Part shown: in pieces, positions 1 to 64,000 of the stretch
How positions within the stretch are numbered: the first letter of the stretch is position 1
How the letters are laid out: each line of letters starts with the position of its first letter
Origin: Bacteroidales bacterium
GTDB lineage: Bacteria > Bacteroidota > Bacteroidia > Bacteroidales > UBA3824
DNA length: 64,000 bases
Assembly: GCA_016286055.1 (NCBI GenBank)
Contig: JAEERW010000001.1
Coordinates: 62,001-126,000 of the forward strand
Direction of reading: 5' to 3'
Position numbers and translations under genes: made by a program
Notes under the pieces: generated by a model
The model's database searches: none
What the model saw: the letters and a program-made list of their open reading frames with translations, nothing else
What the model was told of the DNA's origin: nothing

Positions 1-69
1 CAGGACTACCAAGATGTGTTGGAGATGAAATTTAATTTTATTGCCACGCAAGAGTTCCAAAATAAGTAA
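1..69 (+). CDS. 3' end of an upstream gene (partial, unknown)
   Basis: An open frame runs from the first base of the window to a TAA at 67-69 and encodes the last 22 residues of a protein, ending FIATQEFQNK. It lies 19 bp before the next start on the same strand, so the two may be co-transcribed. Too little is present to name a family. Confidence 0.55.
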   Translation, partial: QDYQDVLEMKFNFIATQEFQNK

Positions 70-88
70 ACGCTAATTTTAGGGCGGT

Positions 89-2671
89 ATGAAACAGATT
101 GAAATTTCACCGGCTTACAAAGAGACGCTTCTCGGCAGCCTTATCAATGCTCCTGCCGAACTGCAAAAAATCAACAACATCAAAATTAGCCTTATCAACA
201 ACGGTAAGGTGCTGGCTGTGCCGCCTTCGTTTGATGTTAACACCTTTACAGTGGCGCTATCTAAGTATGTTACCGATACTCTGAAACTTAAATCGCAGCA
301 ATCTACCGACCACGACCTTAATATTGTTACATTTCACCGCTCGTTTCCCCCGGGATTAAAAAAGGCTGTGGTTTATTTTGTCAACGGTAAGTATCTTTAT
401 ATCAACGTTGTTCCATACAAATTTATCGAAGACGCAAATTATTCCGAGGGTAAAATTTCGGAACTTTTAACTTCGGGAAGCACCGAGCAACTTTTTCAGT
501 TTGCCGACGACTATATCTTTTCGCTTTATCCTGAGTCTGTGCAGAAATCTGTTGGCACTCAGGGACGTTATTTTGAAAAAATGGGCTTTGGCATTCGTCC
601 GCTTATCGCTTTCCATTTAGACGACGACGAGGGTCTGCTTGCCAAACTTAATATTTATAAGGTGGAACAGAGCAAGGTGAATGCCCTTACATCTGTGGCT
701 GCCAAATCGTTTTACGTGCTCACTACCAACGGCGCGTATATTTTTTGTCTCGACCAAAATCTCAATATCAAATATGCCGAAGACCTCAGCGGTGTGGAGA
801 TGCAGGTAAAATCGCGTATCGGTCGCGACACCGTGGTTTGCGGCTCTACTTCGTGGATTACCAACCGCGATAATGATTTTCTTTACGATGAAATCTGCAA
901 ACTCAACAATGCCGATAAAGCCGAGAAAATGAAGCACTTGGCAATTCTCAATTTTAATTTTGCCAAGACCAACGAAGAAACTCTGCTTGCATCGCAATTC
1001 TTATTGCAGTATGCCGAGGAGTCGAAAGATGGATTTTTTACCTTCGCCGCTCAGTTTTTGGTGATGAAGGCTACAAACCACAGTTTCGACGATGTAGACG
1101 ATGAGGTAACGCTTAAACTAATTTCGCTTGCCTCTGCCGCCGTTGCCGATGCCGATTTGTACAAAAAAGCGTTGACCCTTACCACCGATTTTAAATTAGA
1201 AAAACAGGATATTGCGGTGCTGATGCACATTTTTAACCGCACCAAAATGCCGCAAGAGCAATACGAGCAATACAACAAGACTCTTGTAATGCTCAAAGAC
1301 CGCTATCTGAAACTCGAATCCGACACTATTAATATTATATTAGCCGAAATAGAGACATCAAAAAAACTTCTCACCACCGGCGACCGCAAATCGGCAGAAC
1401 AAATTGCAGAATCGGCTCTCAACCGCATTGCCGATGAAAGTGCTTTGTCTCTTGCTCCTGATGCTCAGCACACTCCCGACGAAAAATTTTCGGGTGCGTT
1501 TATTTCGCCCCTTGCTTACGAGGTAATGTTTAATGCCTCTGGTGATCCTAAACAGTCGGAAAAATATTGTGCGCTCCGGGCTTGCGTTAAGCCATTGAGC
1601 GAGAATAATATATCTAAACTATCGGCAATTTCTGCCTCGGCTCTTAAAGACCGTGCCAATGAGGTGCTGCTGCTTTCCGACCACGAAAAATTTGCCGCTC
1701 AGAATATCCGTGTGGATAAACGCAAAATTAAAGGTACATTTGCAAAAACCACCGAAAGCCTTCTTAATCATCCTGCTATGAATAAGAAGATGCTCTTTGC
1801 CGACTTGAAATCTTGGCTCGACAAAACTACTCCCGAACTTTTTGACTCTATTGCCAATTTCGGCGAAAAGGCTACTTCTGCCAATTATCCCGCTCTTGCC
1901 GAGGCTGCCGAATATGTGGCAAAGTTTTTCGAGATTGAAACTCCCGACGTTTACGTGTTTAAAGGTGAAAAATCGGTTGGCGTAACATCTTACAACGCTG
2001 CAAAACCTTTTATTGCCGTTGGTTTCAGCCATCTTGATGTTGACACCGAGCGTTACCTTTCGCCAAACGAACTGTTTTTTGCTCTTGCTCGCGAAATGGC
2101 TAATATCAAATCGGGATTTACCAAGTTGCTGAGCGATAAATTGTTCCGCGATTTCTTCAACTCTGGCGCAATGAATATCGACAAGATTTCTACCTATATT
2201 CCCGCTCCGTCGTTTATATCCAAAAATACAGATTATTACGACAAATACCGTTTTGCCTCAAATGTTTTCTGCGGCTATCCTCTGTGGGAGAGTTTTGAAT
2301 CTACCGACAAGCAGATACTTGTTTCGCTCGAAAAGAAACTGTCGATTATACATTACAAGCCGTCAACGCCTGCCGACCTCAAAGTGTGCGAATATGCCGC
2401 TGTGTCGCGCCTGATGTGCCATTATGCCGACCGCCTTGGTTTGCTCTTTGCCGGCAATATCGTTACCGCCACAAATGCTATTATCAAAACAGATGTGGAT
2501 TTTGCCGAACTTTTGGAACTTACTAAGGCTATGAGCGTTACCGAAATTGCTTGCGCCAAAAATACCGACGGTGGAATGCTTCACGCCGATTTTGCGCTTA
2601 GAATCGAAGATTTGATTTCGTTTTATCTCTCCGATAGTTTCTCAGCATTAAGCAAACAGATTTTTGAATAA
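89..2671 (+). CDS. Large hypothetical protein with a degenerate M48-like motif
   Basis: This is an 860-residue protein without a signal peptide or evident membrane segments. The middle part (about 290-460) looks helical and repeat-like. Around residues 660-680 the sequence ALAREMANIKSGF resembles the HELGHIKSGH region of M48-type metallopeptidases, but the two zinc histidines are replaced (R668, N672) and only the glutamate (E669) remains. I infer a catalytically dead peptidase-like domain, perhaps a scaffold. The gene is followed after 21 bp by the hexapeptide-repeat gene and preceded closely by another frame, so it probably sits in an operon. The M48 relation is a motif reading only and the protein is otherwise unassigned. 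Confidence 0.8.
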   Translation: MKQIEISPAYKETLLGSLINAPAELQKINNIKISLINNGKVLAVPPSFDVNTFTVALSKYVTDTLKLKSQQSTDHDLNIVTFHRSFPPGLKKAVVYFVNGKYLYINVVPYKFIEDANYSEGKISELLTSGSTEQLFQFADDYIFSLYPESVQKSVGTQGRYFEKMGFGIRPLIAFHLDDDEGLLAKLNIYKVEQSKVNALTSVAAKSFYVLTTNGAYIFCLDQNLNIKYAEDLSGVEMQVKSRIGRDTVVCGSTSWITNRDNDFLYDEICKLNNADKAEKMKHLAILNFNFAKTNEETLLASQFLLQYAEESKDGFFTFAAQFLVMKATNHSFDDVDDEVTLKLISLASAAVADADLYKKALTLTTDFKLEKQDIAVLMHIFNRTKMPQEQYEQYNKTLVMLKDRYLKLESDTINIILAEIETSKKLLTTGDRKSAEQIAESALNRIADESALSLAPDAQHTPDEKFSGAFISPLAYEVMFNASGDPKQSEKYCALRACVKPLSENNISKLSAISASALKDRANEVLLLSDHEKFAAQNIRVDKRKIKGTFAKTTESLLNHPAMNKKMLFADLKSWLDKTTPELFDSIANFGEKATSANYPALAEAAEYVAKFFEIETPDVYVFKGEKSVGVTSYNAAKPFIAVGFSHLDVDTERYLSPNELFFALAREMANIKSGFTKLLSDKLFRDFFNSGAMNIDKISTYIPAPSFISKNTDYYDKYRFASNVFCGYPLWESFESTDKQILVSLEKKLSIIHYKPSTPADLKVCEYAAVSRLMCHYADRLGLLFAGNIVTATNAIIKTDVDFAELLELTKAMSVTEIACAKNTDGGMLHADFALRIEDLISFYLSDSFSALSKQIFE

Positions 2672-2692
2672 TTCTTACACCTTATATTAATA

Positions 2693-3205
2693 ATGGCTCT
2701 TATAAAACCTCTTTTGGGACATACTCCTCAGTTTGGCAAAAACATTTGGCTTGCCGACAACTGCACCATAATCGGCGATGTGGTTATGGGCGATGATTGC
2801 AACGTTTGGTTCAATGCCGTAATCCGTGGCGACGTACACTATATCCGCATTGGCAACCGCGTAAATATTCAAGACAACGCTTGCCTTCACGCCACTTTTA
2901 AGACTTCGCCCCTGAATATCGGCAACAATGTTTCCATTGCTCACAACGCCATTGTGCACGGCTGTACCATCAAAGACAACGTGCTTATTGGTATGGGCGC
3001 AATTGTGATGGACGACGCCGTGATAGAGGAAAACTGCATTGTGGCTGCCGGAGCCGTAATTACCAAAGGCACCAAGACAGAAAAAGGCAGCGTTTACGCC
3101 GGATGTCCTGCTAAAAAAATCAAGGACGTGGACGAAACGCTGCAAAAAGATTTAATCAACCGTATTGTTGATAATTACGCTATGTATGCCGATTGGTATC
3201 GGTAG
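2693..3205 (+). CDS. Gamma-carbonic anhydrase family (YrdA-like) hexapeptide protein
   Basis: 170 residues made mostly of left-handed beta-helix hexapeptide repeats such as IGNNVSIAHNAIVHG. Three histidines in the positions used for metal binding by this family are present (H66, H84 and H89), along with the family signatures NVWFNAVIRGD and GMGAIVMDDAVI. Members form trimers. Some are zinc or iron carbonic anhydrases and many have no proven activity. Length is typical of the YrdA/PaaY branch. It follows the 860-residue gene by 21 bp and converges on the lipoprotein gene at 3212, leaving only 6 bp between stops. Confidence 0.9.
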   Translation: MALIKPLLGHTPQFGKNIWLADNCTIIGDVVMGDDCNVWFNAVIRGDVHYIRIGNRVNIQDNACLHATFKTSPLNIGNNVSIAHNAIVHGCTIKDNVLIGMGAIVMDDAVIEENCIVAAGAVITKGTKTEKGSVYAGCPAKKIKDVDETLQKDLINRIVDNYAMYADWYR

Positions 3206-3211
3206 ACGGTA

Positions 3212-5029
3212 TTATTCATACATATTTCTGTATACGAATTTTTCGCCGTTCCATTCGTAATTGGTCGTGTACCAATATGAGTTCGAGGGATCGTCTGGAA
3301 ATTCTCCGTAGCCTTGATATGTGGTTGTGCCGGCGCATAGACTGAATCCGAAATTTTCAATTTTGATGTCGGGTTTGCAGCCGTCTTCCCAAGTGTAGAT
3401 GGGTGCGGTAACGGTCAATGAAGAACCAACTTTTTCTACGTGCTCTTTTCCCACGGGGATGATTTTCTTATCTCTTTTGCCCGCAGGATAGTCCTCGGCT
3501 GTGGTTTGCGGAAGGTCAAATTCGGTCTGTGTGATAGTGCCGTCTTTGTAGAGATATTGCGCAAACTCACGTTTCAAGCCTTTTTGCACATCGTCGGGCA
3601 AAATGTAGATATTGTCAACGTTTTTCTGCGTGAGAATCAGGTACGAGCCGTCGGATTTTTTGAACGCATACCATTTAAACTCAATGTCGATTTGTTGGTT
3701 GGGATTTGTCGGAGTATATTGTCCGTTGTCGAAAAACCTTGCCGAAAAGCCGCTCGCATTTGTCCAACTATTGTGAAATTCGCCCAAGCCCGCAGTAATT
3801 TTGTATTGAGCGTCGAATTTGTTCCACAAATCCTTGACTTCTTTTGGCATATTGGTCTCGCCCTCTATGTCGGATAGAAGAGTAACCTGCAAAGGAACGT
3901 TGTAGAGACGGATTTTTTCGATGTTAGAGTTCTCGTCTTTGGCGTAGAATGAAATCATCACGTCGCGTTTGTTGTACTTGTCGCGGTATGTGCGGCGTGT
4001 GGCCACGTAGTAGCCGTCTTTTTTCTCGGTGGAGTATTCGGGGTCGCTGTCTGATTTGTCAAAAACATTCTTGATAGGGTAGCCTACTGCCACGGGTTTG
4101 GATGTGTACACTTTTACATAACTGTTGCCCCAACGGTCCTTTGAGTTCTCATATTTTTGCGCAAATCCCAACTCGGGACCAACGATGTTGATTGCAGTGA
4201 TTTTGTTGTCGGCAACCTCTATGTCGGCAATCTTTTTCCCTGCCTTTGTAAGCACGTTGTTTTCTAATTTGCAACCTTCATCGGACACCCAGCCTTCAAT
4301 TTTGGGTTCGTAGTTGAGCCTTACCCACCTGATGCTGCCGTAAGGATCAATTACGTTGCGGAGTTCTGCCGATTTGGGGTCTTGAACGAATTTTTCGCCG
4401 TTCCAATTGTATCGCACGGGCCAACTATCATCGGGTATCATTGTTACGCCTGTGGTGTCGCATAGCAACGCTGCAAATGTATAGTTGATTTTTCCCTTGC
4501 TGTCGTAAGCCTTGGGAACGTCGGTTTGTGCAGAGTTGTCGGTGAGTTCGCCGTCTTTGTAAAGGAATGTCCTGAGCGACGCGCCTTGTTGATTGTTGTC
4601 TACGAAATCATAGAACAGTGCAGTCCACGAGCCGTCGTTGTTTTGGTAGCATTGCAGTTTGTAGTAAACAAGGTCCTCCCAAGAGCCTTCCGCGCCGTCG
4701 ATAACGTTGTAGAATATCATCCGGGTTTTCTGCGGGTAGCGTTCTTTTTGCGATGCGCCGTTGAAATAATCGCCGAGGTCTTCGTCCATCTGCCATTTCT
4801 TAGCCGCTGCCACCTTTTTTTTGATGTCGGGATAGGTGGCTTGAATCTTTTCCCAAATGATTTTGGCGATTTCTTCCTGCGGCTCCACATAGTTGAAAAG
4901 CGGTGCCGAGGGTTGCTGTTCTTCAATTGCTGCTGAATCGCTGTTTTGGTCAGAGCCGTTGCCCTGACTGCCTCCTCCGCACGCCATCAATGCCAATGCT
5001 GGAAGGAGTAATAATAGATGTTTTTTCAT
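3212..5029 (-). CDS. Large hypothetical lipoprotein
   Basis: 605 residues beginning MKKHLLLLLPALALMACGGG, a clear lipoprotein signal with the lipid-modified cysteine at C17, followed by a flexible Ser/Gly/Asn/Asp-rich linker. The mature part is rich in aromatic and charged residues. The phrase WNGEKFV occurs twice, near residue 210 and again at the C-terminus, suggesting an internal duplication. No enzyme motif was recognised. The protein should be anchored in the outer or inner membrane facing the periplasm or surface. The gene starts 11 bp after the truncated PIN gene, which may be read from the same transcript. Confidence 0.85.
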   Translation of the reverse strand: MKKHLLLLLPALALMACGGGSQGNGSDQNSDSAAIEEQQPSAPLFNYVEPQEEIAKIIWEKIQATYPDIKKKVAAAKKWQMDEDLGDYFNGASQKERYPQKTRMIFYNVIDGAEGSWEDLVYYKLQCYQNNDGSWTALFYDFVDNNQQGASLRTFLYKDGELTDNSAQTDVPKAYDSKGKINYTFAALLCDTTGVTMIPDDSWPVRYNWNGEKFVQDPKSAELRNVIDPYGSIRWVRLNYEPKIEGWVSDEGCKLENNVLTKAGKKIADIEVADNKITAINIVGPELGFAQKYENSKDRWGNSYVKVYTSKPVAVGYPIKNVFDKSDSDPEYSTEKKDGYYVATRRTYRDKYNKRDVMISFYAKDENSNIEKIRLYNVPLQVTLLSDIEGETNMPKEVKDLWNKFDAQYKITAGLGEFHNSWTNASGFSARFFDNGQYTPTNPNQQIDIEFKWYAFKKSDGSYLILTQKNVDNIYILPDDVQKGLKREFAQYLYKDGTITQTEFDLPQTTAEDYPAGKRDKKIIPVGKEHVEKVGSSLTVTAPIYTWEDGCKPDIKIENFGFSLCAGTTTYQGYGEFPDDPSNSYWYTTNYEWNGEKFVYRNMYE

Positions 5030-5040
5030 AAAAATATAGT

Positions 5041-5265
5041 TTAATGTGAGTTATTGTCGTTTAGGGCTAATAATGTACATTCTTTGAGAAATGATTTGAA
5101 TGTAACTAATTCTTTCTGAGTAATTTTTGGAAATGATAGCAACTCCATTTCTGTTACAATCGAAACTATCAGGTTTTTCTCCTTATAGGGGTTCATACAA
5201 TCTTTACCGTCAAACAAGTAAATAATTGCGTTTGAGTCGGCTACCACAAAATCATTTCCATTCAT
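5041..5265 (-). pseudogene. Truncated PIN-domain (VapC-like) toxin
   Basis: A 74-residue frame with the N-terminal half of a PIN nuclease: the first acidic residue sits in the strand VVADSNAIIYLF and a second in the helix VTEMELLSFP. Family members are about 120-140 residues and carry the remaining catalytic aspartates in the C-terminal half. Here the frame stops after TLLALNDN, where intact homologues continue, and the lipoprotein gene starts 11 bp further on. No downstream PIN sequence is found in any frame, so the 3' half appears deleted. The start overlaps the end of the antitoxin-like gene by 14 bp, the usual toxin-antitoxin arrangement. Confidence 0.65.
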
Positions 5266-5512
5266 TGCGCATCTGTTTTTGTATTTCTAAGCCATCGCCA
5301 ATATGCATTGTGCCGAAATATTTAGACGTGCCTGAGTTGGGATTGTTGGCTGATGTTTTTGTTCCTAAGGTTTGAGCACAGAACAAAATGTAAGAAATAT
5401 ACTTGGATATATCTTCCAAATATTCTTGCGGAACTGTCATAATTTGTTGTATAACAGAATTATAAGTTACGTTTTGTTCTGATTTCGTAGTTGTGGATAA
5501 TAATTGTTCCAT
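5252..5512 (-). CDS. Antitoxin-like protein (VapB/DUF2281-type)
   Basis: 86 residues using the internal ATG at 5512 (MEQLLSTTT); a start 11 codons earlier is possible but would lie on the likely promoter. The segment VPQEYLEDISKYISYI followed by a short linker and FGTMHIGDGL resembles the small antitoxins of VapBC modules, where the C-terminal tail wraps the PIN toxin. The gene overlaps the truncated PIN frame by 14 bp. A Bacteroidetes-type -7 box (TATATTTG on the minus strand, 5535-5542) lies just upstream. With its partner truncated, it may be an orphan antitoxin. Confidence 0.6.
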   Translation of the reverse strand: MEQLLSTTTKSEQNVTYNSVIQQIMTVPQEYLEDISKYISYILFCAQTLGTKTSANNPNSGTSKYFGTMHIGDGLEIQKQMRNEWK

Positions 5513-5603
5513 ACCGTATATTTTTATTCCGATACAAATATACAAAAAAAATGTTGTTTAGTAAAAAAAACACCAAAATAGTATAGCCGTTCTCTTTTTT
5601 TTG

Positions 5604-5611
5604 TACATTTG
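5604..5611 (+). promoter_or_regulatory. Putative sodB -7 box
   Basis: TACATTTG matches the Bacteroidetes housekeeping -7 consensus TAnnTTTG, 31 bp before the chosen sodB start. No clear -33 TTTG at the ideal distance is visible, so the site is moderate. Confidence 0.45.
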
Positions 5612-5642
5612 TGTAGTTACAAATCATATAAACTTGGTTACT

Positions 5643-6239
5643 ATGACACAGGACGAAATTTTTACACTTATCGACCTCCCATACTCTCAGGATGGTTTAA
5701 AACCCGTTATCAATGCCGAAACTGTGGCTTTTCACCACGGTAAGCACCTCGCTGGTTATGTTAAAAACCTCAACGGACTTGTAAAGGGTACCGAATATGC
5801 TCAAATGCAACTTGAAGAGATTGTCTGCAAGGCTTCGGGTGCAGTGCTCAACAATGCAGGACAGATTCTCAATCATAATCTCTATTTCTTGCAGTTTTCG
5901 GGTTCGCCCAAGAAATCCGCTCCCACGGGTGCGCTCTTGGATGCTGTAAATAAGGCTTTTGGAAGTTTCGACGCATTTAAGGCAGAGTTTGAACAAAAAG
6001 GCACTACGCTTTTTGGTTCGGGTTGGGTATGGCTTGCCAAAAATCCCGACGGTTCGCTCGTAATCACTCAGGAGGTAAACGCCGCCAATCCTATTCAAAA
6101 AGGACTTGTTCCTCTGTTGACTTTTGATGTTTGGGAGCACGCATATTACCTTGACTACCAAAACCGCCGCGCCGACTATTTGAAGGCTTTGTGGAGCATA
6201 GTTGATTGGAGCATTATCGAACAACGCTATTCAAAGTAG
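5643..6239 (+). CDS. sodB: Superoxide dismutase, Fe/Mn family
   Basis: 198 residues starting at MTQDEIF; the upstream 14 codons are non-homologous and overlap the promoter. It converts superoxide to oxygen and hydrogen peroxide in the cytoplasm. The four metal ligands are visible: H31 (FHHGKH), H78 (NHNLYF), D162 and H166 (DVWEHAYYLDYQNR). Q74 in the NNAGQ motif is the position used by Fe-type enzymes; several Bacteroidetes enzymes are cambialistic, so metal choice is not certain. Length matches the family. It is a single gene followed by three hairpins that could also end its transcript. Confidence 0.97.
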   Translation: MTQDEIFTLIDLPYSQDGLKPVINAETVAFHHGKHLAGYVKNLNGLVKGTEYAQMQLEEIVCKASGAVLNNAGQILNHNLYFLQFSGSPKKSAPTGALLDAVNKAFGSFDAFKAEFEQKGTTLFGSGWVWLAKNPDGSLVITQEVNAANPIQKGLVPLLTFDVWEHAYYLDYQNRRADYLKALWSIVDWSIIEQRYSK

Positions 6240-6247
6240 AAAATCTT

Positions 6248-6393
6248 ATTCTGCCACGAAATTGATTTTTTGCGTTTCGTGGCAGAATTTTTGGGTTAAA
6301 TTCTGCCACGAAATGATTTTTTTTAGTTTCGTGGCAGAATTTTTATGTAAAATTTTGCCACGAAATATAATTTTTGTATCTTCGTGGCAGAAT
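6248..6393. repeat. Three tandem hairpins, 52-bp period, upstream of an AAA+ ATPase
   Basis: Three copies of an inverted repeat with arms CTGCCACGAAA and TTTCGTGGCAG occupy 6248-6288, 6300-6340 and 6352-6393, with starts exactly 52 bp apart. The third left arm has one C-to-T change that would still pair as U-G in RNA. Loops are A/T-rich and differ. The array fills the gap between sodB and the ATPase gene, ending 19 bp before its ATG. It may be a multi-site operator, an RNA structure, or a sequence signature of the ATPase module. Terminator function for sodB is also possible. Confidence 0.9.
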
Positions 6394-6411
6394 ATTTTTG
6401 TGTTGTATGTT

Positions 6412-7851
6412 ATGAAAATAATTGGTAGAGAACAACAAATCAGTGAATTAGAAAATATTTACAATTCTGATAGACCAGAATTTGTAGTAGTATATGGTCG
6501 CAGACGTATTGGTAAAACATTTTTGGTTCGTGAACATTTCAAAAATCGTTTTGCTTTTTACCATACAGCATTGTCGCCTGCCGAGTTGGATCCTGCCCAA
6601 CTTGCCGAAAAACAACTTATTGCTTTTGCTACCTCGCTTACCAACTACGGAGCAGCGTTAGACCATATTCCAGAAGATTGGTTTGAGGCTTTTCACGAAT
6701 TGCGCAAATTGATTAGCAAATATCCTAAAAATAAGCGACTTGTAGTCTTTATCGATGAGATGCCGTGGCTCGACACCAAAGGCTCGGGTTTTATAACCGC
6801 TTTCGAGAGTTTTTGGAATGGTTTTGGCGATGGGTGCCATAATCTTGTGCTTATTGTTTGCGGTTCGGCAACTACTTGGATTTCAGATAAATTAATAAAC
6901 AACTATGGAGGACTTTATGGACGTATAACTCGTCAGATTTGTCTCGAAGCCTTTACGTTGCACGAGTGCGAGAATTTTTACAAAAATAATGGTTTAAACT
7001 TTGGTCGGTACGATCAAGCCATTCTTTATATGGCTCTTGGCGGCGTTCCTTATTATATGTCGTACCTCAAAAAGGATTTGAGCGTGGCTCAGAATATCGA
7101 CTATCTTTTTTTTGCCAAAAATGCCGCCCTCAAAGATGAGTTTAATCGACTGTGTGCGTCGCAGTTTTTGGAAAACGAAAAATACAAGTTGGTGCTTAAA
7201 TGTTTAAGTGTTCGTAGGTTAGGTTATACCCGCAAGGAAATTTCAGAAAAGACTAAGTTGCCTTTTGGCGGCGGACTATCCGAAATACTCAAAGCATTGG
7301 AAGTGAGTGGATTCGTTATGCCTTACACCTTTTATAAGGGGTCGAAACGCGAAGTTTATTACAAACTTACCGATTTGTTCACTCTCTTTTGGATGCATTT
7401 TCTCGATTCCGCCACTCCGCCCAAAACCGACTATTTTTCAACAATGCAGCAGAGTGCGGCAGTAAAGTCGTGGCTGGGATTTGCCTTTGAGGAACTATGT
7501 TTTGTACATCGTAGTAAGATAGCCAAAGCCCTGGGTATCAGTGGAATATTTACCGAGTTTATACCTTGGCGTTATTTGGGCGACGAATACCACGACGGAG
7601 CGCAAGTGGATATGGTAATAAGCCGCGCCGACAATATGATTAACCTGTGCGAGATGAAATTTTGTTCAGAAATATTCTCTGTTTCAAAAGATTACGAAGC
7701 CGACCTTCGTCACAAGGTTACCACCTTTATCGAAACCACCAAAACCAAGAAATCTGTAACGATGGTACTTGTTACAACATTCGGCTTAAAGTACAATATG
7801 TATTTTTCCAGATTCCAACATACTGTTACATTGGATGATTTGTTTGGGTGA
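6412..7851 (+). CDS. AAA+ ATPase with C-terminal nuclease-like domain (DUF234 type)
   Basis: 479 residues from the ATG at 6412 (MKIIGREQQI); the frame is open further upstream only because the hairpins contain no stop. The N-terminal ATPase has Walker A GRRRIGKT (residues 29-36) and Walker B VVFIDEMPW. A winged-helix-like segment (RKEISEKTKLPFGGGLSEIL) follows, then a C-terminal PD-(D/E)xK-like motif with D in QVDMVI and E-x-K in NLCEMKF. This is the architecture of the COG1672/DUF234 ATPases, whose role is unknown; DNA binding is inferred. It is a close relative of the ATPase at 43493-44911 (both end DLFG) and converges on mlaF with 8 bp between stops. Confidence 0.9.
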   Translation: MKIIGREQQISELENIYNSDRPEFVVVYGRRRIGKTFLVREHFKNRFAFYHTALSPAELDPAQLAEKQLIAFATSLTNYGAALDHIPEDWFEAFHELRKLISKYPKNKRLVVFIDEMPWLDTKGSGFITAFESFWNGFGDGCHNLVLIVCGSATTWISDKLINNYGGLYGRITRQICLEAFTLHECENFYKNNGLNFGRYDQAILYMALGGVPYYMSYLKKDLSVAQNIDYLFFAKNAALKDEFNRLCASQFLENEKYKLVLKCLSVRRLGYTRKEISEKTKLPFGGGLSEILKALEVSGFVMPYTFYKGSKREVYYKLTDLFTLFWMHFLDSATPPKTDYFSTMQQSAAVKSWLGFAFEELCFVHRSKIAKALGISGIFTEFIPWRYLGDEYHDGAQVDMVISRADNMINLCEMKFCSEIFSVSKDYEADLRHKVTTFIETTKTKKSVTMVLVTTFGLKYNMYFSRFQHTVTLDDLFG

Positions 7852-7859
7852 GAATGAAA

Positions 7860-8624
7860 TTATTTCCCCGAAATATACATCTTCTGCAACTGTTTCATTC
7901 TTGAAGATGCGAACACAAAGTCGTCTAACTCTTTGATGCCGGAGTCGAAGATGCCGCTGCTGTCGCCTTGCCAAAATTTACGACCTTTGTAGATAAAGAT
8001 AATTTTGTCGCCAATCTCCATTACCGAGTTCATATCGTGAGTGTTGACTATGGTGGTGATGTTATATTCGATGGTGATTTCTTTAATCAGGTTGTCGATA
8101 ACGATTGAGGTAACGGGGTCGAGTCCCGAGTTAGGTTCGTCGCAGTATAAATATTTGGGATTCAAGGCTATGGCTCGTGCTATGGCAACACGTTTTTGCA
8201 TACCGCCCGAAATCTCCGACGGATATTTGTCGTTGGCGTTGGTGATGTTTACGCGTTTGAGGCAGAAGTTGGCACGTTCGCGGCGTTCTTCAAAACTCAT
8301 ATTGGTGAACATTTCGAGCGGAAACATCACGTTTTCTTCCACAGTGTTGCTGTCGAACAGCGCACCGCCTTGAAACACCATTCCCATCTCCTTGCGGATT
8401 TCTTTGCGCTGTTTTTCGTCCATATTTGAAAACGAGCGTCCGTCGTAGAGAATGTCGCCTTTGGATACCGAGTGCAGTCCCGCTATGCATTTGAGCAGCA
8501 CAGTTTTACCCGAACCGCTCTGTCCTATGGTGAGGTTGGTTTTGCCCGGCTCAAAATCGGTGCAGATGTCGTTTAGCACCAAATGCCCTGAGAATTCTTT
8601 AAAAACGTGTTTTACCTCTATCAT
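7860..8624 (-). CDS. mlaF: Phospholipid ABC transporter ATP-binding protein MlaF
   Basis: 254 residues with a complete ABC ATPase: Walker A GQSGSGKT (34-41), Q-loop Q85, signature SGGMQKR (139-145), Walker B YLYCDEP with D162/E163, and a conserved H-loop in NTHDM. The GQSGSGKTVLLK form and SGGM signature are typical of the MlaF/Ttg2A subgroup that drives phospholipid movement between the membranes. It lies 3 bp downstream of mlaE on the same strand. The expected substrate-binding partner mlaD is not adjacent; the position where it would follow is occupied by the convergent ATPase gene. Confidence 0.92.
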   Translation of the reverse strand: MIEVKHVFKEFSGHLVLNDICTDFEPGKTNLTIGQSGSGKTVLLKCIAGLHSVSKGDILYDGRSFSNMDEKQRKEIRKEMGMVFQGGALFDSNTVEENVMFPLEMFTNMSFEERRERANFCLKRVNITNANDKYPSEISGGMQKRVAIARAIALNPKYLYCDEPNSGLDPVTSIVIDNLIKEITIEYNITTIVNTHDMNSVMEIGDKIIFIYKGRKFWQGDSSGIFDSGIKELDDFVFASSRMKQLQKMYISGK

Positions 8625-8627
8625 CTC

Positions 8628-9368
8628 TTAAAGCATTAATTTGGTGAGAATTACGTTGAACAACAATACCACAATGCTGCTGTACACCACTGCGTGAGTG
8701 CTGCTGCGACCTACGTCTAACGCGCCACCGTTGGTAAAATATCCGTGGTACGATGATATAGACGATATTATGAATGCGAATATGCCCGATTTGATTATCG
8801 AGTAGGTAACGTAATATGGTTGAAAATAAGATGTTATGCCTATTACAAACTCGTGAGGCGTTACTCCTGGGGTAAAAAACGCAGCCAAATATCCGCCCCA
8901 AATGCCCACAGCCATTGATATTACCGTTAGCAGAGGGATAAAAAGTATCGACGCCACAATTTTGGGTAGTATAAGGTATTCGGCACTGTTGACACCCATA
9001 ATTTCCAATGCGTCAACCTGTTCGGTAACTTTCATAGTGCCGAGTTCGCTTGCGATGTTGCCGCCCACTTTGCCCGAAAGTATCAGAGCCACAATGGTTG
9101 ACGAAAATTCCAAGAGCATAGTTTCTCGTGTTCCCAAGCCGATGAGGTAACGCGGAATAATTGGGTTGGCGAGGTTTGCGGTCATCTGAATGGTACACAC
9201 AGCACCCATAAATATCGAAATAATTATTACGATAAGTATGGAACTGAGGCCGATTTTGTCGACCTCGCGCACTGTCTGTCTGAGGAACACCGTCCAACGT
9301 TCAGGCTTAGAGAACACCCTCTTTAACAGCGTAAAATATCGCCCTATGTGATACAATAGTTTAAGCAT
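8628..9368 (-). CDS. mlaE: Phospholipid ABC transporter permease MlaE
   Basis: 246 residues with about five to six hydrophobic segments and the MlaE family signatures (PRYLIGLGTRETMLLEFSS and EVDALEIMGVNSAEYLILPK). It is the inner-membrane permease of the Mla lipid transport complex. It is translated together with mlaF (3-bp gap). A good Bacteroidetes promoter lies just upstream, and its -33 box falls inside the 27-bp repeat that bounds the neighbouring cassette. Confidence 0.93.
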   Translation of the reverse strand: MLKLLYHIGRYFTLLKRVFSKPERWTVFLRQTVREVDKIGLSSILIVIIISIFMGAVCTIQMTANLANPIIPRYLIGLGTRETMLLEFSSTIVALILSGKVGGNIASELGTMKVTEQVDALEIMGVNSAEYLILPKIVASILFIPLLTVISMAVGIWGGYLAAFFTPGVTPHEFVIGITSYFQPYYVTYSIIKSGIFAFIISSISSYHGYFTNGGALDVGRSSTHAVVYSSIVVLLFNVILTKLML

Positions 9369-9387
9369 AATGCTACAATCTGTACCG

Positions 9388-9418
9388 CAAAATTACAAAA
9401 CTATTTTTTTATTTCAAA
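9388..9418 (-). promoter_or_regulatory. Promoter for mlaE-mlaF
   Basis: On the minus strand a -33 TTTG (9415-9418) and a -7 TAATTTTG (9388-9395) are separated by 19 bp, matching the Bacteroidetes sigma-ABfr type promoter. The -33 box lies inside the left 27-bp direct repeat. Confidence 0.6.
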
Positions 9419-9438
9419 ATCTTGCCCAAATCTATGTT
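9412..9438. repeat. Left 27-bp direct repeat flanking a three-gene cassette
   Basis: A 27-bp sequence with core CAAAATCTTGCCCAAATC is repeated without change at 10406-10432 in the same orientation. The two copies bracket three small overlapping genes, suggesting the segment was inserted or can be excised by recombination. Confidence 0.85.
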
Positions 9439-9472
9439 TTCATAATTCATAATGCATAAACTTTGGCAAAAG

Positions 9473-9504
9473 TTTGTATATCTCTAAAACAATATCTATT
9501 TTTG
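9473..9504 (+). promoter_or_regulatory. Promoter for the three-gene cassette
   Basis: TTTG at 9473-9476 and TATTTTTG at 9497-9504 are 20 bp apart, a good Bacteroidetes promoter. It ends about 32 bp before the first start codon of the cassette. Confidence 0.6.
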
Positions 9505-9536
9505 CAAAAAGCATCGCATTTAGCGATACGTTAGTT

Positions 9537-9839
9537 ATGATTGAGATGAGCAGAGACGTTAATGATTCAACGGCATATCTCTCTAACAATGGGAGATACA
9601 TAATTTTTGAGTTCCGCGACAAGAGGGTGATGTTTCTCGGACCGATAGGACTCGAAAAATTTGTGTCTGTCAACGATTTTGAACCAAGCATAGGCTATAT
9701 GGCAGTAATGGCTAAGTATTCGGGTAATTCAAAACCAGTTGAAGAATACATTGATTTACTATCTACCCTTGACGAACTCCATATCAATCGTACAAATTTT
9801 TTGCAACCAATTAAATATCTGAGAGTAAAAAATGTTTAA
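9537..9839 (+). CDS. Hypothetical protein, first gene of repeat-bounded cassette
   Basis: 100 residues from the ATG at 9537 (MIEMSRDVND); the longer frame overlaps the promoter. It has a beta-rich beginning (STAYLSNNGRYIIFEFRDKRVMFLG) and a helical end, with no signal peptide or membrane segment. I do not recognise the family. Its stop overlaps the next gene by 8 bp, implying coupled translation. Position and size suggest a small immunity-type or toxin-antitoxin-like module, which is inference only. Confidence 0.65.
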   Translation: MIEMSRDVNDSTAYLSNNGRYIIFEFRDKRVMFLGPIGLEKFVSVNDFEPSIGYMAVMAKYSGNSKPVEEYIDLLSTLDELHINRTNFLQPIKYLRVKNV

Positions 9840-10056
9840 TCCAAAAGAAATAGCAGATAAAGCGGATGTGGTAATAGCAGGATTCGCAGTTGTTGCCAAT
9901 GATAAAGGCTATTCTGTTTACGACCTCAACGACAGCGAAGGTGTTGCCATTTTTCTTCCTGACAGGCAACTATTGGAAACGAATATGGACGAGATATGTC
10001 TTTCGATAGCCAAAAAACGTCTGGAACAAAGTCTAAAATATATGTCCTATGCCTAA
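9832..10056 (+). CDS. Small hypothetical protein, second gene of cassette
   Basis: 74 residues (MFNPKEIADKADVVIAGFAVV), acidic and soluble, with a C-terminal helix ending KRLEQSLKYMSYA. It overlaps the genes on both sides by 8 bp each, a tight pattern typical of proteins made in fixed ratio. No known family was recognised. Confidence 0.65.
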   Translation: MFNPKEIADKADVVIAGFAVVANDKGYSVYDLNDSEGVAIFLPDRQLLETNMDEICLSIAKKRLEQSLKYMSYA

Positions 10057-10330
10057 ATATTACAATTTTAAGATAGCCGGTTATTATCTCTATTTTACAG
10101 CCAAGTGTGTCTTAGAATGTTTTCACGCCCACGCAAGCGATAGCAAACTTACAGAGGAAAGTTCTGCAAAGTTTTTTGTAAAAGAAAACGGTGATACTGT
10201 TGTTGCAAAGCGTGGTATTTTAAAAGATAAAGAACTATGGCTTATACAATCGTTTATTAAAGACCATTATCAAGAGATGTACGAAATGTGGCGCGAACGA
10301 AGCGACAAAGGGTTTTATTATAATTCTTAA
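10049..10330 (+). CDS. DUF4160-like small protein, third gene of cassette
   Basis: 93 residues. The layout IAGYYLYFTAK, an HAHASD segment, an AKFFV strand and KDKELWLIQSFIKDHYQEMYEMWRE resembles DUF4160 proteins, which have a strand with H-x-H near the middle and a C-terminal helix ending in a tryptophan. DUF4160 genes usually sit beside DUF2442 genes and are suspected toxin-antitoxin components; here the partners differ. The match is moderate. The gene ends 75 bp before the right 27-bp repeat. Confidence 0.65.
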   Translation: MPKYYNFKIAGYYLYFTAKCVLECFHAHASDSKLTEESSAKFFVKENGDTVVAKRGILKDKELWLIQSFIKDHYQEMYEMWRERSDKGFYYNS

Positions 10331-10390
10331 TTTAATTGCTAACCAACCTCTGTACAGTCTTTATGCACGTTTTTTTACCTTTTTAACCAC

Positions 10391-10460
10391 ACTTTTGGGC
10401 AAAATTTTCAAAATCTTGCCCAAATCTATGTTCCTTCCCCCACTTTTGGGCAAGATTTTT
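10391..10460. repeat. Right 27-bp repeat within a TTTTGGGCAAG palindromic array
   Basis: The right copy of the 27-bp direct repeat (10406-10432) lies in a set of alternating inverted copies: CTTTTGGGCAAAATTTT (about 10392-10408), its partner CAAAATCTTGCCCAAA (10409-10424) and another CTTTTGGGCAAG (10442-10453) followed by eight or nine T. Hairpins from these could terminate the cassette transcript and also that of the convergent DUF486 gene. Confidence 0.75.
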
Positions 10461-10468
10461 TTTCTCCC

Positions 10469-10843
10469 TTATTTATAAAACACAAAAAATACCGCGCCGA
10501 TGAGCAGGATAAAGGCTACAAAGTGGTTCCATTGTAGGTGCATATTGCCGAATACAAGAATAGAGAAAATGGTGAATACTGTAAGTGTGATAACCTCTTG
10601 TATTACTTTTAGTTGCATAAGATTAAACGGTCCTCCGTTGCCGTCGAAGCCGATGCGGTTGGCTGGTACTTGCAGACAGTATTCCACAAAGGCTATCGCC
10701 CAACTGATGAGTATAAACGCCATTAATCCCATATTGGCGAATCGGGGCATCTGCGCCATTTTGAGGTGTCCGTACCACGCAAATGTCATAAATGTATTAC
10801 TGCACAAGAGCAGCAAAATGGTGTAAATTGCTTTTGATGTCAT
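10469..10843 (-). CDS. DUF486 family small membrane protein (DMT superfamily)
   Basis: 124 residues with four predicted membrane segments. Signatures of DUF486 are evident: MTFAWYGHLK near the N-terminus, SWAIAFVEYCLQVPANRIG in the middle and LKVIQEVITLTVF. The family belongs to the drug/metabolite transporter superfamily and its substrate is unknown. Length is typical. It is a single gene. Confidence 0.9.
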   Translation of the reverse strand: MTSKAIYTILLLLCSNTFMTFAWYGHLKMAQMPRFANMGLMAFILISWAIAFVEYCLQVPANRIGFDGNGGPFNLMQLKVIQEVITLTVFTIFSILVFGNMHLQWNHFVAFILLIGAVFFVFYK

Positions 10844-11027
10844 TTTTAGAAATATTTTTTATTTTTGCGCTGCGAATTAACATTATTTGTATAAATTTTG
10901 TGTAACTATTTTGCTTAAATAAAGGTTATAGTTTTTGTATGTAAAAAAGGCGTTTCAAAGTTAGGGTATTGCCCGTTCGGCGTGTCTTACTTTGTGGAGT
11001 AATGTATTATAATAACCGTTTTTTAAA

Positions 11028-12212
11028 TTGAAAAGGAAATTTTTAAATATTGTATTTAAGTGTATTTCAGTAGTTTGTGTTACTACGGTGACTGTTTTTG
11101 CATCGTGCAGTATGGACGAAGAAAGCGAAGATATCACACCATCGACTCCCGAACTCAAACAGTTTGTGGTTTCGATTCCTCAGTTTTTAGAGAAGCCTGC
11201 GTTTGTGAATGATACCACCACAAGTGATATTCTTTCGAGTTTCCCGTCCGACACCGCTATTTATACCAACGTGGTGGATATTATCAGTTATGTATGCTCT
11301 GTAAATCAATACGTTTATAATTCGTTGGTGGAAATCAACCGCTCTACCGACAAAACTCAAAATTGGATTTCGTTTTCGGAGCCGATTTTGGGAGCGTATA
11401 CAAGTCCGGGCGATAGTCGTCACAAACAATGGCAGTTAGATTCCAACGCCGTGCGCGATGGCGAGCATTGGGACTTTCATCTCCTTATTTCCGATTTTGT
11501 GGAAAACGAGGTTGCCGACCTCCGTCCGGCACTCGAACTCTTTTATAATGTTGACTTTACTAAGGGTTATATGGTTTTCAGCCCGTCTGATTTCGACCGA
11601 ATCCGCTTTCCCGAAAAGAGGTTTGGAAGCAATGTAAAATGCGAGATTGAGTTTACTCGCAGTTCCGATAAAGTGGTTAACAAATGCCATCTCAGCGGTT
11701 TTACCTATAAGGCGCACTCCTCAAATATCAATTATGTTGGCAATATTACCCTCACTGCCGAACAGTCGGGAGCAAACGTCATAAACTACTCGGGCATAGC
11801 CGATTTGCCATTTATTTGGTTCGACAGCCCCGACAACAAGGGATATTCGCTTAATTTTGCTGGCTCTGCCGATGCAAGTTTAAATGTGGCTGCGTTTTTT
11901 GCCGGACTTACCAAAAACAACGACGAGTCGGTTTCGATGCGCAAACTTATTGTAGATAACTCTGCTGGAACATTTCTCTCTAATGTCTATTCGCTTTGGT
12001 TGACCAATGTGGAGAAATCCGAAGATTTGCCGCAAGAATATAAAGCCTTTGCCAATCCAGGATTCTTTATCGAGCGCGACTATAAAGGTTGCGGCAAATC
12101 GTCGAACAACGATGTAGTGGCTGTAACCACTCGTGCTCAGGCACTTATCGACCAGCAGTCGTTGGTTTCGCCCTATCAAAACTCTATTTATCAGGTAGAA
12201 TGGTCGAAGTAA
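11028..12212 (+). CDS. Hypothetical lipoprotein, TTG start
   Basis: 394 residues if the TTG at 11028 is used, giving the signal MKRKFLNIVF ... VTVFASC with a lipobox cysteine. No upstream ATG fits and an internal one would remove the signal. The mature part is Ser/Thr/Asn-rich with many beta-strand patterns (VEINRSTDKTQNWISFSEP), consistent with a surface or periplasmic protein. No domain was recognised. The 3' end overlaps the glycosyltransferase start by 13 bp, so the two are probably co-expressed. Confidence 0.8.
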   Translation: MKRKFLNIVFKCISVVCVTTVTVFASCSMDEESEDITPSTPELKQFVVSIPQFLEKPAFVNDTTTSDILSSFPSDTAIYTNVVDIISYVCSVNQYVYNSLVEINRSTDKTQNWISFSEPILGAYTSPGDSRHKQWQLDSNAVRDGEHWDFHLLISDFVENEVADLRPALELFYNVDFTKGYMVFSPSDFDRIRFPEKRFGSNVKCEIEFTRSSDKVVNKCHLSGFTYKAHSSNINYVGNITLTAEQSGANVINYSGIADLPFIWFDSPDNKGYSLNFAGSADASLNVAAFFAGLTKNNDESVSMRKLIVDNSAGTFLSNVYSLWLTNVEKSEDLPQEYKAFANPGFFIERDYKGCGKSSNNDVVAVTTRAQALIDQQSLVSPYQNSIYQVEWSK

Positions 12213-13096
12213 GCGTTATTGTAATAAATTATAACACTCCCGACCTTACATTTAATTGTATCAATTCTTTAATTAACCATACAAAAGATATTGAATACGA
12301 AGTAATTGTTGTTGACAATGGTTCTGATAAAAAGTTTGATTCCTCGCCGTTTGAGCATTTAGATAATTTCAGATACATCTATTCGCCCAAAAACCTTGGT
12401 TTCGCAGGGGGAAATAATCTTGGAATATCTTGTGCCAAAGGAGATTACATTCTGTTACTTAATAGCGACACCATCATTACCGAAAACACTATTAAAATTT
12501 GTGTTGATTATTTTCGCAGTCAGCCAGATTGCGGAAGCCTTACGCCAAAACTCCTTTCGCCTGATGGCTCTGTCCAACCTTGCGCCAACCGTGCTCCATC
12601 GCTAAGGTTAGAACTCCGTCAACTGTTTAGAATCAATAAGTTGACTAATGCTGAAAAACTTTCAAAACTCTATCTTGGCGAGCGTCACAATTACAATCTG
12701 CCAACCGAATGTGATTGGATTTACGGAGCGTGCTTTTTTACCCGTAAAAGTTTGATTGATAACGTTTTTGGTGGAAAATTACCAGAACCCTTCTTTATGT
12801 ATGCCGAGGATATGCTTTGGTGCTTAATGCTCAGAAAATCAGGCTATAAAAACATTTATACGCCCAATTCTTCAATTATACATCTTGGCGGTGCGTCGAT
12901 GGACGCTATGGACGAGGAGGATAAATATTTTAAGTGTATGCTGCCTAATGTATTTAAAACTATTTGCATAACATCTTCTAAATTAAATGCTTATCTAATA
13001 GTTTTAGCAAGAATAATGCTCTTGATTTCGCAATTCAATAAAAACGATTGGCGCAAGGCAAAGAGGTTTTTGCGGTTTGTATTTGGCAACAAATAA
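12200..13096 (+). CDS. Glycosyltransferase family 2 (rhamnosyltransferase-like)
   Basis: 298 residues starting at MVEVSVIVINYN. The GT-A fold signatures are clear: VIVVDNGSD, the NLGFAGGNNLGI motif typical of WbbL-type rhamnosyltransferases, the metal-binding LLLNSDT, and FMYAEDMLWCLMLRKSGY near the C-terminus. It transfers a sugar from a nucleotide donor to a surface glycan; the exact donor cannot be told. It overlaps the upstream lipoprotein gene by 13 bp. No other polysaccharide genes are nearby. Confidence 0.9.
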   Translation: MVEVSVIVINYNTPDLTFNCINSLINHTKDIEYEVIVVDNGSDKKFDSSPFEHLDNFRYIYSPKNLGFAGGNNLGISCAKGDYILLLNSDTIITENTIKICVDYFRSQPDCGSLTPKLLSPDGSVQPCANRAPSLRLELRQLFRINKLTNAEKLSKLYLGERHNYNLPTECDWIYGACFFTRKSLIDNVFGGKLPEPFFMYAEDMLWCLMLRKSGYKNIYTPNSSIIHLGGASMDAMDEEDKYFKCMLPNVFKTICITSSKLNAYLIVLARIMLLISQFNKNDWRKAKRFLRFVFGNK

Positions 13097-13172
13097 AAAA
13101 ATCTTATCGTATATTTGTTTATACCACTTTTTTGGTTAATTTTGTATTATAATTTGTAAAAACATATACCTT

Positions 13173-15503
13173 ATGGCTGAAACTATTGAAACAAAGACCC
13201 CTATAACTGAGCGTTACAACAAGCGCACACTTTTGCGACTGATTTCTGAATTGCTCAAAAACAATCCAACCGCTGAATATACCAAGAAACAACTGTTGGA
13301 GTATCTGAAAATCACCGACAAAGAGGCAAAGGAACTTTTTGAGCAGACCATTGCCGAAATGTTGGAACAAAACCGTATCCTCTACGAAAACAATAAATAC
13401 AAGGCTTTTATCAAAACCGGCGTTATCGAAGGCGTGATAGAGTTGCGTAAGGGTGGCGGCGTTGTACGTCCCGACGATAGCGACCTTGAAATTTTTGTCG
13501 ACGAGCGTAATCTCAACAATGCGCTTACCAACGATAGGGTAGAGGTGAGCCTCTTTGCGTCTACCACCGACGGTATGCAAGAGGGCGAGGTGATAAGGAT
13601 TCTTGAACGTTTTCGCACCACTTTTGTGGGCACTGTGGATAAACGCAAGAATTTTGCATTCCTCATAACCAACCATAAGACAATGCCTTACGATATTTTC
13701 CTTCCGTCGGGCAAACTTATGAAGGCCAAAAAGGGCGACAAGGCTGTTGCTAAAATTACTGAATGGCCCGCAGGTGCTAAAAATCCTATCGGTGAGATAG
13801 TTGAGGTGCTTGGCGAAACCGGTAACAACGAAACCGAAATGCACGCAATTCTTGCAGAATTTGAACTTCCCTATGCGTTTGACCGTGCTGTGGAACGCGC
13901 CGCCGAGGAGATTTCCACCGAAATTCCTAAGGGTGAAATCAAAGCCCGCCGCGATATGCGAAACGTTACTACTTTTACCATCGACCCTGCCGACGCCAAA
14001 GACTTTGACGATGCTATTTCGTTCCGCGTTCTCGAAAATGGTAACTTTGAAGTAGGAGTTCATATAGCCGATGTAACTTACTATATTGAAGAAGGTTCTC
14101 TATTAGACCAAGAAGCATTGGAACGCGCCACTTCGGTATATCTTGTCGACCGTGTTGTGCCTATGCTTCCCGAGGCTTTGTGTAATAATCTTTGCAGCCT
14201 TCGACCCAATGAGGACAAACTCTGTTTTTCGGCAATTTTTGAACTTGACCAAAACGCTCAAATTCAGAACGAATGGTTCGGTAAAACTATCATCAACAGC
14301 AACCGCCGTTTTTGCTACGAAGAGGCGCAGGAGATTATCGAAACTGGCAAAGGCGACTATGCCCAAGAGATTCTCAAATGTTGGGATCTTGCCAAAATTC
14401 TCCGCGATGACCGTTTCCGCAATGGCTCTATTTCGTTTGAACGTCCCGAGATAAAGTTTGAAATTGACGAAAACGGCAAGCCCCTCCGCGTATTTTTCAA
14501 GGAGGCAAAAGAGGCTAACTGGCTTATCGAGGAGTTTATGTTGCTTGCCAACAAGAGGGTAGCCACTCTCATCGGTTCTAAAAAAGACAAGAAGCACCCT
14601 GCCAAAACGTTTGTTTACCGTATCCACGACGAGCCCGATTTGGAAAAACTTTCATCGTTTCAGAAGTTTATCGGCAAATTTGGCTACTCTATCAATATGA
14701 AGAGCGACGATGCCATAAGCCGCACACTCAACGAACTTTTAGAAAAACTCCGTGGTAAAAACGAACGTGATGTTATCTCTTCGCTCGCCGTCCGCTCTAT
14801 GGCAAAGGCTATTTACAGCACTACTAATATCGGACACTATGGTCTTGGTTTTGAGTATTATACGCATTTTACATCGCCTATTCGTCGTTATCCTGATATG
14901 ATGGTTCACCGTTTGCTGTGGATGTATCTCAACGGCAAACGCAGCGCTAACAAGCAGAAATATGAGAAACTCTGCAAGCACTGCTCTGCTCGCGAATATC
15001 TTGCTGTTCAGGCAGAACGTGCCAGCGACAAGTATAAGCAGGTTGAGTTTATGCGCGACCATCTTGGCGAAACTTTCGACGCTGTGATTTCGGGCATCAC
15101 CGAATGGGGTGTTTATGCCGAAATTGAGGAGAACAAAATTGAAGGTATGATTCCTATGCACGACCTCGACGACGATTTTTATCAATTTGATGAGGATAAC
15201 TACTGCCTGATAGGTCATTACAGTAAAAAGAAATACCAACTTGGCGACAAGATTCAAATTAAAGTTGCCCGCGCCAACCTCGAACACAAAATGCTCGACT
15301 TTGTGATGGCAGACAGCAAAAAACGCATTGAAACCGACGTAGAAAAAGCCGACAAAGAAGATGCTGCCCGTTTTAAAAACAAACCCAAACGTTCGCACAG
15401 CACCAAACCCGGCATCTTTGGCGGTAGTTCGTCCAAAGGCAAAGGCAAGGACAAAGGCAGCAAAGGCTCAAAGTCTAAAAAAGGCAAAAAACGCGGCAAA
15501 TAG
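13173..15503 (+). CDS. rnr: Ribonuclease R
   Basis: 776 residues, a 3'-5' exoribonuclease that degrades structured RNA. An N-terminal helix-turn-helix and cold-shock domains come first, then the RNB catalytic domain with IDPADAKDFDD (about 270-280) carrying the metal-binding aspartates and HFTSPIRRYPDMMVHR further on. An S1 domain (ISGITEWGVYAEIEENKIEGM) follows, then a Lys/Gly/Ser-rich tail from about residue 730 to the end. Domain order and length are typical. It is transcribed alone. Confidence 0.97.
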   Translation: MAETIETKTPITERYNKRTLLRLISELLKNNPTAEYTKKQLLEYLKITDKEAKELFEQTIAEMLEQNRILYENNKYKAFIKTGVIEGVIELRKGGGVVRPDDSDLEIFVDERNLNNALTNDRVEVSLFASTTDGMQEGEVIRILERFRTTFVGTVDKRKNFAFLITNHKTMPYDIFLPSGKLMKAKKGDKAVAKITEWPAGAKNPIGEIVEVLGETGNNETEMHAILAEFELPYAFDRAVERAAEEISTEIPKGEIKARRDMRNVTTFTIDPADAKDFDDAISFRVLENGNFEVGVHIADVTYYIEEGSLLDQEALERATSVYLVDRVVPMLPEALCNNLCSLRPNEDKLCFSAIFELDQNAQIQNEWFGKTIINSNRRFCYEEAQEIIETGKGDYAQEILKCWDLAKILRDDRFRNGSISFERPEIKFEIDENGKPLRVFFKEAKEANWLIEEFMLLANKRVATLIGSKKDKKHPAKTFVYRIHDEPDLEKLSSFQKFIGKFGYSINMKSDDAISRTLNELLEKLRGKNERDVISSLAVRSMAKAIYSTTNIGHYGLGFEYYTHFTSPIRRYPDMMVHRLLWMYLNGKRSANKQKYEKLCKHCSAREYLAVQAERASDKYKQVEFMRDHLGETFDAVISGITEWGVYAEIEENKIEGMIPMHDLDDDFYQFDEDNYCLIGHYSKKKYQLGDKIQIKVARANLEHKMLDFVMADSKKRIETDVEKADKEDAARFKNKPKRSHSTKPGIFGGSSSKGKGKDKGSKGSKSKKGKKRGK

Positions 15504-15916
15504 ACCATATTTTTTTGTGCTATGGCAATGAGTGTTGTGAGTATCTCTAAGCCAAGTTCTCGGAAAATATTATAATAATTTCCGATTATATCCGTAAATT
15601 ATTTGAATAATTTTGGAATATAATCGGAAATTCTTATGGTTATTAGTATATGCTTTTATCATAATACTGAGCGTTTTTAGTGTAAGCGTCTGTAAAGAGT
15701 AGATTGGAGTGTTATAATTACACGTTTTAGAAGTTTTGTATAAATACCTTTTTGCTGTGTTTATAATAAAAGTGTAATTACCTGATTATTAATGTATACC
15801 AAAATTTGTTTACACAAATTATAGTCTCACACCAGAATTTAAAATGTTAAATTATAGTCTCACACCGAAATTTTTTTACCAAAATTATAGTCCCACACCA
15901 AAATGTTGAGAGTGTT
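15504..15916. other. 413-bp intergenic region with inverted repeat and repeat array
   Basis: No coding frame is convincing. It holds an inverted repeat at 15577-15632 (arms AATTTCCGATTATATCC and GGAATATAATCGGAAATT, about 17 bp with one extra base) and, nearer the ATPase gene, the 33-bp-period array listed separately. The rest is A/T-rich. Confidence 0.7.
15817..15905. repeat. 33-bp-period repeat array, downstream side of ATPase 2
   Basis: Three copies of a unit with core TAGTCTCACACCAAAATTT (allowing single changes) have their TAG at 15822, 15855 and 15888, exactly 33 bp apart. A shorter partial copy (ACCAAAATTTG) lies at about 15799. The same unit in the same orientation recurs on the other side of the gene. 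Confidence 0.9.
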
Positions 15917-17254
15917 TTACAAGAATGGAGTCAGGTAAATCGGTAAAAGGATGGTTTGGTTGTCTTTTCTTAAATCTTTTGTGTAGAGGAGGTATGACGT
16001 TGATATTCGGTTAGAAAACTTTTTTTTGAATGCGTCAAGTGATACGTGAGTGATATATCCAGACGATTTTACTTCGATTGGGCATAGTTTGTTGCCTTTC
16101 GAGATTAGAAAATCTATTTCGTATGAGTGGTTTTCATCTTTTGGAAATGTGTAATAAAATAAACGGTGTCCTGATGCTCGGAGCATTTGTGCCACAAGGT
16201 TTTCGTAGATGTATCCAAGGTTGGCGGATAGTTTGTCGCTCAAAAGTTGGTTGTAGATGATGTTTTCGGTGTAATCCTTGTCCCAAAAAACGAGTGTTAC
16301 AAATAGTCCTGTGTCGCAGATGTACATTTTGTATCGGTTGTAGTCGGCAGTGAACGACATTCCTATGTTGGGGTCATCGGCGTGGTAGGCTATGTTGATT
16401 GTTTTGCTGTCTTCCAAAGTTAAAATGAGTTCCGATATTTTGTCAGCGGAGATGTTTCCCACCACTGGGGTGGGTCGGTAGCGCGACACTCCTTTGCTTA
16501 GTTGCGACGGTATTGCCATAAACAATTTTGACACCCTGCCAGTGCTGTCTACCTTACGTAGGTCTTCGGCGTAGAGTTGGAGAATTTGTCGTTTTACTTT
16601 GTCTACTTCTGCGAGATTCTTTGTTTCTAGGTATTTTTCTACTGCTTGTGGCATTCCACCAACAAGCATATATAATCGCAAATCTCTCATTTTAAGTCTG
16701 TTGATGCCATCACCCAAAGATATTTTTTTGTCAAAAACCTCTTTCATTAATTCGGTTGACTGATCATCGCCCAATGCCATTCGGAATTCTTCGTAATCCA
16801 TAGGAAACATTTCCATACGATGCTCTTCGCTTGGAATGTTGATGTTGATGGTGTTTTTGCGGATACTTATCAAAGAGCCTGTTTCTATGTAGTCGAAACG
16901 ACCGTCTTTGACTAGGTATTTGATTGCCTGACGTGCTTTTGGACAGCGTTGCACTTCGTCGAAAACTATTATCGATTCTCTTGGATAAAGCACTGTTTTA
17001 TAGGCGTTTTGAAGGTATGTGAATATATAATCCAAATCCATAAGGTTTGAAAACAATTCCTTAATATCATCGGTGGTTTCGGTGAAATCGATGATAATGT
17101 GCGTCTTGTATTCATTTCGGGCAAATTGCTCTACCACTGTGGATTTGCCTATACGTCTTGCACCTTCCAACAACAATGCCGTTCTACCGTTTGACGATTG
17201 TTTCCATCCCTTTATTTTGTCGTAAATTTTACGCTTAAAATATGTATTTGCCAT
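15917..17254 (-). CDS. AAA+ ATPase with DUF4143-type nuclease-like domain
   Basis: 445 residues. Walker A GARRIGKST (31-39), Walker B SIIVFDEVQRCP and the sensor region IETGSLIS define the AAA_14 ATPase. The C-terminal domain has the PD-(D/E)xK-like pattern YEIDFLI followed by PIEVKSSGY, as in DUF4143 proteins. Function in this family is unknown; many genomes carry several paralogues. The gene stands alone, with direct copies of the same 33-bp repeat on both sides (three downstream, four upstream), which points to a self-contained module. Confidence 0.92.
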   Translation of the reverse strand: MANTYFKRKIYDKIKGWKQSSNGRTALLLEGARRIGKSTVVEQFARNEYKTHIIIDFTETTDDIKELFSNLMDLDYIFTYLQNAYKTVLYPRESIIVFDEVQRCPKARQAIKYLVKDGRFDYIETGSLISIRKNTININIPSEEHRMEMFPMDYEEFRMALGDDQSTELMKEVFDKKISLGDGINRLKMRDLRLYMLVGGMPQAVEKYLETKNLAEVDKVKRQILQLYAEDLRKVDSTGRVSKLFMAIPSQLSKGVSRYRPTPVVGNISADKISELILTLEDSKTINIAYHADDPNIGMSFTADYNRYKMYICDTGLFVTLVFWDKDYTENIIYNQLLSDKLSANLGYIYENLVAQMLRASGHRLFYYTFPKDENHSYEIDFLISKGNKLCPIEVKSSGYITHVSLDAFKKKFSNRISTSYLLYTKDLRKDNQTILLPIYLTPFL

Positions 17255-17291
17255 ATATTTATAAATGAGTTTTTTACGGCACTAAAATAGA

Positions 17292-17413
17292 TATAATTCT
17301 TCTTACACCAAAATTTTTTTACCCTAATTATAGTCTTACACCAAAATTTTTTACCCCATTTTATAGTCTCACACCAAAATTTAAAATGTTAAATTATAGT
17401 CTCACACCAAAAT
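17292..17413. repeat. 33-bp-period repeat array, upstream side of ATPase 2
   Basis: Four copies of the TAGTCTCACACCAAAATTT unit; the CT(T/C)ACACC block starts at 17302, 17335, 17368 and 17401, exactly 33 bp apart. The copy nearest the gene is the most degenerate. The region between copies is A/T-rich and variable. It includes the likely promoter zone of the ATPase gene, which is read from 17254 downwards. Confidence 0.9.
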
Positions 17414-17426
17414 GTTTTATAATAAC

Positions 17427-17465
17427 AATCCCCATAATGCTGAAAATTACAGCGTTATGGGGATT
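17427..17465 (-). terminator. Hairpin terminator for the M16/ABC operon
   Basis: AATCCCCATAA and TTATGGGGATT arms with inner GCTG/CAGC pairs form a stem of about 15 pairs with one mismatch. Read on the minus strand, downstream of the M16 protease gene, it is followed by an A/T-rich stretch. Probably ends the transcript that begins at the ABC ATPase. Confidence 0.5.
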
Positions 17466-17479
17466 GTGATTGGGGTGGG

Positions 17480-17507
17480 GTAGAGACGGTGTGCACACCG
17501 TCTCTAC
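17480..17507. repeat. 28-bp perfect palindrome, REP-like (GTAGAGACGG...CCGTCTCTAC)
   Basis: A perfect 28-bp palindrome with half-site GTAGAGACGGTGTG. Sequences with GTAGAGACG at one end and CGTCTCTAC at the other are a familiar dispersed palindrome in several bacterial groups, so this is probably one member of a repetitive extragenic family. Confidence 0.8.
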
Positions 17508-17531
17508 AATGATTGCGTGATATTTTGTATA

Positions 17532-20378
17532 TTATTCCACCTTCATTTTTTGTTCTACGCCTTCGGGTTGAATTTGAACTTTGAGGATGCCTTCGGATTC
17601 AAGTAATGATTTAATATAGTTTTGTATCTTGCTTACGGTCAAGTTGTTCACTATCTGCTCAAAATTTGTTCTCTCGTCGAAATTGTAGAAGGCTTTCTCG
17701 CTCATAATGTTGAGCCAATAACTGTTGCGTTTGAGGTTGGCCTGATGCTCTTTGATGTAGTATTCCTTTACCTTGTCGAGTTTGTCCTGCTCGAAACCTT
17801 GGTTGGCTATGCGGAGGAATATGTCGTCGATCATCTTTTGGGTGAGGTTGCCGTATTCGGGCTTGGCGGGACACGAAATCTCAAATATCGAACTTGCCAA
17901 TCCGCCGTCGGCCTTGTTGATGCTGCTGTGGGCGCTGATGTTGTATACGAGCGATGCATCTTCGCGGATTTCTTTCAAGAATACCATACTGAGCACCTGA
18001 GCGGCGGCGTCGGCTACGATGTCTTTTTCAAGAGAGTATTCGCCTATGGTGCGGAATGTGAACGAGTTGTATATACGGCTCTGCGGCGACTGCATTTCGC
18101 GTTGGAATGTGCATTCTTGTTTGCCTTTGTGATAATGTACCACGTCGCGCTTGTAGGTTTCGTCGCGTTTTACTTTTGGCAGTGTGGCTATGTACTTGCA
18201 GAGCATTGTTTTAAGAGTGTCGTATTCAAAGTTTCCTACAAAGAAGAAAGTGAAGTTGTTGACATCGGCAAATCGTTCGCGGTAGATTTCGCGTATGCGC
18301 TTGAAACTTACGTATTTGAGGTCTTCGAAGTGGATATCGGCGGCGCGTTTGTTACCGTCGTATTGAAGGTAGTTGATGGTGTCGTTGTAGGCGTAGAGGG
18401 GATTGGTGTTGCGGTTTTTGAGCGCGGTGTTGGCCATCTGAATATAAGCCTGATAGTCCTCCTCACTGTTGCCCGGATTGGTGAATGCGAGATAGATTTT
18501 CTGCATCATATATTCCAAATCCTTGGGTGTGCAGTTGCCGCTGAGCGATTCTTCACGGCTGCCGATGTATGAGTATACGTTGGCGTGTACACCTGTGAGA
18601 GCCTTGCTCAACTGCGACGATGTGAAATTGCCCAAGCCAACGTTGCCCATAGCCTCGGTGCAGAGTTTGAGGTTGTAGACATCGGCTTCGGGATAGTTTG
18701 AGTCGCCACCCCAACTGAGTGCGTTGAACACAATTTCGTCGGCCTTGTAGTCGGTTTTGAGGGCGTATACCTTGGTACCGTTGCTGAGTGTGTAAACTTT
18801 TGCTCCGGTAAACGGGTCGGTGGTTTCGGCTTTGATTTTGCCTGCCTTGGGAAGGTTTTCTACAAGGGGATCGTTTTTAACGTCGTCGATGAAAGCCTCG
18901 ATTGTTTCGCTGCGAACCTCGTCGACAGCACGGCGCATATCGGCTTCGGTGAGGTATTTTGCACCGTCTTTTTCGGGTGCGAGTGAAAGACACACAAGAT
19001 TTTTGTCGGTGGGGGAGATGTATGCTTTAACCACTTGGTTGATAGCGTCTAATGTTATAAGCGGAAGAACCTGTTTGAGAAGTTCCAAGTTTTTTTCGGG
19101 CGAGAGCATAGGTGAGTTGTTGAGGAAGTTGGCCTGTGCACGGTTGGCGAGCGCCGAAGTCTCTTGTTTGTCGCGGTTGGTGAAGGCCTTTTCGGCGTTG
19201 CTGAGGATGGCATCTTTGGCGCGGTTGAGTTCCGAACCAGTGAATCCGTGCTGCTGAATCCTCATTGCCTCTCGGTAAAACGATTTGAAACATTCGTATT
19301 CCTGACCCTCTTTGGCCACGCCTTCAACAGTGAAAGCGTCTTTGGTGCGGGTTACAAACGATGTGCAGGATGCGTATGCGTAAACAAAGGGTGCGTCGGC
19401 TTTCTGAACAAGGTCGTTGTAACGCTCAGACGCTATGTGAGAGATGATGTTGAGCAAGAGGTTGGTGACGTATCCGGGCAGTGTTGAGCGCATCTCCACA
19501 GGGATAATCTCGTTTTTGAAGTCGATTTCGATTTGTGAGTACTGCTGCTCTTTGTCGCGGTCGGTGATAAAGATGGCTTCCTCGTTGTCGACAATGGCGG
19601 GGTAAACCACGGGTGCGGCGTTTTCAGGATTGGTGTACGCACCAAAATACTCCTTGATTTTTTTCTCCATATAGTCGGGATCGACGTCGCCGGCAACTAT
19701 AATGCCTTGGTTGGTAGGATGATACCATTTTTTGTAGTATTCGCGGATTTCGTTGTATTTGAAGTTTTCCACTACCTCCATTTTGCCTATGGGCAGACGG
19801 TATGCGTATTTTGAATCAGACAGATAGCGGGGCAAGAAACGCTCCATCATTCTTTGGCTTGCCGACGAACGCATAATTTTCTCGCTTTTGATAACGCCGC
19901 GCTCCTTGTCGATTTCTTCGTCTTCCAAGAGGATTCCGCCCGACCAATCGGCAAGCACCAAAAGGCACGAATCTAAAAGCGATTGACGTTTGTCGGTGGG
20001 CACGCCGTTGATGTAGTAGACGGTTTGGTCGAACGAAGTGTAGGCGTTGATTTCGTTGCCAAATTTGATGCCGTTGCTCTCCAAATAGCGTAGCATACGG
20101 TCTTCGGGGAAGTGTTTGAGTCCGTTGAACGCCATGTGTTCAAGAAAATGGGCGAGACCCTGCTGCGAGTCCTCCTCCTGCACCGAACCTACTTTCTGCA
20201 CAATGTAGAAACCCGCCTGATGTTCGGGATAGTTGTTTTTGCAGATGTAGTAGGTGAGTCCGTTGTCTAACACTCCTTTGCGGATGGCGGGGTCAGACTC
20301 GGAGATGTCCTGAGCGTTGACAGCGTTTACCATAAAACACGCAGCCAACAAGATTGTAAATCGTCTGAATAGTTTCAT
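17532..20378 (-). CDS. Zinc protease, M16 (pitrilysin-like) family
   Basis: 948 residues with a signal peptide (MKLFRRFTILLAACFMVNAVNAQ), so periplasmic or exported. The inverted zinc motif HFLEH is at H77-E80-H81 (GLAHFLEHMAFNG), with the distal glutamate expected in the ERGVIKSEKI region. Two M16 halves are present: the N-terminal half is catalytic, while the C-terminal half lacks HxxEH, as usual for the fused form. It follows the GntR gene by 49 bp and is likely the last gene of that transcript. Confidence 0.94.
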   Translation of the reverse strand: MKLFRRFTILLAACFMVNAVNAQDISESDPAIRKGVLDNGLTYYICKNNYPEHQAGFYIVQKVGSVQEEDSQQGLAHFLEHMAFNGLKHFPEDRMLRYLESNGIKFGNEINAYTSFDQTVYYINGVPTDKRQSLLDSCLLVLADWSGGILLEDEEIDKERGVIKSEKIMRSSASQRMMERFLPRYLSDSKYAYRLPIGKMEVVENFKYNEIREYYKKWYHPTNQGIIVAGDVDPDYMEKKIKEYFGAYTNPENAAPVVYPAIVDNEEAIFITDRDKEQQYSQIEIDFKNEIIPVEMRSTLPGYVTNLLLNIISHIASERYNDLVQKADAPFVYAYASCTSFVTRTKDAFTVEGVAKEGQEYECFKSFYREAMRIQQHGFTGSELNRAKDAILSNAEKAFTNRDKQETSALANRAQANFLNNSPMLSPEKNLELLKQVLPLITLDAINQVVKAYISPTDKNLVCLSLAPEKDGAKYLTEADMRRAVDEVRSETIEAFIDDVKNDPLVENLPKAGKIKAETTDPFTGAKVYTLSNGTKVYALKTDYKADEIVFNALSWGGDSNYPEADVYNLKLCTEAMGNVGLGNFTSSQLSKALTGVHANVYSYIGSREESLSGNCTPKDLEYMMQKIYLAFTNPGNSEEDYQAYIQMANTALKNRNTNPLYAYNDTINYLQYDGNKRAADIHFEDLKYVSFKRIREIYRERFADVNNFTFFFVGNFEYDTLKTMLCKYIATLPKVKRDETYKRDVVHYHKGKQECTFQREMQSPQSRIYNSFTFRTIGEYSLEKDIVADAAAQVLSMVFLKEIREDASLVYNISAHSSINKADGGLASSIFEISCPAKPEYGNLTQKMIDDIFLRIANQGFEQDKLDKVKEYYIKEHQANLKRNSYWLNIMSEKAFYNFDERTNFEQIVNNLTVSKIQNYIKSLLESEGILKVQIQPEGVEQKMKVE

Positions 20379-20427
20379 AATATTATTTAAATTAAATAGT
20401 AAATAAATTTTGTGTCAAATATATAAA

Positions 20428-20781
20428 TTATTCATTATATTTCTTAACCACTTCGTCAATTCCTATCCCTAACAGCCGCATTTGTCGGAAGACTTCGGGG
20501 AGGGTTTGTTTCATAAACTCCTCGCGGCGGATTTTGAGGATTTGGTGTTTTGCACCTGCAACCACAAAAAAACCGAGACCGCGCTTGTTGTAAATCACCT
20601 CCTCGCGTGAGAGATGGTCGTAGGCCTTGACGACGGTGTTGGTATTGACTTCCAACAACACCGCATACTCACGCACAGAGGGTATGCGGTCGTCGTCCTT
20701 GTACTTGCCCGAAATAATCTCGTCGCAAATTCGGTCGGCGATTTGAAGGTAAATGGCCTTATCTGAGTTGTTGAAATTCAT
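20428..20781 (-). CDS. GntR family transcriptional regulator (YtrA type)
   Basis: 117 residues: a winged helix-turn-helix (IYLQIADRICDEIISGKYKDDDRIPSVREYA and EVNTNTVVKAYDHL) followed by only about 45 residues, the short form found in YtrA regulators that control ABC transporter operons. It overlaps the permease gene by 4 bp and is the third gene after the ABC ATPase and permease, so it probably regulates its own operon. Confidence 0.92.
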   Translation of the reverse strand: MNFNNSDKAIYLQIADRICDEIISGKYKDDDRIPSVREYAVLLEVNTNTVVKAYDHLSREEVIYNKRGLGFFVVAGAKHQILKIRREEFMKQTLPEVFRQMRLLGIGIDEVVKKYNE

Positions 20782-21533
20782 AGTTTTACAAAATTTTGGT
20801 AAAACTTAGATGATAATTGTATTCTGTTGAAACCATATCCACCGAATATGAGAATGCAATATAGCATAACACTTGCAAAAACTATTGTGATTGCCGGATA
20901 ATCAGTGAGAATGTTGGAATAATGCCAATTTGTGTCAACATTTATACTGTTTTGAAATTTCTTTATGGCTATGGCAACTGCAGTTCCTAAAAAGAAGCCT
21001 CCGAAACATACACCGTAAAGGAATGGGAATTTTCTTACTGTTAAACCGCTGATAAAATTGAATCCCCAAAACAGTACCACTAATGCGAAATATAATGATG
21101 TACTAATTGTTGTGGTATCAAACACTGCAATCGCCATTTTAAAATCTTCTCCTTGAAAGCATTGTATAATACTTTTGCCAAAATCTGCTATGCAAAGCCC
21201 GAGTAAAAGACCTATGGTTCTGATGATTACACACGTTAAAACTACATAATATTTTTCCATTCGTGAAGCCGGTATTGATATAAACTGTTGACGGATTGTA
21301 GGATTATTAATGTCGCTCAATACCATTGATGCAATTACTCCCGCACCGATTAGGAAAATCGCCTCGTAGATACTATTGTCGGCGAGTGGTTGTCTGGGAC
21401 TTATTATAGTTACGAAAATGAATGTACCAAGTGTGATGGCTGATAATATCTTGATCCATTTTCCCATACTAATGCTTGCAAACCATCTGAAAAAACTTGC
21501 AAACCGTCTGAAAGTGAATTTGTTAGTGTTCAT
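20778..21533 (-). CDS. ABC transporter membrane protein
   Basis: 251 residues with about six hydrophobic segments and few polar loops. No sequence family was firmly recognised. Its 4-bp overlaps with the ABC ATPase gene upstream and the GntR gene downstream identify it as the membrane partner of that ATPase. Substrate is unknown; YtrA-linked transporters often respond to cell-wall or membrane stress. Confidence 0.8.
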   Translation of the reverse strand: MNTNKFTFRRFASFFRWFASISMGKWIKILSAITLGTFIFVTIISPRQPLADNSIYEAIFLIGAGVIASMVLSDINNPTIRQQFISIPASRMEKYYVVLTCVIIRTIGLLLGLCIADFGKSIIQCFQGEDFKMAIAVFDTTTISTSLYFALVVLFWGFNFISGLTVRKFPFLYGVCFGGFFLGTAVAIAIKKFQNSINVDTNWHYSNILTDYPAITIVFASVMLYCILIFGGYGFNRIQLSSKFYQNFVKL

Positions 21534-22363
21534 AGTTTTCCATTATTAACAGCGTTGTACAAAAGCAAGAGATTGACGGGCGTTTCCGAGCCACGCGGAG
21601 TGCGGTGGGCGATTACGGATGTGCCTTGCAGAGAGTTTTCGGAGTAAATGACATTACCCATTTCATCGGGGTCGCGGATTTCAAACACGTATTCGTCAGA
21701 GAGTTCGGCGATTGACTTGTTCAGGAGCAATCCCTTTTCGCCGAGTATCAAGACGTGGTCGATGATGTTTTCAACGTCGTGCACCTGATGCGTGGAAATT
21801 ATCAACGTGCGGTTGTCGGTCATATTCTGCGCAATTACCTTGCGGAAAAGGCTTTTGGATTCGATGTCGAGACCGTTGGTAGGCTCGTCCATGAAGAGAT
21901 ATTTGGCGTTTGTGGCGAGTGCAAAACTCATATAAACCTTCTTTTTGGTTCCCATAGAGATTGCGCCGAGGTCGGAGATGTCGCCGATTTCAAAATCGTT
22001 GAGACACTTTTCCAAAATCTCATCACTGAAATCGGGGTAGAACGGACGGTTGAGTTTTACATACTTTTTGAGCGACATGTTGGGCAGTTCAAACTCCTCG
22101 GTAACAATAAAAATCTTGCCAAGGGTAGATGGTTCGCGCTTTTCAATGTCTTCGCCGTCAATATAGATAGAGCCTTTTTTTCAAAAATTCAATCCCGCCA
22201 AGAGGTAGAGCAAAGTAGATTTTCCCACACCATTTTTGCCGAGGAGACCGTAGATTTTGCCCTCTTCGAGAGTGAGGAAGAATTGGTTGAACACCCTCGG
22301 ACTTTGTTTTTTTCTCCAAATCGAAATAGGATAACTATACGATATGTTTTTAACCTCGATCAT
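21530..22363 (-). pseudogene. ABC transporter ATP-binding protein interrupted by an in-frame TGA
   Basis: Reading from the ATG at 22363, residues 1-60 contain Walker A GKNGVGKST (42-50), then TGA at codon 61 (22181-22183). The same frame continues without another stop (KKGSIYIDGEDIEKREPST) through the signature-like ISMGTKKKVY, Walker B YLFMDEPTNGLD and an H-loop in STHQVHD, ending at 21530. The two halves are in the same frame 285 bp apart, so this is a nonsense change and not a frameshift. T5 and A7 runs flank the stop. It could be a real pseudogene, a strain variant or a sequencing error. Downstream genes overlap it and remain intact. Confidence 0.85.
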
Positions 22364-22426
22364 AGTGGTTAGTTTTTAGTAATCAGGCATTTGCAAGGGG
22401 ATGCAAACACCTGATTAGAGATTAGT

Positions 22427-22867
22427 TTAACGTTGAACGTGTTTTGCCATAATAGTTTGCATAAAAACCGCATTAGTGGGGTCTGACTGCAATTGAAAGC
22501 TAATAGCATTGAGTTGCGGTTGAAGACTTACGTTTTTCTGACCCACGGGCGAAGCTAAAAAAGCATTAAAAACCTTCATTTCTTCAAGAGTGTAGTTTTC
22601 GCAGTAAAATGCAATAACTTTTTCGGTAAGTTGATCATAAATAACGTCTACCATCTCGGTTGCGAGAGCGTTAACGTCGTCGAAAGCCACTTGACCCGAA
22701 TTTGCGATAGTTTGATATTGTGCCTTAGTACCCTCTATCAAATTTTCGCGCATTTTTTGCAATTCGAGACTTTTTTTTACTTCGTCTACCAAAGCTGCGT
22801 CCTGAGCCTTAGTGATACCTGTTGTTGCTACGATGAGCAATGCGATGATTGAAATAATCTTTTTCAT
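22427..22867 (-). CDS. DUF2059 domain protein, exported
   Basis: 146 residues with a signal peptide (MKKIISIIALLIVATTGITKA). The mature part matches the DUF2059 pattern, with helices and YTLEEMKVFNAFLASPVGQK near residues 91-110. Function of the family is unknown. It has its own promoter and stands apart from the ABC operon by about 60 bp. Confidence 0.88.
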   Translation of the reverse strand: MKKIISIIALLIVATTGITKAQDAALVDEVKKSLELQKMRENLIEGTKAQYQTIANSGQVAFDDVNALATEMVDVIYDQLTEKVIAFYCENYTLEEMKVFNAFLASPVGQKNVSLQPQLNAISFQLQSDPTNAVFMQTIMAKHVQR

Positions 22868-22944
22868 AAATACTGAATTTTAAGAAGTTAAAAACTAAAT
22901 TTATTTGTTGTGCTGTTATAGTGTAGTACCTTAATAGTACAGTG

Positions 22945-22976
22945 CAAAAGTATGGGATGAAAATTTAAATTCCAAA
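22945..22976 (-). promoter_or_regulatory. Promoter for the DUF2059 gene
   Basis: On the minus strand TTTG (22973-22976) and TACTTTTG (22945-22952) are separated by 20 bp, a near-ideal Bacteroidetes promoter, about 78 bp before the start codon. Confidence 0.65.
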
Positions 22977-23166
22977 TTATTTTGGAGAAATTTTTAGGTG
23001 TTTAACATTTTTTAACAAATAGGGAATTTTGACAATTGTGAGTGATTATAATAATAGAGGTGCGTAAGAATAAACAGTTGCTTTGTTGCTAAATGCCTGA
23101 ATATATTTATTATAAGGCCCGGTTTGAATTATTTGCAAAAAAAAGCGAAAAAAAATCTCAAAATAA

Positions 23167-23198
23167 TTTGGACAGTTGAAAAATTCGCTCTACTTTTG
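23167..23198 (+). promoter_or_regulatory. Promoter for tRNA-Glu
   Basis: TTTG at 23167-23170 and TACTTTTG at 23191-23198 are 20 bp apart; the tRNA starts 37 bp later. The rest of the 22868-23234 gap is A/T-rich with no coding frame. Confidence 0.7.
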
Positions 23199-23234
23199 CA
23201 CCGTCGAAACCGAAAAGTTACGACCACGTTTGAT

Positions 23235-23306
23235 GGTCCTTTCGTCTAGCGGTTAGGACGCAAGATTTTCATTCTTGTAACACCGGTTCGATTCCGGTAG
23301 GGACTA
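23235..23306 (+). tRNA. tRNA-Glu (anticodon TTC)
   Basis: A 72-nt cloverleaf. The acceptor stem GGTCCTT pairs with AGGGACT using two G-U pairs. The anticodon stem-loop CAAGA-TTTTCAT-TCTTG carries TTC, and the T-arm is ACCGG-TTCGATT-CCGGT. The discriminator is A and CCA is not encoded. The anticodon reads GAA/GAG glutamate codons. Confidence 0.96.
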
Positions 23307-23308
23307 CA

Positions 23309-23340
23309 AGGCTCGCAGATTTGCGAGCCTTTTCTTTTTT
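23309..23340 (+). terminator. Terminator after tRNA-Glu
   Basis: Arms AGGCTCGCA and TGCGAGCCT with a short loop are followed by a T-rich run (TTTCTTTTTT). It lies 3 nt after the tRNA and before the methyltransferase gene. Confidence 0.8.
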
Positions 23341-23380
23341 ATCACGAATTAAAGCGAATTGGCCAAAATATTACATAGTT

Positions 23381-24010
23381 ATGAATCTCGAAGACTACAT
23401 AGAACTCCATACCACGCCCGAAGATGAGGTGCTGATGAACCTTAGGCGCAAAACTAACCTTACCACCACTATGCCGCGGCAACTGTCGGGACCGGTGCAG
23501 GGCAAACTGCTTGAATTTCTTAGTATTATGATTGCTCCTAAGTATATTTTAGAGATTGGAACTTTTACGGGATATTCGGCGTACTGCCTTGCAAAGGGTT
23601 TGCAGGCGGGTGGAAAATTGCATACTTTTGAGGTACGCGACGAATACGAGGATAATATTCTTGATTTTTTTGAGCGGGCGGGTGTTTCCGACCGTATTGA
23701 ACTGCATATAGGCGATGCTGAAAAACTTGTGGGTGATCTTCCTTATTCTTTCGACCTTGCTTTTATTGATGGCGACAAGCGTCAGTATCCTGCTTATTAT
23801 CAAACCGTTTTACCTAAGATTAAAACCGGCGGCTACATTATCGTAGACAATACTCTGTGGTACGATAAGGTAACCATCGATTCTAATTCCAAAGATCCTT
23901 ATACCCAAGGCGTTATCAGCCTTAATGATATGGTGCAAAACGATTCGCGGGTTGAAAATGTTTTGATTCCTATTCGCGACGGACTTACTTTGATACGCAA
24001 GGTTAAGTAA
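23381..24010 (+). CDS. Class I SAM-dependent O-methyltransferase
   Basis: 209 residues from the ATG at 23381 (MNLEDYIELH); earlier codons overlap the tRNA terminator. The SAM-binding motif ILEIGTFTGYSA is at about 57-67, followed by ELHIGDA and FDLAFIDGDKRQY, the metal- and substrate-binding region of the caffeoyl-CoA/catechol O-methyltransferase family. Its acceptor substrate is not known. Length and motifs are complete. Confidence 0.92.
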   Translation: MNLEDYIELHTTPEDEVLMNLRRKTNLTTTMPRQLSGPVQGKLLEFLSIMIAPKYILEIGTFTGYSAYCLAKGLQAGGKLHTFEVRDEYEDNILDFFERAGVSDRIELHIGDAEKLVGDLPYSFDLAFIDGDKRQYPAYYQTVLPKIKTGGYIIVDNTLWYDKVTIDSNSKDPYTQGVISLNDMVQNDSRVENVLIPIRDGLTLIRKVK

Positions 24011-24032
24011 CATATTGTAAGTGCGTTACGGG

Positions 24033-24383
24033 TTAAAACATCCAAGATTCGAGTTCGAGAGCGGGTTCTTCGTTGGTGTTGGAGGTGAACATCCAATCTT
24101 CGATAGCGATTTGTTGCTCGGCGGTGGAGTCTTCGGCTTCGAGCATCCAAGGCTCTACTTCTAACGAATCTTCGGCGATGTTTTCGGTGGCAAACATCCA
24201 AGATTCTAATTGGAGGCTTTGCTCTGTGGCGATTTCCTCGGCTGCGAACATCCAAGATTCGAGTTGGAGAGATTGTTCTGTTATTCCCTCGAAAGTATCG
24301 GTGGGGTAGGGGTTAACGGCGTTTGCCGAAGCGTTTGCAAATACTGTTGTTGCGAGTGCGATTGCGAATGTTAAAGTTTTCAT
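24033..24383 (-). CDS. Secreted acidic protein with five WM-motif repeats
   Basis: 116 residues. A signal peptide (MKTLTFAIALATTVFANASANA) is followed by five copies of a 17-18 residue unit whose conserved core is L-x-L-E-(S/P/D)-W-M-(F/L), for example LQLESWMF, LEVEPWML, IAIEDWMF. The protein ends exactly on the fifth core (LELESWMF). At DNA level the cores are 51 or 54 bp apart. The mature chain is very acidic and has no cysteine. Its promoter has the same sigma-54-like and tandem-palindrome layout as both exporter units further along, so it may be exported or sensed by that system. It is not a family I can name. Confidence 0.8.
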   Translation of the reverse strand: MKTLTFAIALATTVFANASANAVNPYPTDTFEGITEQSLQLESWMFAAEEIATEQSLQLESWMFATENIAEDSLEVEPWMLEAEDSTAEQQIAIEDWMFTSNTNEEPALELESWMF

Positions 24384-24432
24384 AGCATTTAAATTTTATA
24401 AGTTATTAATAATGTTGTTTGTACTTAGAATA

Positions 24433-24541
24433 TGGCACGCCCCGTGCCAAACTTTGTATTGTGTTGTATATTAATTAGTTATAAATTTTTAGCCTTTGTA
24501 AAGGTGTAAAGTTTTTTTACAAGAGTGTAAAAATTTTTGTC
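24433..24541 (-). promoter_or_regulatory. Sigma-54-like promoter with tandem upstream sites (copy A)
   Basis: Minus-strand -24 TGGCAC (24444-24449) and -12 GTGCC (24434-24438) match the sigma-54 layout, about 50 bp before the start codon of the WM-repeat gene. The 15-bp palindrome GTAAAGTTTTTTTAC begins 57 bp upstream (24506-24520), and a weaker second copy starts 21 bp further (24527-24541). The -24/-12 segment is itself a palindrome. Confidence 0.75.
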
Positions 24542-24591
24542 AAAAATGTGTAAAGGGGGAAGAATTTTTATCCAAATGCCGAAAAAATTTT

Positions 24592-24858
24592 TCACCCCCC
24601 GCTACACCCCGAGCACGTGCCGCAGGGTGGTTGGTAGGGACGGAAGTCATCGTCGTTTTTTGGGTCGTCTTTTTTCTTTTTGTCTTTGATTTTTTTGATG
24701 AATTTGGTGCAAGAATCGGTGTGGGTGTGCGGCACGGGAGAGTCTTCTTCTACTGTGTGAAAATCTTCTTCGGAGTCATCTTCCTTTTTTTTGCGGGGGA
24801 TGAGAACCCATATCATGAACACTATTATGACCGAACAAATGATTATAAAGTATTTCAT
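24592..24858 (-). CDS. Small membrane-anchored protein with Cys-rich C-terminus
   Basis: 88 residues from the ATG at 24858. One N-terminal membrane segment (YFIIICSVIIVFMIWVLI) is followed by a highly charged Lys/Asp linker and ends PPCGTCSGCSGG. A terminal C-x2-C-x2-C is unusual in a charged tail and could bind metal or be modified. A second single-span protein with a Cys-containing end (NCGTSCSH) lies at 27113-27457, next to a radical SAM/SPASM enzyme. A role as modified peptide substrate is speculation; a simple membrane accessory protein is equally possible. Confidence 0.65.
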   Translation of the reverse strand: MKYFIIICSVIIVFMIWVLIPRKKKEDDSEEDFHTVEEDSPVPHTHTDSCTKFIKKIKDKKKKDDPKNDDDFRPYQPPCGTCSGCSGG

Positions 24859-24932
24859 AGAGTGCAGTTTTGAGTTTTTGCATTTACAAATATAGGGCAA
24901 AGTGGCGATTTTTTTTCACTTTTTGGGCGGTT

Positions 24933-24966
24933 TTTGCACTCTATATCAAAAAAACTCTTATCTTTG
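24933..24966 (+). promoter_or_regulatory. Putative promoter for the DUF6935-like gene
   Basis: TTTG at 24933-24936 and TATCTTTG at 24959-24966, spacing 22 bp, 41 bp before the start codon at 25008. The -7 box is a good match; spacing is slightly long. Confidence 0.5.
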
Positions 24967-25007
24967 AGAAGATTTTTTTATGTTTAATAATAACATCAAC
25001 CAATATT

Positions 25008-25508
25008 ATGAACAAACAAGAAACTTTTACATTCGACAAAGTGCCACAGAGCGTGGCAGAATTGCAATCGTTGAGCGAATATTCGCTCGATACTCCTTTT
25101 AAAACAGCGGCTTTGGCAATGCTCGTGCTTCTCCGTTGGGAATCCGACCCCGAGGGCGCATACCAATTGATCGACGCATTGCGCGGTCCCGACCCGCTGA
25201 GCAACTATGGCAAATCGTTTATCAAAGAGCGTCTTACTGGCAAAACTTACAAAGTTAAATCGTTTTTTGCCGGCGCAACGGTTGAGAATGGCTATACTCC
25301 CACAATGCCTCTCACCATCACCATCAGCGACAATCCTTACTCGTATCCCGACCCAAATTGGGCAACGCTTTACCTCAAAAGCGCAGGTGCCGACACAGTA
25401 CGCCCGATAAAATTTAGGAAGAAACCCTCGACAGGTCAGTGGTTTTTGAATGATTATCAAAACCTTTCGGACATCAGAGTTCCTGCTGCCGACGACCCGT
25501 GGGCATAG
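25008..25508 (+). CDS. Hypothetical protein, DUF6935-like
   Basis: 166 residues starting at MNKQETFTFD; the longer frame begins inside the promoter. The order of motifs (VPQSVAELQSLSEYSLDTPFKTAA at the start, LIDALRGPDPLSNYGKSFIKERL, then VENGYTPTMPLTITI) recalls DUF6935 proteins found in gut Firmicutes and Bacteroidetes. Soluble, no signal peptide, function unknown. A terminator follows closely. Confidence 0.75.
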   Translation: MNKQETFTFDKVPQSVAELQSLSEYSLDTPFKTAALAMLVLLRWESDPEGAYQLIDALRGPDPLSNYGKSFIKERLTGKTYKVKSFFAGATVENGYTPTMPLTITISDNPYSYPDPNWATLYLKSAGADTVRPIKFRKKPSTGQWFLNDYQNLSDIRVPAADDPWA

Positions 25509-25535
25509 TATAAATGTTGATTTTTCGCAATATAG

Positions 25536-25572
25536 AAAGGAGATAGGATGCACGTTTCTTATCTCCTTTTTT
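25536..25572 (+). terminator. Terminator after the DUF6935-like gene
   Basis: Arms AAAGGAGATA and TATCTCCTTT pair perfectly and are followed by further T residues. Confidence 0.75.
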
Positions 25573-25581
25573 GTGTCTGAT

Positions 25582-25612
25582 TTTGATTTTTATAATTAAT
25601 TGTGTATTTTTG
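25582..25612 (+). promoter_or_regulatory. Promoter for the RelB/RelE-type pair
   Basis: TTTG at 25582-25585 and TATTTTTG at 25605-25612 with 19-bp spacing, 41 bp before the antitoxin start. Confidence 0.6.
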
Positions 25613-25653
25613 TCAGATAGTTTTCGATATGTGTAACTATAAAATTGGCACTT

Positions 25654-25935
25654 ATGTTAAATCCTGTTACTTTGGCTAAGCCCAAAAATCGCAAAAAATA
25701 TTCCGGAAGGGATGTTGCTCCCGACAATATGGAGGTTATTACTCTGAGTTATAATGGAAAAGATAAGATGGCTCGGGCTATTGTTAATTTGATAGAAGAA
25801 TCGGGAGTATTTGATATTCTTCGCGATGACGCCGTGCCTAACGAAACCACTATTGCCGCAATAGAGGAATTAGATAATGGCGGTGGGTTTTCGGCAGCCG
25901 ACGTTGATGATTTACTTAAACAGTTAAAGTCTTGA
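25654..25935 (+). CDS. Antitoxin-like protein (RelB/DinJ type)
   Basis: 93 residues from the ATG at 25654 (MLNPVTLAKPK); a TTG three codons earlier is possible. The N-terminus is basic, then DKMARAIVNLIEESGVFDI and a flexible acidic C-terminus ending FSAADVDDLLKQLKS, as in antitoxins that neutralise RelE/YafQ nucleases. The truncated toxin frame begins 1 bp after the stop. The antitoxin looks intact. Confidence 0.7.
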   Translation: MLNPVTLAKPKNRKKYSGRDVAPDNMEVITLSYNGKDKMARAIVNLIEESGVFDILRDDAVPNETTIAAIEELDNGGGFSAADVDDLLKQLKS

Positions 25936-25936
25936 T

Positions 25937-26071
25937 ATGACTGCTATTAAGTATTCTACTCAGTTTAAAAAAGATTATAAGTCTCTTACTGTTTCGGATC
26001 AGAAGAGTGTGGATAATGCCATTTTGAAATTGGTAAGGGTTGGCAGTCACGCCAAACTTTTTGGTAAATGA
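25937..26071 (+). pseudogene. RelE/YafQ-type toxin with internal deletion
   Basis: A 44-residue frame not listed among longer frames. Its start MTAIKYSTQFKKDYKSL matches the N-terminus of YafQ/RelE toxins and its end LVRVGSHAKLFGK matches their C-terminus (LVRTGSHSxLF). Intact toxins are about 90 residues, so roughly 45 middle residues, including the catalytic basic/His region, are missing while the frame is kept. This looks like an in-frame deletion that disarmed the toxin. Confidence 0.75.
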
Positions 26072-26086
26072 TTAAGTATTAATGCT

Positions 26087-27121
26087 ATGTCTTCTTATTT
26101 TGCTATCCAATGGCATATTACCGACAATTGCGACCTTAGATGCAAGCATTGCTATATCTATGCGAGAAAGAATGTTAAACCTGTGGAAACTCCTTGGGAT
26201 AACCTTTTGTCTACGCTCGATGGTATTGTAGAGCATTGTAGGGTTCTTCATCGCGAGCCTTATATTTATATTACGGGCGGCGACCCGATGCTACATTCAA
26301 GGTTTTGGGATTTTTTGGAGTTGGTGCACGACCTTAAAATCCCTTTCTCCATTATGGGAAATCCTTATCACCTTAATAAAGAGGTGTGCCAGATGCTGAG
26401 TTCGCTTGGCTGTCAAAAGTTTCAACTTTCGCTCGATGGTCTTGCTCCCACTCACGACAAATTGCGCAGGCCGGGTTCGTTTAAGGCTACGATAAATGCT
26501 ATTCCTATTATCCGCGAGGCTGGTATCAAGTGCGTGGTAATGTCTACTGTGAGTGCTAAAAATATGAATGATATTCCACAGTTGATAGATGTTGTGGTTG
26601 GAAATCAGGTAGATGTGTATGCGTTTGCACGATATTGCCCTACCGAAGGTATAAAGAGTGCTTGGCATATTCCGCCGCAAGAATATCGTAAGTTTTTGGA
26701 TGCCTGTTGGCACAAGTTTGAGGAGCATAGCAATAGCAACACCATTTTTAACCTCAAAGACCATCTTTGGACGCTTTATCTTTATGAAAAAAAACTTTGG
26801 AAGATTCCCCAAAAATCCGACCCGTACGGCATTTACGATGGATGTCATTGTGCCCAAGACCATCTAACTATCACAGCCGATGGCAACATTATGGCTTGCC
26901 GACGGTTTGATAGCGTGGTTGGCAATGTGAAAACGGGTATTTACGATGCTTATAAGAGTAGCGAAATGGATAAATACCGCCATTATGGAAAGTTTGAAAA
27001 ATGCAAGGATTGTGTGCTGCTGCGGTTTTGCAGAGGTTGTCCCGCTGTGGCATACGGTTATGACCGAAATTTTTATGCACGCGACCCTCAATGTTGGCGG
27101 ACGGTGAAATCATCAGTGTGA
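26087..27121 (+). CDS. Radical SAM/SPASM domain enzyme
   Basis: 344 residues. The [4Fe-4S] radical SAM motif C15-x3-C19-x2-C22 (NCDLRCKHCY) is followed by ITGGDPML (SAM binding) and a C-terminal SPASM domain with several cysteines (GNIMACRRF, KCKDCVLLRFCRGCP, QCWR). SPASM enzymes modify peptides or proteins, forming thioethers, C-C bonds or epimers. From memory the N-terminal QWHITDNCDLRCKHCYIY resembles the family called ACGX-system rSAM, which is associated with small Cys/Gly repeat peptides. The Cys-ending proteins at 24592 and 27113 are therefore candidate partners. Its stop overlaps the 3' end of the opposite-strand gene at 27113 by 9 bp. Confidence 0.92.
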   Translation: MSSYFAIQWHITDNCDLRCKHCYIYARKNVKPVETPWDNLLSTLDGIVEHCRVLHREPYIYITGGDPMLHSRFWDFLELVHDLKIPFSIMGNPYHLNKEVCQMLSSLGCQKFQLSLDGLAPTHDKLRRPGSFKATINAIPIIREAGIKCVVMSTVSAKNMNDIPQLIDVVVGNQVDVYAFARYCPTEGIKSAWHIPPQEYRKFLDACWHKFEEHSNSNTIFNLKDHLWTLYLYEKKLWKIPQKSDPYGIYDGCHCAQDHLTITADGNIMACRRFDSVVGNVKTGIYDAYKSSEMDKYRHYGKFEKCKDCVLLRFCRGCPAVAYGYDRNFYARDPQCWRTVKSSV

Positions 27122-27457
27122 GCAACTTGTGCCGCAATTTGTGGGTATTCCTGATTCATTTGATGTATCGTAACCTGCTCCATCGATCCAAAATTCAAGT
27201 CTTTCGCCCAATGTGGGACGGAAGGGTTTGCGTTTTGGCTTAGATTCCTCGGGTTCGGGAATTTTAGGTTGATTGATAAAATCGTTGGCAGAATGGTGCA
27301 GCCCCACGTCTTTGTTTTCGATGTGGTAGGTGGTTCCTTTGGGTGGCGGCGTGGTTTTAGATTCAGCGGATGAGCCATTTTTGCCTGTGAATGACTCGTA
27401 CGCCGCAATACCCATTATTGCTATTATCAATATTAATATTATCAAAAAGAATATCAT
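27113..27457 (-). CDS. Small single-span membrane protein, Cys-containing C-terminus
   Basis: 114 residues: an N-terminal membrane segment (MIFFLIILILIIAIMGIAAY), a Pro/Lys/Glu-rich linker, then RPTLGERLEFWIDGAGY and a C-terminal NCGTSCSH. It starts 4 bp after the NSS transporter stop, so it is surely co-transcribed with that gene and could be its accessory small subunit, like MetS of MetPS systems. Its tail-to-tail overlap with the radical SAM gene and the Cys-ending tail also allow it to be a modification target. I cannot decide between these. Confidence 0.7.
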   Translation of the reverse strand: MIFFLIILILIIAIMGIAAYESFTGKNGSSAESKTTPPPKGTTYHIENKDVGLHHSANDFINQPKIPEPEESKPKRKPFRPTLGERLEFWIDGAGYDTSNESGIPTNCGTSCSH

Positions 27458-27461
27458 AGCG

Positions 27462-28850
27462 TTACATTATTCCTGTTGATTTCAACAAAAGTACAAAAAG
27501 CAAAAACGGCACAACGTACTTAATCATAATTATATAGAGTTTCCGTCGCATAAATATTTCGCCGTTTAGGGTAAGTTCGTTTACCACAGTGTCGGGCGTG
27601 GCAATCCAGCCTATAAGTATGCAGGTGCCAATTTCTAAAAGTGGCATCATCACGTTGTTGCTAACATAGTCCATAAGGTCGAGCACCTGAGCCTTTACGC
27701 CGTTGGGCAGGTTGATTTCAAAATAGAAAACGTTGTAGCCAAGGCAAACCACTGTGGCAAAGCCTATTAATGCCAAAAACGACAACCACGAGCAGCGACG
27801 TCGCGAAACGGGATATTTTTCTAAAATGCCCGACACAAAGCCTTCCATCATTCCCACCGAACTTGTAAGCGCAGCAAAAAGTACCATTACAAAAAACATC
27901 GCGCCGATAATGTTTCCCGCCGTGCCGAGTGCTGCAAACACCTTTGGCACATTGATAAACATCAGCCCCGGTCCCGACGATTCTAACCCTTGCGCACCGG
28001 CAAACACATATACCGCCGGAATTACCATAAAGCCAGCCAAAAACGCCGCTAACGTATCGAAAAACTCTATGCGGTTGATACTCTGCACAAGGTTGTCGCT
28101 TTTTTTAACATACGACCCATACGACACCATCATTCCCGCAGCAAGGCTGAGACTGAAAAACAACTGCCCCATAGCGTCGAGAAATGTCTCTAAGAGTTTC
28201 TCCATAGTCAGGTTGGAAAAGTCGGGGATAACAAACACCTTTAAGCCGTCTAATCCTGTGCGTGTGGTGCCGTCGCTGTCGGTGTGGCTGAGCGTGAGCG
28301 AATATATTGCTATGCCGATTATCATCAAAAAGAGCAACGGCATCACTGTTTTAGAAAACCTCTCGATACCTTTGTTGACACCTCGGCTAACTATTGCCGC
28401 CGTAATGCCCAAAAACACAAACGTATACACCAATGGTTCGTATTGAGCGGAGATAAATCCGCCAAAAAATCCATCTTGGGCAGCATCTGCGCCACCGCCT
28501 GTAACAAACTCTACGGCATATTTCATTACCCATCCGCCCACCACACAGTAGTAGGAGAGGAGTATAAACGGAATAAGGCACGCTACTGTACCTAAATGCT
28601 TAAATTTTGTGTTTAAATCGCCGTATGCAAATAGCGCACTTTTTTGGGTGTTGCGTCCGATGGCAATTTCGGTGGTGAGGAGTGTAAAACCGAATGTGGC
28701 AGCCAAAATCAGGTATACGAGCAGAAACAGACCTCCGCCGTCTTTGGCAGCGAGATATGGAAAACGCCAAATGTTGCCCAATCCCACTGCGCTGCCTGCC
28801 GCCGTAAGTATAAAGCCCAACTGTCCGCTGAATGAGTTGCGTGATGTCAT
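27462..28850 (-). CDS. Sodium-dependent transporter, NSS (SNF) family
   Basis: 462 residues with about 11-12 membrane segments. The first helix AAGSAVGLGNIWRFPYLAAKDGGG carries the sodium- and substrate-binding turn conserved in LeuT and related neurotransmitter:sodium symporters. FFSLSLAAGMMVSYGSY corresponds to helix 6-7. It imports an amino acid or related amine with sodium; substrate cannot be inferred. A small membrane protein gene follows by 4 bp. Confidence 0.95.
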   Translation of the reverse strand: MTSRNSFSGQLGFILTAAGSAVGLGNIWRFPYLAAKDGGGLFLLVYLILAATFGFTLLTTEIAIGRNTQKSALFAYGDLNTKFKHLGTVACLIPFILLSYYCVVGGWVMKYAVEFVTGGGADAAQDGFFGGFISAQYEPLVYTFVFLGITAAIVSRGVNKGIERFSKTVMPLLFLMIIGIAIYSLTLSHTDSDGTTRTGLDGLKVFVIPDFSNLTMEKLLETFLDAMGQLFFSLSLAAGMMVSYGSYVKKSDNLVQSINRIEFFDTLAAFLAGFMVIPAVYVFAGAQGLESSGPGLMFINVPKVFAALGTAGNIIGAMFFVMVLFAALTSSVGMMEGFVSGILEKYPVSRRRCSWLSFLALIGFATVVCLGYNVFYFEINLPNGVKAQVLDLMDYVSNNVMMPLLEIGTCILIGWIATPDTVVNELTLNGEIFMRRKLYIIMIKYVVPFLLFVLLLKSTGIM

Positions 28851-28885
28851 TTCAGTATCTTTTGTTTGGGCAAATATAGGGAAAT

Positions 28886-31261
28886 TTATTCAGTTTTCAA
28901 TGTCTTAACAGGATTTTCGTTGGCGGCGCGGAAACTTGCGGCTGTTACCACCAAGGCTGTGATGCCCACGGCTATTAGTATGCCAATGGCAAATATCCAC
29001 GGCGCGATGGGGTAGTGGTAGGCAAATCCCGAAAAGTAGGTGTTGACTGCAAAGAATGACAGCGGTATTGCTATGGCGCTGCATATTGCCGCCAATATCA
29101 AGTATTTGCGGTTAAACATCGAAAGTATTTCTGCAATGGTGGCTCCGTTTACCTTGCGAATGCCAATTTCTTTGCGGCGGCTTTCGGTTTCAAAGAGCAC
29201 AATGCCGAATATTCCCATAACAGATATGATGATGGCTATTATGGTAAATGTGGAAATCATCGACGACACATCGTTCTCTGTCTTGTAGTTTTCGCTGAGT
29301 TCCTGCTCGAAGGTTTGAATTTCGGGCTGAATGACAGTGAAGTTTGGGTCGATTTCGGCTAATGTGGTGTAGATGTAGTCTCTAACGCTTTTTACGTTGG
29401 CACCGTCGGCGTAGCGGATGTAGAGCCGGTTCATAATGTTTTCTTTGTAAACAAAAATACCACAGGACGAAATGTTGTATCGCAGAGGCCTGATATGGAA
29501 GTCGGAACAGAATCCTACGATTTTGAAGTTTTCTGATGGAAAAACGGTTTCAGTGGTGATATTTGTACTGCGACGTGCTGTCTCGTTGAAAATCGCTATC
29601 GTGAGCGTGTCGTTGATATCAGATTCCATAAAATTGCGCCCCTCGGTTATCTTTATTCCCATAAAGTCGAAGAAATTTTTAGATACGGTCATTCCTTCGA
29701 AAGCAAACAACTCATCTGGATTGTCGGGAGATTGAATGCTTGAATGATTGCCTTGTGCGTGCACAATGTGGTCTCTTGTCCAAGTGATGTCGGTAATTTG
29801 CGGATTTTCGAGGAGTTTGGTGCGGACGGTCTCGTGTTTTTGAGCGATGTTTCCTGGTGTCCACAGTGTTAGAATATTGTCCTTATTGAATCCGATGTCT
29901 TTTGACAATAGGTAACTGTTGTTTTTTTGGATAAACAACGAGCAAATAATCAAGGCGATAGATGCCGCTACTTGGAATCCAACTAAAAACAAACGCAGCG
30001 GATTTCGGCTGTTTTCGGTCATCTTGCCTTTGAGGGCGAGCGCGGGTGGCAGCGAAGTGATATGCAATGCTGGGTAGAGGCTTGTTAACGCTGCTGCCGC
30101 AATGGATACCAATATGCTGATAGTGAGTATTTTGTAATTTGAGAACACTACCTTGTCCATATCCACCACACCGTCTACAAACCAAGGTATTACGGTGCGA
30201 GTTGCCACCCAAGCCAACACTACCGCCAAAAGGGTGAATATTATTGATTCGCCAACCACACTAAGCACAAGCCGTGAACGATCGCAGCCGAGTATCTTGT
30301 TGATATTGATATCTTTGATACGTTTGGGCGCACGTGCCATAAAGAAGTTGAAATAGTTGATGAACGCGATAGCGAGAACAAGTATGGCGAGAAGCACGTA
30401 AGTGTATATCAACTTGGCGTCGCTGGGTGTGTGGAATCCTGCCATTTGAGTATGTAGGTGGATGTCTTTGATTGGAAGGTAATCCACATTAAATCCTCCG
30501 ACTAAGTTGTCGAGAAGTTCGGCGGGCATATTTGGCTCTTTTTCGAACATCGACCTCATAAGTTTTTTGAAAGTCTCCCGGTGTTCGGTATTGAATTTTT
30601 CGGGAGTAATTCCGTCTTGGAGTTTTATGTAGTAGGTGTACGACCATTGACCCGAATTGTTGATATTATCATCAGCAATATTGAAGAATCCATCCAATTG
30701 TCCAAACTCGGTGTTGTTTTCCATATCCTCGTAGATAGCCACAATTTCGAGTGTGTAGTCGGGGGTGTTGAGGTAAGGAATTATTATGTCGCCTACCTTC
30801 AATTCGTATTTTTGCGCCAACGAACGGGTGATTATTAAATCTTTGCCGGTTTTGAAACGAGAGAGGTCGCCTTCCAATATGTTGAGTCCGAACACTTCTG
30901 GCAGACCGCTGGTGCACCCACGAATGGTAAAATTGATTTTGCTGTGATGTCCGCCGTTTTCGATATATCCGTCCCAAATGCCCCCACACAGGCATCCGTA
31001 TTTTTCTATTTGCGGAATTTGAGTGCCGATGGATTCGCCCAACGGTCGCGATATGGCGTTTGCCCATTCACCGGACCACACTTCTGGGCTTTGGAAGGTT
31101 ATCTGGCAGATTCTGTCGTGGTCTTTGATGCTTTGGTTGAATGTGAACGAGTAGTCTGCCATAGACATCAATGTGTAGAATGTGGCTATGGCTATGGCTA
31201 TTCCCACAATGTTGAGCAGCGAAGGAAGCGTAGTTAACGATCTGAGTTTAAAAAGTTTCAT
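28886..31261 (-). CDS. MacB/FtsX-type ABC permease, copy 2
   Basis: 791 residues. One N-terminal membrane span, a large periplasmic MacB-PCD-like domain (about 45-280), three spans, a short core, a second periplasmic domain and three C-terminal spans with the FtsX-type ETESRRKEIGIRKVNGAT motif. It lacks an ATPase domain and depends on the ABC ATPase encoded at 33817. It is a close tandem duplicate of the next gene upstream: the termini are nearly identical and the periplasmic domain has diverged. Such permeases export peptides, lipoproteins or drugs, or act by mechanotransmission without transport. Confidence 0.93.
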   Translation of the reverse strand: MKLFKLRSLTTLPSLLNIVGIAIAIATFYTLMSMADYSFTFNQSIKDHDRICQITFQSPEVWSGEWANAISRPLGESIGTQIPQIEKYGCLCGGIWDGYIENGGHHSKINFTIRGCTSGLPEVFGLNILEGDLSRFKTGKDLIITRSLAQKYELKVGDIIIPYLNTPDYTLEIVAIYEDMENNTEFGQLDGFFNIADDNINNSGQWSYTYYIKLQDGITPEKFNTEHRETFKKLMRSMFEKEPNMPAELLDNLVGGFNVDYLPIKDIHLHTQMAGFHTPSDAKLIYTYVLLAILVLAIAFINYFNFFMARAPKRIKDININKILGCDRSRLVLSVVGESIIFTLLAVVLAWVATRTVIPWFVDGVVDMDKVVFSNYKILTISILVSIAAAALTSLYPALHITSLPPALALKGKMTENSRNPLRLFLVGFQVAASIALIICSLFIQKNNSYLLSKDIGFNKDNILTLWTPGNIAQKHETVRTKLLENPQITDITWTRDHIVHAQGNHSSIQSPDNPDELFAFEGMTVSKNFFDFMGIKITEGRNFMESDINDTLTIAIFNETARRSTNITTETVFPSENFKIVGFCSDFHIRPLRYNISSCGIFVYKENIMNRLYIRYADGANVKSVRDYIYTTLAEIDPNFTVIQPEIQTFEQELSENYKTENDVSSMISTFTIIAIIISVMGIFGIVLFETESRRKEIGIRKVNGATIAEILSMFNRKYLILAAICSAIAIPLSFFAVNTYFSGFAYHYPIAPWIFAIGILIAVGITALVVTAASFRAANENPVKTLKTE

Positions 31262-31340
31262 ATTTTTATATTTTTTAGAATTGACAATTGATGGTTAACA
31301 ATTCACAATTATTGGTTCATTATGAATTATGAATTATGAA
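31262..31340. repeat. A/T-rich spacer with tandem ATGAATT repeats
   Basis: The gap between the two duplicate permeases holds GAATTGACAATTG-type short palindromes and three consecutive copies of ATGAATT. Similar spacers occur at 33735-33816 and 39140-39193 in the same locus. Confidence 0.6.
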
Positions 31341-33734
31341 TTATTCAGATTTGAGAGTGTTCACGGGGTTTTCGCTTGCGGCACGGAAACTTGCGGCTGT
31401 TACCACCAAGGCTGTGATGCCCACGGCTATGATAATGCCAATGGCAAATATCCACGGCGCGATGGGGTAGTGGTAGGCAAATCCTTCAAAATATTTGCTT
31501 ACGGCAAAGAGCGATACTGGAATTGCTATTGCGCTGCATATTGCCGCTAATATCAAGTACTTGCGGTTGAACATCGAAAGTATTTCTACAATAGTGGCAC
31601 CGTTTACCTTTCGTATGCCGATCTCCTTGCGGCGGCTCTCGGTTTCAAAGAGAACTATGCCGAATATTCCCATTACAGATATGATGATGGCTATTACTGT
31701 GAAAATTGTAATCATCGACGACACAGTGTTTTCGTTCTGGTAGTTTTCGCTAATCTGCTGGTCGAAAGTTTTGAGTTCGGGCTGGATAACAGCGAAATTT
31801 GGGTCAATATCGGTTAATGTGTTTAGAATGTATTCTCTTACGCTTTTTACGTCGGCACCTTCGGCGTAGCGGATGTAGAGTTGACTCATAGAGCCATCTT
31901 TATTGAGGCATAGGGCGCAGGATGTGATGTCGTATAGCAGAGGCTTGAAGTTGAAGTCGTTGCAAAATCCGACGATGTTGATGTTGCCTTCATCAGATTC
32001 TCCACCGATTTTAGTTTCAGTGGTAAGATTCAAACGTTTGCGTGCGGTTTCGTTGAAAATCATCGGATAGTTGATGGTGTCTTGGATGTCGGATTCTGAA
32101 AAGTTGCGGCCGTTGGTTATCTTTATTCCCATACAGTCGGCGAAGTTTTTAGACACATACAATACATCGAAATAACAACTTTCTTCTGGGTTTTCTTTGG
32201 AAGGTACGCTCCAAAATGACCCTTGTGAGCGAACTATTGCATCGCCTGCCCAAGTCATATCTGAGATGTTTGGGTTTTCGAGAAGTCTGTTGCGTACTGT
32301 CTCGTGTTTTTGAACTATACCTGGCGGACACCACATTGTGAGAAGGTTGTCCTTGCTGTAGCCAATGTCGGTTGATATTATGTAATTGTTGTTTTTGTGA
32401 ATAAACAACGAGCATATAATCAGGGCGATAGAAGCCGCTATTTGAAATCCTACTAAAATCAAACGCAGCGGGTTTCGGTTGCTTTCGGTCATCTTACCTT
32501 TGAGAGCGAGAGCAGGAGGCAACGATGTGATATGCAGGGCTGGATAGAGACTTGTCAAAACTGCCGCTACAATTGATGCCAATACGCTGATAGCGAGTAT
32601 TTTGTAGTTTGATAACACTGTTTTTTCCATATCCACTATGTCGCCTACAAACCAAGTCATTACGGTGTGCGTAATAACCCAAGCCAACACTACCGACATA
32701 AGTGTGAATATTATTGATTCGCCCACTAAATTAAGCACTAGACGTGACCGGTTGCAGCCAAGTATCTTGTTGATATTTATATCTTTGATACGTTTGGGCG
32801 CACGAGCCATAAAGAAGTTGAAATAGTTGATGAACGCGATGGCGAGCACAAGTATGGATAGAAGCACAAAAGTGTAAATCAAATTAGCATCCTGATGCCT
32901 GTGGTAGCCTGCCATCTGCGAGTGCAGGTGGAGGTCTTTGATTGGAAGAAATTCCATATTGAATTGTTCGATTGCGTTTTCGAGATACTCTTTGGGTACC
33001 TGTGTGTCGTCTTTGTATATCAACCTGATTATATCCTTGACAGATTCTTTGCTTTCGGAGAGAAATTCTTCTGGGTCAACTCCGTTTTGGAGTTTTATGT
33101 AATAGGTATAGTCCCAATGGTTTCTGGAATTGATATTTTCCTCGCCAAGGTTGGTGAATCCGTCAAATTGCCCGAACTCGGTGTTGTTTTCAAAATCCTC
33201 ATATACAGCCACAATTTCGAGAGTACGGCTGAGGTTGTTGAGGTCGGGATACAGAATGTCGCCAATTTTTAGACTGTATTTCTCAGCCATAGAGCGAGTT
33301 ATAATCAAATCATTGGCGGTTTTGAAACGCGACAGGTCGCCTTCCACAATATTGAATCCGAACACCTCGGTTAGTCCGTTGTCGCAAGCCACGGCGGTGA
33401 AATGGATTTTGCTGTGGTGTCCGCCGTTTTCGATGTAACTGTCCCAAATGCCCCAACGACGCAGGCATCCGTATTTTTCAATTTGCGGAAGCCCATCGCC
33501 TAAGGCTATGCCGAAAGGTCGCGGAAAGTTGTTTGACCATTCGCCTCCCGAAACGTCTATGCTATGGTAGATTATCTGGCAGATGCGTTCGTTGTCTTTG
33601 ACGCTGCGGTTAAACGTCAACGAGTAGTCTGCAACCGCCATCAGCGTGTAGAATGTGGCAATTGCAATGGCTATTCCCGTGATATTCAACAGCGAGGGAA
33701 GCGTGACCAGCGAACGGAGTCGAAAGAATTTCAT
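31341..33734 (-). CDS. MacB/FtsX-type ABC permease, copy 1
   Basis: 797 residues with the same order of parts as the gene at 28886: N-terminal span, periplasmic domain, three spans, second periplasmic domain, and C-terminal spans with ETESRRKEIGIRKVNGAT. The first 40 and last 130 residues are nearly the same as copy 2; the region 50-250 differs more. Copy 1 is nearer the ATPase gene and was probably the source, or both arose from a common duplication. Likely works as a dimer, possibly a heterodimer with copy 2. Confidence 0.93.
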   Translation of the reverse strand: MKFFRLRSLVTLPSLLNITGIAIAIATFYTLMAVADYSLTFNRSVKDNERICQIIYHSIDVSGGEWSNNFPRPFGIALGDGLPQIEKYGCLRRWGIWDSYIENGGHHSKIHFTAVACDNGLTEVFGFNIVEGDLSRFKTANDLIITRSMAEKYSLKIGDILYPDLNNLSRTLEIVAVYEDFENNTEFGQFDGFTNLGEENINSRNHWDYTYYIKLQNGVDPEEFLSESKESVKDIIRLIYKDDTQVPKEYLENAIEQFNMEFLPIKDLHLHSQMAGYHRHQDANLIYTFVLLSILVLAIAFINYFNFFMARAPKRIKDININKILGCNRSRLVLNLVGESIIFTLMSVVLAWVITHTVMTWFVGDIVDMEKTVLSNYKILAISVLASIVAAVLTSLYPALHITSLPPALALKGKMTESNRNPLRLILVGFQIAASIALIICSLFIHKNNNYIISTDIGYSKDNLLTMWCPPGIVQKHETVRNRLLENPNISDMTWAGDAIVRSQGSFWSVPSKENPEESCYFDVLYVSKNFADCMGIKITNGRNFSESDIQDTINYPMIFNETARKRLNLTTETKIGGESDEGNINIVGFCNDFNFKPLLYDITSCALCLNKDGSMSQLYIRYAEGADVKSVREYILNTLTDIDPNFAVIQPELKTFDQQISENYQNENTVSSMITIFTVIAIIISVMGIFGIVLFETESRRKEIGIRKVNGATIVEILSMFNRKYLILAAICSAIAIPVSLFAVSKYFEGFAYHYPIAPWIFAIGIIIAVGITALVVTAASFRAASENPVNTLKSE

Positions 33735-33816
33735 ATTTTTATCATTTTAGAATTGACAGTTGACAATTGACAGTTGACAATTAATTGTTCATTGTCAATT
33801 GTCCATTGTCAATTAT
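33735..33816. repeat. A/T-rich spacer with GACAATT inverted and tandem repeats
   Basis: Repeated TTGACAATTGACAG on one side and TTGTCAATTGTCCATTG on the other can fold into a hairpin between the ATPase and permease genes. Same class of spacer as at 31262. Confidence 0.65.
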
Positions 33817-34497
33817 TTAAAGTTCGTTCTTTACATCAGAAACAATTTTGCCGTCGAAGAGGTTGATGATACGTTGTGCTTTGGCGGCATCTTTTTGCGA
33901 GTGGGTAACCATAACGATGGTAGAACCTTCGCGGTTGAGTTCGGTGAGGAGTTCCATCACTTCGCGGCCGTTTTTAGAATCGAGGTTACCAGTAGGTTCG
34001 TCGGCGAGAATCAACTTGGGGTTCATTACCACTGCACGGGCAATTGCCACACGCTGCTGCTGACCGCCGGAGAGTTGCTGCGGAAAATGTTTTGCCCTGT
34101 GGGCGATGTTCATACGTTTGAGAATTTCGTCAACACGTTTTTTGCGCTCAGATGAACTGATTTTGAGGTAGAGCAATGGAAGTTCCACATTTTCATATAC
34201 ATTGAGTTCGTCGATAAGGTTGAAACTCTGGAACACGAAACCGATGTTGCCCTTGCGGAATTGTGTGCGGTCTTTTTCTTTGAGGTTACCCACTTCCTGA
34301 CCAATAAGTTCGTAACTGCCTGATGTGGGGTTGTCTAAAAGACCGAGGATATTCATAAGTGTAGATTTGCCGCATCCCGAAGGCCCCATAATGGCTACAA
34401 ATTCGCCGTCTTTGATTTCAAACGAAACACCGTCTAATGCGAGTGTCTGTACTTCTTCGGTAGAGAAGATTTTGCTGAGGTTTGTTACTTTAAGCAT
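33817..34497 (-). CDS. ABC transporter ATP-binding protein (MacB/LolD type)
   Basis: 226 residues, complete ABC ATPase: Walker A GPSGCGKS (38-45), signature LSGGQQQR, Walker B LILADEPTGNLD, H-loop in MVTHSQKDA. This is the subgroup that powers FtsX-fold permeases. It is the first gene of a unit with the two duplicate permeases and has its own sigma-54-like promoter (copy B). It is the only ATPase in the locus and probably also serves the permease at 35506. Confidence 0.95.
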   Translation of the reverse strand: MLKVTNLSKIFSTEEVQTLALDGVSFEIKDGEFVAIMGPSGCGKSTLMNILGLLDNPTSGSYELIGQEVGNLKEKDRTQFRKGNIGFVFQSFNLIDELNVYENVELPLLYLKISSSERKKRVDEILKRMNIAHRAKHFPQQLSGGQQQRVAIARAVVMNPKLILADEPTGNLDSKNGREVMELLTELNREGSTIVMVTHSQKDAAKAQRIINLFDGKIVSDVKNEL

Positions 34498-34548
34498 AGT
34501 ATTTTGTGTTTTATTGTTTATACTAAATTTGTTTTTACTTTATATGTA

Positions 34549-34654
34549 GCATTACTTGTGCCAAAGTGTTTAAGTGGTTGATATAATGCGTTTTGTGTTT
34601 TTGTAAGAGTGTAAAAGTGTAAAGTTTTTTTACAGTGATGTAAGGATTTTTTAC
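34549..34654 (-). promoter_or_regulatory. Sigma-54-like promoter with tandem upstream sites (copy B)
   Basis: Minus-strand -24 TGGCAC (34558-34563), 5-bp spacer and -12 ATGC (34549-34552), about 52 bp before the ATPase start. Upstream lies GTAAAGTTTTTTTAC (34619-34633, 56 bp from the -24 box) and a second palindrome-like copy starting at 34640, 21 bp from the first. Layout matches copies A and C. Confidence 0.8.
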
Positions 34655-34734
34655 AATTGATTTAGGTGAATTTATTTGCAGGATTCAACATTTTGTGTCA
34701 TATTTGCGTTTTAGTAACAGATAATATTAGCATT

Positions 34735-34995
34735 ATGACAGGAGTAGCACTACGTGTACAATCATCGCCAATGGGTCCTTATATGAGCCTTATGCGTCAG
34801 ATGAGCCGCAAACAAAAGTTGGATGTGGTGGCGTATCTTATTGATACAATTCAAGATGACGATTCTTCGGCAGAGTTGCAGACCAAGACACAAAGAGAAG
34901 TGCCCGAATCGTTCAAAAAACTTAGGGGCTTAGTGTCTTTTACAGAAGAAGAAATTGCCAAAGACGAGCGTCTGGCTTATATTATGGGACGATGA
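34735..34995 (+). CDS. Antitoxin-like protein of a VapBC pair
   Basis: 86 residues from the ATG at 34735 (MTGVALRVQSSP); 23 upstream codons of the open frame overlap the divergent regulatory region. SRKQKLDVVAYLIDTIQ resembles the N-terminal DNA-binding part of small antitoxins, and the acidic end FTEEEIAKDERLAYIMGR is a usual toxin-wrapping tail. The stop overlaps the PIN toxin start (ATGA). Likely an autoregulating antitoxin. Confidence 0.75.
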   Translation: MTGVALRVQSSPMGPYMSLMRQMSRKQKLDVVAYLIDTIQDDDSSAELQTKTQREVPESFKKLRGLVSFTEEEIAKDERLAYIMGR

Positions 34996-35408
34996 AAAAG
35001 ATTTTTCTTGATACAAATATTCTGATAGACTACATCGACAATCGCGATGGTGCTGATGATGCAGAAAAAATCTTTGCCCTTGGTTTTTCGGGCGAGGCTA
35101 AACTTTTTGCTTCTTCTCTTACATTTGCTAATATCGCTTATATCCTTAGAAGTCGTCCCCAAGATGATATTTACAACGCTTTGGGGCAGTTGGCATCATT
35201 GGTAGAAATACTTTCTCTTGATAAGGATCACGTGATGTCTTCTATTGCGCAGCCTGCACCTGATTTTGAGGATATGTTGCAATATCAGTGCGCCAAATCA
35301 GCATATTGTGACTTCATTATTACCAACGACCGCCGCCATTATGAGTTTTCTACTATACCTCATTTGTCGTCAGCGGCCTTTGTGGAGCGAATGGAGAATT
35401 TGATATAA
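34992..35408 (+). CDS. PIN-domain toxin (VapC-like), intact
   Basis: 138 residues with a complete PIN fold: D7 in FLDTNILIDY, an acidic residue in the central helix region (D94, DFEDMLQYQCAKSAYCD) and TNDRRHYEF carrying the last aspartate. PIN toxins cut RNA, often initiator tRNA or rRNA, and are neutralised by the partner antitoxin, whose gene overlaps by 4 bp. The pair lies on the opposite strand between the two exporter units. Confidence 0.88.
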   Translation: MKKIFLDTNILIDYIDNRDGADDAEKIFALGFSGEAKLFASSLTFANIAYILRSRPQDDIYNALGQLASLVEILSLDKDHVMSSIAQPAPDFEDMLQYQCAKSAYCDFIITNDRRHYEFSTIPHLSSAAFVERMENLI

Positions 35409-35428
35409 TTTTTTCCCTTGTAAAAATT

Positions 35429-35469
35429 CCGCGCCGGGTAATGAAAAAACTATTATTACCACGGCGCGG
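35429..35469. terminator. Bidirectional hairpin between vapC-like gene and permease
   Basis: Arms CCGCGCCGGGTAAT and ATTACCACGGCGCGG pair with one mismatch. It sits between two convergent genes and is flanked by A- and T-rich segments, so it could terminate both. Confidence 0.65.
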
Positions 35470-35505
35470 GGGGACAATTTATAATAAGATTCGGGGTTGC
35501 GGAGG

Positions 35506-37848
35506 CTATTCTTTTTTGAGACCTTCTATGGGGTTGGAATAGACGGCTTTGGCGGATTGGAAGGTGACTATTATTACTGTTACCAATGTTAGCAATAATA
35601 GTATCAGCAATGATGCCCACCACGGCAGCGAGACTTTTTCTACAAAGTTTTCTTGCCACAGTCCTGTGATATAGTACGTTATGGGCAGACTCAGCACAAA
35701 TCCTATCGCTATGATTATGATGTACTTGATGTTGATGCGTTTGAAAATATCCTCGGTGGTGGCGCCAAAGGTGCGGCGTACAGATATTTCGTTGCGTTGA
35801 AACTCAGTGTCGAATGTTACCATTCCTACAACTCCGATTAACGAAATAAGCACCGCCAATATCGCCATAAACACCGTTGTCGCCGAAGTGTTGATCTCTT
35901 TTTTGTAAAGATTGTCGAACACTTTGTCGTAGAACATTATATCTAATGGCATTTCGGGTGAGATTTCGTTTACCACGTTGGTTATGTGCTTGATAGCGTC
36001 TTTTACGTTGCTGCCTTTGGCTATTTTTACGTAGCAATAACTTAGGTCGTCGGCACGGTCGAGTACGAATGCAATCGGAAGGTCGTTTGTTCTGTACGAT
36101 GTTATCTTGATGTTGCCGCCCACAATGCCTTTTACCGCGCCTAACAATGTGTCGCCTAAATATTCGATGCCTCTGCCAAGGTTGTCGGTAATGATGCAGT
36201 CGTTTTTCCAGTTGTTTTCAACATCAATTTCGCTGTTGGGGCGATTTTGGAATCCGTCTCCTGCCGTAAGCGGTATTCCAAACACATCTAACATCTCTCT
36301 CGTGCAATATATGCTGTAATAATGGAGGGTGTCGCCGTCTTTGAGGAAGCGCATTGTGTTGTACGAATCGCTTCCTCCAAAGATTGTTTGCGAGCACGAC
36401 ACGTTCTCTATCGCGCTGTTGGTTTTTAGTTTTTCATCTACCAAGTCGAATTTTTTTCCGAAATTCTCATTTATATGGAAAATGGCTATCTGATTGTCTT
36501 TGAGGATATAGTTGGCGTTCTCCATATATTTGAGTTGCATCCAAATAGATACCGCTATCGAAATAAAACATATTGCAGCCAAATATTGAAACACCATAAG
36601 TGTGTTTCGGAGTTTACGTCCCGATTGCGAGCGTCCGAATGAGCCTTTTAACACCAATGCCGGATTTGCCGATGTGAGTTTATAAATTGGGTAAATATTT
36701 GATATAGCGTTGATTATCAATGCTATCAATCCTACCAAAAGGCATACTCCAAAATTGCCCGAAACTGACAAGTCGTCGGAAACAATAAACGATGTGAGCC
36801 AAGTGTTTTTCAAAATTGTTACCATCAACAACGCTGTAAGCCAAGAGATTAAGCAGATGATGATGTTTTCGGCAAAGAGTTGCATACTCAGCAGGCTGAC
36901 GTCGCCGCCGAGAACTTTTTGTGTGTTGATGCTCTTGATTCGCATTGGAATGAGCGCAATGTTGAAGTTGGTCTGGTTTATTGCCGAAATCAACAGCACT
37001 ATTAATGCTATAATCGACAGCATTGTGGTAGTCCGGGAACTTCCGCTTTTTAAAAATCCTGCATTGTTTTCGTTGGCGTAATACGAGTCGTGTATAGGTT
37101 CAAGTCTAAAAGGACCGAATGTTTTTATGGATTCTACGCTTTGGTTGATAAGTTGCTCAACATATTCGCGGTCGTTGGGCGATGAGAGCATTGCCCATCC
37201 GAGAAAGTTTCGTCCGAAGTTTTCGTGTTTGGCAGTTTCGTCGAGCGAGTAGTAAATAGCGTTTTGTGTCTGTGTGTTGGCGGGGAAATCTTTGTAAACG
37301 CCTGTTATCGGGTTTGTGGGTTCGCCGCACCAAATGCCGTCGATTGTTATGCTTTTGCCTAAAACGTCGGTAGTGCCGAACATTCTCATAGCGATTGATT
37401 CGCTGATAAGAAGGTGTCCTTTTTCGTTGAGACTTTTTGGATCGCCGCAGATGAGGTCAAAGTCAAACATTTTTACATATCCTGAATCAATGCCTACAAC
37501 AAACTCGTTAAAGCCGTGTTTTTCGCCCTTATTGTCCTCTGTTTCAACATAGTATTTGTCAACAAAGTCTAATTTTGCAGAATAGGCTTCGATTTTTGGC
37601 GTAAGGTTTCCGATAACTTCGATGTCCTGACGTTGCAAAATTAAGTCCCACGGTTGTTCTGTGCCTTGCTTGATGACGAATATCCTGTCGGAGTTTTTGT
37701 GATAACTGTCGAAATTATTTTCGTAAATAATTTGCATACCAACAAACATCAGGGCGGTGAGCGCGGCGGTGATGCCGGCATAGTTCATTATCCACGCCGC
37801 CTTGAAGTTGCGAATGGTGCTGATTAGGTTGCGTAATACGATTTTCAT
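35506..37848 (-). CDS. MacB/FtsX-type ABC permease, third paralogue
   Basis: 780 residues with the same overall plan as the other two permeases but clearly more distant: N-terminal span, periplasmic domain (about 45-280), three spans, second periplasmic domain and C-terminal spans with the motif FDTEFQRNEISVRRTFGAT. It has no ATPase domain. It is the third gene of the TolC-HlyD-permease unit and presumably pairs with the ATPase at 33817. Confidence 0.92.
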   Translation of the reverse strand: MKIVLRNLISTIRNFKAAWIMNYAGITAALTALMFVGMQIIYENNFDSYHKNSDRIFVIKQGTEQPWDLILQRQDIEVIGNLTPKIEAYSAKLDFVDKYYVETEDNKGEKHGFNEFVVGIDSGYVKMFDFDLICGDPKSLNEKGHLLISESIAMRMFGTTDVLGKSITIDGIWCGEPTNPITGVYKDFPANTQTQNAIYYSLDETAKHENFGRNFLGWAMLSSPNDREYVEQLINQSVESIKTFGPFRLEPIHDSYYANENNAGFLKSGSSRTTTMLSIIALIVLLISAINQTNFNIALIPMRIKSINTQKVLGGDVSLLSMQLFAENIIICLISWLTALLMVTILKNTWLTSFIVSDDLSVSGNFGVCLLVGLIALIINAISNIYPIYKLTSANPALVLKGSFGRSQSGRKLRNTLMVFQYLAAICFISIAVSIWMQLKYMENANYILKDNQIAIFHINENFGKKFDLVDEKLKTNSAIENVSCSQTIFGGSDSYNTMRFLKDGDTLHYYSIYCTREMLDVFGIPLTAGDGFQNRPNSEIDVENNWKNDCIITDNLGRGIEYLGDTLLGAVKGIVGGNIKITSYRTNDLPIAFVLDRADDLSYCYVKIAKGSNVKDAIKHITNVVNEISPEMPLDIMFYDKVFDNLYKKEINTSATTVFMAILAVLISLIGVVGMVTFDTEFQRNEISVRRTFGATTEDIFKRINIKYIIIIAIGFVLSLPITYYITGLWQENFVEKVSLPWWASLLILLLLTLVTVIIVTFQSAKAVYSNPIEGLKKE

Positions 37849-37879
37849 ATTAGTAATGTTTTAGTTGAATATTTATCTT

Positions 37880-39139
37880 TTAGTTGAATTCTACTTTTTC
37901 GCTGTCGCCAAAGTTTTCGTAGCCCGAGATAATTACTTTTTCGCCGGGTTCGAGACCTTCAAGAATTTCGTAGAATTTCGGGTTTTGACGGCCTATGCGG
38001 ATGGAGCGTTTTACGGCGTATTTGCCGCCTTCGTCTACTACGTAAATCCACTGTCCGCCTGTGTGCTGGTAGAATGTGCCTTTGGGAATGATGATTGCGT
38101 TGGTGGGACTTCCAAGTTGGATGTTGAGATAGTAGGTCTGTCCTGTGCGGATGTTGTCGGGCTGCTCGCCGGTGAATTTGAGGTCGGCGCGGAACTTGCC
38201 GTTGCGCACTTCGGGATATATTTTGCGAATTTGTGCCGAATAGGTGTCGTTGTTTTTCTCAAAAGTGGCGTCAAGTCCTGAGGTTACGCGGTCGATGTAA
38301 TGCTCGTCGATGAGGACTTCGATTTTGTAACTTTCGAGGTTGTTGATTTGCGCTATTTTGTCGCCGACGCGCAAATACTGACCTTTAACTGCGTCTAACA
38401 GACCGAGTTCGCCGTCGATAGGGGCTTTGATATTGAGGTTTTCTTTGCGTCGGGTAATCATTTCCATATTTTTGCGCATACTTGCGAGACTTTCTTGAAG
38501 GTTTTTGATTTGCACGCTGCGGTAAAGACTGTCTTGTTTAGCGCGGTTCTGATTGAGTTCCAACTGCTGTTTGGCAAGTGTGTAGTCTTCTTCCGATTGG
38601 ATAAACTCCTCTTTGGAGCAAAGGTTTTCGGCGTAGAGTTTCTTTTTCTGCTCGTAGTCGCGACGTGCTCGGTTGAGGTTTCGGGTGTATGTCAGATGGT
38701 TTTGTTCAAGGTCTAACTTTTGCTTCTCCATATCAATCATTGTGTTGCGCAGATGGTTCTCCTTTTCGGCAAGGTCGGCTTCGGAGTGAAGTATTTCCAT
38801 CTCCAACTGCTGGTTCGACAGGCGTACAATCACGTCGCCGGCTTTGAGCGTTGAGCCTTCCTCGTTGACAATCTCCTCAACGATTCCCCCTTCCAACGGA
38901 CTGATTTGCACAGTGTTCATTGGCAACACTTGACCGCTTTGACGGATATAGTCGTTAAACTCGCTCTCTTTAACCTCGGCTATGTTGAAGTTTTCGCTCT
39001 TAACCGAAACCGAGTTGCTGTCGGTGGTGATTAGAAGGTACACGAGCAAAAGCGCGACCGCTCCGCCTATCCAATACCAAATGTATTTTTTTTGGAAGTA
39101 TTTTTTTATGCCTTTTTTTTGTTCGATTACAATGTCCAT
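37880..39139 (-). CDS. Membrane fusion protein, HlyD/MacA family
   Basis: 419 residues. An N-terminal membrane anchor (about 22-40), a lipoyl-like half (SPLEGGIVEEIVNEEGSTLKAGDVIVRL), a long alpha-helical hairpin (about 115-230) rich in Glu/Lys/Gln, the second lipoyl half (IKAPIDGELG), and beta-barrel and membrane-proximal domains. It links an inner-membrane permease to TolC across the periplasm. Located between the TolC and permease genes with 31- and 54-bp gaps, so operonic. Confidence 0.94.
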   Translation of the reverse strand: MDIVIEQKKGIKKYFQKKYIWYWIGGAVALLLVYLLITTDSNSVSVKSENFNIAEVKESEFNDYIRQSGQVLPMNTVQISPLEGGIVEEIVNEEGSTLKAGDVIVRLSNQQLEMEILHSEADLAEKENHLRNTMIDMEKQKLDLEQNHLTYTRNLNRARRDYEQKKKLYAENLCSKEEFIQSEEDYTLAKQQLELNQNRAKQDSLYRSVQIKNLQESLASMRKNMEMITRRKENLNIKAPIDGELGLLDAVKGQYLRVGDKIAQINNLESYKIEVLIDEHYIDRVTSGLDATFEKNNDTYSAQIRKIYPEVRNGKFRADLKFTGEQPDNIRTGQTYYLNIQLGSPTNAIIIPKGTFYQHTGGQWIYVVDEGGKYAVKRSIRIGRQNPKFYEILEGLEPGEKVIISGYENFGDSEKVEFN

Positions 39140-39193
39140 ATTAGTTATAGTTTATTAGTTTTCAATTATGAATTACGAATTATGAATTATGAA
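39140..39193. repeat. A/T-rich spacer with ATGAATT repeats
   Basis: Two to three near-identical ATGAATT/ACGAATT steps between the TolC and HlyD genes, similar to the 31262 spacer. Confidence 0.5.
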
Positions 39194-40525
39194 TTAAAAT
39201 TGTTCTAAGTAAGATTTGCCACGATAGTAGTCTACAACGGCGTTTTTAATAATGTATGAATAGAGTGCGTTGTAGTATTGGGCTTGTGCTTCGAGGTAGT
39301 TGTTGTATGTCTCATTGAATTCGATGTAGGATATTGTTCCTAATTCAAATTTCTTTTGAGCCGCCTCTAAGTATCTTTTGTTGAGTTCTGCTGATTTTTG
39401 CGCAGCGTTGAGCGATTTTTCGGCAGAAACAGCGTCGTCGTAGGCAGAGTAGACTGCGTTTTCGATTTCGCGACGTTTCTCTTCAAATTCGTAAGAGGCT
39501 ATTTTGTATTCGGATTTTTTGCGAGAGTGATTTGAAAATTTGTTGAATCTGTTGTAAAGAGGAATGCTGAGTCCTACTCCGATGTATTTGTGAGCGTTGT
39601 TTTTGAATTGGTCGTTAAACGGTGCCGCCATACCTTTGTTGTCGGGATAAACTGTGTGATAGGTGTTCCAACCTGCTTCTAGGCCAATATATGGCGCGTA
39701 CTGCCATCGTGAGGTTTTAAATTCTAAATGTTTGATTTCCATAGCGTTTTTTGCAGCTACTGTTGCCGAGTTTGTTTCAATTGCTGTTTGAGCTGTCTGT
39801 TCTGCATCTGTCAATTGCACCTCGTTTGCTGTCTTTATCACGGTGTCGACTGTTAGCGATTCGGCTGCCGGATAGAACATTACGCTTTTGAGGTCCATCA
39901 ACGCTTTGTTTTTCATTGCGTTGTAATCTGCCACTTTAAATTCAGCCTGAGCCTCAAAAACCTCTTTGTCGAGCACGTCTTGTTGGCTGTTGCTGCCGAG
40001 TTCGTATCCGCGACGTGCCTTTTGGAGCAGTCTTTCGGCGTTTTGCAACTGTCGTTCTGCCAATTCGCTCATTTTTGAGTAGTATGTGTAGTTGTAATAG
40101 TGCTGAATGGTGCTCAGACAGATTTCTTCTTGCTTTGCCTTGCGGCTCTCTTTGCCGCTCAGGAGTGATATTTTTGAGATTTTTATCTGGTTTACAGCCT
40201 CGAAACCATTAAACAACGTGATTTCGCCCTTTATGCCGTATGAGTCTTGTATTGTTTTTAATGTGGTGTACATATTGGTTTCTGGGTCGGGAATACGTCC
40301 CGAAGATGCTGTTACGCTTGCCGATGCATTAACCGACGGTGAAAGTGCGTTGAGCCAGGCGTCGCGGCGGTCGATAGAGTTTTCTGATAGTCGCTCGTCT
40401 TCCGCAGCAATCTGAGTTGAGTGTTCTACGGCGAATTGCATACAATCGTGCAGCCCCATTGTTGTCTGCGCCATTGCCTTCGCTGTTAGAAGTATTATTA
40501 CAGATGTTATTTTTAGTGCTTTCAT
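39194..40525 (-). CDS. TolC family outer membrane efflux protein
   Basis: 443 residues with a signal peptide (MKALKITSVIILLTAKAMAQ) and two repeats of the outer-membrane efflux domain. Long helices such as ERQLQNAERLLQKARRGYELG and ELNKRYLEAAQKKFELGTISYIEF are the duplicated TolC coiled coils. It forms a trimeric channel for the exporter. First gene of its unit, with a sigma-54-like promoter (copy C). Confidence 0.94.
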   Translation of the reverse strand: MKALKITSVIILLTAKAMAQTTMGLHDCMQFAVEHSTQIAAEDERLSENSIDRRDAWLNALSPSVNASASVTASSGRIPDPETNMYTTLKTIQDSYGIKGEITLFNGFEAVNQIKISKISLLSGKESRKAKQEEICLSTIQHYYNYTYYSKMSELAERQLQNAERLLQKARRGYELGSNSQQDVLDKEVFEAQAEFKVADYNAMKNKALMDLKSVMFYPAAESLTVDTVIKTANEVQLTDAEQTAQTAIETNSATVAAKNAMEIKHLEFKTSRWQYAPYIGLEAGWNTYHTVYPDNKGMAAPFNDQFKNNAHKYIGVGLSIPLYNRFNKFSNHSRKKSEYKIASYEFEEKRREIENAVYSAYDDAVSAEKSLNAAQKSAELNKRYLEAAQKKFELGTISYIEFNETYNNYLEAQAQYYNALYSYIIKNAVVDYYRGKSYLEQF

Positions 40526-40554
40526 TTTATTCTTTTTAACATTACACTAAAAAA

Positions 40555-40664
40555 CTAACACCGATTGTGCCAAAGGGGGTTGTTGCTTGATTGTTAGATT
40601 ATTATGATAATTGATAAACTGTAAAAGTGTAAAATTTTTTTACAGTGGTGTAAAGGAATTTTAC
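40555..40664 (-). promoter_or_regulatory. Sigma-54-like promoter with tandem upstream sites (copy C)
   Basis: Minus-strand -24 TGGCAC (40567-40572), 5-bp spacer and a weaker -12 GTGTT. The upstream palindrome GTAAAATTTTTTTAC (40629-40643) starts 57 bp from the -24 box and a second, GTAAAGGAATTTTAC (40650-40664), starts 21 bp further. The two sites are nearly the same as those of copy B across 44 bp. Confidence 0.7.
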
Positions 40665-40673
40665 AGAGAGTGG

Positions 40674-41000
40674 TTAAAAACCTAATTTACCAAAATTGAT
40701 GATTGTCAGAATTCCTATTATCCAGATAATTAATGTCATTGCCATTATGCAACACAAACCAAATAATGCTTTAATGTCTGTTAGTTTTGATTTTCCTCCT
40801 GTTGATTCACTGGATACATAACAGCACGATTCAACTAACGCGTATAGTTCAATTATTATAAATATTGTAAATTCATATTCATCGACACCGTATCTTTGTT
40901 TTGTTATCCATAAACTCAAAGGTGATATTATCACTGTGATAGCAAATACTCTTAGTGATGTAATAAAAAAATCACCGTGAAACGGAAGATAATCTTTCAT
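40674..41000 (-). CDS. Small membrane protein, paralogue A
   Basis: 108 residues with about three membrane segments. It shares the block ALVESCCYVSSESTGGKSKLTDIKAL with the gene at 42738 and starts with a similar MKDYLPFHGDFFITSLRV. The two paralogues bracket ATPase 3. Function unknown; the conserved Cys pair and STGGKS loop are features to note. Confidence 0.75.
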   Translation of the reverse strand: MKDYLPFHGDFFITSLRVFAITVIISPLSLWITKQRYGVDEYEFTIFIIIELYALVESCCYVSSESTGGKSKLTDIKALFGLCCIMAMTLIIWIIGILTIINFGKLGF

Positions 41001-41022
41001 ATTATTGCGTTTTTAATTTGAT

Positions 41023-41055
41023 TCGCTGTATCAGAAATGGCTGTTTCAGAAATAT
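41023..41055. repeat. 15-bp repeat unit, downstream side of ATPase 3
   Basis: One clear copy of CAGAAATGGCTGTTT (41032-41046) followed by a partial CAGAAAT, preceded by a degenerate CGCTGTAT. The same unit appears in tandem on the other side of the ATPase gene. Confidence 0.6.
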
Positions 41056-41071
41056 TTATTAAAATACTTCC

Positions 41072-41243
41072 TTACAAGGTATATTGATGTCGATAATCGC
41101 CATATCCTCTTATTTCTTTTAGCCATTTGTCAGGGTCGCCTATTGCCTGCCATCGAGGCGTTGATTTTTTTATTTTTTCTCGTAAACTTTTCAAAAAAGT
41201 TTTTTAATTGAGGGTCTGTGGTCTTAATCTGCAATTCTCTCAT
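41072..41243 (-). pseudogene. Short gene broken by a +1 slip in a T6 run
   Basis: From the ATG at 41243 the frame reads MRELQIKTTDPQLKNFF. If one T of the TTTTTT run is skipped, it continues LKSLREKIKKSTPRWQ and ends GYGDYRHQYTL at a TAA (41072-41074), giving about 56 residues. The second part is protein-like and the first frame after the run is not. I infer a small protein gene frameshifted in a homopolymer. Family not recognised. Confidence 0.5.
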
Positions 41244-41303
41244 AATGCTTTAATTGCTTTTACGATAGCAAATATAACTAAGTTTTTTGTTAAAACCAAT
41301 TTT

Positions 41304-42623
41304 TCACATATCCTCCATCCCCAACGCCACAAAATCTTCTTGATGTCCTTTGAAACCTCCTGTGGCTTGTTTAAACATCTCGGATTTGGCTTTTAAAATT
41401 TCGAGGTTTATACGTGCTTTTTGACGCTTTACTTCGTAATATGTTGTTTTTGAGGAGAGTTCGTCGGATGCGATTATGTCTATTTCGTTATCGCCTTTGC
41501 GGTCCCACCACGAGCCAATGCGCGTAAATGTTTGTTGCTCTGTGAGTTTTTGACGAAAGTATTTTTCGAGCATAAAGCCGCTGAAAATATCATAGTCGCG
41601 CTCTACTATCTGTTTCAACTTTTCGTGGGCGTTGATTTCGAGCATATAGTTGTATTTGAACACAAATCTGAACCAAAAATTCAGAAAATTGTCCTTTATG
41701 TAATACCTAACGCTCTTGGTTTGCGATTTGGCGAGGAGCGGCAAACGTTTTTCGATAATGCCGTAATCATTTTCCAGTTTGGTAATGTAACCGCCTATTT
41801 CTCTGTTAATTTCAGCCTCGATAGCCGTGCGTGAATTTACTCCTGTGGATATTTTTGACAATATGGTAAAATAAATGCCATAATCTTTGCCAAATTCTTC
41901 TATAAGAAGATTTTTCCCTTCGGAGATAAAAACCGATTCGCGACGGAATATCAAGTTTATCATTTTTGCCTTGGTAAATGCCTTATTGTCAATTATTAGT
42001 TCCACATATTTCGGTACTCCGCCGGTAAATGTGTATAACGCGAGCAAATCTTCGGCAGGGTAGGAGGGGGAGTATTCTTCAAGTATTTGTTTAAGTACAT
42101 CTGTGGTAAAGCATTCTATATGCATAAATTGTGTCTGACGTGCGTAAAGAGGCTCTTTGTTGTCGCGGAAAATTCTGTTTATTAGCGAGTTTACCGAGCC
42201 GCAGACTATAAGATTAAGTTTCGCCTCTGTATGGTTAATGTCCCACAATTTTTGCAAATCGCTATAAACCGACGGATTTATGTTTAAAAATTCTTGAAAC
42301 TCGTCAATGAATATGATAATATGTTGATTTTTAGATAGTTCTATAAGAAATTCAAATAATTGGTAAAACTTAGAAATTTTACCGGGGATCTTTATGCTGA
42401 GTTTTTTTTCTACTTCTGAGGTATAGTCAGCGCATAGTTCGGGCTCGGCTTTTTTTGACACAAATAAATATATAAACGTTCTGTCTTTGTATGCGTTTAG
42501 TATGAGTGCTGTTTTGCCAATACGTCTGCGCCCTGTAATCACAGTAAATTGCGCGTTGGTATTTGATTTTTCGTCGATTTCTAACAGAGTTTCAATCTCT
42601 TTTTTGCGGTCGAAGAATTTCAT
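41304..42623 (-). CDS. AAA+ ATPase with C-terminal nuclease-like domain (ATPase 3)
   Basis: 439 residues. Walker A GRRRIGKT (31-38), Walker B IIIFIDEFQEF, then a winged-helix-like region and a C-terminal domain with NEIDIIASD and YYEVKRQK, the D and E-x-K of a PD-(D/E)xK-like fold. Related to but clearly distinct from the ATPases at 6412 and 43493. It sits between two paralogous membrane genes and has a 15-bp-period repeat array immediately upstream with a partial copy downstream. Confidence 0.9.
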   Translation of the reverse strand: MKFFDRKKEIETLLEIDEKSNTNAQFTVITGRRRIGKTALILNAYKDRTFIYLFVSKKAEPELCADYTSEVEKKLSIKIPGKISKFYQLFEFLIELSKNQHIIIFIDEFQEFLNINPSVYSDLQKLWDINHTEAKLNLIVCGSVNSLINRIFRDNKEPLYARQTQFMHIECFTTDVLKQILEEYSPSYPAEDLLALYTFTGGVPKYVELIIDNKAFTKAKMINLIFRRESVFISEGKNLLIEEFGKDYGIYFTILSKISTGVNSRTAIEAEINREIGGYITKLENDYGIIEKRLPLLAKSQTKSVRYYIKDNFLNFWFRFVFKYNYMLEINAHEKLKQIVERDYDIFSGFMLEKYFRQKLTEQQTFTRIGSWWDRKGDNEIDIIASDELSSKTTYYEVKRQKARINLEILKAKSEMFKQATGGFKGHQEDFVALGMEDM

Positions 42624-42640
42624 ATCGTTATAAATTTAAG

Positions 42641-42694
42641 TTCGGAAACCACCATTTCCGAAACCGCTGTTTCCGAAATGGCTGTTTCGCAAAA
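42641..42694. repeat. 15-bp-period repeat array upstream of ATPase 3
   Basis: Three tandem steps CGGAAACCACCATTT, CCGAAACCGCTGTTT and CCGAAATGGCTGTTT, then CGCAAAA, each 15 bp long. The array begins 18 bp before the ATPase start codon, in its leader or promoter. Confidence 0.85.
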
Positions 42695-42737
42695 TTATTT
42701 TTTTATTTTTTGTCTACCAAATTTTATGTTGGCTTTT

Positions 42738-43097
42738 TTACGAGGGGAGGGATTCTGGAAACCATAGCCAATGTCCAATTAGGGGCCATAGCCAATGTTG
42801 TGCCACCCAATTAATAATTATCCAAATGATTAAAGGTATAATCATTATTGCCCCTAAACCCAATAATGCTTTTATGTCGGTTTCTATCGATTTTCCTCCC
42901 GTTGATACATTGGATACATAACAGCACGATTCTATGAAAGCATATAGTACTATAATCCCTCCAATAATTGCAAAGCCTTTGTCTAGTTGCACTATTGGTG
43001 CTAATATAAAACATATTGTTGTTACTACAAACGCTACTAAGCCGACTCTTAGGGACGTAATAGTAAAATTACCGTGAAAAAACTTATAATCATTCAT
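42738..43097 (-). CDS. Small membrane protein, paralogue B
   Basis: 119 residues, about three membrane segments, with the block IESCCYVSNVSTGGKSIETDIKALLGL shared with paralogue A at 40674. It lies upstream of ATPase 3 on the same strand with the repeat array between them. The arrangement suggests a duplication with the ATPase module placed between the copies. Confidence 0.75.
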   Translation of the reverse strand: MNDYKFFHGNFTITSLRVGLVAFVVTTICFILAPIVQLDKGFAIIGGIIVLYAFIESCCYVSNVSTGGKSIETDIKALLGLGAIMIIPLIIWIIINWVAQHWLWPLIGHWLWFPESLPS

Positions 43098-43408
43098 TGT
43101 GTCTAATGCTTAAATTGGGAAATTTTCTTTTTGCAAATTTAATCTTTTTTTTGATATTCTGTTTTACCCTTTTTTTGTTGTTTGTTAATTATAAATTACT
43201 CTATGTAATTTATATTTTTTATTTATCATTTATAATTTACAATTGTAAATCGTATCGTTCTTGTTATTAGATACTTAACGCTAAAACTCCGCTCTGGTAT
43301 ATTCTGAGGGCGGTTTCGGGGTGTATACTTTTGTAAATTGTGGTGTGTATAATTGTAATTTAGTAAAATATAGGTGATTAATAGTGCTGCGATTTTTACT
43401 TAGTTTAT
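43098..43408. other. A/T-rich intergenic region
   Basis: About 310 bp with no convincing coding frame. It contains short A/T palindromes (TTATAAATTACTC...GTAATTTATA near 43190) and no recognised promoter for either side. Confidence 0.5.
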
Positions 43409-43500
43409 AGTATCCTGTCTAATTTAATTTTTCAAGTATCCTACCGAATTGTACATTTTTTAGCCAAAGTATCCTACCGAGTTGTACACTTTTTAGCCAA
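43409..43500. repeat. Repeat array starting in the last codons of ATPase 4
   Basis: AGTATCC begins at 43409, 43435 and 43468. The last two units are 33 bp long and nearly the same (AGTATCCTACCGA...TTAGCCAA). The unit nearest the gene includes its final codons: on the gene strand TTTGGCTAA (Phe-Gly-stop) is repeated 33 bp downstream. The outer unit is shorter (26 bp) and degenerate. Confidence 0.8.
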
Positions 43501-44911
43501 ATAAATCTTCGGCGGTGATTTCGTTTTGTATTATGGCAGAGTGGATGTTGTGCAATATGCCATTTACTGTAATAAATGTTATGTTGAGAGCCTTGGTGGT
43601 TTTGGTTTCGGCTTTGAAAATTGCGTTACGTGTGAGAAGACGGTTTTCGTATTCTTTGGTAATTACGTATGGTTCAGCAGAAAACTTGATTTCGCAAATG
43701 TTGATTGTGCGGTCGGCGCGTTCTATCAAAAGGTCTATCTGCGTATTATCGTCGCCTGAATTGCTTCGCCAGCAACTTACCGATGTTGACATTCCCGATA
43801 TTCCGAGTTTTTGCTTTATTTGTGCAATGTGGCAAAGGCAGACAAGTTCGAATGTGTATCCTTGCCAAGAGTAGATTTTGGGCGAATTGAAATTGTGCGT
43901 CCAATATTCGCTGTCGCCTGAGTTGAACTTATCTTGAAAACGAAAATAAAAGTATGTGTAAAAGTCTGTTAACCTGTATATTGTGCTTTTGTTAGTGTTT
44001 TTATATTTGTTGTAGCCTTTGATAAAGTCGCATTTTTCGAGATTATCTAATAATCGCGACAGACCTCCGCCTGAGATTTTGGTCTCTTTTATTATCTCTT
44101 CACGCGTAAGTCCTTCTCTTTTAGCCGATAATGCCTTTACAACTGATATATATCTGTCGGCGTTGGAAAATAGTGCGTTGTAAAGTTCGTTAAACTCGTC
44201 TTTTAGTACTCCACCGTCTTTAAAAAAAAGATAATCAACGTTTTGAACAAAACTCAATTTGGGTTTTATTAAACTATAATAAAATGGAACACCGCCCAAA
44301 ACCATATAGCACTGTATATATTGATAGGCGTTCCAAGTGCATTTTTTATTTTGGAGATATTGGCGACATTCGCTGAGTGTAAATTGACGGAGATATATTT
44401 TTCGCGTTATTCGGTTGTGAAGTCCGCCTTGGTTTTCAACGAGTTTGTCGGTCATCCACGATGTTGCAGAACCGCAGGCTATAAGCACAATGTCGTCGCG
44501 CATATTGGCAAAACTATTCCAAAAATCTTCTAATGCGTTTACAAACACCGATTTAGGAGAATCTATCCAAGGCATTTCGTCGATGAAGATTATTTTGCGT
44601 TGCTCTTTGGGAAGACTTTCTAAATATGTTTGTAGACAATCAAACGCATCGTACCAATCTTTGAGTACGGGTGCAAACTGTGATTTTGAATACTTTTGCA
44701 ATGCTTTTGCAAATTTTTCTAATTGCCGTTTTTGAGGCATATTGCGAGTGCCGGTGTACTGAAAATCGTATTTGTCGGCAAAATAACTCCTTATTAAAAA
44801 GGTTTTGCCAATACGCCGTCGGCCGTACACTATTACAAATTCTGACCTTTGTGAATTAATGCACTCGTCAAGTTGCTGATATTCAAATTCTCTGCCAATG
44901 ATTTGTTCCAT
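43493..44911 (-). CDS. AAA+ ATPase with C-terminal nuclease-like domain (ATPase 4)
   Basis: 472 residues, a close homologue of the ATPase at 6412 along its whole length (MEQIIGREFEYQQL versus MKIIGREQQISEL; both end DLFG). Walker A GRRRIGKT (30-37), Walker B IIFIDEMPW, winged-helix-like TREEIIKETKISGGGLSRLL, and the PD-(D/E)xK-like QIDLLIERADRTINICEIKFSAEP. It has two 53-bp-period hairpins upstream and a 33-bp repeat array starting inside its stop codon region. Confidence 0.92.
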   Translation of the reverse strand: MEQIIGREFEYQQLDECINSQRSEFVIVYGRRRIGKTFLIRSYFADKYDFQYTGTRNMPQKRQLEKFAKALQKYSKSQFAPVLKDWYDAFDCLQTYLESLPKEQRKIIFIDEMPWIDSPKSVFVNALEDFWNSFANMRDDIVLIACGSATSWMTDKLVENQGGLHNRITRKIYLRQFTLSECRQYLQNKKCTWNAYQYIQCYMVLGGVPFYYSLIKPKLSFVQNVDYLFFKDGGVLKDEFNELYNALFSNADRYISVVKALSAKREGLTREEIIKETKISGGGLSRLLDNLEKCDFIKGYNKYKNTNKSTIYRLTDFYTYFYFRFQDKFNSGDSEYWTHNFNSPKIYSWQGYTFELVCLCHIAQIKQKLGISGMSTSVSCWRSNSGDDNTQIDLLIERADRTINICEIKFSAEPYVITKEYENRLLTRNAIFKAETKTTKALNITFITVNGILHNIHSAIIQNEITAEDLFG

Positions 44912-44945
44912 ATTATATTCATTTTTTATGCTGCAAATATAATCA

Positions 44946-45038
44946 ATCTCCGTCCAAATCCCAAATTTTTTTCGAGATTTGGACGCTTATCGAAAATGAT
45001 CTCCGTCCAAATCTCACTTTTTTTTCGAGATTTGGACG
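44946..45038. repeat. Two tandem hairpins, 53-bp period, upstream of ATPase 4
   Basis: Arms CGTCCAAATCTC and GAGATTTGGACG with a T-rich loop occur at 44951-44985 (one mismatch) and 45004-45038 (perfect), starts 53 bp apart, both followed by CTTATCG. The layout resembles the 52-bp-period hairpins of the homologous ATPase at 6412, but the arm sequence is unrelated. Confidence 0.9.
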
Positions 45039-45107
45039 CTTATCGCAATTATTGCACTTATTGAATAATTCAATCATATCTTATTACTCGATACTAAAAA
45101 ATCTCTT

Positions 45108-45115
45108 TATCTTTG
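45108..45115 (+). promoter_or_regulatory. -7 box for the acyltransferase gene
   Basis: TATCTTTG matches TAnnTTTG, 20 bp before the start codon at 45136. A clear -33 box is not visible. Confidence 0.45.
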
Positions 45116-45135
45116 CACCGCAAACATCAAAATTA

Positions 45136-46122
45136 ATGGCCACTTGGTTTAAAAGAAAGGTTATACGCCCTGTGCGAAATCGTATACTATATATAATGGT
45201 GTACTCGATTTTTAAGATGGGTCCGCTCATGTCGCGTCGTATTCTGCTCGCATGGCATAAGTGGGCGTGCAAGTATATCTACCTGATGTGCAAAAAAACC
45301 GCCGCCATTATGAACGATAATTTTACACGGGTGTTTGGTCCTGAACGTTATAAAGACCAATATAAGCAGTTGGGACTCAGGGTGTTTCAAAACCTTACTT
45401 TAACCTTTACTGACTATGCCCTGTGGGGTTTTAAGCGCAATTGGAAATTTTTTAGCAAGTATTTTACCGTAAAAGGGGAGGAGCACCTACGTCGCGCCTA
45501 CAACCGTGGCAAGGGCGTTTTATGCTTGGTAACTCACACTCCGGGATGGGAATTTTCGGCTTTTATGCCTCCGCAACTCGGCTACAAGAGCGCAGGTGTG
45601 AGCAGCGCAATCAAAAATCCCGCCCTCAACAAGTTTATGATTATGCTCCGCGAAACTCGTGGAATGCGCAATATTACTCGTCACCGCTGCTACGAGCAAC
45701 TTGTGGAACTCCTCCGCAATGGTGAGTGCCTTATTATAATGACCGACCAAGATAGTATGCACATCCGTGGCGAATTTGTTGATTTTATGGGCAGTAGCGC
45801 ATACACTCCGATAGGTTGCTCGCGTCTTGCTGCCGAAACAGGTGCCGCCGTTGTGCCTATGTGCACCCTCCGCAATGCCGACAACACTTACACCTTTTTA
45901 ATACAACCCGAAATTCCGCCTATCTACGATTCGGAGGGACGTTACGACATTATTGCCAACACTCAGGCGCAAAACGACGCAATGTCGCACATTATATATA
46001 ATAACCCTGATCAGTGGGTGTGGTTTCACGAGCGTTGGAAAACCACTCCCGAATCGCTCGCCAATTATCTCGAACAAAAACGCAAAGCAGAAGAATTACA
46101 AAAAAAATCGCAATCCAACTAA
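45136..46122 (+). CDS. Lysophospholipid/lipid A acyltransferase (LpxL/HtrB-like)
   Basis: 328 residues from MATWFKRK (ATG 45136). The catalytic H-x4-E is visible as H134-E139 in VTHTPGWEFSAF, followed by GMRNITRHRCYEQLVELLRNGECLIIMTDQD, typical of the HtrB/MsbB family that adds acyl chains to lipid A on the inner leaflet. An N-terminal hydrophobic region serves as membrane anchor. It precedes the ATP synthase genes by 140 bp but is probably separate. Confidence 0.9.
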   Translation: MATWFKRKVIRPVRNRILYIMVYSIFKMGPLMSRRILLAWHKWACKYIYLMCKKTAAIMNDNFTRVFGPERYKDQYKQLGLRVFQNLTLTFTDYALWGFKRNWKFFSKYFTVKGEEHLRRAYNRGKGVLCLVTHTPGWEFSAFMPPQLGYKSAGVSSAIKNPALNKFMIMLRETRGMRNITRHRCYEQLVELLRNGECLIIMTDQDSMHIRGEFVDFMGSSAYTPIGCSRLAAETGAAVVPMCTLRNADNTYTFLIQPEIPPIYDSEGRYDIIANTQAQNDAMSHIIYNNPDQWVWFHERWKTTPESLANYLEQKRKAEELQKKSQSN

Positions 46123-46262
46123 CTGAAAATCCGTAGTTTAAAAATAAATTAAGTTTTTTTTAATAAAAAAACTCAAAAAAAGAGTTCAGTGTTAAAAAAT
46201 ATTCCGTAACTTAGGGATTAGTTAATGAATTGTTTAAACATAACGGTAAACTGCTGTTAATT

Positions 46263-47321
46263 ATGGATTTATTAAAAAGAGCGGTATTAATTCTGCTTAT
46301 ATTTTTTGCGGCAATGCCACTTTTGGCGCAAGAATCCGAGGAAGGTAACGGTTTCCAACCTGGCCCGTTTATTATGAACCATATCGGCGACGCTTACGAA
46401 TGGCACATAACCACTATCAACGACACGCATATCTCCGTGCCGCTGCCGTGTATCTTATACAGCGAAAAATCGGGATTTCATTTCTTTTCGTCGTCAAATT
46501 TTCATCACGGACACGCCGAGTACGAAGGATTCCGCATCAGCGAATCAGAGCAGTACAAAGGCAAGATTGTGGAGATGATTAATGGCGAGGAGGTTCGCCC
46601 GTGGGATTTTTCCATTACCAAGAATGTGTTTGCAATGCTTTTTAGTATGGTGTTGCTCTGCATAATATTTATAGGTATGGCTCGCAACTACCGCAAAAAC
46701 GTGGGCAAGGCACCGCACGGATTCTACAACCTTGTGGAACCGCTTGTGCTCTTTATCCGCGACGACATTGCCATTGCATCCATCGGCAAAAAACACGCCG
46801 ACCGCTATATGCCGTTCCTTATGACGGTGTTCTTCTTTATCTTTATCAACAACCTTTTGGGATTGATTCCTATCTTCCCGGGCGGCGCAAACCTTACTGG
46901 AAATATTGCAATCACTTGTGTGCTTGCTTGCTTTGTATTTTTGATTACCACTTTCAGCGGCAAACGCGAGTATTGGCAGGATATTTTCTGGCCTAAAACC
47001 GTTCCGCTATGGTTGAAAGTTCCGCCGATTATTCCCGCTGTGGAACTTGCAGGTATGTTTATCAAGCCTGTGGTGCTTATGGTTCGTTTGTTTGCCAACA
47101 TCACTGCCGGACACATTATCGCCCTCAGTTTCTACTCGCTGATATTCCTCTTTGGATCGTATGCTGTTGGCGCGGGAGCGTTGGTATTCACCATATTTAT
47201 GTCGTGCTTGGAATTGCTTGTGGCGTTTATCCAAGCGTATGTATTCACCCTGCTTTCGGCAATATATTTTGGAATGGCTGTGGCAGAAGAGCACGAACCC
47301 GAAAAAGTTCCTGCTGCTTAA
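46263..47321 (+). CDS. atpB: ATP synthase F0 subunit a
   Basis: 352 residues from MDLLKRAVLI. The N-terminus has a signal-like segment ending LLAQ and a long extra region (about 25-110) before the usual membrane domain, as seen in Bacteroidetes. The essential arginine lies in LMVRLFANITAGH, with the conserved final helix LLVAFIQAYVFTLLSAIYF. It forms the proton channel against the c-ring. First gene of the visible atp cluster. Confidence 0.94.
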   Translation: MDLLKRAVLILLIFFAAMPLLAQESEEGNGFQPGPFIMNHIGDAYEWHITTINDTHISVPLPCILYSEKSGFHFFSSSNFHHGHAEYEGFRISESEQYKGKIVEMINGEEVRPWDFSITKNVFAMLFSMVLLCIIFIGMARNYRKNVGKAPHGFYNLVEPLVLFIRDDIAIASIGKKHADRYMPFLMTVFFFIFINNLLGLIPIFPGGANLTGNIAITCVLACFVFLITTFSGKREYWQDIFWPKTVPLWLKVPPIIPAVELAGMFIKPVVLMVRLFANITAGHIIALSFYSLIFLFGSYAVGAGALVFTIFMSCLELLVAFIQAYVFTLLSAIYFGMAVAEEHEPEKVPAA

Positions 47322-47380
47322 TTATTGAACATTAGATATTTAGTAATATAATTTGAACTTTTAATTTAAATACAGACAAT

Positions 47381-47662
47381 ATGACACTTATGACAATTTT
47401 GAGCGCATTGCTCGACGCAATTCAAGACCCTGCCGTAGCACTCGGCTATATGGCAAAATTCGGAGCCGGCATTGGTGCAGGCTTAGGTGTTATCGGAGCC
47501 GGCATTGGTATCGGCAAAATCGGCGCACAGGCTATGGACGCTATTGCACGTCAGCCCGAATCTGTTGGCGACATCCGTAGCAATATGATTATCGCCGCTG
47601 CCTTGGTCGAAGGTGTTGCGTTCTTCGCAGTAGTTTGCTGTCTGCTCGTTATCCTTGCTTAA
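47381..47662 (+). CDS. atpE: ATP synthase F0 subunit c
   Basis: 93 residues: two membrane helices around the polar loop ARQPES. Ion-binding glutamate in AALVEGVAFF. The Gln and Ser that accompany it in sodium-binding c-subunits are replaced here (GIGIG instead of GxGQG; EG instead of ES), so a proton-driven ring is expected. A terminator-like hairpin follows before atpF. Confidence 0.96.
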   Translation: MTLMTILSALLDAIQDPAVALGYMAKFGAGIGAGLGVIGAGIGIGKIGAQAMDAIARQPESVGDIRSNMIIAAALVEGVAFFAVVCCLLVILA

Positions 47663-47686
47663 CAGCACGCGAAGATTAAAAACTTG

Positions 47687-47729
47687 ATATTCCGCCGCGA
47701 TGCGGTTGGCAAAGGGCGGAATATTTTTT
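47687..47729 (+). terminator. Terminator-like hairpin between atpE and atpF
   Basis: Perfect 10-bp arms ATATTCCGCC (47687-47696) and GGCGGAATAT (47715-47724) are followed by TTTTT. It lies inside the atp cluster. Partial termination would raise subunit c relative to later subunits. Confidence 0.75.
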
Positions 47730-47759
47730 AATGATTATTCTTATAAAACATTATAGACT

Positions 47760-48254
47760 ATGAATTTAGTTACACCGGATCCCGGATTGCTCTTTTGGAT
47801 GGTGCTGTCGTTTGCCATTCTGCTTTTTATTCTTAAAAAGTTTGCGTGGAAGCCCGTCCTCAAAATGATCAAGGAGCGCGAGGAGTCTATCGCACAGCAA
47901 CTCGACGCTGCCAAGGCTGCCAAAGAGCAAATGGAGCAACTCAACGCCGAAAACGAAAAGATAATGAAGCAGGCGCGTGCCGAGCGTGAGGAGATGCTCC
48001 GCGATGCCAAAGCCACCAAAGATAAGATTGTGGCAGAGGCACAAGACGCCGCTAAAATTGAGGCTGATAAGATTATTGCCGCAGCACGTTTGGAAATCCA
48101 AGCCGAAAAAGACGCGGCGATGGCCGAACTTTCTGAAAAGGTGGGTCAACTTTCGGTAGAAATCGCCGAAAAAATTCTCCGCCGCGAACTCAGCAACGAA
48201 ACCAAGCAAGGCGACTTTATGAAAAAACTCGTAGCGGACATTTCGCTAAACTAA
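47760..48254 (+). CDS. atpF: ATP synthase F0 subunit b
   Basis: 164 residues: an N-terminal membrane helix (PGLLFWMVLSFAILLFILKKFAW) and a long charged coiled coil (about 35-150) rich in Glu/Lys/Ala. It is the peripheral stalk that joins F0 to F1. Length is typical. 12 bp before atpH. Confidence 0.95.
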   Translation: MNLVTPDPGLLFWMVLSFAILLFILKKFAWKPVLKMIKEREESIAQQLDAAKAAKEQMEQLNAENEKIMKQARAEREEMLRDAKATKDKIVAEAQDAAKIEADKIIAAARLEIQAEKDAAMAELSEKVGQLSVEIAEKILRRELSNETKQGDFMKKLVADISLN

Positions 48255-48266
48255 TCTTTTTGAATA

Positions 48267-48812
48267 ATGAACGACAGCAAAATTTCGGTAAGATACGCAA
48301 AAGCACTATTTCAAACTGCGGTACAAAAAGGAAGCACCGAGGCGGTAAAGTCTGATATGGACAGCCTGCTCGCCTGCATTAATTCTGTGCCCGAGTTTAA
48401 ACTCCTGCTCGATAGTCCCATTCTTTCGGGCGATGCCAAAATGACGGCTTTTGGCGATATGTTCAAATCTAAGGTAGATCCGCTCACGATGGAGTTTTTT
48501 AAACTATTGGTTCAAAACAAGCGCGAAAACTACCTGAAAATGATATGTTTAAATTATGGCGGATATTACAACAGCCACAATAATATCAAGAAGGTGAGCA
48601 TCACCACTGCCGTTGCCCCGCCAGCATCGTTGTCGGCTTCTATCGAGGAGATGGTTTTGAAGGCTAACCCCGGATGCAAGGTGCAACTATCTACCGAAAC
48701 CGACGAGAGCATAATCGGAGGCATTATCATCGGTATCGACGATAAGCGTTACGACGCAAGTGTAAAAACACAACTCTCTGTATTTAAAGATAAATTGATT
48801 AATAATAAATAA
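48267..48812 (+). CDS. atpH: ATP synthase F1 subunit delta
   Basis: 181 residues with family signatures VRYAKALFQTAVQKG at the N-terminus and DESIIGGIIIGIDDKRYDASVKTQL at the C-terminus. It connects the b stalk to the alpha subunits. Gaps of 12 bp on each side show it is within the operon. Confidence 0.94.
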   Translation: MNDSKISVRYAKALFQTAVQKGSTEAVKSDMDSLLACINSVPEFKLLLDSPILSGDAKMTAFGDMFKSKVDPLTMEFFKLLVQNKRENYLKMICLNYGGYYNSHNNIKKVSITTAVAPPASLSASIEEMVLKANPGCKVQLSTETDESIIGGIIIGIDDKRYDASVKTQLSVFKDKLINNK

Positions 48813-48824
48813 ATTCACATACTT

Positions 48825-50408
48825 ATGGCTTCTATAAAACCAGGTGAAGTTTCCGAAATACTAAAACGCCAACTGCAAGGCATCAGCAATGATGTGGAAC
48901 TGCAAGAAGTGGGCAGCGTATTGCAAGTGGCCGACGGAACGGCACTTATATATGGTTTGTCGAACGTTCAGGCGAGCGAGATGATCGAGTTTGACAACGG
49001 CGTAAAAGGTATTGTGCTCAACCTCGAAGAGGACAACGTGGGTGCGGTTCTTTTGGGTTCGTCAGACGGCATTCACGAAGGCTCTACTGTTAAGCGCACA
49101 GGCAAAATCGCATCTATCGACGTGGGCGAGGGTCTGCTCGGAAGGGTTATCAACACCCTCGGCGAGCCTCTCGACGGCAAGGGCGATATTCCCGGCGAAC
49201 GCTACAATATGCCTTTGGAACGCAAGGCCCCGAGCGTTATCTACCGACAGCCTGTAAAAGAACCGCTTCAAACAGGATTGAAGGCTATCGACGCTATGAT
49301 TCCTATCGGTCGTGGTCAGCGCGAGTTGATCATCGGCGACCGTCAGACAGGTAAGTCGGCGATTGCTATCGACACCATCATCAATCAGAAAGAATTTTAC
49401 GACAAGGGCGAACCTGTTTACTGTATCTATGTTGCAATAGGTCAGAAGGGCTCTACCGTTGCCAATATCGCCAAGACCCTTGAAGAAAAAGGTGCGATGC
49501 CCTACACCGTTATTGTGTCGGCAACAGCGTCGCAGCCCGCAGCGTTGCAATACTACGCTCCTTACGCAGGTGCAGCCATCGGCGAATATTTCCGCGACAC
49601 CGGCCGTCCGGCTTTGATTGTTTACGACGACCTTAGCAAGCAGGCTGTGTCGTACCGCGAAGTGTCGTTGCTTCTCCGTCGTCCGCCGGGACGTGAGGCT
49701 TATCCGGGCGACGTGTTCTATCTGCACTCACGTCTTCTTGAACGTGCAGCCAAGATTATCAACAACGACGAAGTGGCTCGCCAGATGAACGATATTCCGC
49801 CATCTATCAAGCACTTGGTAAAAGGCGGCGGTTCGCTCACAGCATTGCCTATTATCGAAACTCAGGCAGGCGACGTTTCGGCGTATATTCCTACCAACGT
49901 GATTTCTATCACCGACGGTCAGATATTCTTGGAAACCAACTTGTTTAACGCTGGTGTACGTCCCGCTATCAACGTAGGTATCTCGGTATCGCGCGTAGGT
50001 GGTAACGCCCAGATAAAGGCAATGAAAAAGGTTGCAGGTACTTTGAAACTCGACCAAGCACAGTTTCGCGAGTTGGAGGCATTCTCAAAATTCGGTTCCG
50101 ACCTCGACGCCGCCACTGTTGCGGTTCTCGAAAAAGGCCGCCGCAATGTGGAAATCCTCAAACAGCCGCAGTACCATCCGTATCGTGTTGAGCAGCAGAT
50201 TGCTATACTCTACTGCGGTACTCACAACCTTATGAAGGATGTTCCTTTGAACAAAATCAAAGACTTTGAGGCAGACTTTATCGAAACTCTCGAAAACGCC
50301 CACAAAGACGACATCCTCACCCCGCTATCGCAAGGCACCATCAACGACGACATCACCAAAGCCATCGAAACTGTGGCTAAGGATGTTGCAGATAAATACA
50401 AAAATTAA
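48825..50408 (+). CDS. atpA: ATP synthase F1 subunit alpha
   Basis: 527 residues: N-terminal beta-barrel, nucleotide-binding domain with P-loop GDRQTGKS (about 170-177) and the conserved signature [14 protein letters not shown], then a C-terminal helical domain. It is the non-catalytic hexamer subunit. A terminator-like hairpin and an unrelated gene separate it from atpG. Confidence 0.97.
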
Positions 50409-50426
50409 GTCTTACTATGTTATATT

Positions 50427-50473
50427 AAACACCTTTAATTACAAGATTTGTTTGTTTTTAAAGGTGTTTTTAT
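50427..50473 (+). terminator. Terminator-like hairpin after atpA
   Basis: Arms AAACACCTTTA (50427-50437) and TAAAGGTGTTT with a 20-bp loop, followed by T-rich sequence. It falls between atpA and the inserted gene, so atpG expression may depend on read-through or another promoter. Confidence 0.7.
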
Positions 50474-50492
50474 GTTTAAATATCATAAAGTT

Positions 50493-51260
50493 ATGACCCA
50501 TAGAATGTTGGCTCTATTTTTAAGTATTGCGTTTACCATTGTTGTTTGCGGATTCGACTGTAACGAGCCGAATTCCACAACCAAATCGGGTACACATGAA
50601 TACGCTATTTGCAACGATGCTTCTGGCCAGCCCGACAATGATGCTTTGTTGAAGCTTCTTTATCCCAACGACCCCAAAGCTCGTTTGGATTATTGCAATC
50701 CTATTCTCGTGGATGGCAAAAAATATTTTTTTGTTAGAGCGTCTCATGGCTTTTTCTCTGATGGACAGTTTTACTACGGATTTATCGACCATCATTTTGT
50801 AACTTCTGAAGGTGGTACACTAAAAGCCGATTTTTCAATCACTGATACCGATACCACTTTTTATGGCAATGAAGTTGAATTCGAGTCTAATGCAGTGCAA
50901 TACAGTCTCGAACCTATCGGTAAGTCAAGTGTTGCTTTAAAAATGGTGTTGAGTGCCAACAATCAGGGCTTTATGGAGAGCAATACATTGTTTCTTGTGG
51001 AAATCGACCGTATTACTCAAATTTTTGACATAGAGTCTAGTTTCGACAATGCAATGTGGTTCCCCGATAATCCCACTGTTTATTCTAATGAGGTTAAAAT
51101 TATTGAAACCCAGAACGATATGTACGATATTCTGGTAACTCACAAAACCTACGAAGTGTTATTCAAAGGTGAAGATTTAGACTACGACACTAAGGTTGAG
51201 GAGCAAGACGAAACCACATTCGTTTATTCGTCGCTTGAAAGAAAATATGTGGAAAAATAG
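50493..51260 (+). CDS. Hypothetical exported protein inserted between atpA and atpG
   Basis: 255 residues from MTHRMLALFL; earlier ATGs at 50448 and 50472 lie in the terminator hairpin. A signal-like segment ends near FTIVVCGFDC, possibly a lipoprotein signal, though the lipobox is not ideal. The mature part is acidic with beta-strand patterns (KADFSITDTDTTFYGNEVEFES). No family recognised. It has no evident link to ATP synthase, and in related gene clusters atpG normally follows atpA directly. Confidence 0.75.
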   Translation: MTHRMLALFLSIAFTIVVCGFDCNEPNSTTKSGTHEYAICNDASGQPDNDALLKLLYPNDPKARLDYCNPILVDGKKYFFVRASHGFFSDGQFYYGFIDHHFVTSEGGTLKADFSITDTDTTFYGNEVEFESNAVQYSLEPIGKSSVALKMVLSANNQGFMESNTLFLVEIDRITQIFDIESSFDNAMWFPDNPTVYSNEVKIIETQNDMYDILVTHKTYEVLFKGEDLDYDTKVEEQDETTFVYSSLERKYVEK

Positions 51261-51309
51261 TTTTGTTTTGTTTTTTTTCTTAAATTTGGCTTATAAAAAA
51301 TAATAAATA

Positions 51310-52179
51310 ATGGCAAACTTAAAAGAAATCAGAGGACGTATAGCGAGTGTAACCTCCACTCGGCAAATTACTTCGGCTATGAAAATGGTGGCTGCCGCCA
51401 AACTGCGCAAGGCTCAGACCTTTGCCACTAAAATTTCACCTTATAAAAACAAGATGGCCGAAATGCTGTCGCTCCTTGCCGAAACCCTCGCCGAGGACAG
51501 CGATAACAAGTATACCTCAAAACGTGCGGTAAAAAACATCCTCGTAATTGCCATCAGCAGCAACAAAGGTCTCTGCGGTGCTTTCAACAGCAATATTATC
51601 AAGGCTGTGGCTGAGTTTGACCGTACCACCAAAGAGCAAACTCCTGGTGTTAATATAAAGTATTTCGCTATTGGCAAAAAAGTTTCGGAACAGATAATCA
51701 AACGCGGATTTACACTTTATAAGTCTGATTTGGAATCTATCGAAAAAGTATCATACGAAACCGCAGGAAAAATTGCCCAAGAAATTACCGACATCTATCT
51801 TTCTGGCGAGTTCGACTGTGTTATGGTTATTTACAACAAGTTTGTAAATGCCGCAGTGCAGAACACCGAAATCGAAAATTTCCTCCCATTGCAATTTAAA
51901 GCTGAGCCGACAAAATTCAAAACAGACTATATTTTTGAACCAGATAAAATTACAATTATAAACAAAACTATACCACAATGGCTTAAAACGCAGTTTCTTT
52001 CAATCCTTGCCGAAAGTGCTGCGGGCGAGCAAGGTGCGCGAATGACCTCGATGAACAAGGCCACCGACAACGCCACCGAACTTATCAAAGAACTCAACAT
52101 CAGTTACAACAAAGTACGTCAGGCATCTATCACCAACGAAATTATCGAAATTGTTTCGGGTGCCAACGCTGCTAAGTAA
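51310..52179 (+). CDS. atpG: ATP synthase F1 subunit gamma
   Basis: 289 residues with both conserved ends of the rotor shaft: IRGRIASVTSTRQITSAMKMVAAAKLRKAQ at the start and ARMTSMNKATDNATELI near the end. It forms the rotating central stalk. It starts 49 bp after the inserted gene. Neither atpD nor atpC follows. Confidence 0.95.
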   Translation: MANLKEIRGRIASVTSTRQITSAMKMVAAAKLRKAQTFATKISPYKNKMAEMLSLLAETLAEDSDNKYTSKRAVKNILVIAISSNKGLCGAFNSNIIKAVAEFDRTTKEQTPGVNIKYFAIGKKVSEQIIKRGFTLYKSDLESIEKVSYETAGKIAQEITDIYLSGEFDCVMVIYNKFVNAAVQNTEIENFLPLQFKAEPTKFKTDYIFEPDKITIINKTIPQWLKTQFLSILAESAAGEQGARMTSMNKATDNATELIKELNISYNKVRQASITNEIIEIVSGANAAK

Positions 52180-52213
52180 CTTTTAATCTGAATACAACAC
52201 ATTATCAAAATAT

Positions 52214-53350
52214 ATGGCAAAGCAAAATATTTTTACAAGATTCGACAGCATAGTTAAAAATGCAGGTCTTGGCCGCAAGTATGCCTTGCACGCCTATATG
52301 CGTTACACCGACTTGTTTACCAAAGAAGACCGCGAACAGGTTGAGAGTTTCCGTAAACTCTACAACGAAAGCGGCAACAACATTACAGTAATGGAGTCGG
52401 CAGGATATTCCGACAACCAAATTGACATAATCGACAGGTTTGTATCTTTTTGCCAAGGTTTGCCGAGCACTCGGTTGACAGGTTGGCTGAGATGGCGTTT
52501 TAGCCGCCGCAGAACTATTCAAGAACGTGAGCACAGACTTCAGAATAGCGCAGAATTGTCAGCTTCAAAGCAAAAAAAGCGTAAGCCAATAGAAACCGAG
52601 AAAGATTTTTTAGAGAACAGATATTATTCGCAACAGCAGTTTTTTAGTAAAAAATCTGGTGAGTTTAGAGACTCCTACCACCGCAACCAAAAGCGTATTA
52701 TGCTGTTTAGCGTATCTGTGTCGGTGATTTCAGTATTGTCGGTTTTTGTAGGCAATGTTGTTTGCAGTGTTTTTCATTTTGAGAGTTCTCCCGAATGGCT
52801 TGTAAACGGTTTCAGCCTGCTTGTGGCATTGATTTCGGCGATTACAGCCTACATTTCGTCAAACGACAAATTGTTTCAGAATCTCGACTTCTGGGCAAGA
52901 TACAGGGTTGCAAGTGAAAAACTTAAATCAGAATATGCCCTATATCAAGGACGTTGCGGCGACTATGATATTCCCAACGATACCAAAGATTCACAGGGAC
53001 ATACACAAGCCGAAAAGAAATTCCGTGAAAATGTTGAAAACATTGTTCAGGAGGCCAACGACAATTTCTCAAAACTATTGCAAAACGGCAAATCGAGAGT
53101 TCAACTTAACCAACCCGAAGAAGAGCCCAAACCTGCGCCCAAGCCAAAGAGCGTAGAAACCACACCTCCTCCCATTCCACAACCCGAACAGCCCACACCT
53201 CCACAGGAAGTTGTTATGGAGTATGTGCCAGAGGAAATTCCCGACGATGTGCCCGGCGGCTATGGCGACGACAATGCCCCCGAATCCGACGAGCCTGCTC
53301 CCGAACCCGTATCTGACGATGAGTTTGCAGAACCCGGAGCCGAGGGATAA
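52214..53350 (+). CDS. SLATT/DUF4231-like membrane protein with Pro-rich tail
   Basis: 378 residues. After a soluble N-terminal part (1-130), YYSQQQFFSKKSGEFRDSYHRNQKRIML leads into two membrane helices (about 155-215) and WARYRVASEKLKSEYALYQG, the layout of DUF4231/SLATT proteins, which are often tied to nucleotide-sensing or defence systems. The last 90 residues are Pro/Glu-rich (PKPAPKPK, PPPIPQPEQP) and look disordered. It starts 34 bp after atpG and may be read from the same transcript. Confidence 0.75.
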   Translation: MAKQNIFTRFDSIVKNAGLGRKYALHAYMRYTDLFTKEDREQVESFRKLYNESGNNITVMESAGYSDNQIDIIDRFVSFCQGLPSTRLTGWLRWRFSRRRTIQEREHRLQNSAELSASKQKKRKPIETEKDFLENRYYSQQQFFSKKSGEFRDSYHRNQKRIMLFSVSVSVISVLSVFVGNVVCSVFHFESSPEWLVNGFSLLVALISAITAYISSNDKLFQNLDFWARYRVASEKLKSEYALYQGRCGDYDIPNDTKDSQGHTQAEKKFRENVENIVQEANDNFSKLLQNGKSRVQLNQPEEEPKPAPKPKSVETTPPPIPQPEQPTPPQEVVMEYVPEEIPDDVPGGYGDDNAPESDEPAPEPVSDDEFAEPGAEG

Positions 53351-53406
53351 AAACCTTTTTGTAATTGAAACTTTAAAAAATATTTTTTTTATCCAAAATA
53401 AAGACT

Positions 53407-53414
53407 TATCTTTG
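53407..53414 (+). promoter_or_regulatory. -7 box upstream of greA
   Basis: TATCTTTG matches TAnnTTTG. Transcription would start about 53420, just before a strong hairpin. Confidence 0.5.
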
Positions 53415-53426
53415 CGGTGCAATGGG

Positions 53427-53464
53427 AGAAACCGTAATAGCCATCATTACGGTTTCTCTTTTAT
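53427..53464 (+). terminator. Hairpin with T-tract in the greA leader
   Basis: Arms GAGAAACCGTAAT (53427-53439) and ATTACGGTTTCTC (53446-53458) are perfect and followed by TTTTATT. It could terminate the upstream gene or act as an attenuator or 5' stabiliser for greA, because the -7 box lies upstream of it. Confidence 0.7.
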
Positions 53465-53494
53465 TATAACTTTTTAGTACAAAACAACACTAAC

Positions 53495-53968
53495 ATGGCC
53501 AAGATAACATACCTTACAGAAGAAGGACTTAAAAAGCTCAACGATGAGCTCGACCACTTGATAGCTGTGGAACGTCCCAACATTTCTAAACAGATTGCCG
53601 AGGCTCGCGAAAAGGGCGACCTCTCAGAAAATGCCGAGTATGATGCCGCAAAAGAGGCTCAAGGATTGCTCGAACTTAAAATCTCAAAACTTCAAGAAAC
53701 CATCAAAAATGCACGCGTGTTAGACAAGTCGCAGATTCAGAGCGATACCGTGCAAATTCTCAGCAAGGTTACCATCCAGAATGTTAAGAATAAGGCTAAG
53801 ATGACCTACACACTCGTAGCCGAAACCGAGGCCAACCTTAAAGAGGGCAAAATTTCGATTGAAACTCCTATTGCCAAGGGACTTTTGGGTAAGAAAGTGG
53901 GTGAAACCGCTAAAATCAAAATCCCCGCGGGCGAAACTGAATTTAAAATCCTTGATATATCTATTTAA
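53495..53968 (+). CDS. greA: Transcription elongation factor GreA
   Basis: 157 residues: the N-terminal coiled coil with EAREKGDLSENAEYDAAKEAQ (about 37-57) carrying the acidic tip residues that help RNA polymerase cut backtracked RNA, and a C-terminal FKBP-like domain ending in GETEFKILDI. Length is standard. The HIT gene starts 2 bp after its stop. Confidence 0.96.
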   Translation: MAKITYLTEEGLKKLNDELDHLIAVERPNISKQIAEAREKGDLSENAEYDAAKEAQGLLELKISKLQETIKNARVLDKSQIQSDTVQILSKVTIQNVKNKAKMTYTLVAETEANLKEGKISIETPIAKGLLGKKVGETAKIKIPAGETEFKILDISI

Positions 53969-53970
53969 TT

Positions 53971-54363
53971 ATGGCAACAATATTTACACGTATCATCAAC
54001 GGCGAGATTCCTTGCTACAAGATTGCTGAGGACGATGAGTTTTTCGCTTTCTTGGATATCAATCCCGTTCAGAAGGGTCACACTCTCGTAGTACCCAAAG
54101 AGGAAGTAAGTTATATTTTCGACATCAACGACGACAAACTTGGCCGCTATATGGCTTTCGCTAAGCGAGTTGCCGCCGCTATTAAAGCCGCTGTTCCTTG
54201 TATTAAGGTGGGTATAGCCGTGGTAGGATTGGAAGTGCCTCATTCGCACATACACCTTATTCCGCTCAACGAGGTAAACGACCTCAACTTTGAGCATAAG
54301 ATGACACTCCCGCAAGAGGAGATGCAGCAGATTGCTGAAAACATTGTCAAAAATTTTAAATAA
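53971..54363 (+). CDS. HIT family protein
   Basis: 130 residues. The nucleotide-binding motif H-x-H-x-H is seen as HSHIHL (GLEVPHSHIHLIPL), preceded by the FLDINPVQKGHTLVVPK segment of HINT-like proteins. These hydrolyse adenosine phosphoramidates or related mononucleotides. Directly follows greA (2 bp) and ends before a terminator. Confidence 0.94.
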   Translation: MATIFTRIINGEIPCYKIAEDDEFFAFLDINPVQKGHTLVVPKEEVSYIFDINDDKLGRYMAFAKRVAAAIKAAVPCIKVGIAVVGLEVPHSHIHLIPLNEVNDLNFEHKMTLPQEEMQQIAENIVKNFK

Positions 54364-54376
54364 TTTATTTATAGCA

Positions 54377-54410
54377 AAAGACCGGTGATTATGCCGGTCT
54401 TTTGTTTTAT
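54377..54410 (+). terminator. Terminator after greA-HIT
   Basis: AAAAGACCGG and CCGGTCTTTT arms with a short loop, followed by GTTTT. Confidence 0.85.
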
Positions 54411-54422
54411 ACTCAAAAATCA

Positions 54423-55277
54423 ATGGGAACTTTAGAAGCACTTTTTTTAGGATTAGTACAGGGACTTACAGAATTTCTCCCCGTAAGCAGTAGCGGGCAT
54501 TTGGAGATAGGACAGCATCTTCTTGGCGTTGACGATCAAGGCGGACTTACATTCGACATTGTGGTGCATGTGGCCACTGTTCTTGCCACTATTACTATTT
54601 TCCGCAAAGAGATACTCGCTTTGATTATAGGATTCTTCAAGAAACTTAATCCCGACACCAATATGCCGTTGTGGCGTAGACTAAATGACGCTCAACGTTA
54701 TGTGATATTGATAGTTATATCTATGATTCCTGTCGGAGTTGTGGGTCTTTGTTTCAAAGATTCGGTTGAGGAAATTTTTGCTGCAAGCATTAAGGTGGTA
54801 GGCGTTTGTCTCCTAATTACTTCTGTCTTGCTTGCTCTTACATATTTTTTCAAGAGCAACCCCGATACAGAGAAACGTGAGATATCGCCTCTCCATGCTT
54901 TTATTATTGGTCTGGCTCAGGCTTGCGCCGTATTGCCGGGACTTTCGCGTTCGGGCAGCACTATTGCCACTGGACTTTTGCTCGGCAACAAGCGCGAGAA
55001 TGTTGCCCAGTTTTCGTTTTTGATGGTTATACCACCTATATTGGGTGAGGCTCTGTTAGATTTTAAGCACATTGTGGCACCTTCGGCAGAGTATCTTGCA
55101 GAACACGGAACTGCGGCGCAGATTCCTACATTAGCATTGTTGGTAGGCTTTGTTGCTGCTTTTGTAAGCGGTTGTGTGGCTTGCAAATGGATGATTTCCC
55201 TTATTAAAAAATGCAAGCTTATCTACTTTGCAATTTACTGCTTTATAGTGGGCGTGATTTGCATTACGGTATTGTAG
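54423..55277 (+). CDS. uppP: Undecaprenyl-diphosphatase UppP (BacA)
   Basis: 284 residues from [10 protein letters not shown]; earlier codons overlap the terminator. About eight membrane helices. Catalytic motifs are present: [16 protein letters not shown] near residues 16-31 and [17 protein letters not shown] around 175-195. It recycles the undecaprenyl carrier lipid for cell-wall synthesis. Single gene. Confidence 0.96.
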
Positions 55278-55292
55278 CCAGCGGCAAGTATA

Positions 55293-55865
55293 TTAATTTT
55301 GCTTGTAAACCGGCTTTACAATGGTGCTGTCTTTGTATTTGAAAACGTCAACATGGTCGGATGTGATTCTCTTTGTAGAATCTTCTTCATATCCGCAAAT
55401 GAGCACTCCGTTGTAAGTAAGCTTGTGAACATATATCATTACCTTGTATATGTCGATAGTGTCGTAGATGTATTCCACATTGATGGTGTCGTGCAGGTAG
55501 AGGGTTCTCACAAAGTATTGAAACTTGGTGCTGTCGTAACAGCCCTTGTTGAAACAAAACCAGAAAGCTTTTCCTGAAGTGTCTGTACCAATACCGTCGT
55601 AGTTTGAGAACATCATTGCGCTTTGATTTGCTGCCTCAATGGTTATTATATCTGGCATTGAGTCTACATACGACAAAGGATAAGTGTCTTTGTCAACATA
55701 ATTTATGATAGGATTGCCAGTGCTGTCGTAAAAATAATATGGGGTAGTGTTACGGATGATGAAATATCGGTTATCTTCTGTGTTTCCGTTGTGGTCAAAT
55801 TTGTCGGCACAAGTTACACAGAATAGAGCTATTATTGTTAGCAGAGGGAGAATATTTTTTTTCAT
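55293..55865 (-). CDS. Hypothetical lipoprotein
   Basis: 190 residues starting MKKNILPLLTIIALFCVTCADK, a lipoprotein signal with cysteine at about 19. The mature part is rich in Tyr/Asp (TIDIYKVMIYVHKLTYNGVLI). No known domain. It converges on uppP with 15 bp between stops and stands alone. Confidence 0.82.
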   Translation of the reverse strand: MKKNILPLLTIIALFCVTCADKFDHNGNTEDNRYFIIRNTTPYYFYDSTGNPIINYVDKDTYPLSYVDSMPDIITIEAANQSAMMFSNYDGIGTDTSGKAFWFCFNKGCYDSTKFQYFVRTLYLHDTINVEYIYDTIDIYKVMIYVHKLTYNGVLICGYEEDSTKRITSDHVDVFKYKDSTIVKPVYKQN

Positions 55866-55932
55866 ACAAAGTCTTTTTATTTTGATGCAAAAGTATAAAA
55901 TTAAAAATGGAATATATCACAAAAAAACTATT

Positions 55933-56676
55933 TTAACGTTTGAAAAATTGGTTTATTTTTCGTAAGTTTTTAAAAATCAGCGTTACAATGCCTCCAATTT
56001 GATTTTTGCGGGCTGCATGGAGGTCTTCTTTTAGTTTTATGGCAATGTTTGATGCCGAACGGTTGCTGATACCTCCTACACGCATCTTAACAGCTGTAAT
56101 TGGGCAGTAAGACACTTTGAAATCAGGTTTTGATAAGAATCGCAACATAAGGTCGTAGTCGGCAGCTATTTTAAAAGCAGTGTCGAAGTCCCCGTATTGC
56201 AGGTATGCGCTTTTTTTTGCAAAAAATGTAGGATGAGGCGGCATCCAACCGTATTTTAAGCGTTTGAATGAAAATTTTCCCGCTTGCCAATACCGCACAA
56301 TATGGTCGGTGTTGTCTTTTGACACGTAGCAAAGGTCGGCATATGCTGCTTGGCTGTTGTTTTGTTCGATGGTTTCAGCCATTTTGGTGAGCACATTTGG
56401 CGCGGCAAAAATATCGTCGGCATGCAAAAAAGCAATAACATCGCCTGTGGCGATACTAATTCCCTTGTTGGCAGCGAAATACATTCCGCAGTCTGGCTCT
56501 GAAACAAGAATGTCGGGCAAGAATTGGCGTACAATATTGAGCGTGTTGTCGGTGCTTACTCCATCAATAATGATATGCTCTTTGTGAGGATAGTCTTGAC
56601 AGCGGAATGATTGCATGGCATCGGCAATGGTGTCCTCATTGTTTTTGCAAAGCGTTATTACCGAAATTTTAATCAT
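55933..56676 (-). CDS. Glycosyltransferase family 2 (WcaA/WcaE-like)
   Basis: 247 residues. MIKISVITLCKNNEDTIADAMQSFRCQDYPHKEHIIIDGVSTDNT is the nucleotide-sugar binding half of a GT-A enzyme; the metal-binding FLHADD follows near residue 85. It adds a sugar to a surface glycan. It overlaps the acetyltransferase gene by 8 bp at the end of the pantothenate gene cluster. Confidence 0.9.
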   Translation of the reverse strand: MIKISVITLCKNNEDTIADAMQSFRCQDYPHKEHIIIDGVSTDNTLNIVRQFLPDILVSEPDCGMYFAANKGISIATGDVIAFLHADDIFAAPNVLTKMAETIEQNNSQAAYADLCYVSKDNTDHIVRYWQAGKFSFKRLKYGWMPPHPTFFAKKSAYLQYGDFDTAFKIAADYDLMLRFLSKPDFKVSYCPITAVKMRVGGISNRSASNIAIKLKEDLHAARKNQIGGIVTLIFKNLRKINQFFKR

Positions 56677-57223
56677 TTATTTCTCTCTCCTTGATTTTTA
56701 TTGCCGGATTGCCTTTGTAGATTGAATAGGGAAGCATTTTGATAGGAGCTACCGAACCCGCAGCAAGCACAGAGTGACTTTGGCAGACGGTGCCAGCAGT
56801 AACAATTGATTTGGCGCATAGCCACACTCCGTCTTCTAATACTACTTGGGAGGTAATGAGTTTAAAGTCAGTATTTTTATAGTTGTGACTGCCTGTTTCT
56901 ATCAGCACTCCTTGCGATATGCAACAGTTTTGGCCTATGGTAACTTGCGCGAGATTGTCGATCCAACAACCTTCGCCTATCCACGAGTAGTCGCCAATGG
57001 ATAAAAGCCACGGATATTTAATCAATACCCGTGGCTTGATAACTACATTTTTACCTATTTTGGCGCCAAACAGCTTTAATAATACCCTCTTGATTCCGTA
57101 GAATGGAACCCACGGCGTAGAATAAAAAGTGTGGCACACAACATACCACAACGCTCTTGTAATAAAAGAACGTCCTGGGTTGTATCCTCCCTTGGTATAT
57201 TTTTGAAGATCGGTTGTGCTCAA
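56669..57223 (-). CDS. Acetyltransferase, WcaF/LbH-type hexapeptide family
   Basis: 184 residues with hexapeptide repeats (IGDYSWIGEGCWIDNLAQVTIGQNC) and the WcaF-type N-terminal ITRALWYVVCHTFYSTPWVPFYGIKRVLLKLFGAKIG. The likely catalytic His is in ETGSHNY. These enzymes acetylate sugars of exopolysaccharide. Starts directly after panD and overlaps the glycosyltransferase by 8 bp, so the two probably modify the same glycan. Confidence 0.9.
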   Translation of the reverse strand: MSTTDLQKYTKGGYNPGRSFITRALWYVVCHTFYSTPWVPFYGIKRVLLKLFGAKIGKNVVIKPRVLIKYPWLLSIGDYSWIGEGCWIDNLAQVTIGQNCCISQGVLIETGSHNYKNTDFKLITSQVVLEDGVWLCAKSIVTAGTVCQSHSVLAAGSVAPIKMLPYSIYKGNPAIKIKEREIND

Positions 57224-57577
57224 TTACTTAACTATCTTGTTGGTGGCTGTGTCGGGAAAAACGATTTTTGGCTTGAAAGTCTTAGCCTCTTCAAAATCCA
57301 TAGAGGCATAGGAAATAATAATAACTATGTCGCCAGGAAGCACCTTTCTTGCTGCTGGACCGTTTAAACAGATGCACCCGCTGCCGTATTCGCCTTTTAT
57401 CACATAGGTTTCAAGTCGTTCTCCGTTGTTGATGTTCACCACCTGTACCTTTTCGTTTTCGATGATACCGGCCTCGTTCATCAGCTGTTCGTCAATGGTG
57501 ATGCTACCAATATAGTCGAGACAAGCTTGAGTAACGGTAACCCGATGTATTTTCGACTTTAATACTTCGATGTTCAT
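57224..57577 (-). CDS. panD: Aspartate 1-decarboxylase
   Basis: 117 residues. The self-cleavage site G24-S25 (YIGSITID) makes the pyruvoyl cofactor from the serine. Other family residues such as [12 protein letters not shown] are present. It makes beta-alanine for pantothenate. Lies 8 bp after panC. Confidence 0.95.
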
Positions 57578-57585
57578 TTTCAGAG

Positions 57586-58431
57586 TTACAAAAGAATGTT
57601 GTCGATGAGGCGTGTCTTGCCATCGTAAACAGTGATGCAGATGACTGCGTTTTTCGGATATTCGTTAGCAATTGGCTGTAGAGTGTCCTTGTCGGCTATT
57701 TCTACATATTCGAGGCAAAGGTTGGCGTCGGAGGCTATGCTTCGTTTGATAAAATCGGTTATCTGTTTTTGCGTAGCCTTGTTGTCTGCCATTTTTTTTG
57801 CTTCAAAAAGAGTTTTGGAAATCAATAAGGCGCTTTGACGTTGTTCGGGCGAAAGATGCACGTTGCGGCTGCTGAGGGCAAGTCCGTCAGATTCGCGTTT
57901 GATAGGGCACGATACGATTTCGCCTTTGAATGTAGGCATATACTTACGCACCATTGCCTTTATAACTGCAATCTGCTGGTAGTCTTTTTGTCCGAAATAG
58001 GCGCGGTTGGGCTCCACAATGTTGAAAAGCCGGCTTACCACTTGGCATACTCCGTTGAAATGTCCTGGACGGTATTTGCCCTCCATAACTTCGGCTACCG
58101 AACCAAGTGAGAATACTCTTGTGTCGGGAGTGGGATACATCTCATCAACTGTTGGTGCAAAAACAATGTCGCATGAGTTTTTTTCCAACAGGGCAAAGTC
58201 GGCGTCGGGGTCGCGGGGATATTTTTCAAGATCCTCCTTGTTATTGAATTGTGTGGGATTAACAAAAATGCTCACCACAGTAATGTCGTTTTCTTTGGCT
58301 GCTCTTTCTACTAAAGAAATGTGTCCTTGGTGAAGCGCTCCCATAGTGGGAACGAAACCTATTGATTTTGACTGCGAACGCAGTTTTTGCAGCCTTTGTT
58401 TCAGAAGGCTTGTTTCTTTGTATATTTCCAT
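57586..58431 (-). CDS. panC: Pantothenate synthetase
   Basis: 281 residues from [10 protein letters not shown] (ATG 58431); the frame upstream has no family similarity. The HIGH-like ATP motif is in [17 protein letters not shown] (about residues 26-42); [18 protein letters not shown] and YFGQKDYQQ follow. It joins pantoate and beta-alanine. First gene of a panC-panD-acetyltransferase-glycosyltransferase run. Confidence 0.96.
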
Positions 58432-58474
58432 TTCGCAAGTTTTAAAATTTGGTGCAAAGTTAAATAAAAAAAGC

Positions 58475-58915
58475 TTATTTGAGCAGAATAGAAAATTCCT
58501 TTGTTCCGGCAAACTCAATTTGAGATTCGTTGGTTTTGCATTTGATCTGCACTTCCCACCATCCTTTGCGTGGGTTTTTCTTTTCAGATTTGATGTGCAC
58601 GAGGTTGTCGTCGGCGGCAGAAATGTCGGTAGTAACTGTGGCTGTTGACATTAGGGTCTTTTTTGTGCTCATATAGTAGTACCAACGAAATTCAAAATTG
58701 ACAGATTCAGCCTGTAGTTTTTCCAATTCTGTCTTGCTGAATACAATCTCAAGGTCGAAGTTGGGATCTAGTTTCGCTCCTTCGGTTTTAGCCTCTTTGA
58801 GTGTAACCTTGCTTCCGCCGCAGTTGAATATTACTTGTGCCGGTGTTACCTCGGTCTGCGCCTGTAAGCCTACGGCAGCAAATAGCGCAATTATCAACAT
58901 TGTAATAGTTTTCAT
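58475..58915 (-). CDS. Hypothetical exported protein
   Basis: 146 residues with a signal peptide (MKTITMLIIALFAAVGLQAQ). The mature part is a beta-rich domain (FNCGGSKVTLKE, NPRKGWWEVQIKC). Family not recognised. Located 43 bp before panC, possibly co-transcribed. Confidence 0.8.
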   Translation of the reverse strand: MKTITMLIIALFAAVGLQAQTEVTPAQVIFNCGGSKVTLKEAKTEGAKLDPNFDLEIVFSKTELEKLQAESVNFEFRWYYYMSTKKTLMSTATVTTDISAADDNLVHIKSEKKNPRKGWWEVQIKCKTNESQIEFAGTKEFSILLK

Positions 58916-58990
58916 AGTTGTAAAAGTTTTGGAAAGACAGTTTTTGAAATTATTGTTGCAAAACTTGAGCCGAAATGAACTGACAGAATG

Positions 58991-59506
58991 TTAATCTATT
59001 TTAAGGTGTTCTTTTATAGCTTTGCGCAATTCAGATTCGGGAAGTCCGCCGGTCATTTGTTCCCAATTGCCTTCTGCGTCAACAAAAATCATTGTGGGTA
59101 TGGCGTCGAACTCAAACATCGAGGCGGCTTGCTGACATTTGTCGATGTCTACTGAAAATACTTGCATCTTGTTGCCGTATTCTTTTTGAAGTTTTGCCAA
59201 TATAGGCGCTAATTGTTGGCAGGGACCGCACCATGTAGCGTTGTAGTCGATGATGAATGGAACTGGACATATAATTTCGTTGGTTTCCATTTCTATGCAC
59301 AAAGTGTTGAAGGTTTCGTCGGTGAGTTCTATTACTTTACCGTCGTTTTCGTATGCTACAGTTTCTGATAAAACTTGTTCTGTTTCAATTTCGTTCCCTG
59401 TTTTTTGAGGAAGAATTTCGCTGAGATTTCCTGATGCGTCGCCTTGTGGCGAAAAACAAGCTGCAAAAGGAAGTGCTAAAATGGATAATATGACTAATCT
59501 TCTCAT
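58991..59506 (-). CDS. Thioredoxin-like lipoprotein
   Basis: 171 residues. A lipoprotein signal (MRRLVILSILALPFAAC) precedes a thioredoxin fold with the redox site WCGPC in DYNATWCGPCQQLAPIL and the cis-proline in FDAIPTMIFV. It is expected to work in the periplasm as a disulfide reductase or exchange protein. Transcribed alone; a -7-like TATCTTTA lies upstream near 59540. Confidence 0.92.
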   Translation of the reverse strand: MRRLVILSILALPFAACFSPQGDASGNLSEILPQKTGNEIETEQVLSETVAYENDGKVIELTDETFNTLCIEMETNEIICPVPFIIDYNATWCGPCQQLAPILAKLQKEYGNKMQVFSVDIDKCQQAASMFEFDAIPTMIFVDAEGNWEQMTGGLPESELRKAIKEHLKID

Positions 59507-59692
59507 TTTTAATGTGTTTTTGGGTTATAACTTTATGGCGTAAAGATAACAACAATTTTTTTTGAGAAAAAATAAAAAAATACATTTTTATGATTAGGGT
59601 AAATCCTTTTTTGTGTGTCATACTAATGAGAATTCGAAAGGAAATCTCACCGATTATTAAATTGAATATTAACTCATTTAATTACTACCGCC

Positions 59693-59824
59693 ATGAACAA
59701 TACATATTACAGCCCCGCAAGCATTGACGTAGACTTGATGGAAAGCGCCGACACTTCTTCTTTGGTAGAAATGATAGCTACTTTGGCTATGGACGATGCC
59801 GACGATTTCTACAGCGAGATATAG
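59693..59824 (+). CDS. 43-residue acidic peptide
   Basis: A short frame (M-N-N-T-Y-Y-S-P ... ends DDFYSEI) in an otherwise empty gap, directly followed by a strong terminator, which supports a real transcript. The start TYYSPASIDVDLMES resembles the short KxYxxPxxxVxxxE-type peptides widespread in Bacteroidetes, whose role is unknown; some may be secreted or peptide-product precursors. No membrane segment and no cysteine. Confidence 0.55.
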   Translation: MNNTYYSPASIDVDLMESADTSSLVEMIATLAMDDADDFYSEI

Positions 59825-59854
59825 ATTATTTATACGATAACAACCTGATACAAA

Positions 59855-59905
59855 CGAAACGGATTGCTTACTTCGGATATTTTCCAAGTAGCAATCCGTT
59901 TCGTT
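59855..59905 (+). terminator. Terminator after the 43-residue peptide
   Basis: Arms AAACGGATTGCTTACTT and AAGTAGCAATCCGTTT (one base missing) with a short loop, followed by CGTTTTGTT. It could also end the convergent queA transcript. Confidence 0.8.
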
Positions 59906-59922
59906 TTGTTATTTGGAGATTC

Positions 59923-60975
59923 TTAAAGGATCAGCATGGCGTCGCCGTAGGGTCCGAATCGATAACCTTCTTTGAGCGCTATTTGGTACGAACTCATTAG
60001 GAAATCAAATCCTGCAAATGCCGATGTGGTCATAAGCATTGTGGAATACGGGTGGTGAAAGTTTGTGATAAGGCTTGATGGAACACTGAAATCATACGGC
60101 GGGAAAATAAATTTGTTTGTCCAGCCTTCGAATGGCTTAAGGTATCCGCTTGTAGAAACAGAGCTTTCCAAAGTGCGGAGAGTGGATATGCCTACTGCGC
60201 AAACGTTTTTGTGCTCGTCTTTGCCTTTGTTTACAATGTCGACACAACTTTGCTCTATAAAAATCTGCTCGCTGTCCATCTTGTGTTTTGTAAGGTCTTC
60301 CACGTCAACGTTGCGGAAGTTGCCCAAGCCAACGTGTGCTGTGATTTCTGCAAAGTTTACTCCTACGATTTCAAGACGTTTTAAGAGGGTTTTGCTGAAG
60401 TGAAGCCCAGCTGCAGGAGCAGCCACAGCGCCTTCGTGCTTTGCAAAAATAGTTTGGTACCGATCTTTGTCTTCGGGTGTTACCGGACGGTTGATGTATT
60501 TTGTGGGCAGCGGGGTTTCTCCCATGCTGTAAAGAATCTTTTTGAAATCGTCGTACTGACCGTCGAATAAAAATCTGAGGGTGCGGCCACGCGAAGTGGT
60601 GTTGTCGATAACTTCTGCCACGAGGCTATCGTCTTCGCCAAAATAAAGCTTGTTGCCAATTCGTATTTTGCGGGCTGGATCCACGAGCACGTCCCAAAGG
60701 CGTTGGTCGTGGTTGAGTTCGCGCAGAAGAAATACTTCTATTTTGGCGCCTGTTTTTTCTTTGTTGCCGTAGAGGCGTGCCGGAAACACTTTCGTGTTGT
60801 TAAACACCATCACGTCTCCGTCGTTGAAATACTCAACTAGGTCTTTGAATATCCTGTGTTCTACCGACTTAGTTTTTCTATTGATAACCATAAGCCGCGC
60901 CTCGTCTCTGTTTTCGGTGGGAAAAAGTGCCACCTGCTTATCCGGAAGTTCGTACTTAAACTTTGATAATTTCAT
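59923..60975 (-). CDS. queA: S-adenosylmethionine:tRNA ribosyltransferase-isomerase QueA
   Basis: 350 residues with the family signatures [44 protein letters not shown] and [18 protein letters not shown]. It makes epoxyqueuosine in the tRNA wobble position. Length is standard. A good -7 box lies 46 bp upstream. Confidence 0.96.
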
Positions 60976-61009
60976 TTGGTAGTTAACTATTTAGAATATT
61001 TTGTACAAA

Positions 61010-61028
61010 TTGCAACGTTGCAAATATA
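61010..61028 (-). promoter_or_regulatory. queA promoter with a 14-bp palindrome at the start site
   Basis: Minus-strand TATATTTG (61021-61028) is a good -7 box. A perfect palindrome TTGCAACGTTGCAA (61010-61023) overlaps it and the expected transcription start, suggesting an operator. Confidence 0.5.
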
Positions 61029-61032
61029 TAAA

Positions 61033-61764
61033 TTATTGTTTAAAATTTGACAATTTTTTTTCGAAATCTTCCAAAGAAATTGCCGATTCTATGTGTATTT
61101 CTCCTATTTGTGTCCGTCTTAATCCGGCGAGGTATGCGCCTACTCCGAGCCTCTGCCCTATGTCGTGTGCAAGGGAACGGATGTAAGTACCTTTGCTGCA
61201 AGATACTATGGCTTTGAACTGTTTTTTACCATCGTCCCAGTCGGTGATTTTTATACCGTATATATATATAAGGTGAGGACGCATTTTTACTTCGTCGGCT
61301 CGACCTTTGTGTGCGGATATGTAGGCGGGTTTCCCGTCGATTTTTTTTGCGCTGTATACAGGAGGATATTGGGTTTGTTCGCCAATAAAGTTTTTCAGGC
61401 AGTTTTCAACCGTTTCTTGTGTAATTGACGAAACGTCTTTGAAGTCTTCTGGCTCGGTTTCAAGGTCGAAACTTGGAGTGGTAGCACCCAGTTGTATTGT
61501 GGCTATATACTTTTTGTCGTGGTCTTGAAATGTGGTTATTTCTTTGGTTTTTCGTCCAGTGCATACTATGAGTAGTCCCGAAGCAAGAGGATCGAGAGTT
61601 CCTGCGTGTCCCACTTTTATCTTTTTGATTCCAAGATGGGTTTTGAGCATATAGCGTACTTTGTTAACTAGGTCGAACGATGTCCACCGTAGAGGCTTGT
61701 CGAATACCAATACTTGTCCTAAAGAAAATGGATCAGAGGGTTGTTGTGTCTGAATGTCAGGCAT
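61033..61764 (-). CDS. truB: tRNA pseudouridine(55) synthase TruB
   Basis: 243 residues. The catalytic aspartate is D58 in VGHAGTLDPLASGLL. KIDGKPAYISAHKGRADEVKMR and CSKGTYIRSLAHDIG are also family motifs. Lies 14 bp after yidD in the tdk-yidD-truB run. Confidence 0.96.
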   Translation of the reverse strand: MPDIQTQQPSDPFSLGQVLVFDKPLRWTSFDLVNKVRYMLKTHLGIKKIKVGHAGTLDPLASGLLIVCTGRKTKEITTFQDHDKKYIATIQLGATTPSFDLETEPEDFKDVSSITQETVENCLKNFIGEQTQYPPVYSAKKIDGKPAYISAHKGRADEVKMRPHLIYIYGIKITDWDDGKKQFKAIVSCSKGTYIRSLAHDIGQRLGVGAYLAGLRRTQIGEIHIESAISLEDFEKKLSNFKQ

Positions 61765-61778
61765 ATATTTAAAATTAA

Positions 61779-62066
61779 TTATTGTTTGTGTTTTTGTTTA
61801 GCACGGCGTAAGGCTCTGCGAATTTTGTAAAAATTGGGCGGAGGAACAGGGTCGAAACCGTGGGTGCCCCATGGGTTGCATCGAAGTAGTCGCCACGTGG
61901 CCAGCAGTGTACCTCGTATGATACCGTGGTATTCAACAGCTTGTATTGCATATTTGGAGCATGTGGGTGTATGACGGCATGCGTCGGGTAGCCACGGTGA
62001 TATGCACAGCCGGTAGAATCTTACTGGCAGCAGATAGATTTTCCTAATTACAGTCGCAATTGTCAT
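61779..62066 (-). CDS. yidD: Membrane protein insertion efficiency factor YidD
   Basis: 95 residues with the full family signature YRLCISPWLPDACRHTPTCSKYAIQAVEYHG and GTHGFDPVPP. It helps insertion of inner-membrane proteins with YidC. It overlaps the tdk gene end by 23 bp. A basic C-terminal tail is usual. Confidence 0.95.
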   Translation of the reverse strand: MTIATVIRKIYLLPVRFYRLCISPWLPDACRHTPTCSKYAIQAVEYHGIIRGTLLATWRLLRCNPWGTHGFDPVPPPNFYKIRRALRRAKQKHKQ

Positions 62067-62643
62067 TAACTAATTCTTTAACAGAAGAAAGTTTACAGTA
62101 ACATTCGCGGCATAGAGGCTCGTAAGTGTTTTTTTCACCGAGGCTCACCAGTTTGTCGTCGTCGGAGAGGCGGTGTGAAAACTGGGCTATAGAACCGCAA
62201 CGTGTGCATATTGCGTGTACTTTGGTAACGTCGTCGGCTATGCACATGATGTTGCCCATGGGCCCGAACGGACGTCCGAGATAATCCATGTCTAATCCTG
62301 CGACAATAACCCTGATACCTCGGTGGGCTAATGTACGGCATACCGATGTGAGGTTGGCATCAAAAAACTGTGCCTCGTCGATGCCTATCACTTGGGCGTT
62401 TGTGCATAGGGCGAGTATGTCGGTGCTGGAGTTTACCACTATTGACTGCACAGAATGTTTGTCGTGCGACACCACTGCAGTTTTGCTGTAACGGGTGTCG
62501 GTAGCGGGCTTGAATATTGCAGTTTTAAGTTTGGCAATTTGAGCGCGGCGCAGACGGCGTATAAGCTCTTCTGTCTTGCCCGAAAACATTGAGCCGGAGA
62601 TAACTTCGATGCTTCCGGCGTGGCATTTTGGTTCGAGAAACAT
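62044..62643 (-). CDS. tdk: Thymidine kinase
   Basis: 199 residues. P-loop GSMFSGKTEEL (about 17-27), catalytic IDEAQFF, and a zinc ribbon with two Cys pairs (CTRCGS and CRECYC). It phosphorylates thymidine in the salvage pathway (type II kinase). A -7-like TAAATTTG lies 22 bp upstream (62666-62673). Confidence 0.95.
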   Translation of the reverse strand: MFLEPKCHAGSIEVISGSMFSGKTEELIRRLRRAQIAKLKTAIFKPATDTRYSKTAVVSHDKHSVQSIVVNSSTDILALCTNAQVIGIDEAQFFDANLTSVCRTLAHRGIRVIVAGLDMDYLGRPFGPMGNIMCIADDVTKVHAICTRCGSIAQFSHRLSDDDKLVSLGEKNTYEPLCRECYCKLSSVKELVNDNCDCN

Positions 62644-62690
62644 GTTGTAGGGTTTTATTTGGCTGCAAATTTATATATAAAAATTGAGGA

Positions 62691-63377
62691 TTAATGTACT
62701 TTTTTCGTTTTCCCGACTACATATTCGGCGTAGCTAATATCTTCCAAAGTGGTGATTTTGATATTGCTGCGGTCGCCGTCGATGAGATTGATTTTTTCGC
62801 CGAACCGCTCAACTACTGATGCGTCGTCGGTAAAAGAGGGTTCGTATTGTTGAGCGTATGCATGGCGGAGTACTTCGGCATGGAACACTTGTGGTGTTTG
62901 AATTAGTTTCACGGTGTTGCGGTCGATGATTTTGCTAGTTCCATCAGTCAACACAGTACGAATTGATTCTGGAGGATTGATACAAGGCACAGCGTTGCCT
63001 TTGAGTGCGGCAGTGGTATAGCATTGCGCAATGCAAGATACCGATACAAGCGGGCGTACCCCGTCGTGCACGCCAACGAGGTCGGTGTCGGGAGAGAGTG
63101 CGTTGATGGCGTTTTTTACCGAATGGAAACGTTCCTCGCCACCTTTTACTATGCGGTAACTCCCCTCGGGCAGGAACGCTTGGGAAATGCGTTTCCAGTA
63201 GTCGATGTATTGGGCTGGCAGAGCAATAAGCACATCTATTGAGGGGTCGAAGCTGCGAAACTGCCCAACAGTGCGGCACAAGATAGGTATTCCTGCAATG
63301 TCTAAGAATTGTTTGGGCGTGCTAAGTCCCATACGTACCCCTTTGCCTCCTGCCACTATTATTACAGCGCGTTTCAT
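62691..63377 (-). CDS. ispD: 2-C-methyl-D-erythritol 4-phosphate cytidylyltransferase
   Basis: 228 residues. The CTP-binding GGKGVRMGLSTPKQFLDI (about 10-27), KGGEERFHSVKNAI and VHDGVRPLVS are the conserved IspD motifs of the MEP isoprenoid pathway. Its start codon shares one base with the stop of the upstream GAF gene (TAATG), implying coupled translation. Confidence 0.95.
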   Translation of the reverse strand: MKRAVIIVAGGKGVRMGLSTPKQFLDIAGIPILCRTVGQFRSFDPSIDVLIALPAQYIDYWKRISQAFLPEGSYRIVKGGEERFHSVKNAINALSPDTDLVGVHDGVRPLVSVSCIAQCYTTAALKGNAVPCINPPESIRTVLTDGTSKIIDRNTVKLIQTPQVFHAEVLRHAYAQQYEPSFTDDASVVERFGEKINLIDGDRSNIKITTLEDISYAEYVVGKTKKVH

Positions 63378-64000
63378 TATGCCGTGGTGATGTTTATATT
63401 GTCGGCAATATGCTGAGCCACACGCTTATTTATTTTGTCGGCGAGCAAGTTGAGGTTGAACCCTTTCTTTTCGAATGTGGCAAGTTCCACCAATGCGATA
63501 GTTTTGTCCTTGAATACTATGGGGATGAAAATAAGATGTTTAGGCGAACCTTGTCCGAGCCCTGACACTACTACTTGTATATAGTTTTCGGGAATGTTGT
63601 CGAGCATTAGGATTTTTTTGTCTTTGGCTACCTGTCCGTTGATGCCTTCGCCAAGTTCAAATGTGCGGTCGGTGTCGGGTGTGTAGTAGGCGTAGGTGCT
63701 CTTAATTTCAAATTTTTCAATTTTTGGGTTGAGAGCGTATGCCACGCCCTGCACAATGTCGAAAACTTTGGCAAAATTGCTGAGCAGTTTGTCGAAATAG
63801 TCGTTGAGGTCGGCTGTTTGTTCAAGGCCAACGGCAATTTCAGAAGCCACTTGTTCAAGATGTTTGTTTTCTTCTGCTTCGCGTTTAGCTTTGAGTTCTT
63901 TTTCTTGGCGTATTTTTTCTTGTTTAATTTGTTCGTTGTTTTCTTCGGCTTGGCTTCGGGCGTCGCCATAAGATTTGTTGAGGCTGTCGTTGCTGCCTCT
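63377..64000 (-). CDS. GAF-domain protein (5' end outside the window)
   Basis: 207 codons without a start inside the window. The visible part begins with a charged coiled coil (EENNEQIKQEKIRQEKELKAK) and then a GAF-like domain from about IAVGLEQTADLNDYFDKLL to VELATFEKKGF, with the typical GEGINGQVAKDKKILMLDNIP. The upstream coil suggests a longer signalling protein, perhaps with HAMP or membrane segments, as in other Bacteroidetes GAF proteins. Coupled to ispD by a TAATG overlap. Confidence 0.8.
   Translation of the reverse strand, partial: RGSNDSLNKSYGDARSQAEENNEQIKQEKIRQEKELKAKREAEENKHLEQVASEIAVGLEQTADLNDYFDKLLSNFAKVFDIVQGVAYALNPKIEKFEIKSTYAYYTPDTDRTFELGEGINGQVAKDKKILMLDNIPENYIQVVVSGLGQGSPKHLIFIPIVFKDKTIALVELATFEKKGFNLNLLADKINKRVAQHIADNINITTA

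What the first reader, a model, noticed from the sequence alone, without database searches (positions are those of the whole stretch)
24433..40664. A three-site sigma-54-like regulon joins a WM-repeat secreted protein to a split MacB/TolC-type exporter
Read directly: three minus-strand units (starts 24383, 34497, 40525) have a TGGCAC -24 element and a -12 element (good in A and B, weaker in C). The palindrome GTAAA-N5-TTTAC starts 57, 56 and 57 bp upstream of the -24 box. In each case a second palindrome starts exactly 21 bp after the first (24506/24527, 34619/34640, 40629/40650), which is two helical turns. Sigma-54 activators commonly bind such tandem sites (established). I infer one regulator, not in this window, that controls two exporter units and a small secreted repeat protein, which may be its cargo or signal.
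Basis: partly seen in the sequence, partly recalled or inferred. Interest (0 to 1): 0.85.

Follow-up and report, generated by a model that had tools for sequence, protein, structure and literature searches.

The report
Sigma-54 exporter regulon with repeat protein
In gut Bacteroidales, a sigma-54 switch protein encoded just outside this stretch of DNA probably turns on, together, a membrane-spanning pump and a small secreted protein made of repeated Trp-Met motifs; other bacterial families keep the same pairing under a different switch, so the two probably work together, perhaps in defending the cell envelope.

Summary
Sites A, B and C are 3 of 10 genome-wide copies of a tandem GTAAA-N5-TTTAC operator (21-bp phase); all 10 have a sigma-54 -24/-12 element 55-56 bp downstream; reversed-pattern control 0. 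The likely regulator is a REC-AAA-HTH_8 response regulator with a kinase lacking a sensor domain, 26 kb before the window. In two other Bacteroidales genomes, orthologues sit directly behind the same operator, one in an operon with TolC and HlyD.

The WM-repeat protein belongs to an unnamed secreted, acidic family (15 of 295 order genomes). In four other families, 11 such genes have sigma-54 elements and a different operator (TGTNCG-N4-CGNACA, complete in 7), related to that of another regulator clade (RR3). Across 10 genomes, this operator plus a -24 box gives 21 sites: 9 WM genes, 10 exporter genes, 2 others; control 0. In a fifth family (two genomes), 4 of 6 WM genes carry the only exact copies of an ECF-type promoter. 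So WM plus exporter co-regulation survived operator replacement. I think this is an envelope-defence system; whether WM proteins are cargo or peptide-binding effectors is open.

The parts
24506..24541 (-). Tandem operator A (two GTAAA-N5-TTTAC palindromes, 21-bp phase; the outer one has two mismatches)
24433..24449 (-). Sigma-54-type promoter A, TGGCACGGGGCGTGCCA
24033..24383 (-). WM-repeat protein, 116 aa, apparent N-terminal Sec signal peptide (by eye), five ExWM repeats 17-18 aa apart, acidic
   Evidence: no named family above cut-off
34619..34654 (-). Tandem operator B (outer palindrome with one mismatch)
34547..34563 (-). Sigma-54-type promoter B, TGGCACAAGTAATGCTA
33817..34497 (-). ABC ATPase, LolD/MacB-type (nearest NCBIfam DarD, below cut-off)
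31341..33734 (-). MacB/FtsX duplicated permease (operon B)
28886..31261 (-). MacB/FtsX duplicated permease (operon B)
27462..28850 (-). Sodium:neurotransmitter-symporter-family protein (probable operon B, 35 bp after the permease)
27113..27457 (-). Small N-terminal-TM protein with Cys tail ...PTNCGTSCSH, probable last gene of operon B
40629..40664 (-). Tandem operator C (both palindromes perfect)
40556..40572 (-). Sigma-54-type promoter C, TGGCACAATCGGTGTTA
39194..40525 (-). TolC-family outer membrane channel (operon C)
37880..39139 (-). HlyD-family periplasmic adaptor (operon C; nearest NCBIfam DarC, below cut-off)
35506..37848 (-). MacB/FtsX duplicated permease (operon C)

Best explanation
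A two-component system made of a kinase without an apparent periplasmic sensor domain and an NtrC-type response regulator (G000:C24:34374-35732, 26 kb before the window) binds tandem GTAAA-N5-TTTAC sites about 80-120 bp upstream of ten sigma-54 promoters and switches on a split MacB/HlyD/TolC-type exporter, extra MacB-type permeases, a DUF2807 protein, an outer-membrane protein, a few enzymes and the WM-repeat protein. Shown by sequence: the ten-site architecture, the candidate regulator, and the recurrence of exporter plus WM under another regulator clade with another operator. Inferred: the kinase reads the state of the membrane or of the exporter permease, as in Bce-type modules; the regulon answers envelope or antimicrobial-peptide stress; the WM protein is a Sec-exported, probably flexible, acidic chain of repeated ExWM motifs that works outside the cytoplasm with the exporter, most likely by binding harmful peptides or envelope partners.
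For: Ten of ten genome sites have correctly spaced -24/-12 elements; control 0. Regulator: one sigma-54; of three strong activators only the C24 protein has REC and HTH_8, C13 lacking REC and C22 lacking HTH_8; orthologues behind the same operator in L115 and L123, one clade with it at 100/100; in G007 the regulator gene lies beside operator-driven TolC-like and permease-like genes. Rewiring: RR3 operator sites, 21 in 8 of 10 genomes, control 0; first genes 9 WM, 10 exporter, 2 other; of the 12 sites not seen before that search, 4 WM, 6 exporter, 2 other. The gene facing RR3 is an exporter part in 8 of 10 and DUF2807-like in 2 of 10. ECF-type promoter: 4 exact sites in two genomes, all before WM genes, control 0. 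Eight kinases examined: one TM, or two TMs with a short loop. WM proteins: pI 4.1-4.6, net -6 to -51; the AlphaFold2 model shows no globular fold.
Against: No expression or binding data. The regulator in this genome lacks the site in its own promoter. 3 of 18 genus genomes show no site. 11 of 24 WM genes examined have no sigma-54 element, including the second WM gene of this genome. WM genes are not beside exporter genes in the other families. In the two ECF-type genomes the exact ECF pattern drives no exporter and misses 2 of 6 WM genes. RR3 intergenic operators are exact in only 4 of 10, one mismatch in 4, two or three in 2. The antimicrobial-peptide role rests on analogy only. GNAT, carboxylesterase and outer-membrane targets are not explained.
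Confidence: 0.6

Rival explanations
1. The WM-repeat protein is the exporter's cargo: Sec carries it to the periplasm, it may be cut between repeats into ~18-residue peptides, and the MacB/HlyD/TolC machine sends it out as a signal or antagonistic peptide. (Shares the regulatory part with the best explanation; the odds are not exclusive.)
For: WM and exporter genes are 19 of 21 RR3-site first genes. STII reaches the periplasm by Sec and leaves by MacAB-TolC (PMC5985334, passages). The own-type operator drives three operons with a GG-leader-like small peptide and a TIGR04148 radical SAM maturase above cut-off; two of them (L128, L186) also encode an ADOP-like permease.
Against: In the two ECF-type genomes the exact ECF sites are all WM genes, with no exporter among them. 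WM genes do not sit beside exporter genes in other families. Secretion and processing are untested.
Confidence: 0.27
2. The regulon is a general envelope-stress regulon in which exporter and WM protein act separately; WM is a surface or periplasmic structural protein and does not meet the exporter. (Also shares the regulatory part.)
For: Own-genome targets are mixed: DUF2807, outer-membrane protein, GNAT, carboxylesterase. WM genes stand alone in other families and can be under an ECF-type promoter.
Against: The RR3 sites are almost only exporter and WM genes (19 of 21), which is narrow for a general stress regulon.
Confidence: 0.25
3. A different activator (the REC-less protein at C13 beside an lptE-like gene) binds these sites.
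For: It is the only other HTH_8 activator found in the genome.
Against: Orthologues of the C24 regulator, not of C13, sit behind the site in L115 and L123. RR1 paralogues sit beside own-type sites (by eye), and the only exact own-type site with a -24/-12 element in 12 other genomes is 71 bp from an RR1 gene. The C13 protein is a far outgroup in the regulator tree.
Confidence: 0.06
4. The motif alignment is a chance or composition effect in AT-rich DNA.
For: Single palindromes are only about two-fold above expectation in the window; the inner half-site with a -24/-12 element alone gives 15 hits against 6 reversed.
Against: Reversed-pattern controls are 0; spacing is fixed and downstream gene classes recur.
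Confidence: 0.01

Closest known systems
Sigma-54 regulon of FtsX-like ABC permeases (COG0577) in Bacteroidia (PMC12316311, 2025; passages seen)
   Same: Predicts sigma-54 promoters before FtsX-like ABC permeases in Bacteroidia.
   Different: The passages seen name no operator, activator, TolC/HlyD partner or WM-repeat protein for them; 'palindrom' and 'duf' occur 0 times in its main text.
BceRS-BceAB flux-sensing resistance modules (PMC5985334, passages seen)
   Same: Two-component system whose kinase does not sense the drug itself, tied to a permease related to MacB.
   Different: Here the regulator is NtrC-type with sigma-54 and the exporter is a tripartite HlyD/TolC type; flux sensing is not shown.
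PrsK-PrsR / RpoN control of PEP-CTERM proteins (PMC9850573, listing and start of abstract seen)
   Same: NtrC-type response regulator and sigma-54 control small secreted proteins (details recalled). TIGR02915 (PrsR) is the best NCBIfam match of the regulator.
   Different: Score 427 is below the cut-off 503; the window WM protein ends in ...ESWMF without a PEP-CTERM tail (by eye).
Darobactin exporter DarBCD
   Same: Nearest NCBIfam models for the ATPase; among the best for adaptor and permeases.
   Different: All below cut-off: DarD 284 of 375, DarC 220 of 450, DarB 45-52 of 700.
Vibrio cholerae SipA, a periplasmic antimicrobial-peptide-binding stress protein (PMC6370654, title and start of abstract seen)
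   Same: Precedent for a stress-induced periplasmic protein that binds antimicrobial peptides.
   Different: Sequence relation not tested; WM proteins are repeat chains under sigma-54 or ECF-type promoters.

Membership tests
Sigma-54-dependent promoters | -24 TGG.A. and -12 TG(C/T) elements with fixed spacing | tested here: met
   10 of 10 sites fit TGGYAY-N6-TG; -12 reads TGC in 4, TGT in 5, TGA in 1 of 10
Sigma-54-dependent promoters | Genome encodes sigma-54 and a cognate enhancer-binding protein | tested here: met
   one PF04552 gene; REC-AAA-HTH_8 regulator; cognate status inferred from L115/L123
Sigma-54-dependent promoters | Loss of transcription without RpoN | not testable with these tools
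   needs mutants
NtrC-type response regulators | Response_reg + Sigma54_activat + HTH_8 | tested here: met
   protein 8
MacB-type tripartite exporters | FtsX/MacB_PCD permease, ABC ATPase, HlyD adaptor, TolC channel | tested here: met
   the ATPase is a separate gene and the permeases are duplicated (ADOP-like, below cut-off), unlike E. coli MacB (recalled)
Darobactin exporter DarBCD | NCBIfam equivalog cut-offs | tested here: not met
Bce-type modules | Kinase without extracytoplasmic sensor domain | tested here: met
   (hydropathy only, eight kinases, two of them partial)
Bce-type modules | OmpR-type regulator (recalled) | tested here: not met
   the regulator is NtrC-type
PEP-CTERM / PrsKR system | TIGR02915 score above cut-off | tested here: not met
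   427 against 503
Any named family, for the WM protein | Pfam or NCBIfam match above cut-off | tested here: not met
   window protein: none at E 0.001 in Pfam or NCBIfam. For all 24 members only Pfam was run; the full table is shown for the first, a tally for the rest, best E 0.0067

The most novel reading that the evidence does not exclude
WM-repeat proteins are an unrecognised family of flexible, acidic, multivalent secreted proteins that form one functional unit with a type VII tripartite exporter across Bacteroidales: a bind-and-export defence in which the repeats capture cationic peptides in the periplasm and pass them, or themselves, to the exporter, while the sensor-less kinase reads exporter activity. 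The pairing has been rewired between at least two sigma-54 regulator/operator pairs; in a further family WM genes alone are under an ECF-type promoter.
Probability: 0.25. Interest if true: 0.85.

Novelty: new variant of a known kind. Interest (0 to 1): 0.72.

Why it matters
To my knowledge (recalled) sigma-54 in Bacteroidales has few assigned activators and operators. Here an operator, its likely regulator and a compact regulon can be read from sequence and tested. The same pairing, WM-repeat protein plus MacB-type exporter, under two different operators points to a functional partnership and gives an unnamed secreted family a testable role. Three operons with the own-type operator encode a TIGR04148 radical SAM peptide maturase, so the same regulator class may also bear on peptide antibiotics.

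Tried and rejected
Rod-like alpha-helix for the WM repeats (18 residues = 5 turns): not supported; the AlphaFold2 model (24-row alignment) has mean pLDDT 70, pTM 0.19, helices of four or more residues only at 5-18 (signal-peptide region) and 61-64, and three-residue turns at WM motifs.

WM as a phylum-wide family: the alignment search found it only in the window's own genome among 395 phylum genomes at E 1e-5. Its first look may miss short repeats: four WM genes missed by the protein search were found through the operator.

WM genes physically linked to exporters: rejected outside the own genus (20 loci). In one own-genus locus (L234, G007) a weak TolC match (27 bits) lies 1.3 kb from a WM gene without a sigma-54 element. 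WM next to radical SAM genes: 1 of the 20 loci (L228), plus the window's own locus 1.7 kb away, with different radical SAM families; left as a lead.

Single palindromes as the signal: rejected, only mildly enriched. Automatic tandem-palindrome detection in front of 37 regulators was clear for part of them and gave no clear result for the own-genus regulators; operator types RR1-RR4 were partly read by eye. Circularity: TGTNCG-N4-CGNACA was read off WM promoters, so its count is post hoc; of the 21 sites, 5 WM promoters and 4 RR3 intergenic sites had been seen before, and the ten genomes were chosen for having WM genes, so RR3 in 10 of 10 is not an independent sample. The ECF pattern was read off those four promoters. 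Regulators of the ECF-type genomes were read only in part: 7 of 12 hits in G249 and 1 of 3 in G039.

Literature searches. Papers opened: PMC9723704 (only a reference-list passage matched), PMC12316311 and PMC5985334 (passages); other listed papers were not opened.
Full report
What is there. Site A precedes the 116-aa WM protein; site B precedes an ABC ATPase, two MacB/FtsX permeases, a sodium symporter-family protein and a small Cys-tailed protein; site C precedes TolC, HlyD and a third permease.

A ten-site regulon. The paired palindrome (up to 2 mismatches) occurs at ten places in the genome; the reversed pattern at none. In promoter orientation all ten read TTACA-N4-TGTAAA-N5-TTTACA, and 55-56 bp after the 36-mer TGGYAY-N6-TG. 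The -12 reads TGC in 4, TGT in 5 and TGA in 1. A looser search with only the inner half-site and the -24/-12 element returns all ten plus five others, against six reversed hits, so the half-site alone is not specific. Further targets: a DUF2807 protein (C5), two MacB/FtsX permeases (C24:51456), a MacB/FtsX permease followed by a DUF418 protein (C33), an OMP_b-brl_3 protein (C28), a GNAT protein (C36), a carboxylesterase (C23) and a secreted-looking partial protein at a contig end (C27).

The same architecture elsewhere. In the genus, 15 of 18 genomes have it, three have none, and all reversed controls are 0. Over the loci from both searches, 137 distinct sites were read: the gap to TGG is 51-57, 131 of them 53-56, though 40-70 was allowed (some genomes may appear in both collections, and only identical flanks were merged). 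First genes by phmmer against my reference set: TolC 41, permease 28, ATPase 9, HlyD 2, DUF2807 10, outer-membrane protein 7, carboxylesterase 5, GNAT 4, precursor-like peptide 3, regulator 2, WM 1, unassigned 25. Four of the 116 named stretches have odd labels (one Tissierella; three from one 'Alphaproteobacteria' genome, including L186) and may be chance or mislabelled.

The regulator. The genome has one sigma-54 and three proteins scoring strongly for the sigma-54 activator domain (four weaker hits look like other AAA+ proteins). The C24:34374-35732 protein has receiver, activator and HTH_8 domains; the C13 protein lacks the receiver and the C22 protein lacks HTH_8. A kinase gene follows the C24 regulator. 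In L115 an orthologue sits directly behind the site in a row regulator-kinase-TolC-HlyD, and in L123 another orthologue sits behind the site; with the own-genus regulators they form a clade at 100/100. In the window's own genome the regulator has no such site in front of it. The eight kinases examined have one N-terminal membrane segment, or two with a short loop, and no sensor domain by hydropathy.

WM family and rewiring. The WM protein has relatives in 15 of 295 genomes of the order (8 of 183 genera, own included). The 24 distinct proteins share E-x2-L-x-[LI]-E-x-W-M (E at -2 in 103 of 108 motifs; 71 of 84 spacings 16-19), pI 4.1-4.6 and negative charge. Of their 24 promoters, 13 have a sigma-54 element within 90 bp of the start codon and 11 do not. 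Of the 13, two in the own genus have the own operator. The other eleven, in four families, do not; seven have TGTNCG-N4-CGNACA in full and four have related, incomplete sequences (by eye).

Operator and regulator change together. Regulator paralogues in those families often face an exporter gene, with a palindrome pair of their own type between the two (by eye; in part). The clade RR3 (100/99) is present in all ten genomes whose WM genes have the second operator type. The best TGTNCG-N4-CGNACA match in front of RR3 is exact in 4, one off in 4, and two or three off in the 2 genomes of family f56. RR3 faces HlyD (6, one of them by N-terminal likeness), ATPase (2) or a DUF2807-like gene (2). A genome-wide search with this operator plus TGGCAY found 21 sites in 8 of 10 genomes, reversed control 0. 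First genes: 9 WM, 10 exporter parts, 2 small membrane proteins. Nine of the 21 had been seen before the search (5 WM promoters, 4 RR3 intergenic sites); the 12 new ones are 4 WM, 6 exporter and 2 small membrane proteins. The gap is 86-89 for WM and 86-88 for HlyD, but 76-78 for ATPase, permease and TolC genes: about one helical turn. Conversely, the exact own-type palindrome with a sigma-54 element occurs once in 12 other-family genomes, beside an RR1 gene.

A third wiring. In two genomes of another family (G039, G249) the six WM genes lack sigma-54 elements at promoter distance, and four of the six have GTAAC-N16-CGTC, the look of an ECF-sigma promoter (recalled). TGTAAC-N16-CGTCNTATA occurs four times in the two genomes, all four before WM genes, control 0. 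No RR3 protein was recognised among the regulators read there (7 of 12 hits in G249, 1 of 3 in G039).

How it probably works. Sequence supports an NtrC-type regulator on tandem sites at about -80 to -120 activating sigma-54 polymerase. That the signal is envelope or peptide stress is inference from the exporter type, from Bce-type kinases and from PhoPQ control of MacAB (PMC5985334, passages). The WM protein enters the periplasm by an apparent signal peptide. The structure model shows no globular fold, with slightly better confidence at the repeats (low confidence), which fits a flexible multivalent binder but does not prove disorder. Cargo and binding effector remain open; I put binding effector slightly ahead because WM genes can stand under an ECF-type promoter that no exporter gene shares in exact form.

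What is known. A 2025 sigma-54 survey reports FtsX-like permeases behind predicted sigma-54 promoters in Bacteroidia (PMC12316311, passages). I found nothing on the operator, the regulator or WM proteins in the searches, which cover only the open library and of which most listed papers were not opened.

Noticed in passing
window 24592-27457: A radical SAM/SPASM gene (26087-27121 +, TIGR04340 ACGX system, 486 against cut-off 400) lies between the WM gene and exporter operon B, with two small membrane-anchored proteins with Cys tails nearby (24592-24858...PPCGTCSGCSGG; 27113-27457...PTNCGTSCSH; neither in a named family above cut-off). The second is probably in the sigma-54 operon, so it could be a modified peptide exported by it.
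   Followed up: partly
L128, L173, L186: The own-type operator precedes operons with a small GG-leader-like peptide (TIGR04149 below cut-off in the two tested), a TIGR04148 radical SAM maturase above cut-off in all three, a TIGR04150 pseudo-radical SAM protein (above cut-off in L173 and L186, just below in L128), an ADOP-like permease (L128, L186) and a peptidase-type exporter (L186). L128 has three palindromes in 21-bp phase.
   Followed up: partly
L201, L202, L214, L215 (G249, G039): WM genes with a GTAAC-N16-CGTC promoter; the longer form TGTAAC-N16-CGTCNTATA is found nowhere else in the two genomes; the sigma factor was not identified.
   Followed up: partly
L228:7418-9346 (G024): A TIGR04133 radical SAM gene (479 against cut-off 425), preceded by a TIGR04134-like lipoprotein gene (31 against 40), ends 6 bp from a WM gene on the other strand.
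   Followed up: no
L308, L314: The two RR3 sites that are neither WM nor exporter precede a small membrane protein (61 and 74 aa) with a basic RRGRKESRMKEYRRGY stretch, a candidate third partner.
   Followed up: no
ten promoters, e.g. window 40618-40664: A further TTTAC half-site starts 8-9 bp after that of the inner palindrome in 8 of the ten promoters.
   Followed up: partly
G000:C24:226654-227100: A second WM gene of the same genome, with relatives in G015 and G007 by signal-peptide likeness (by eye), has no sigma-54 element.
   Followed up: no
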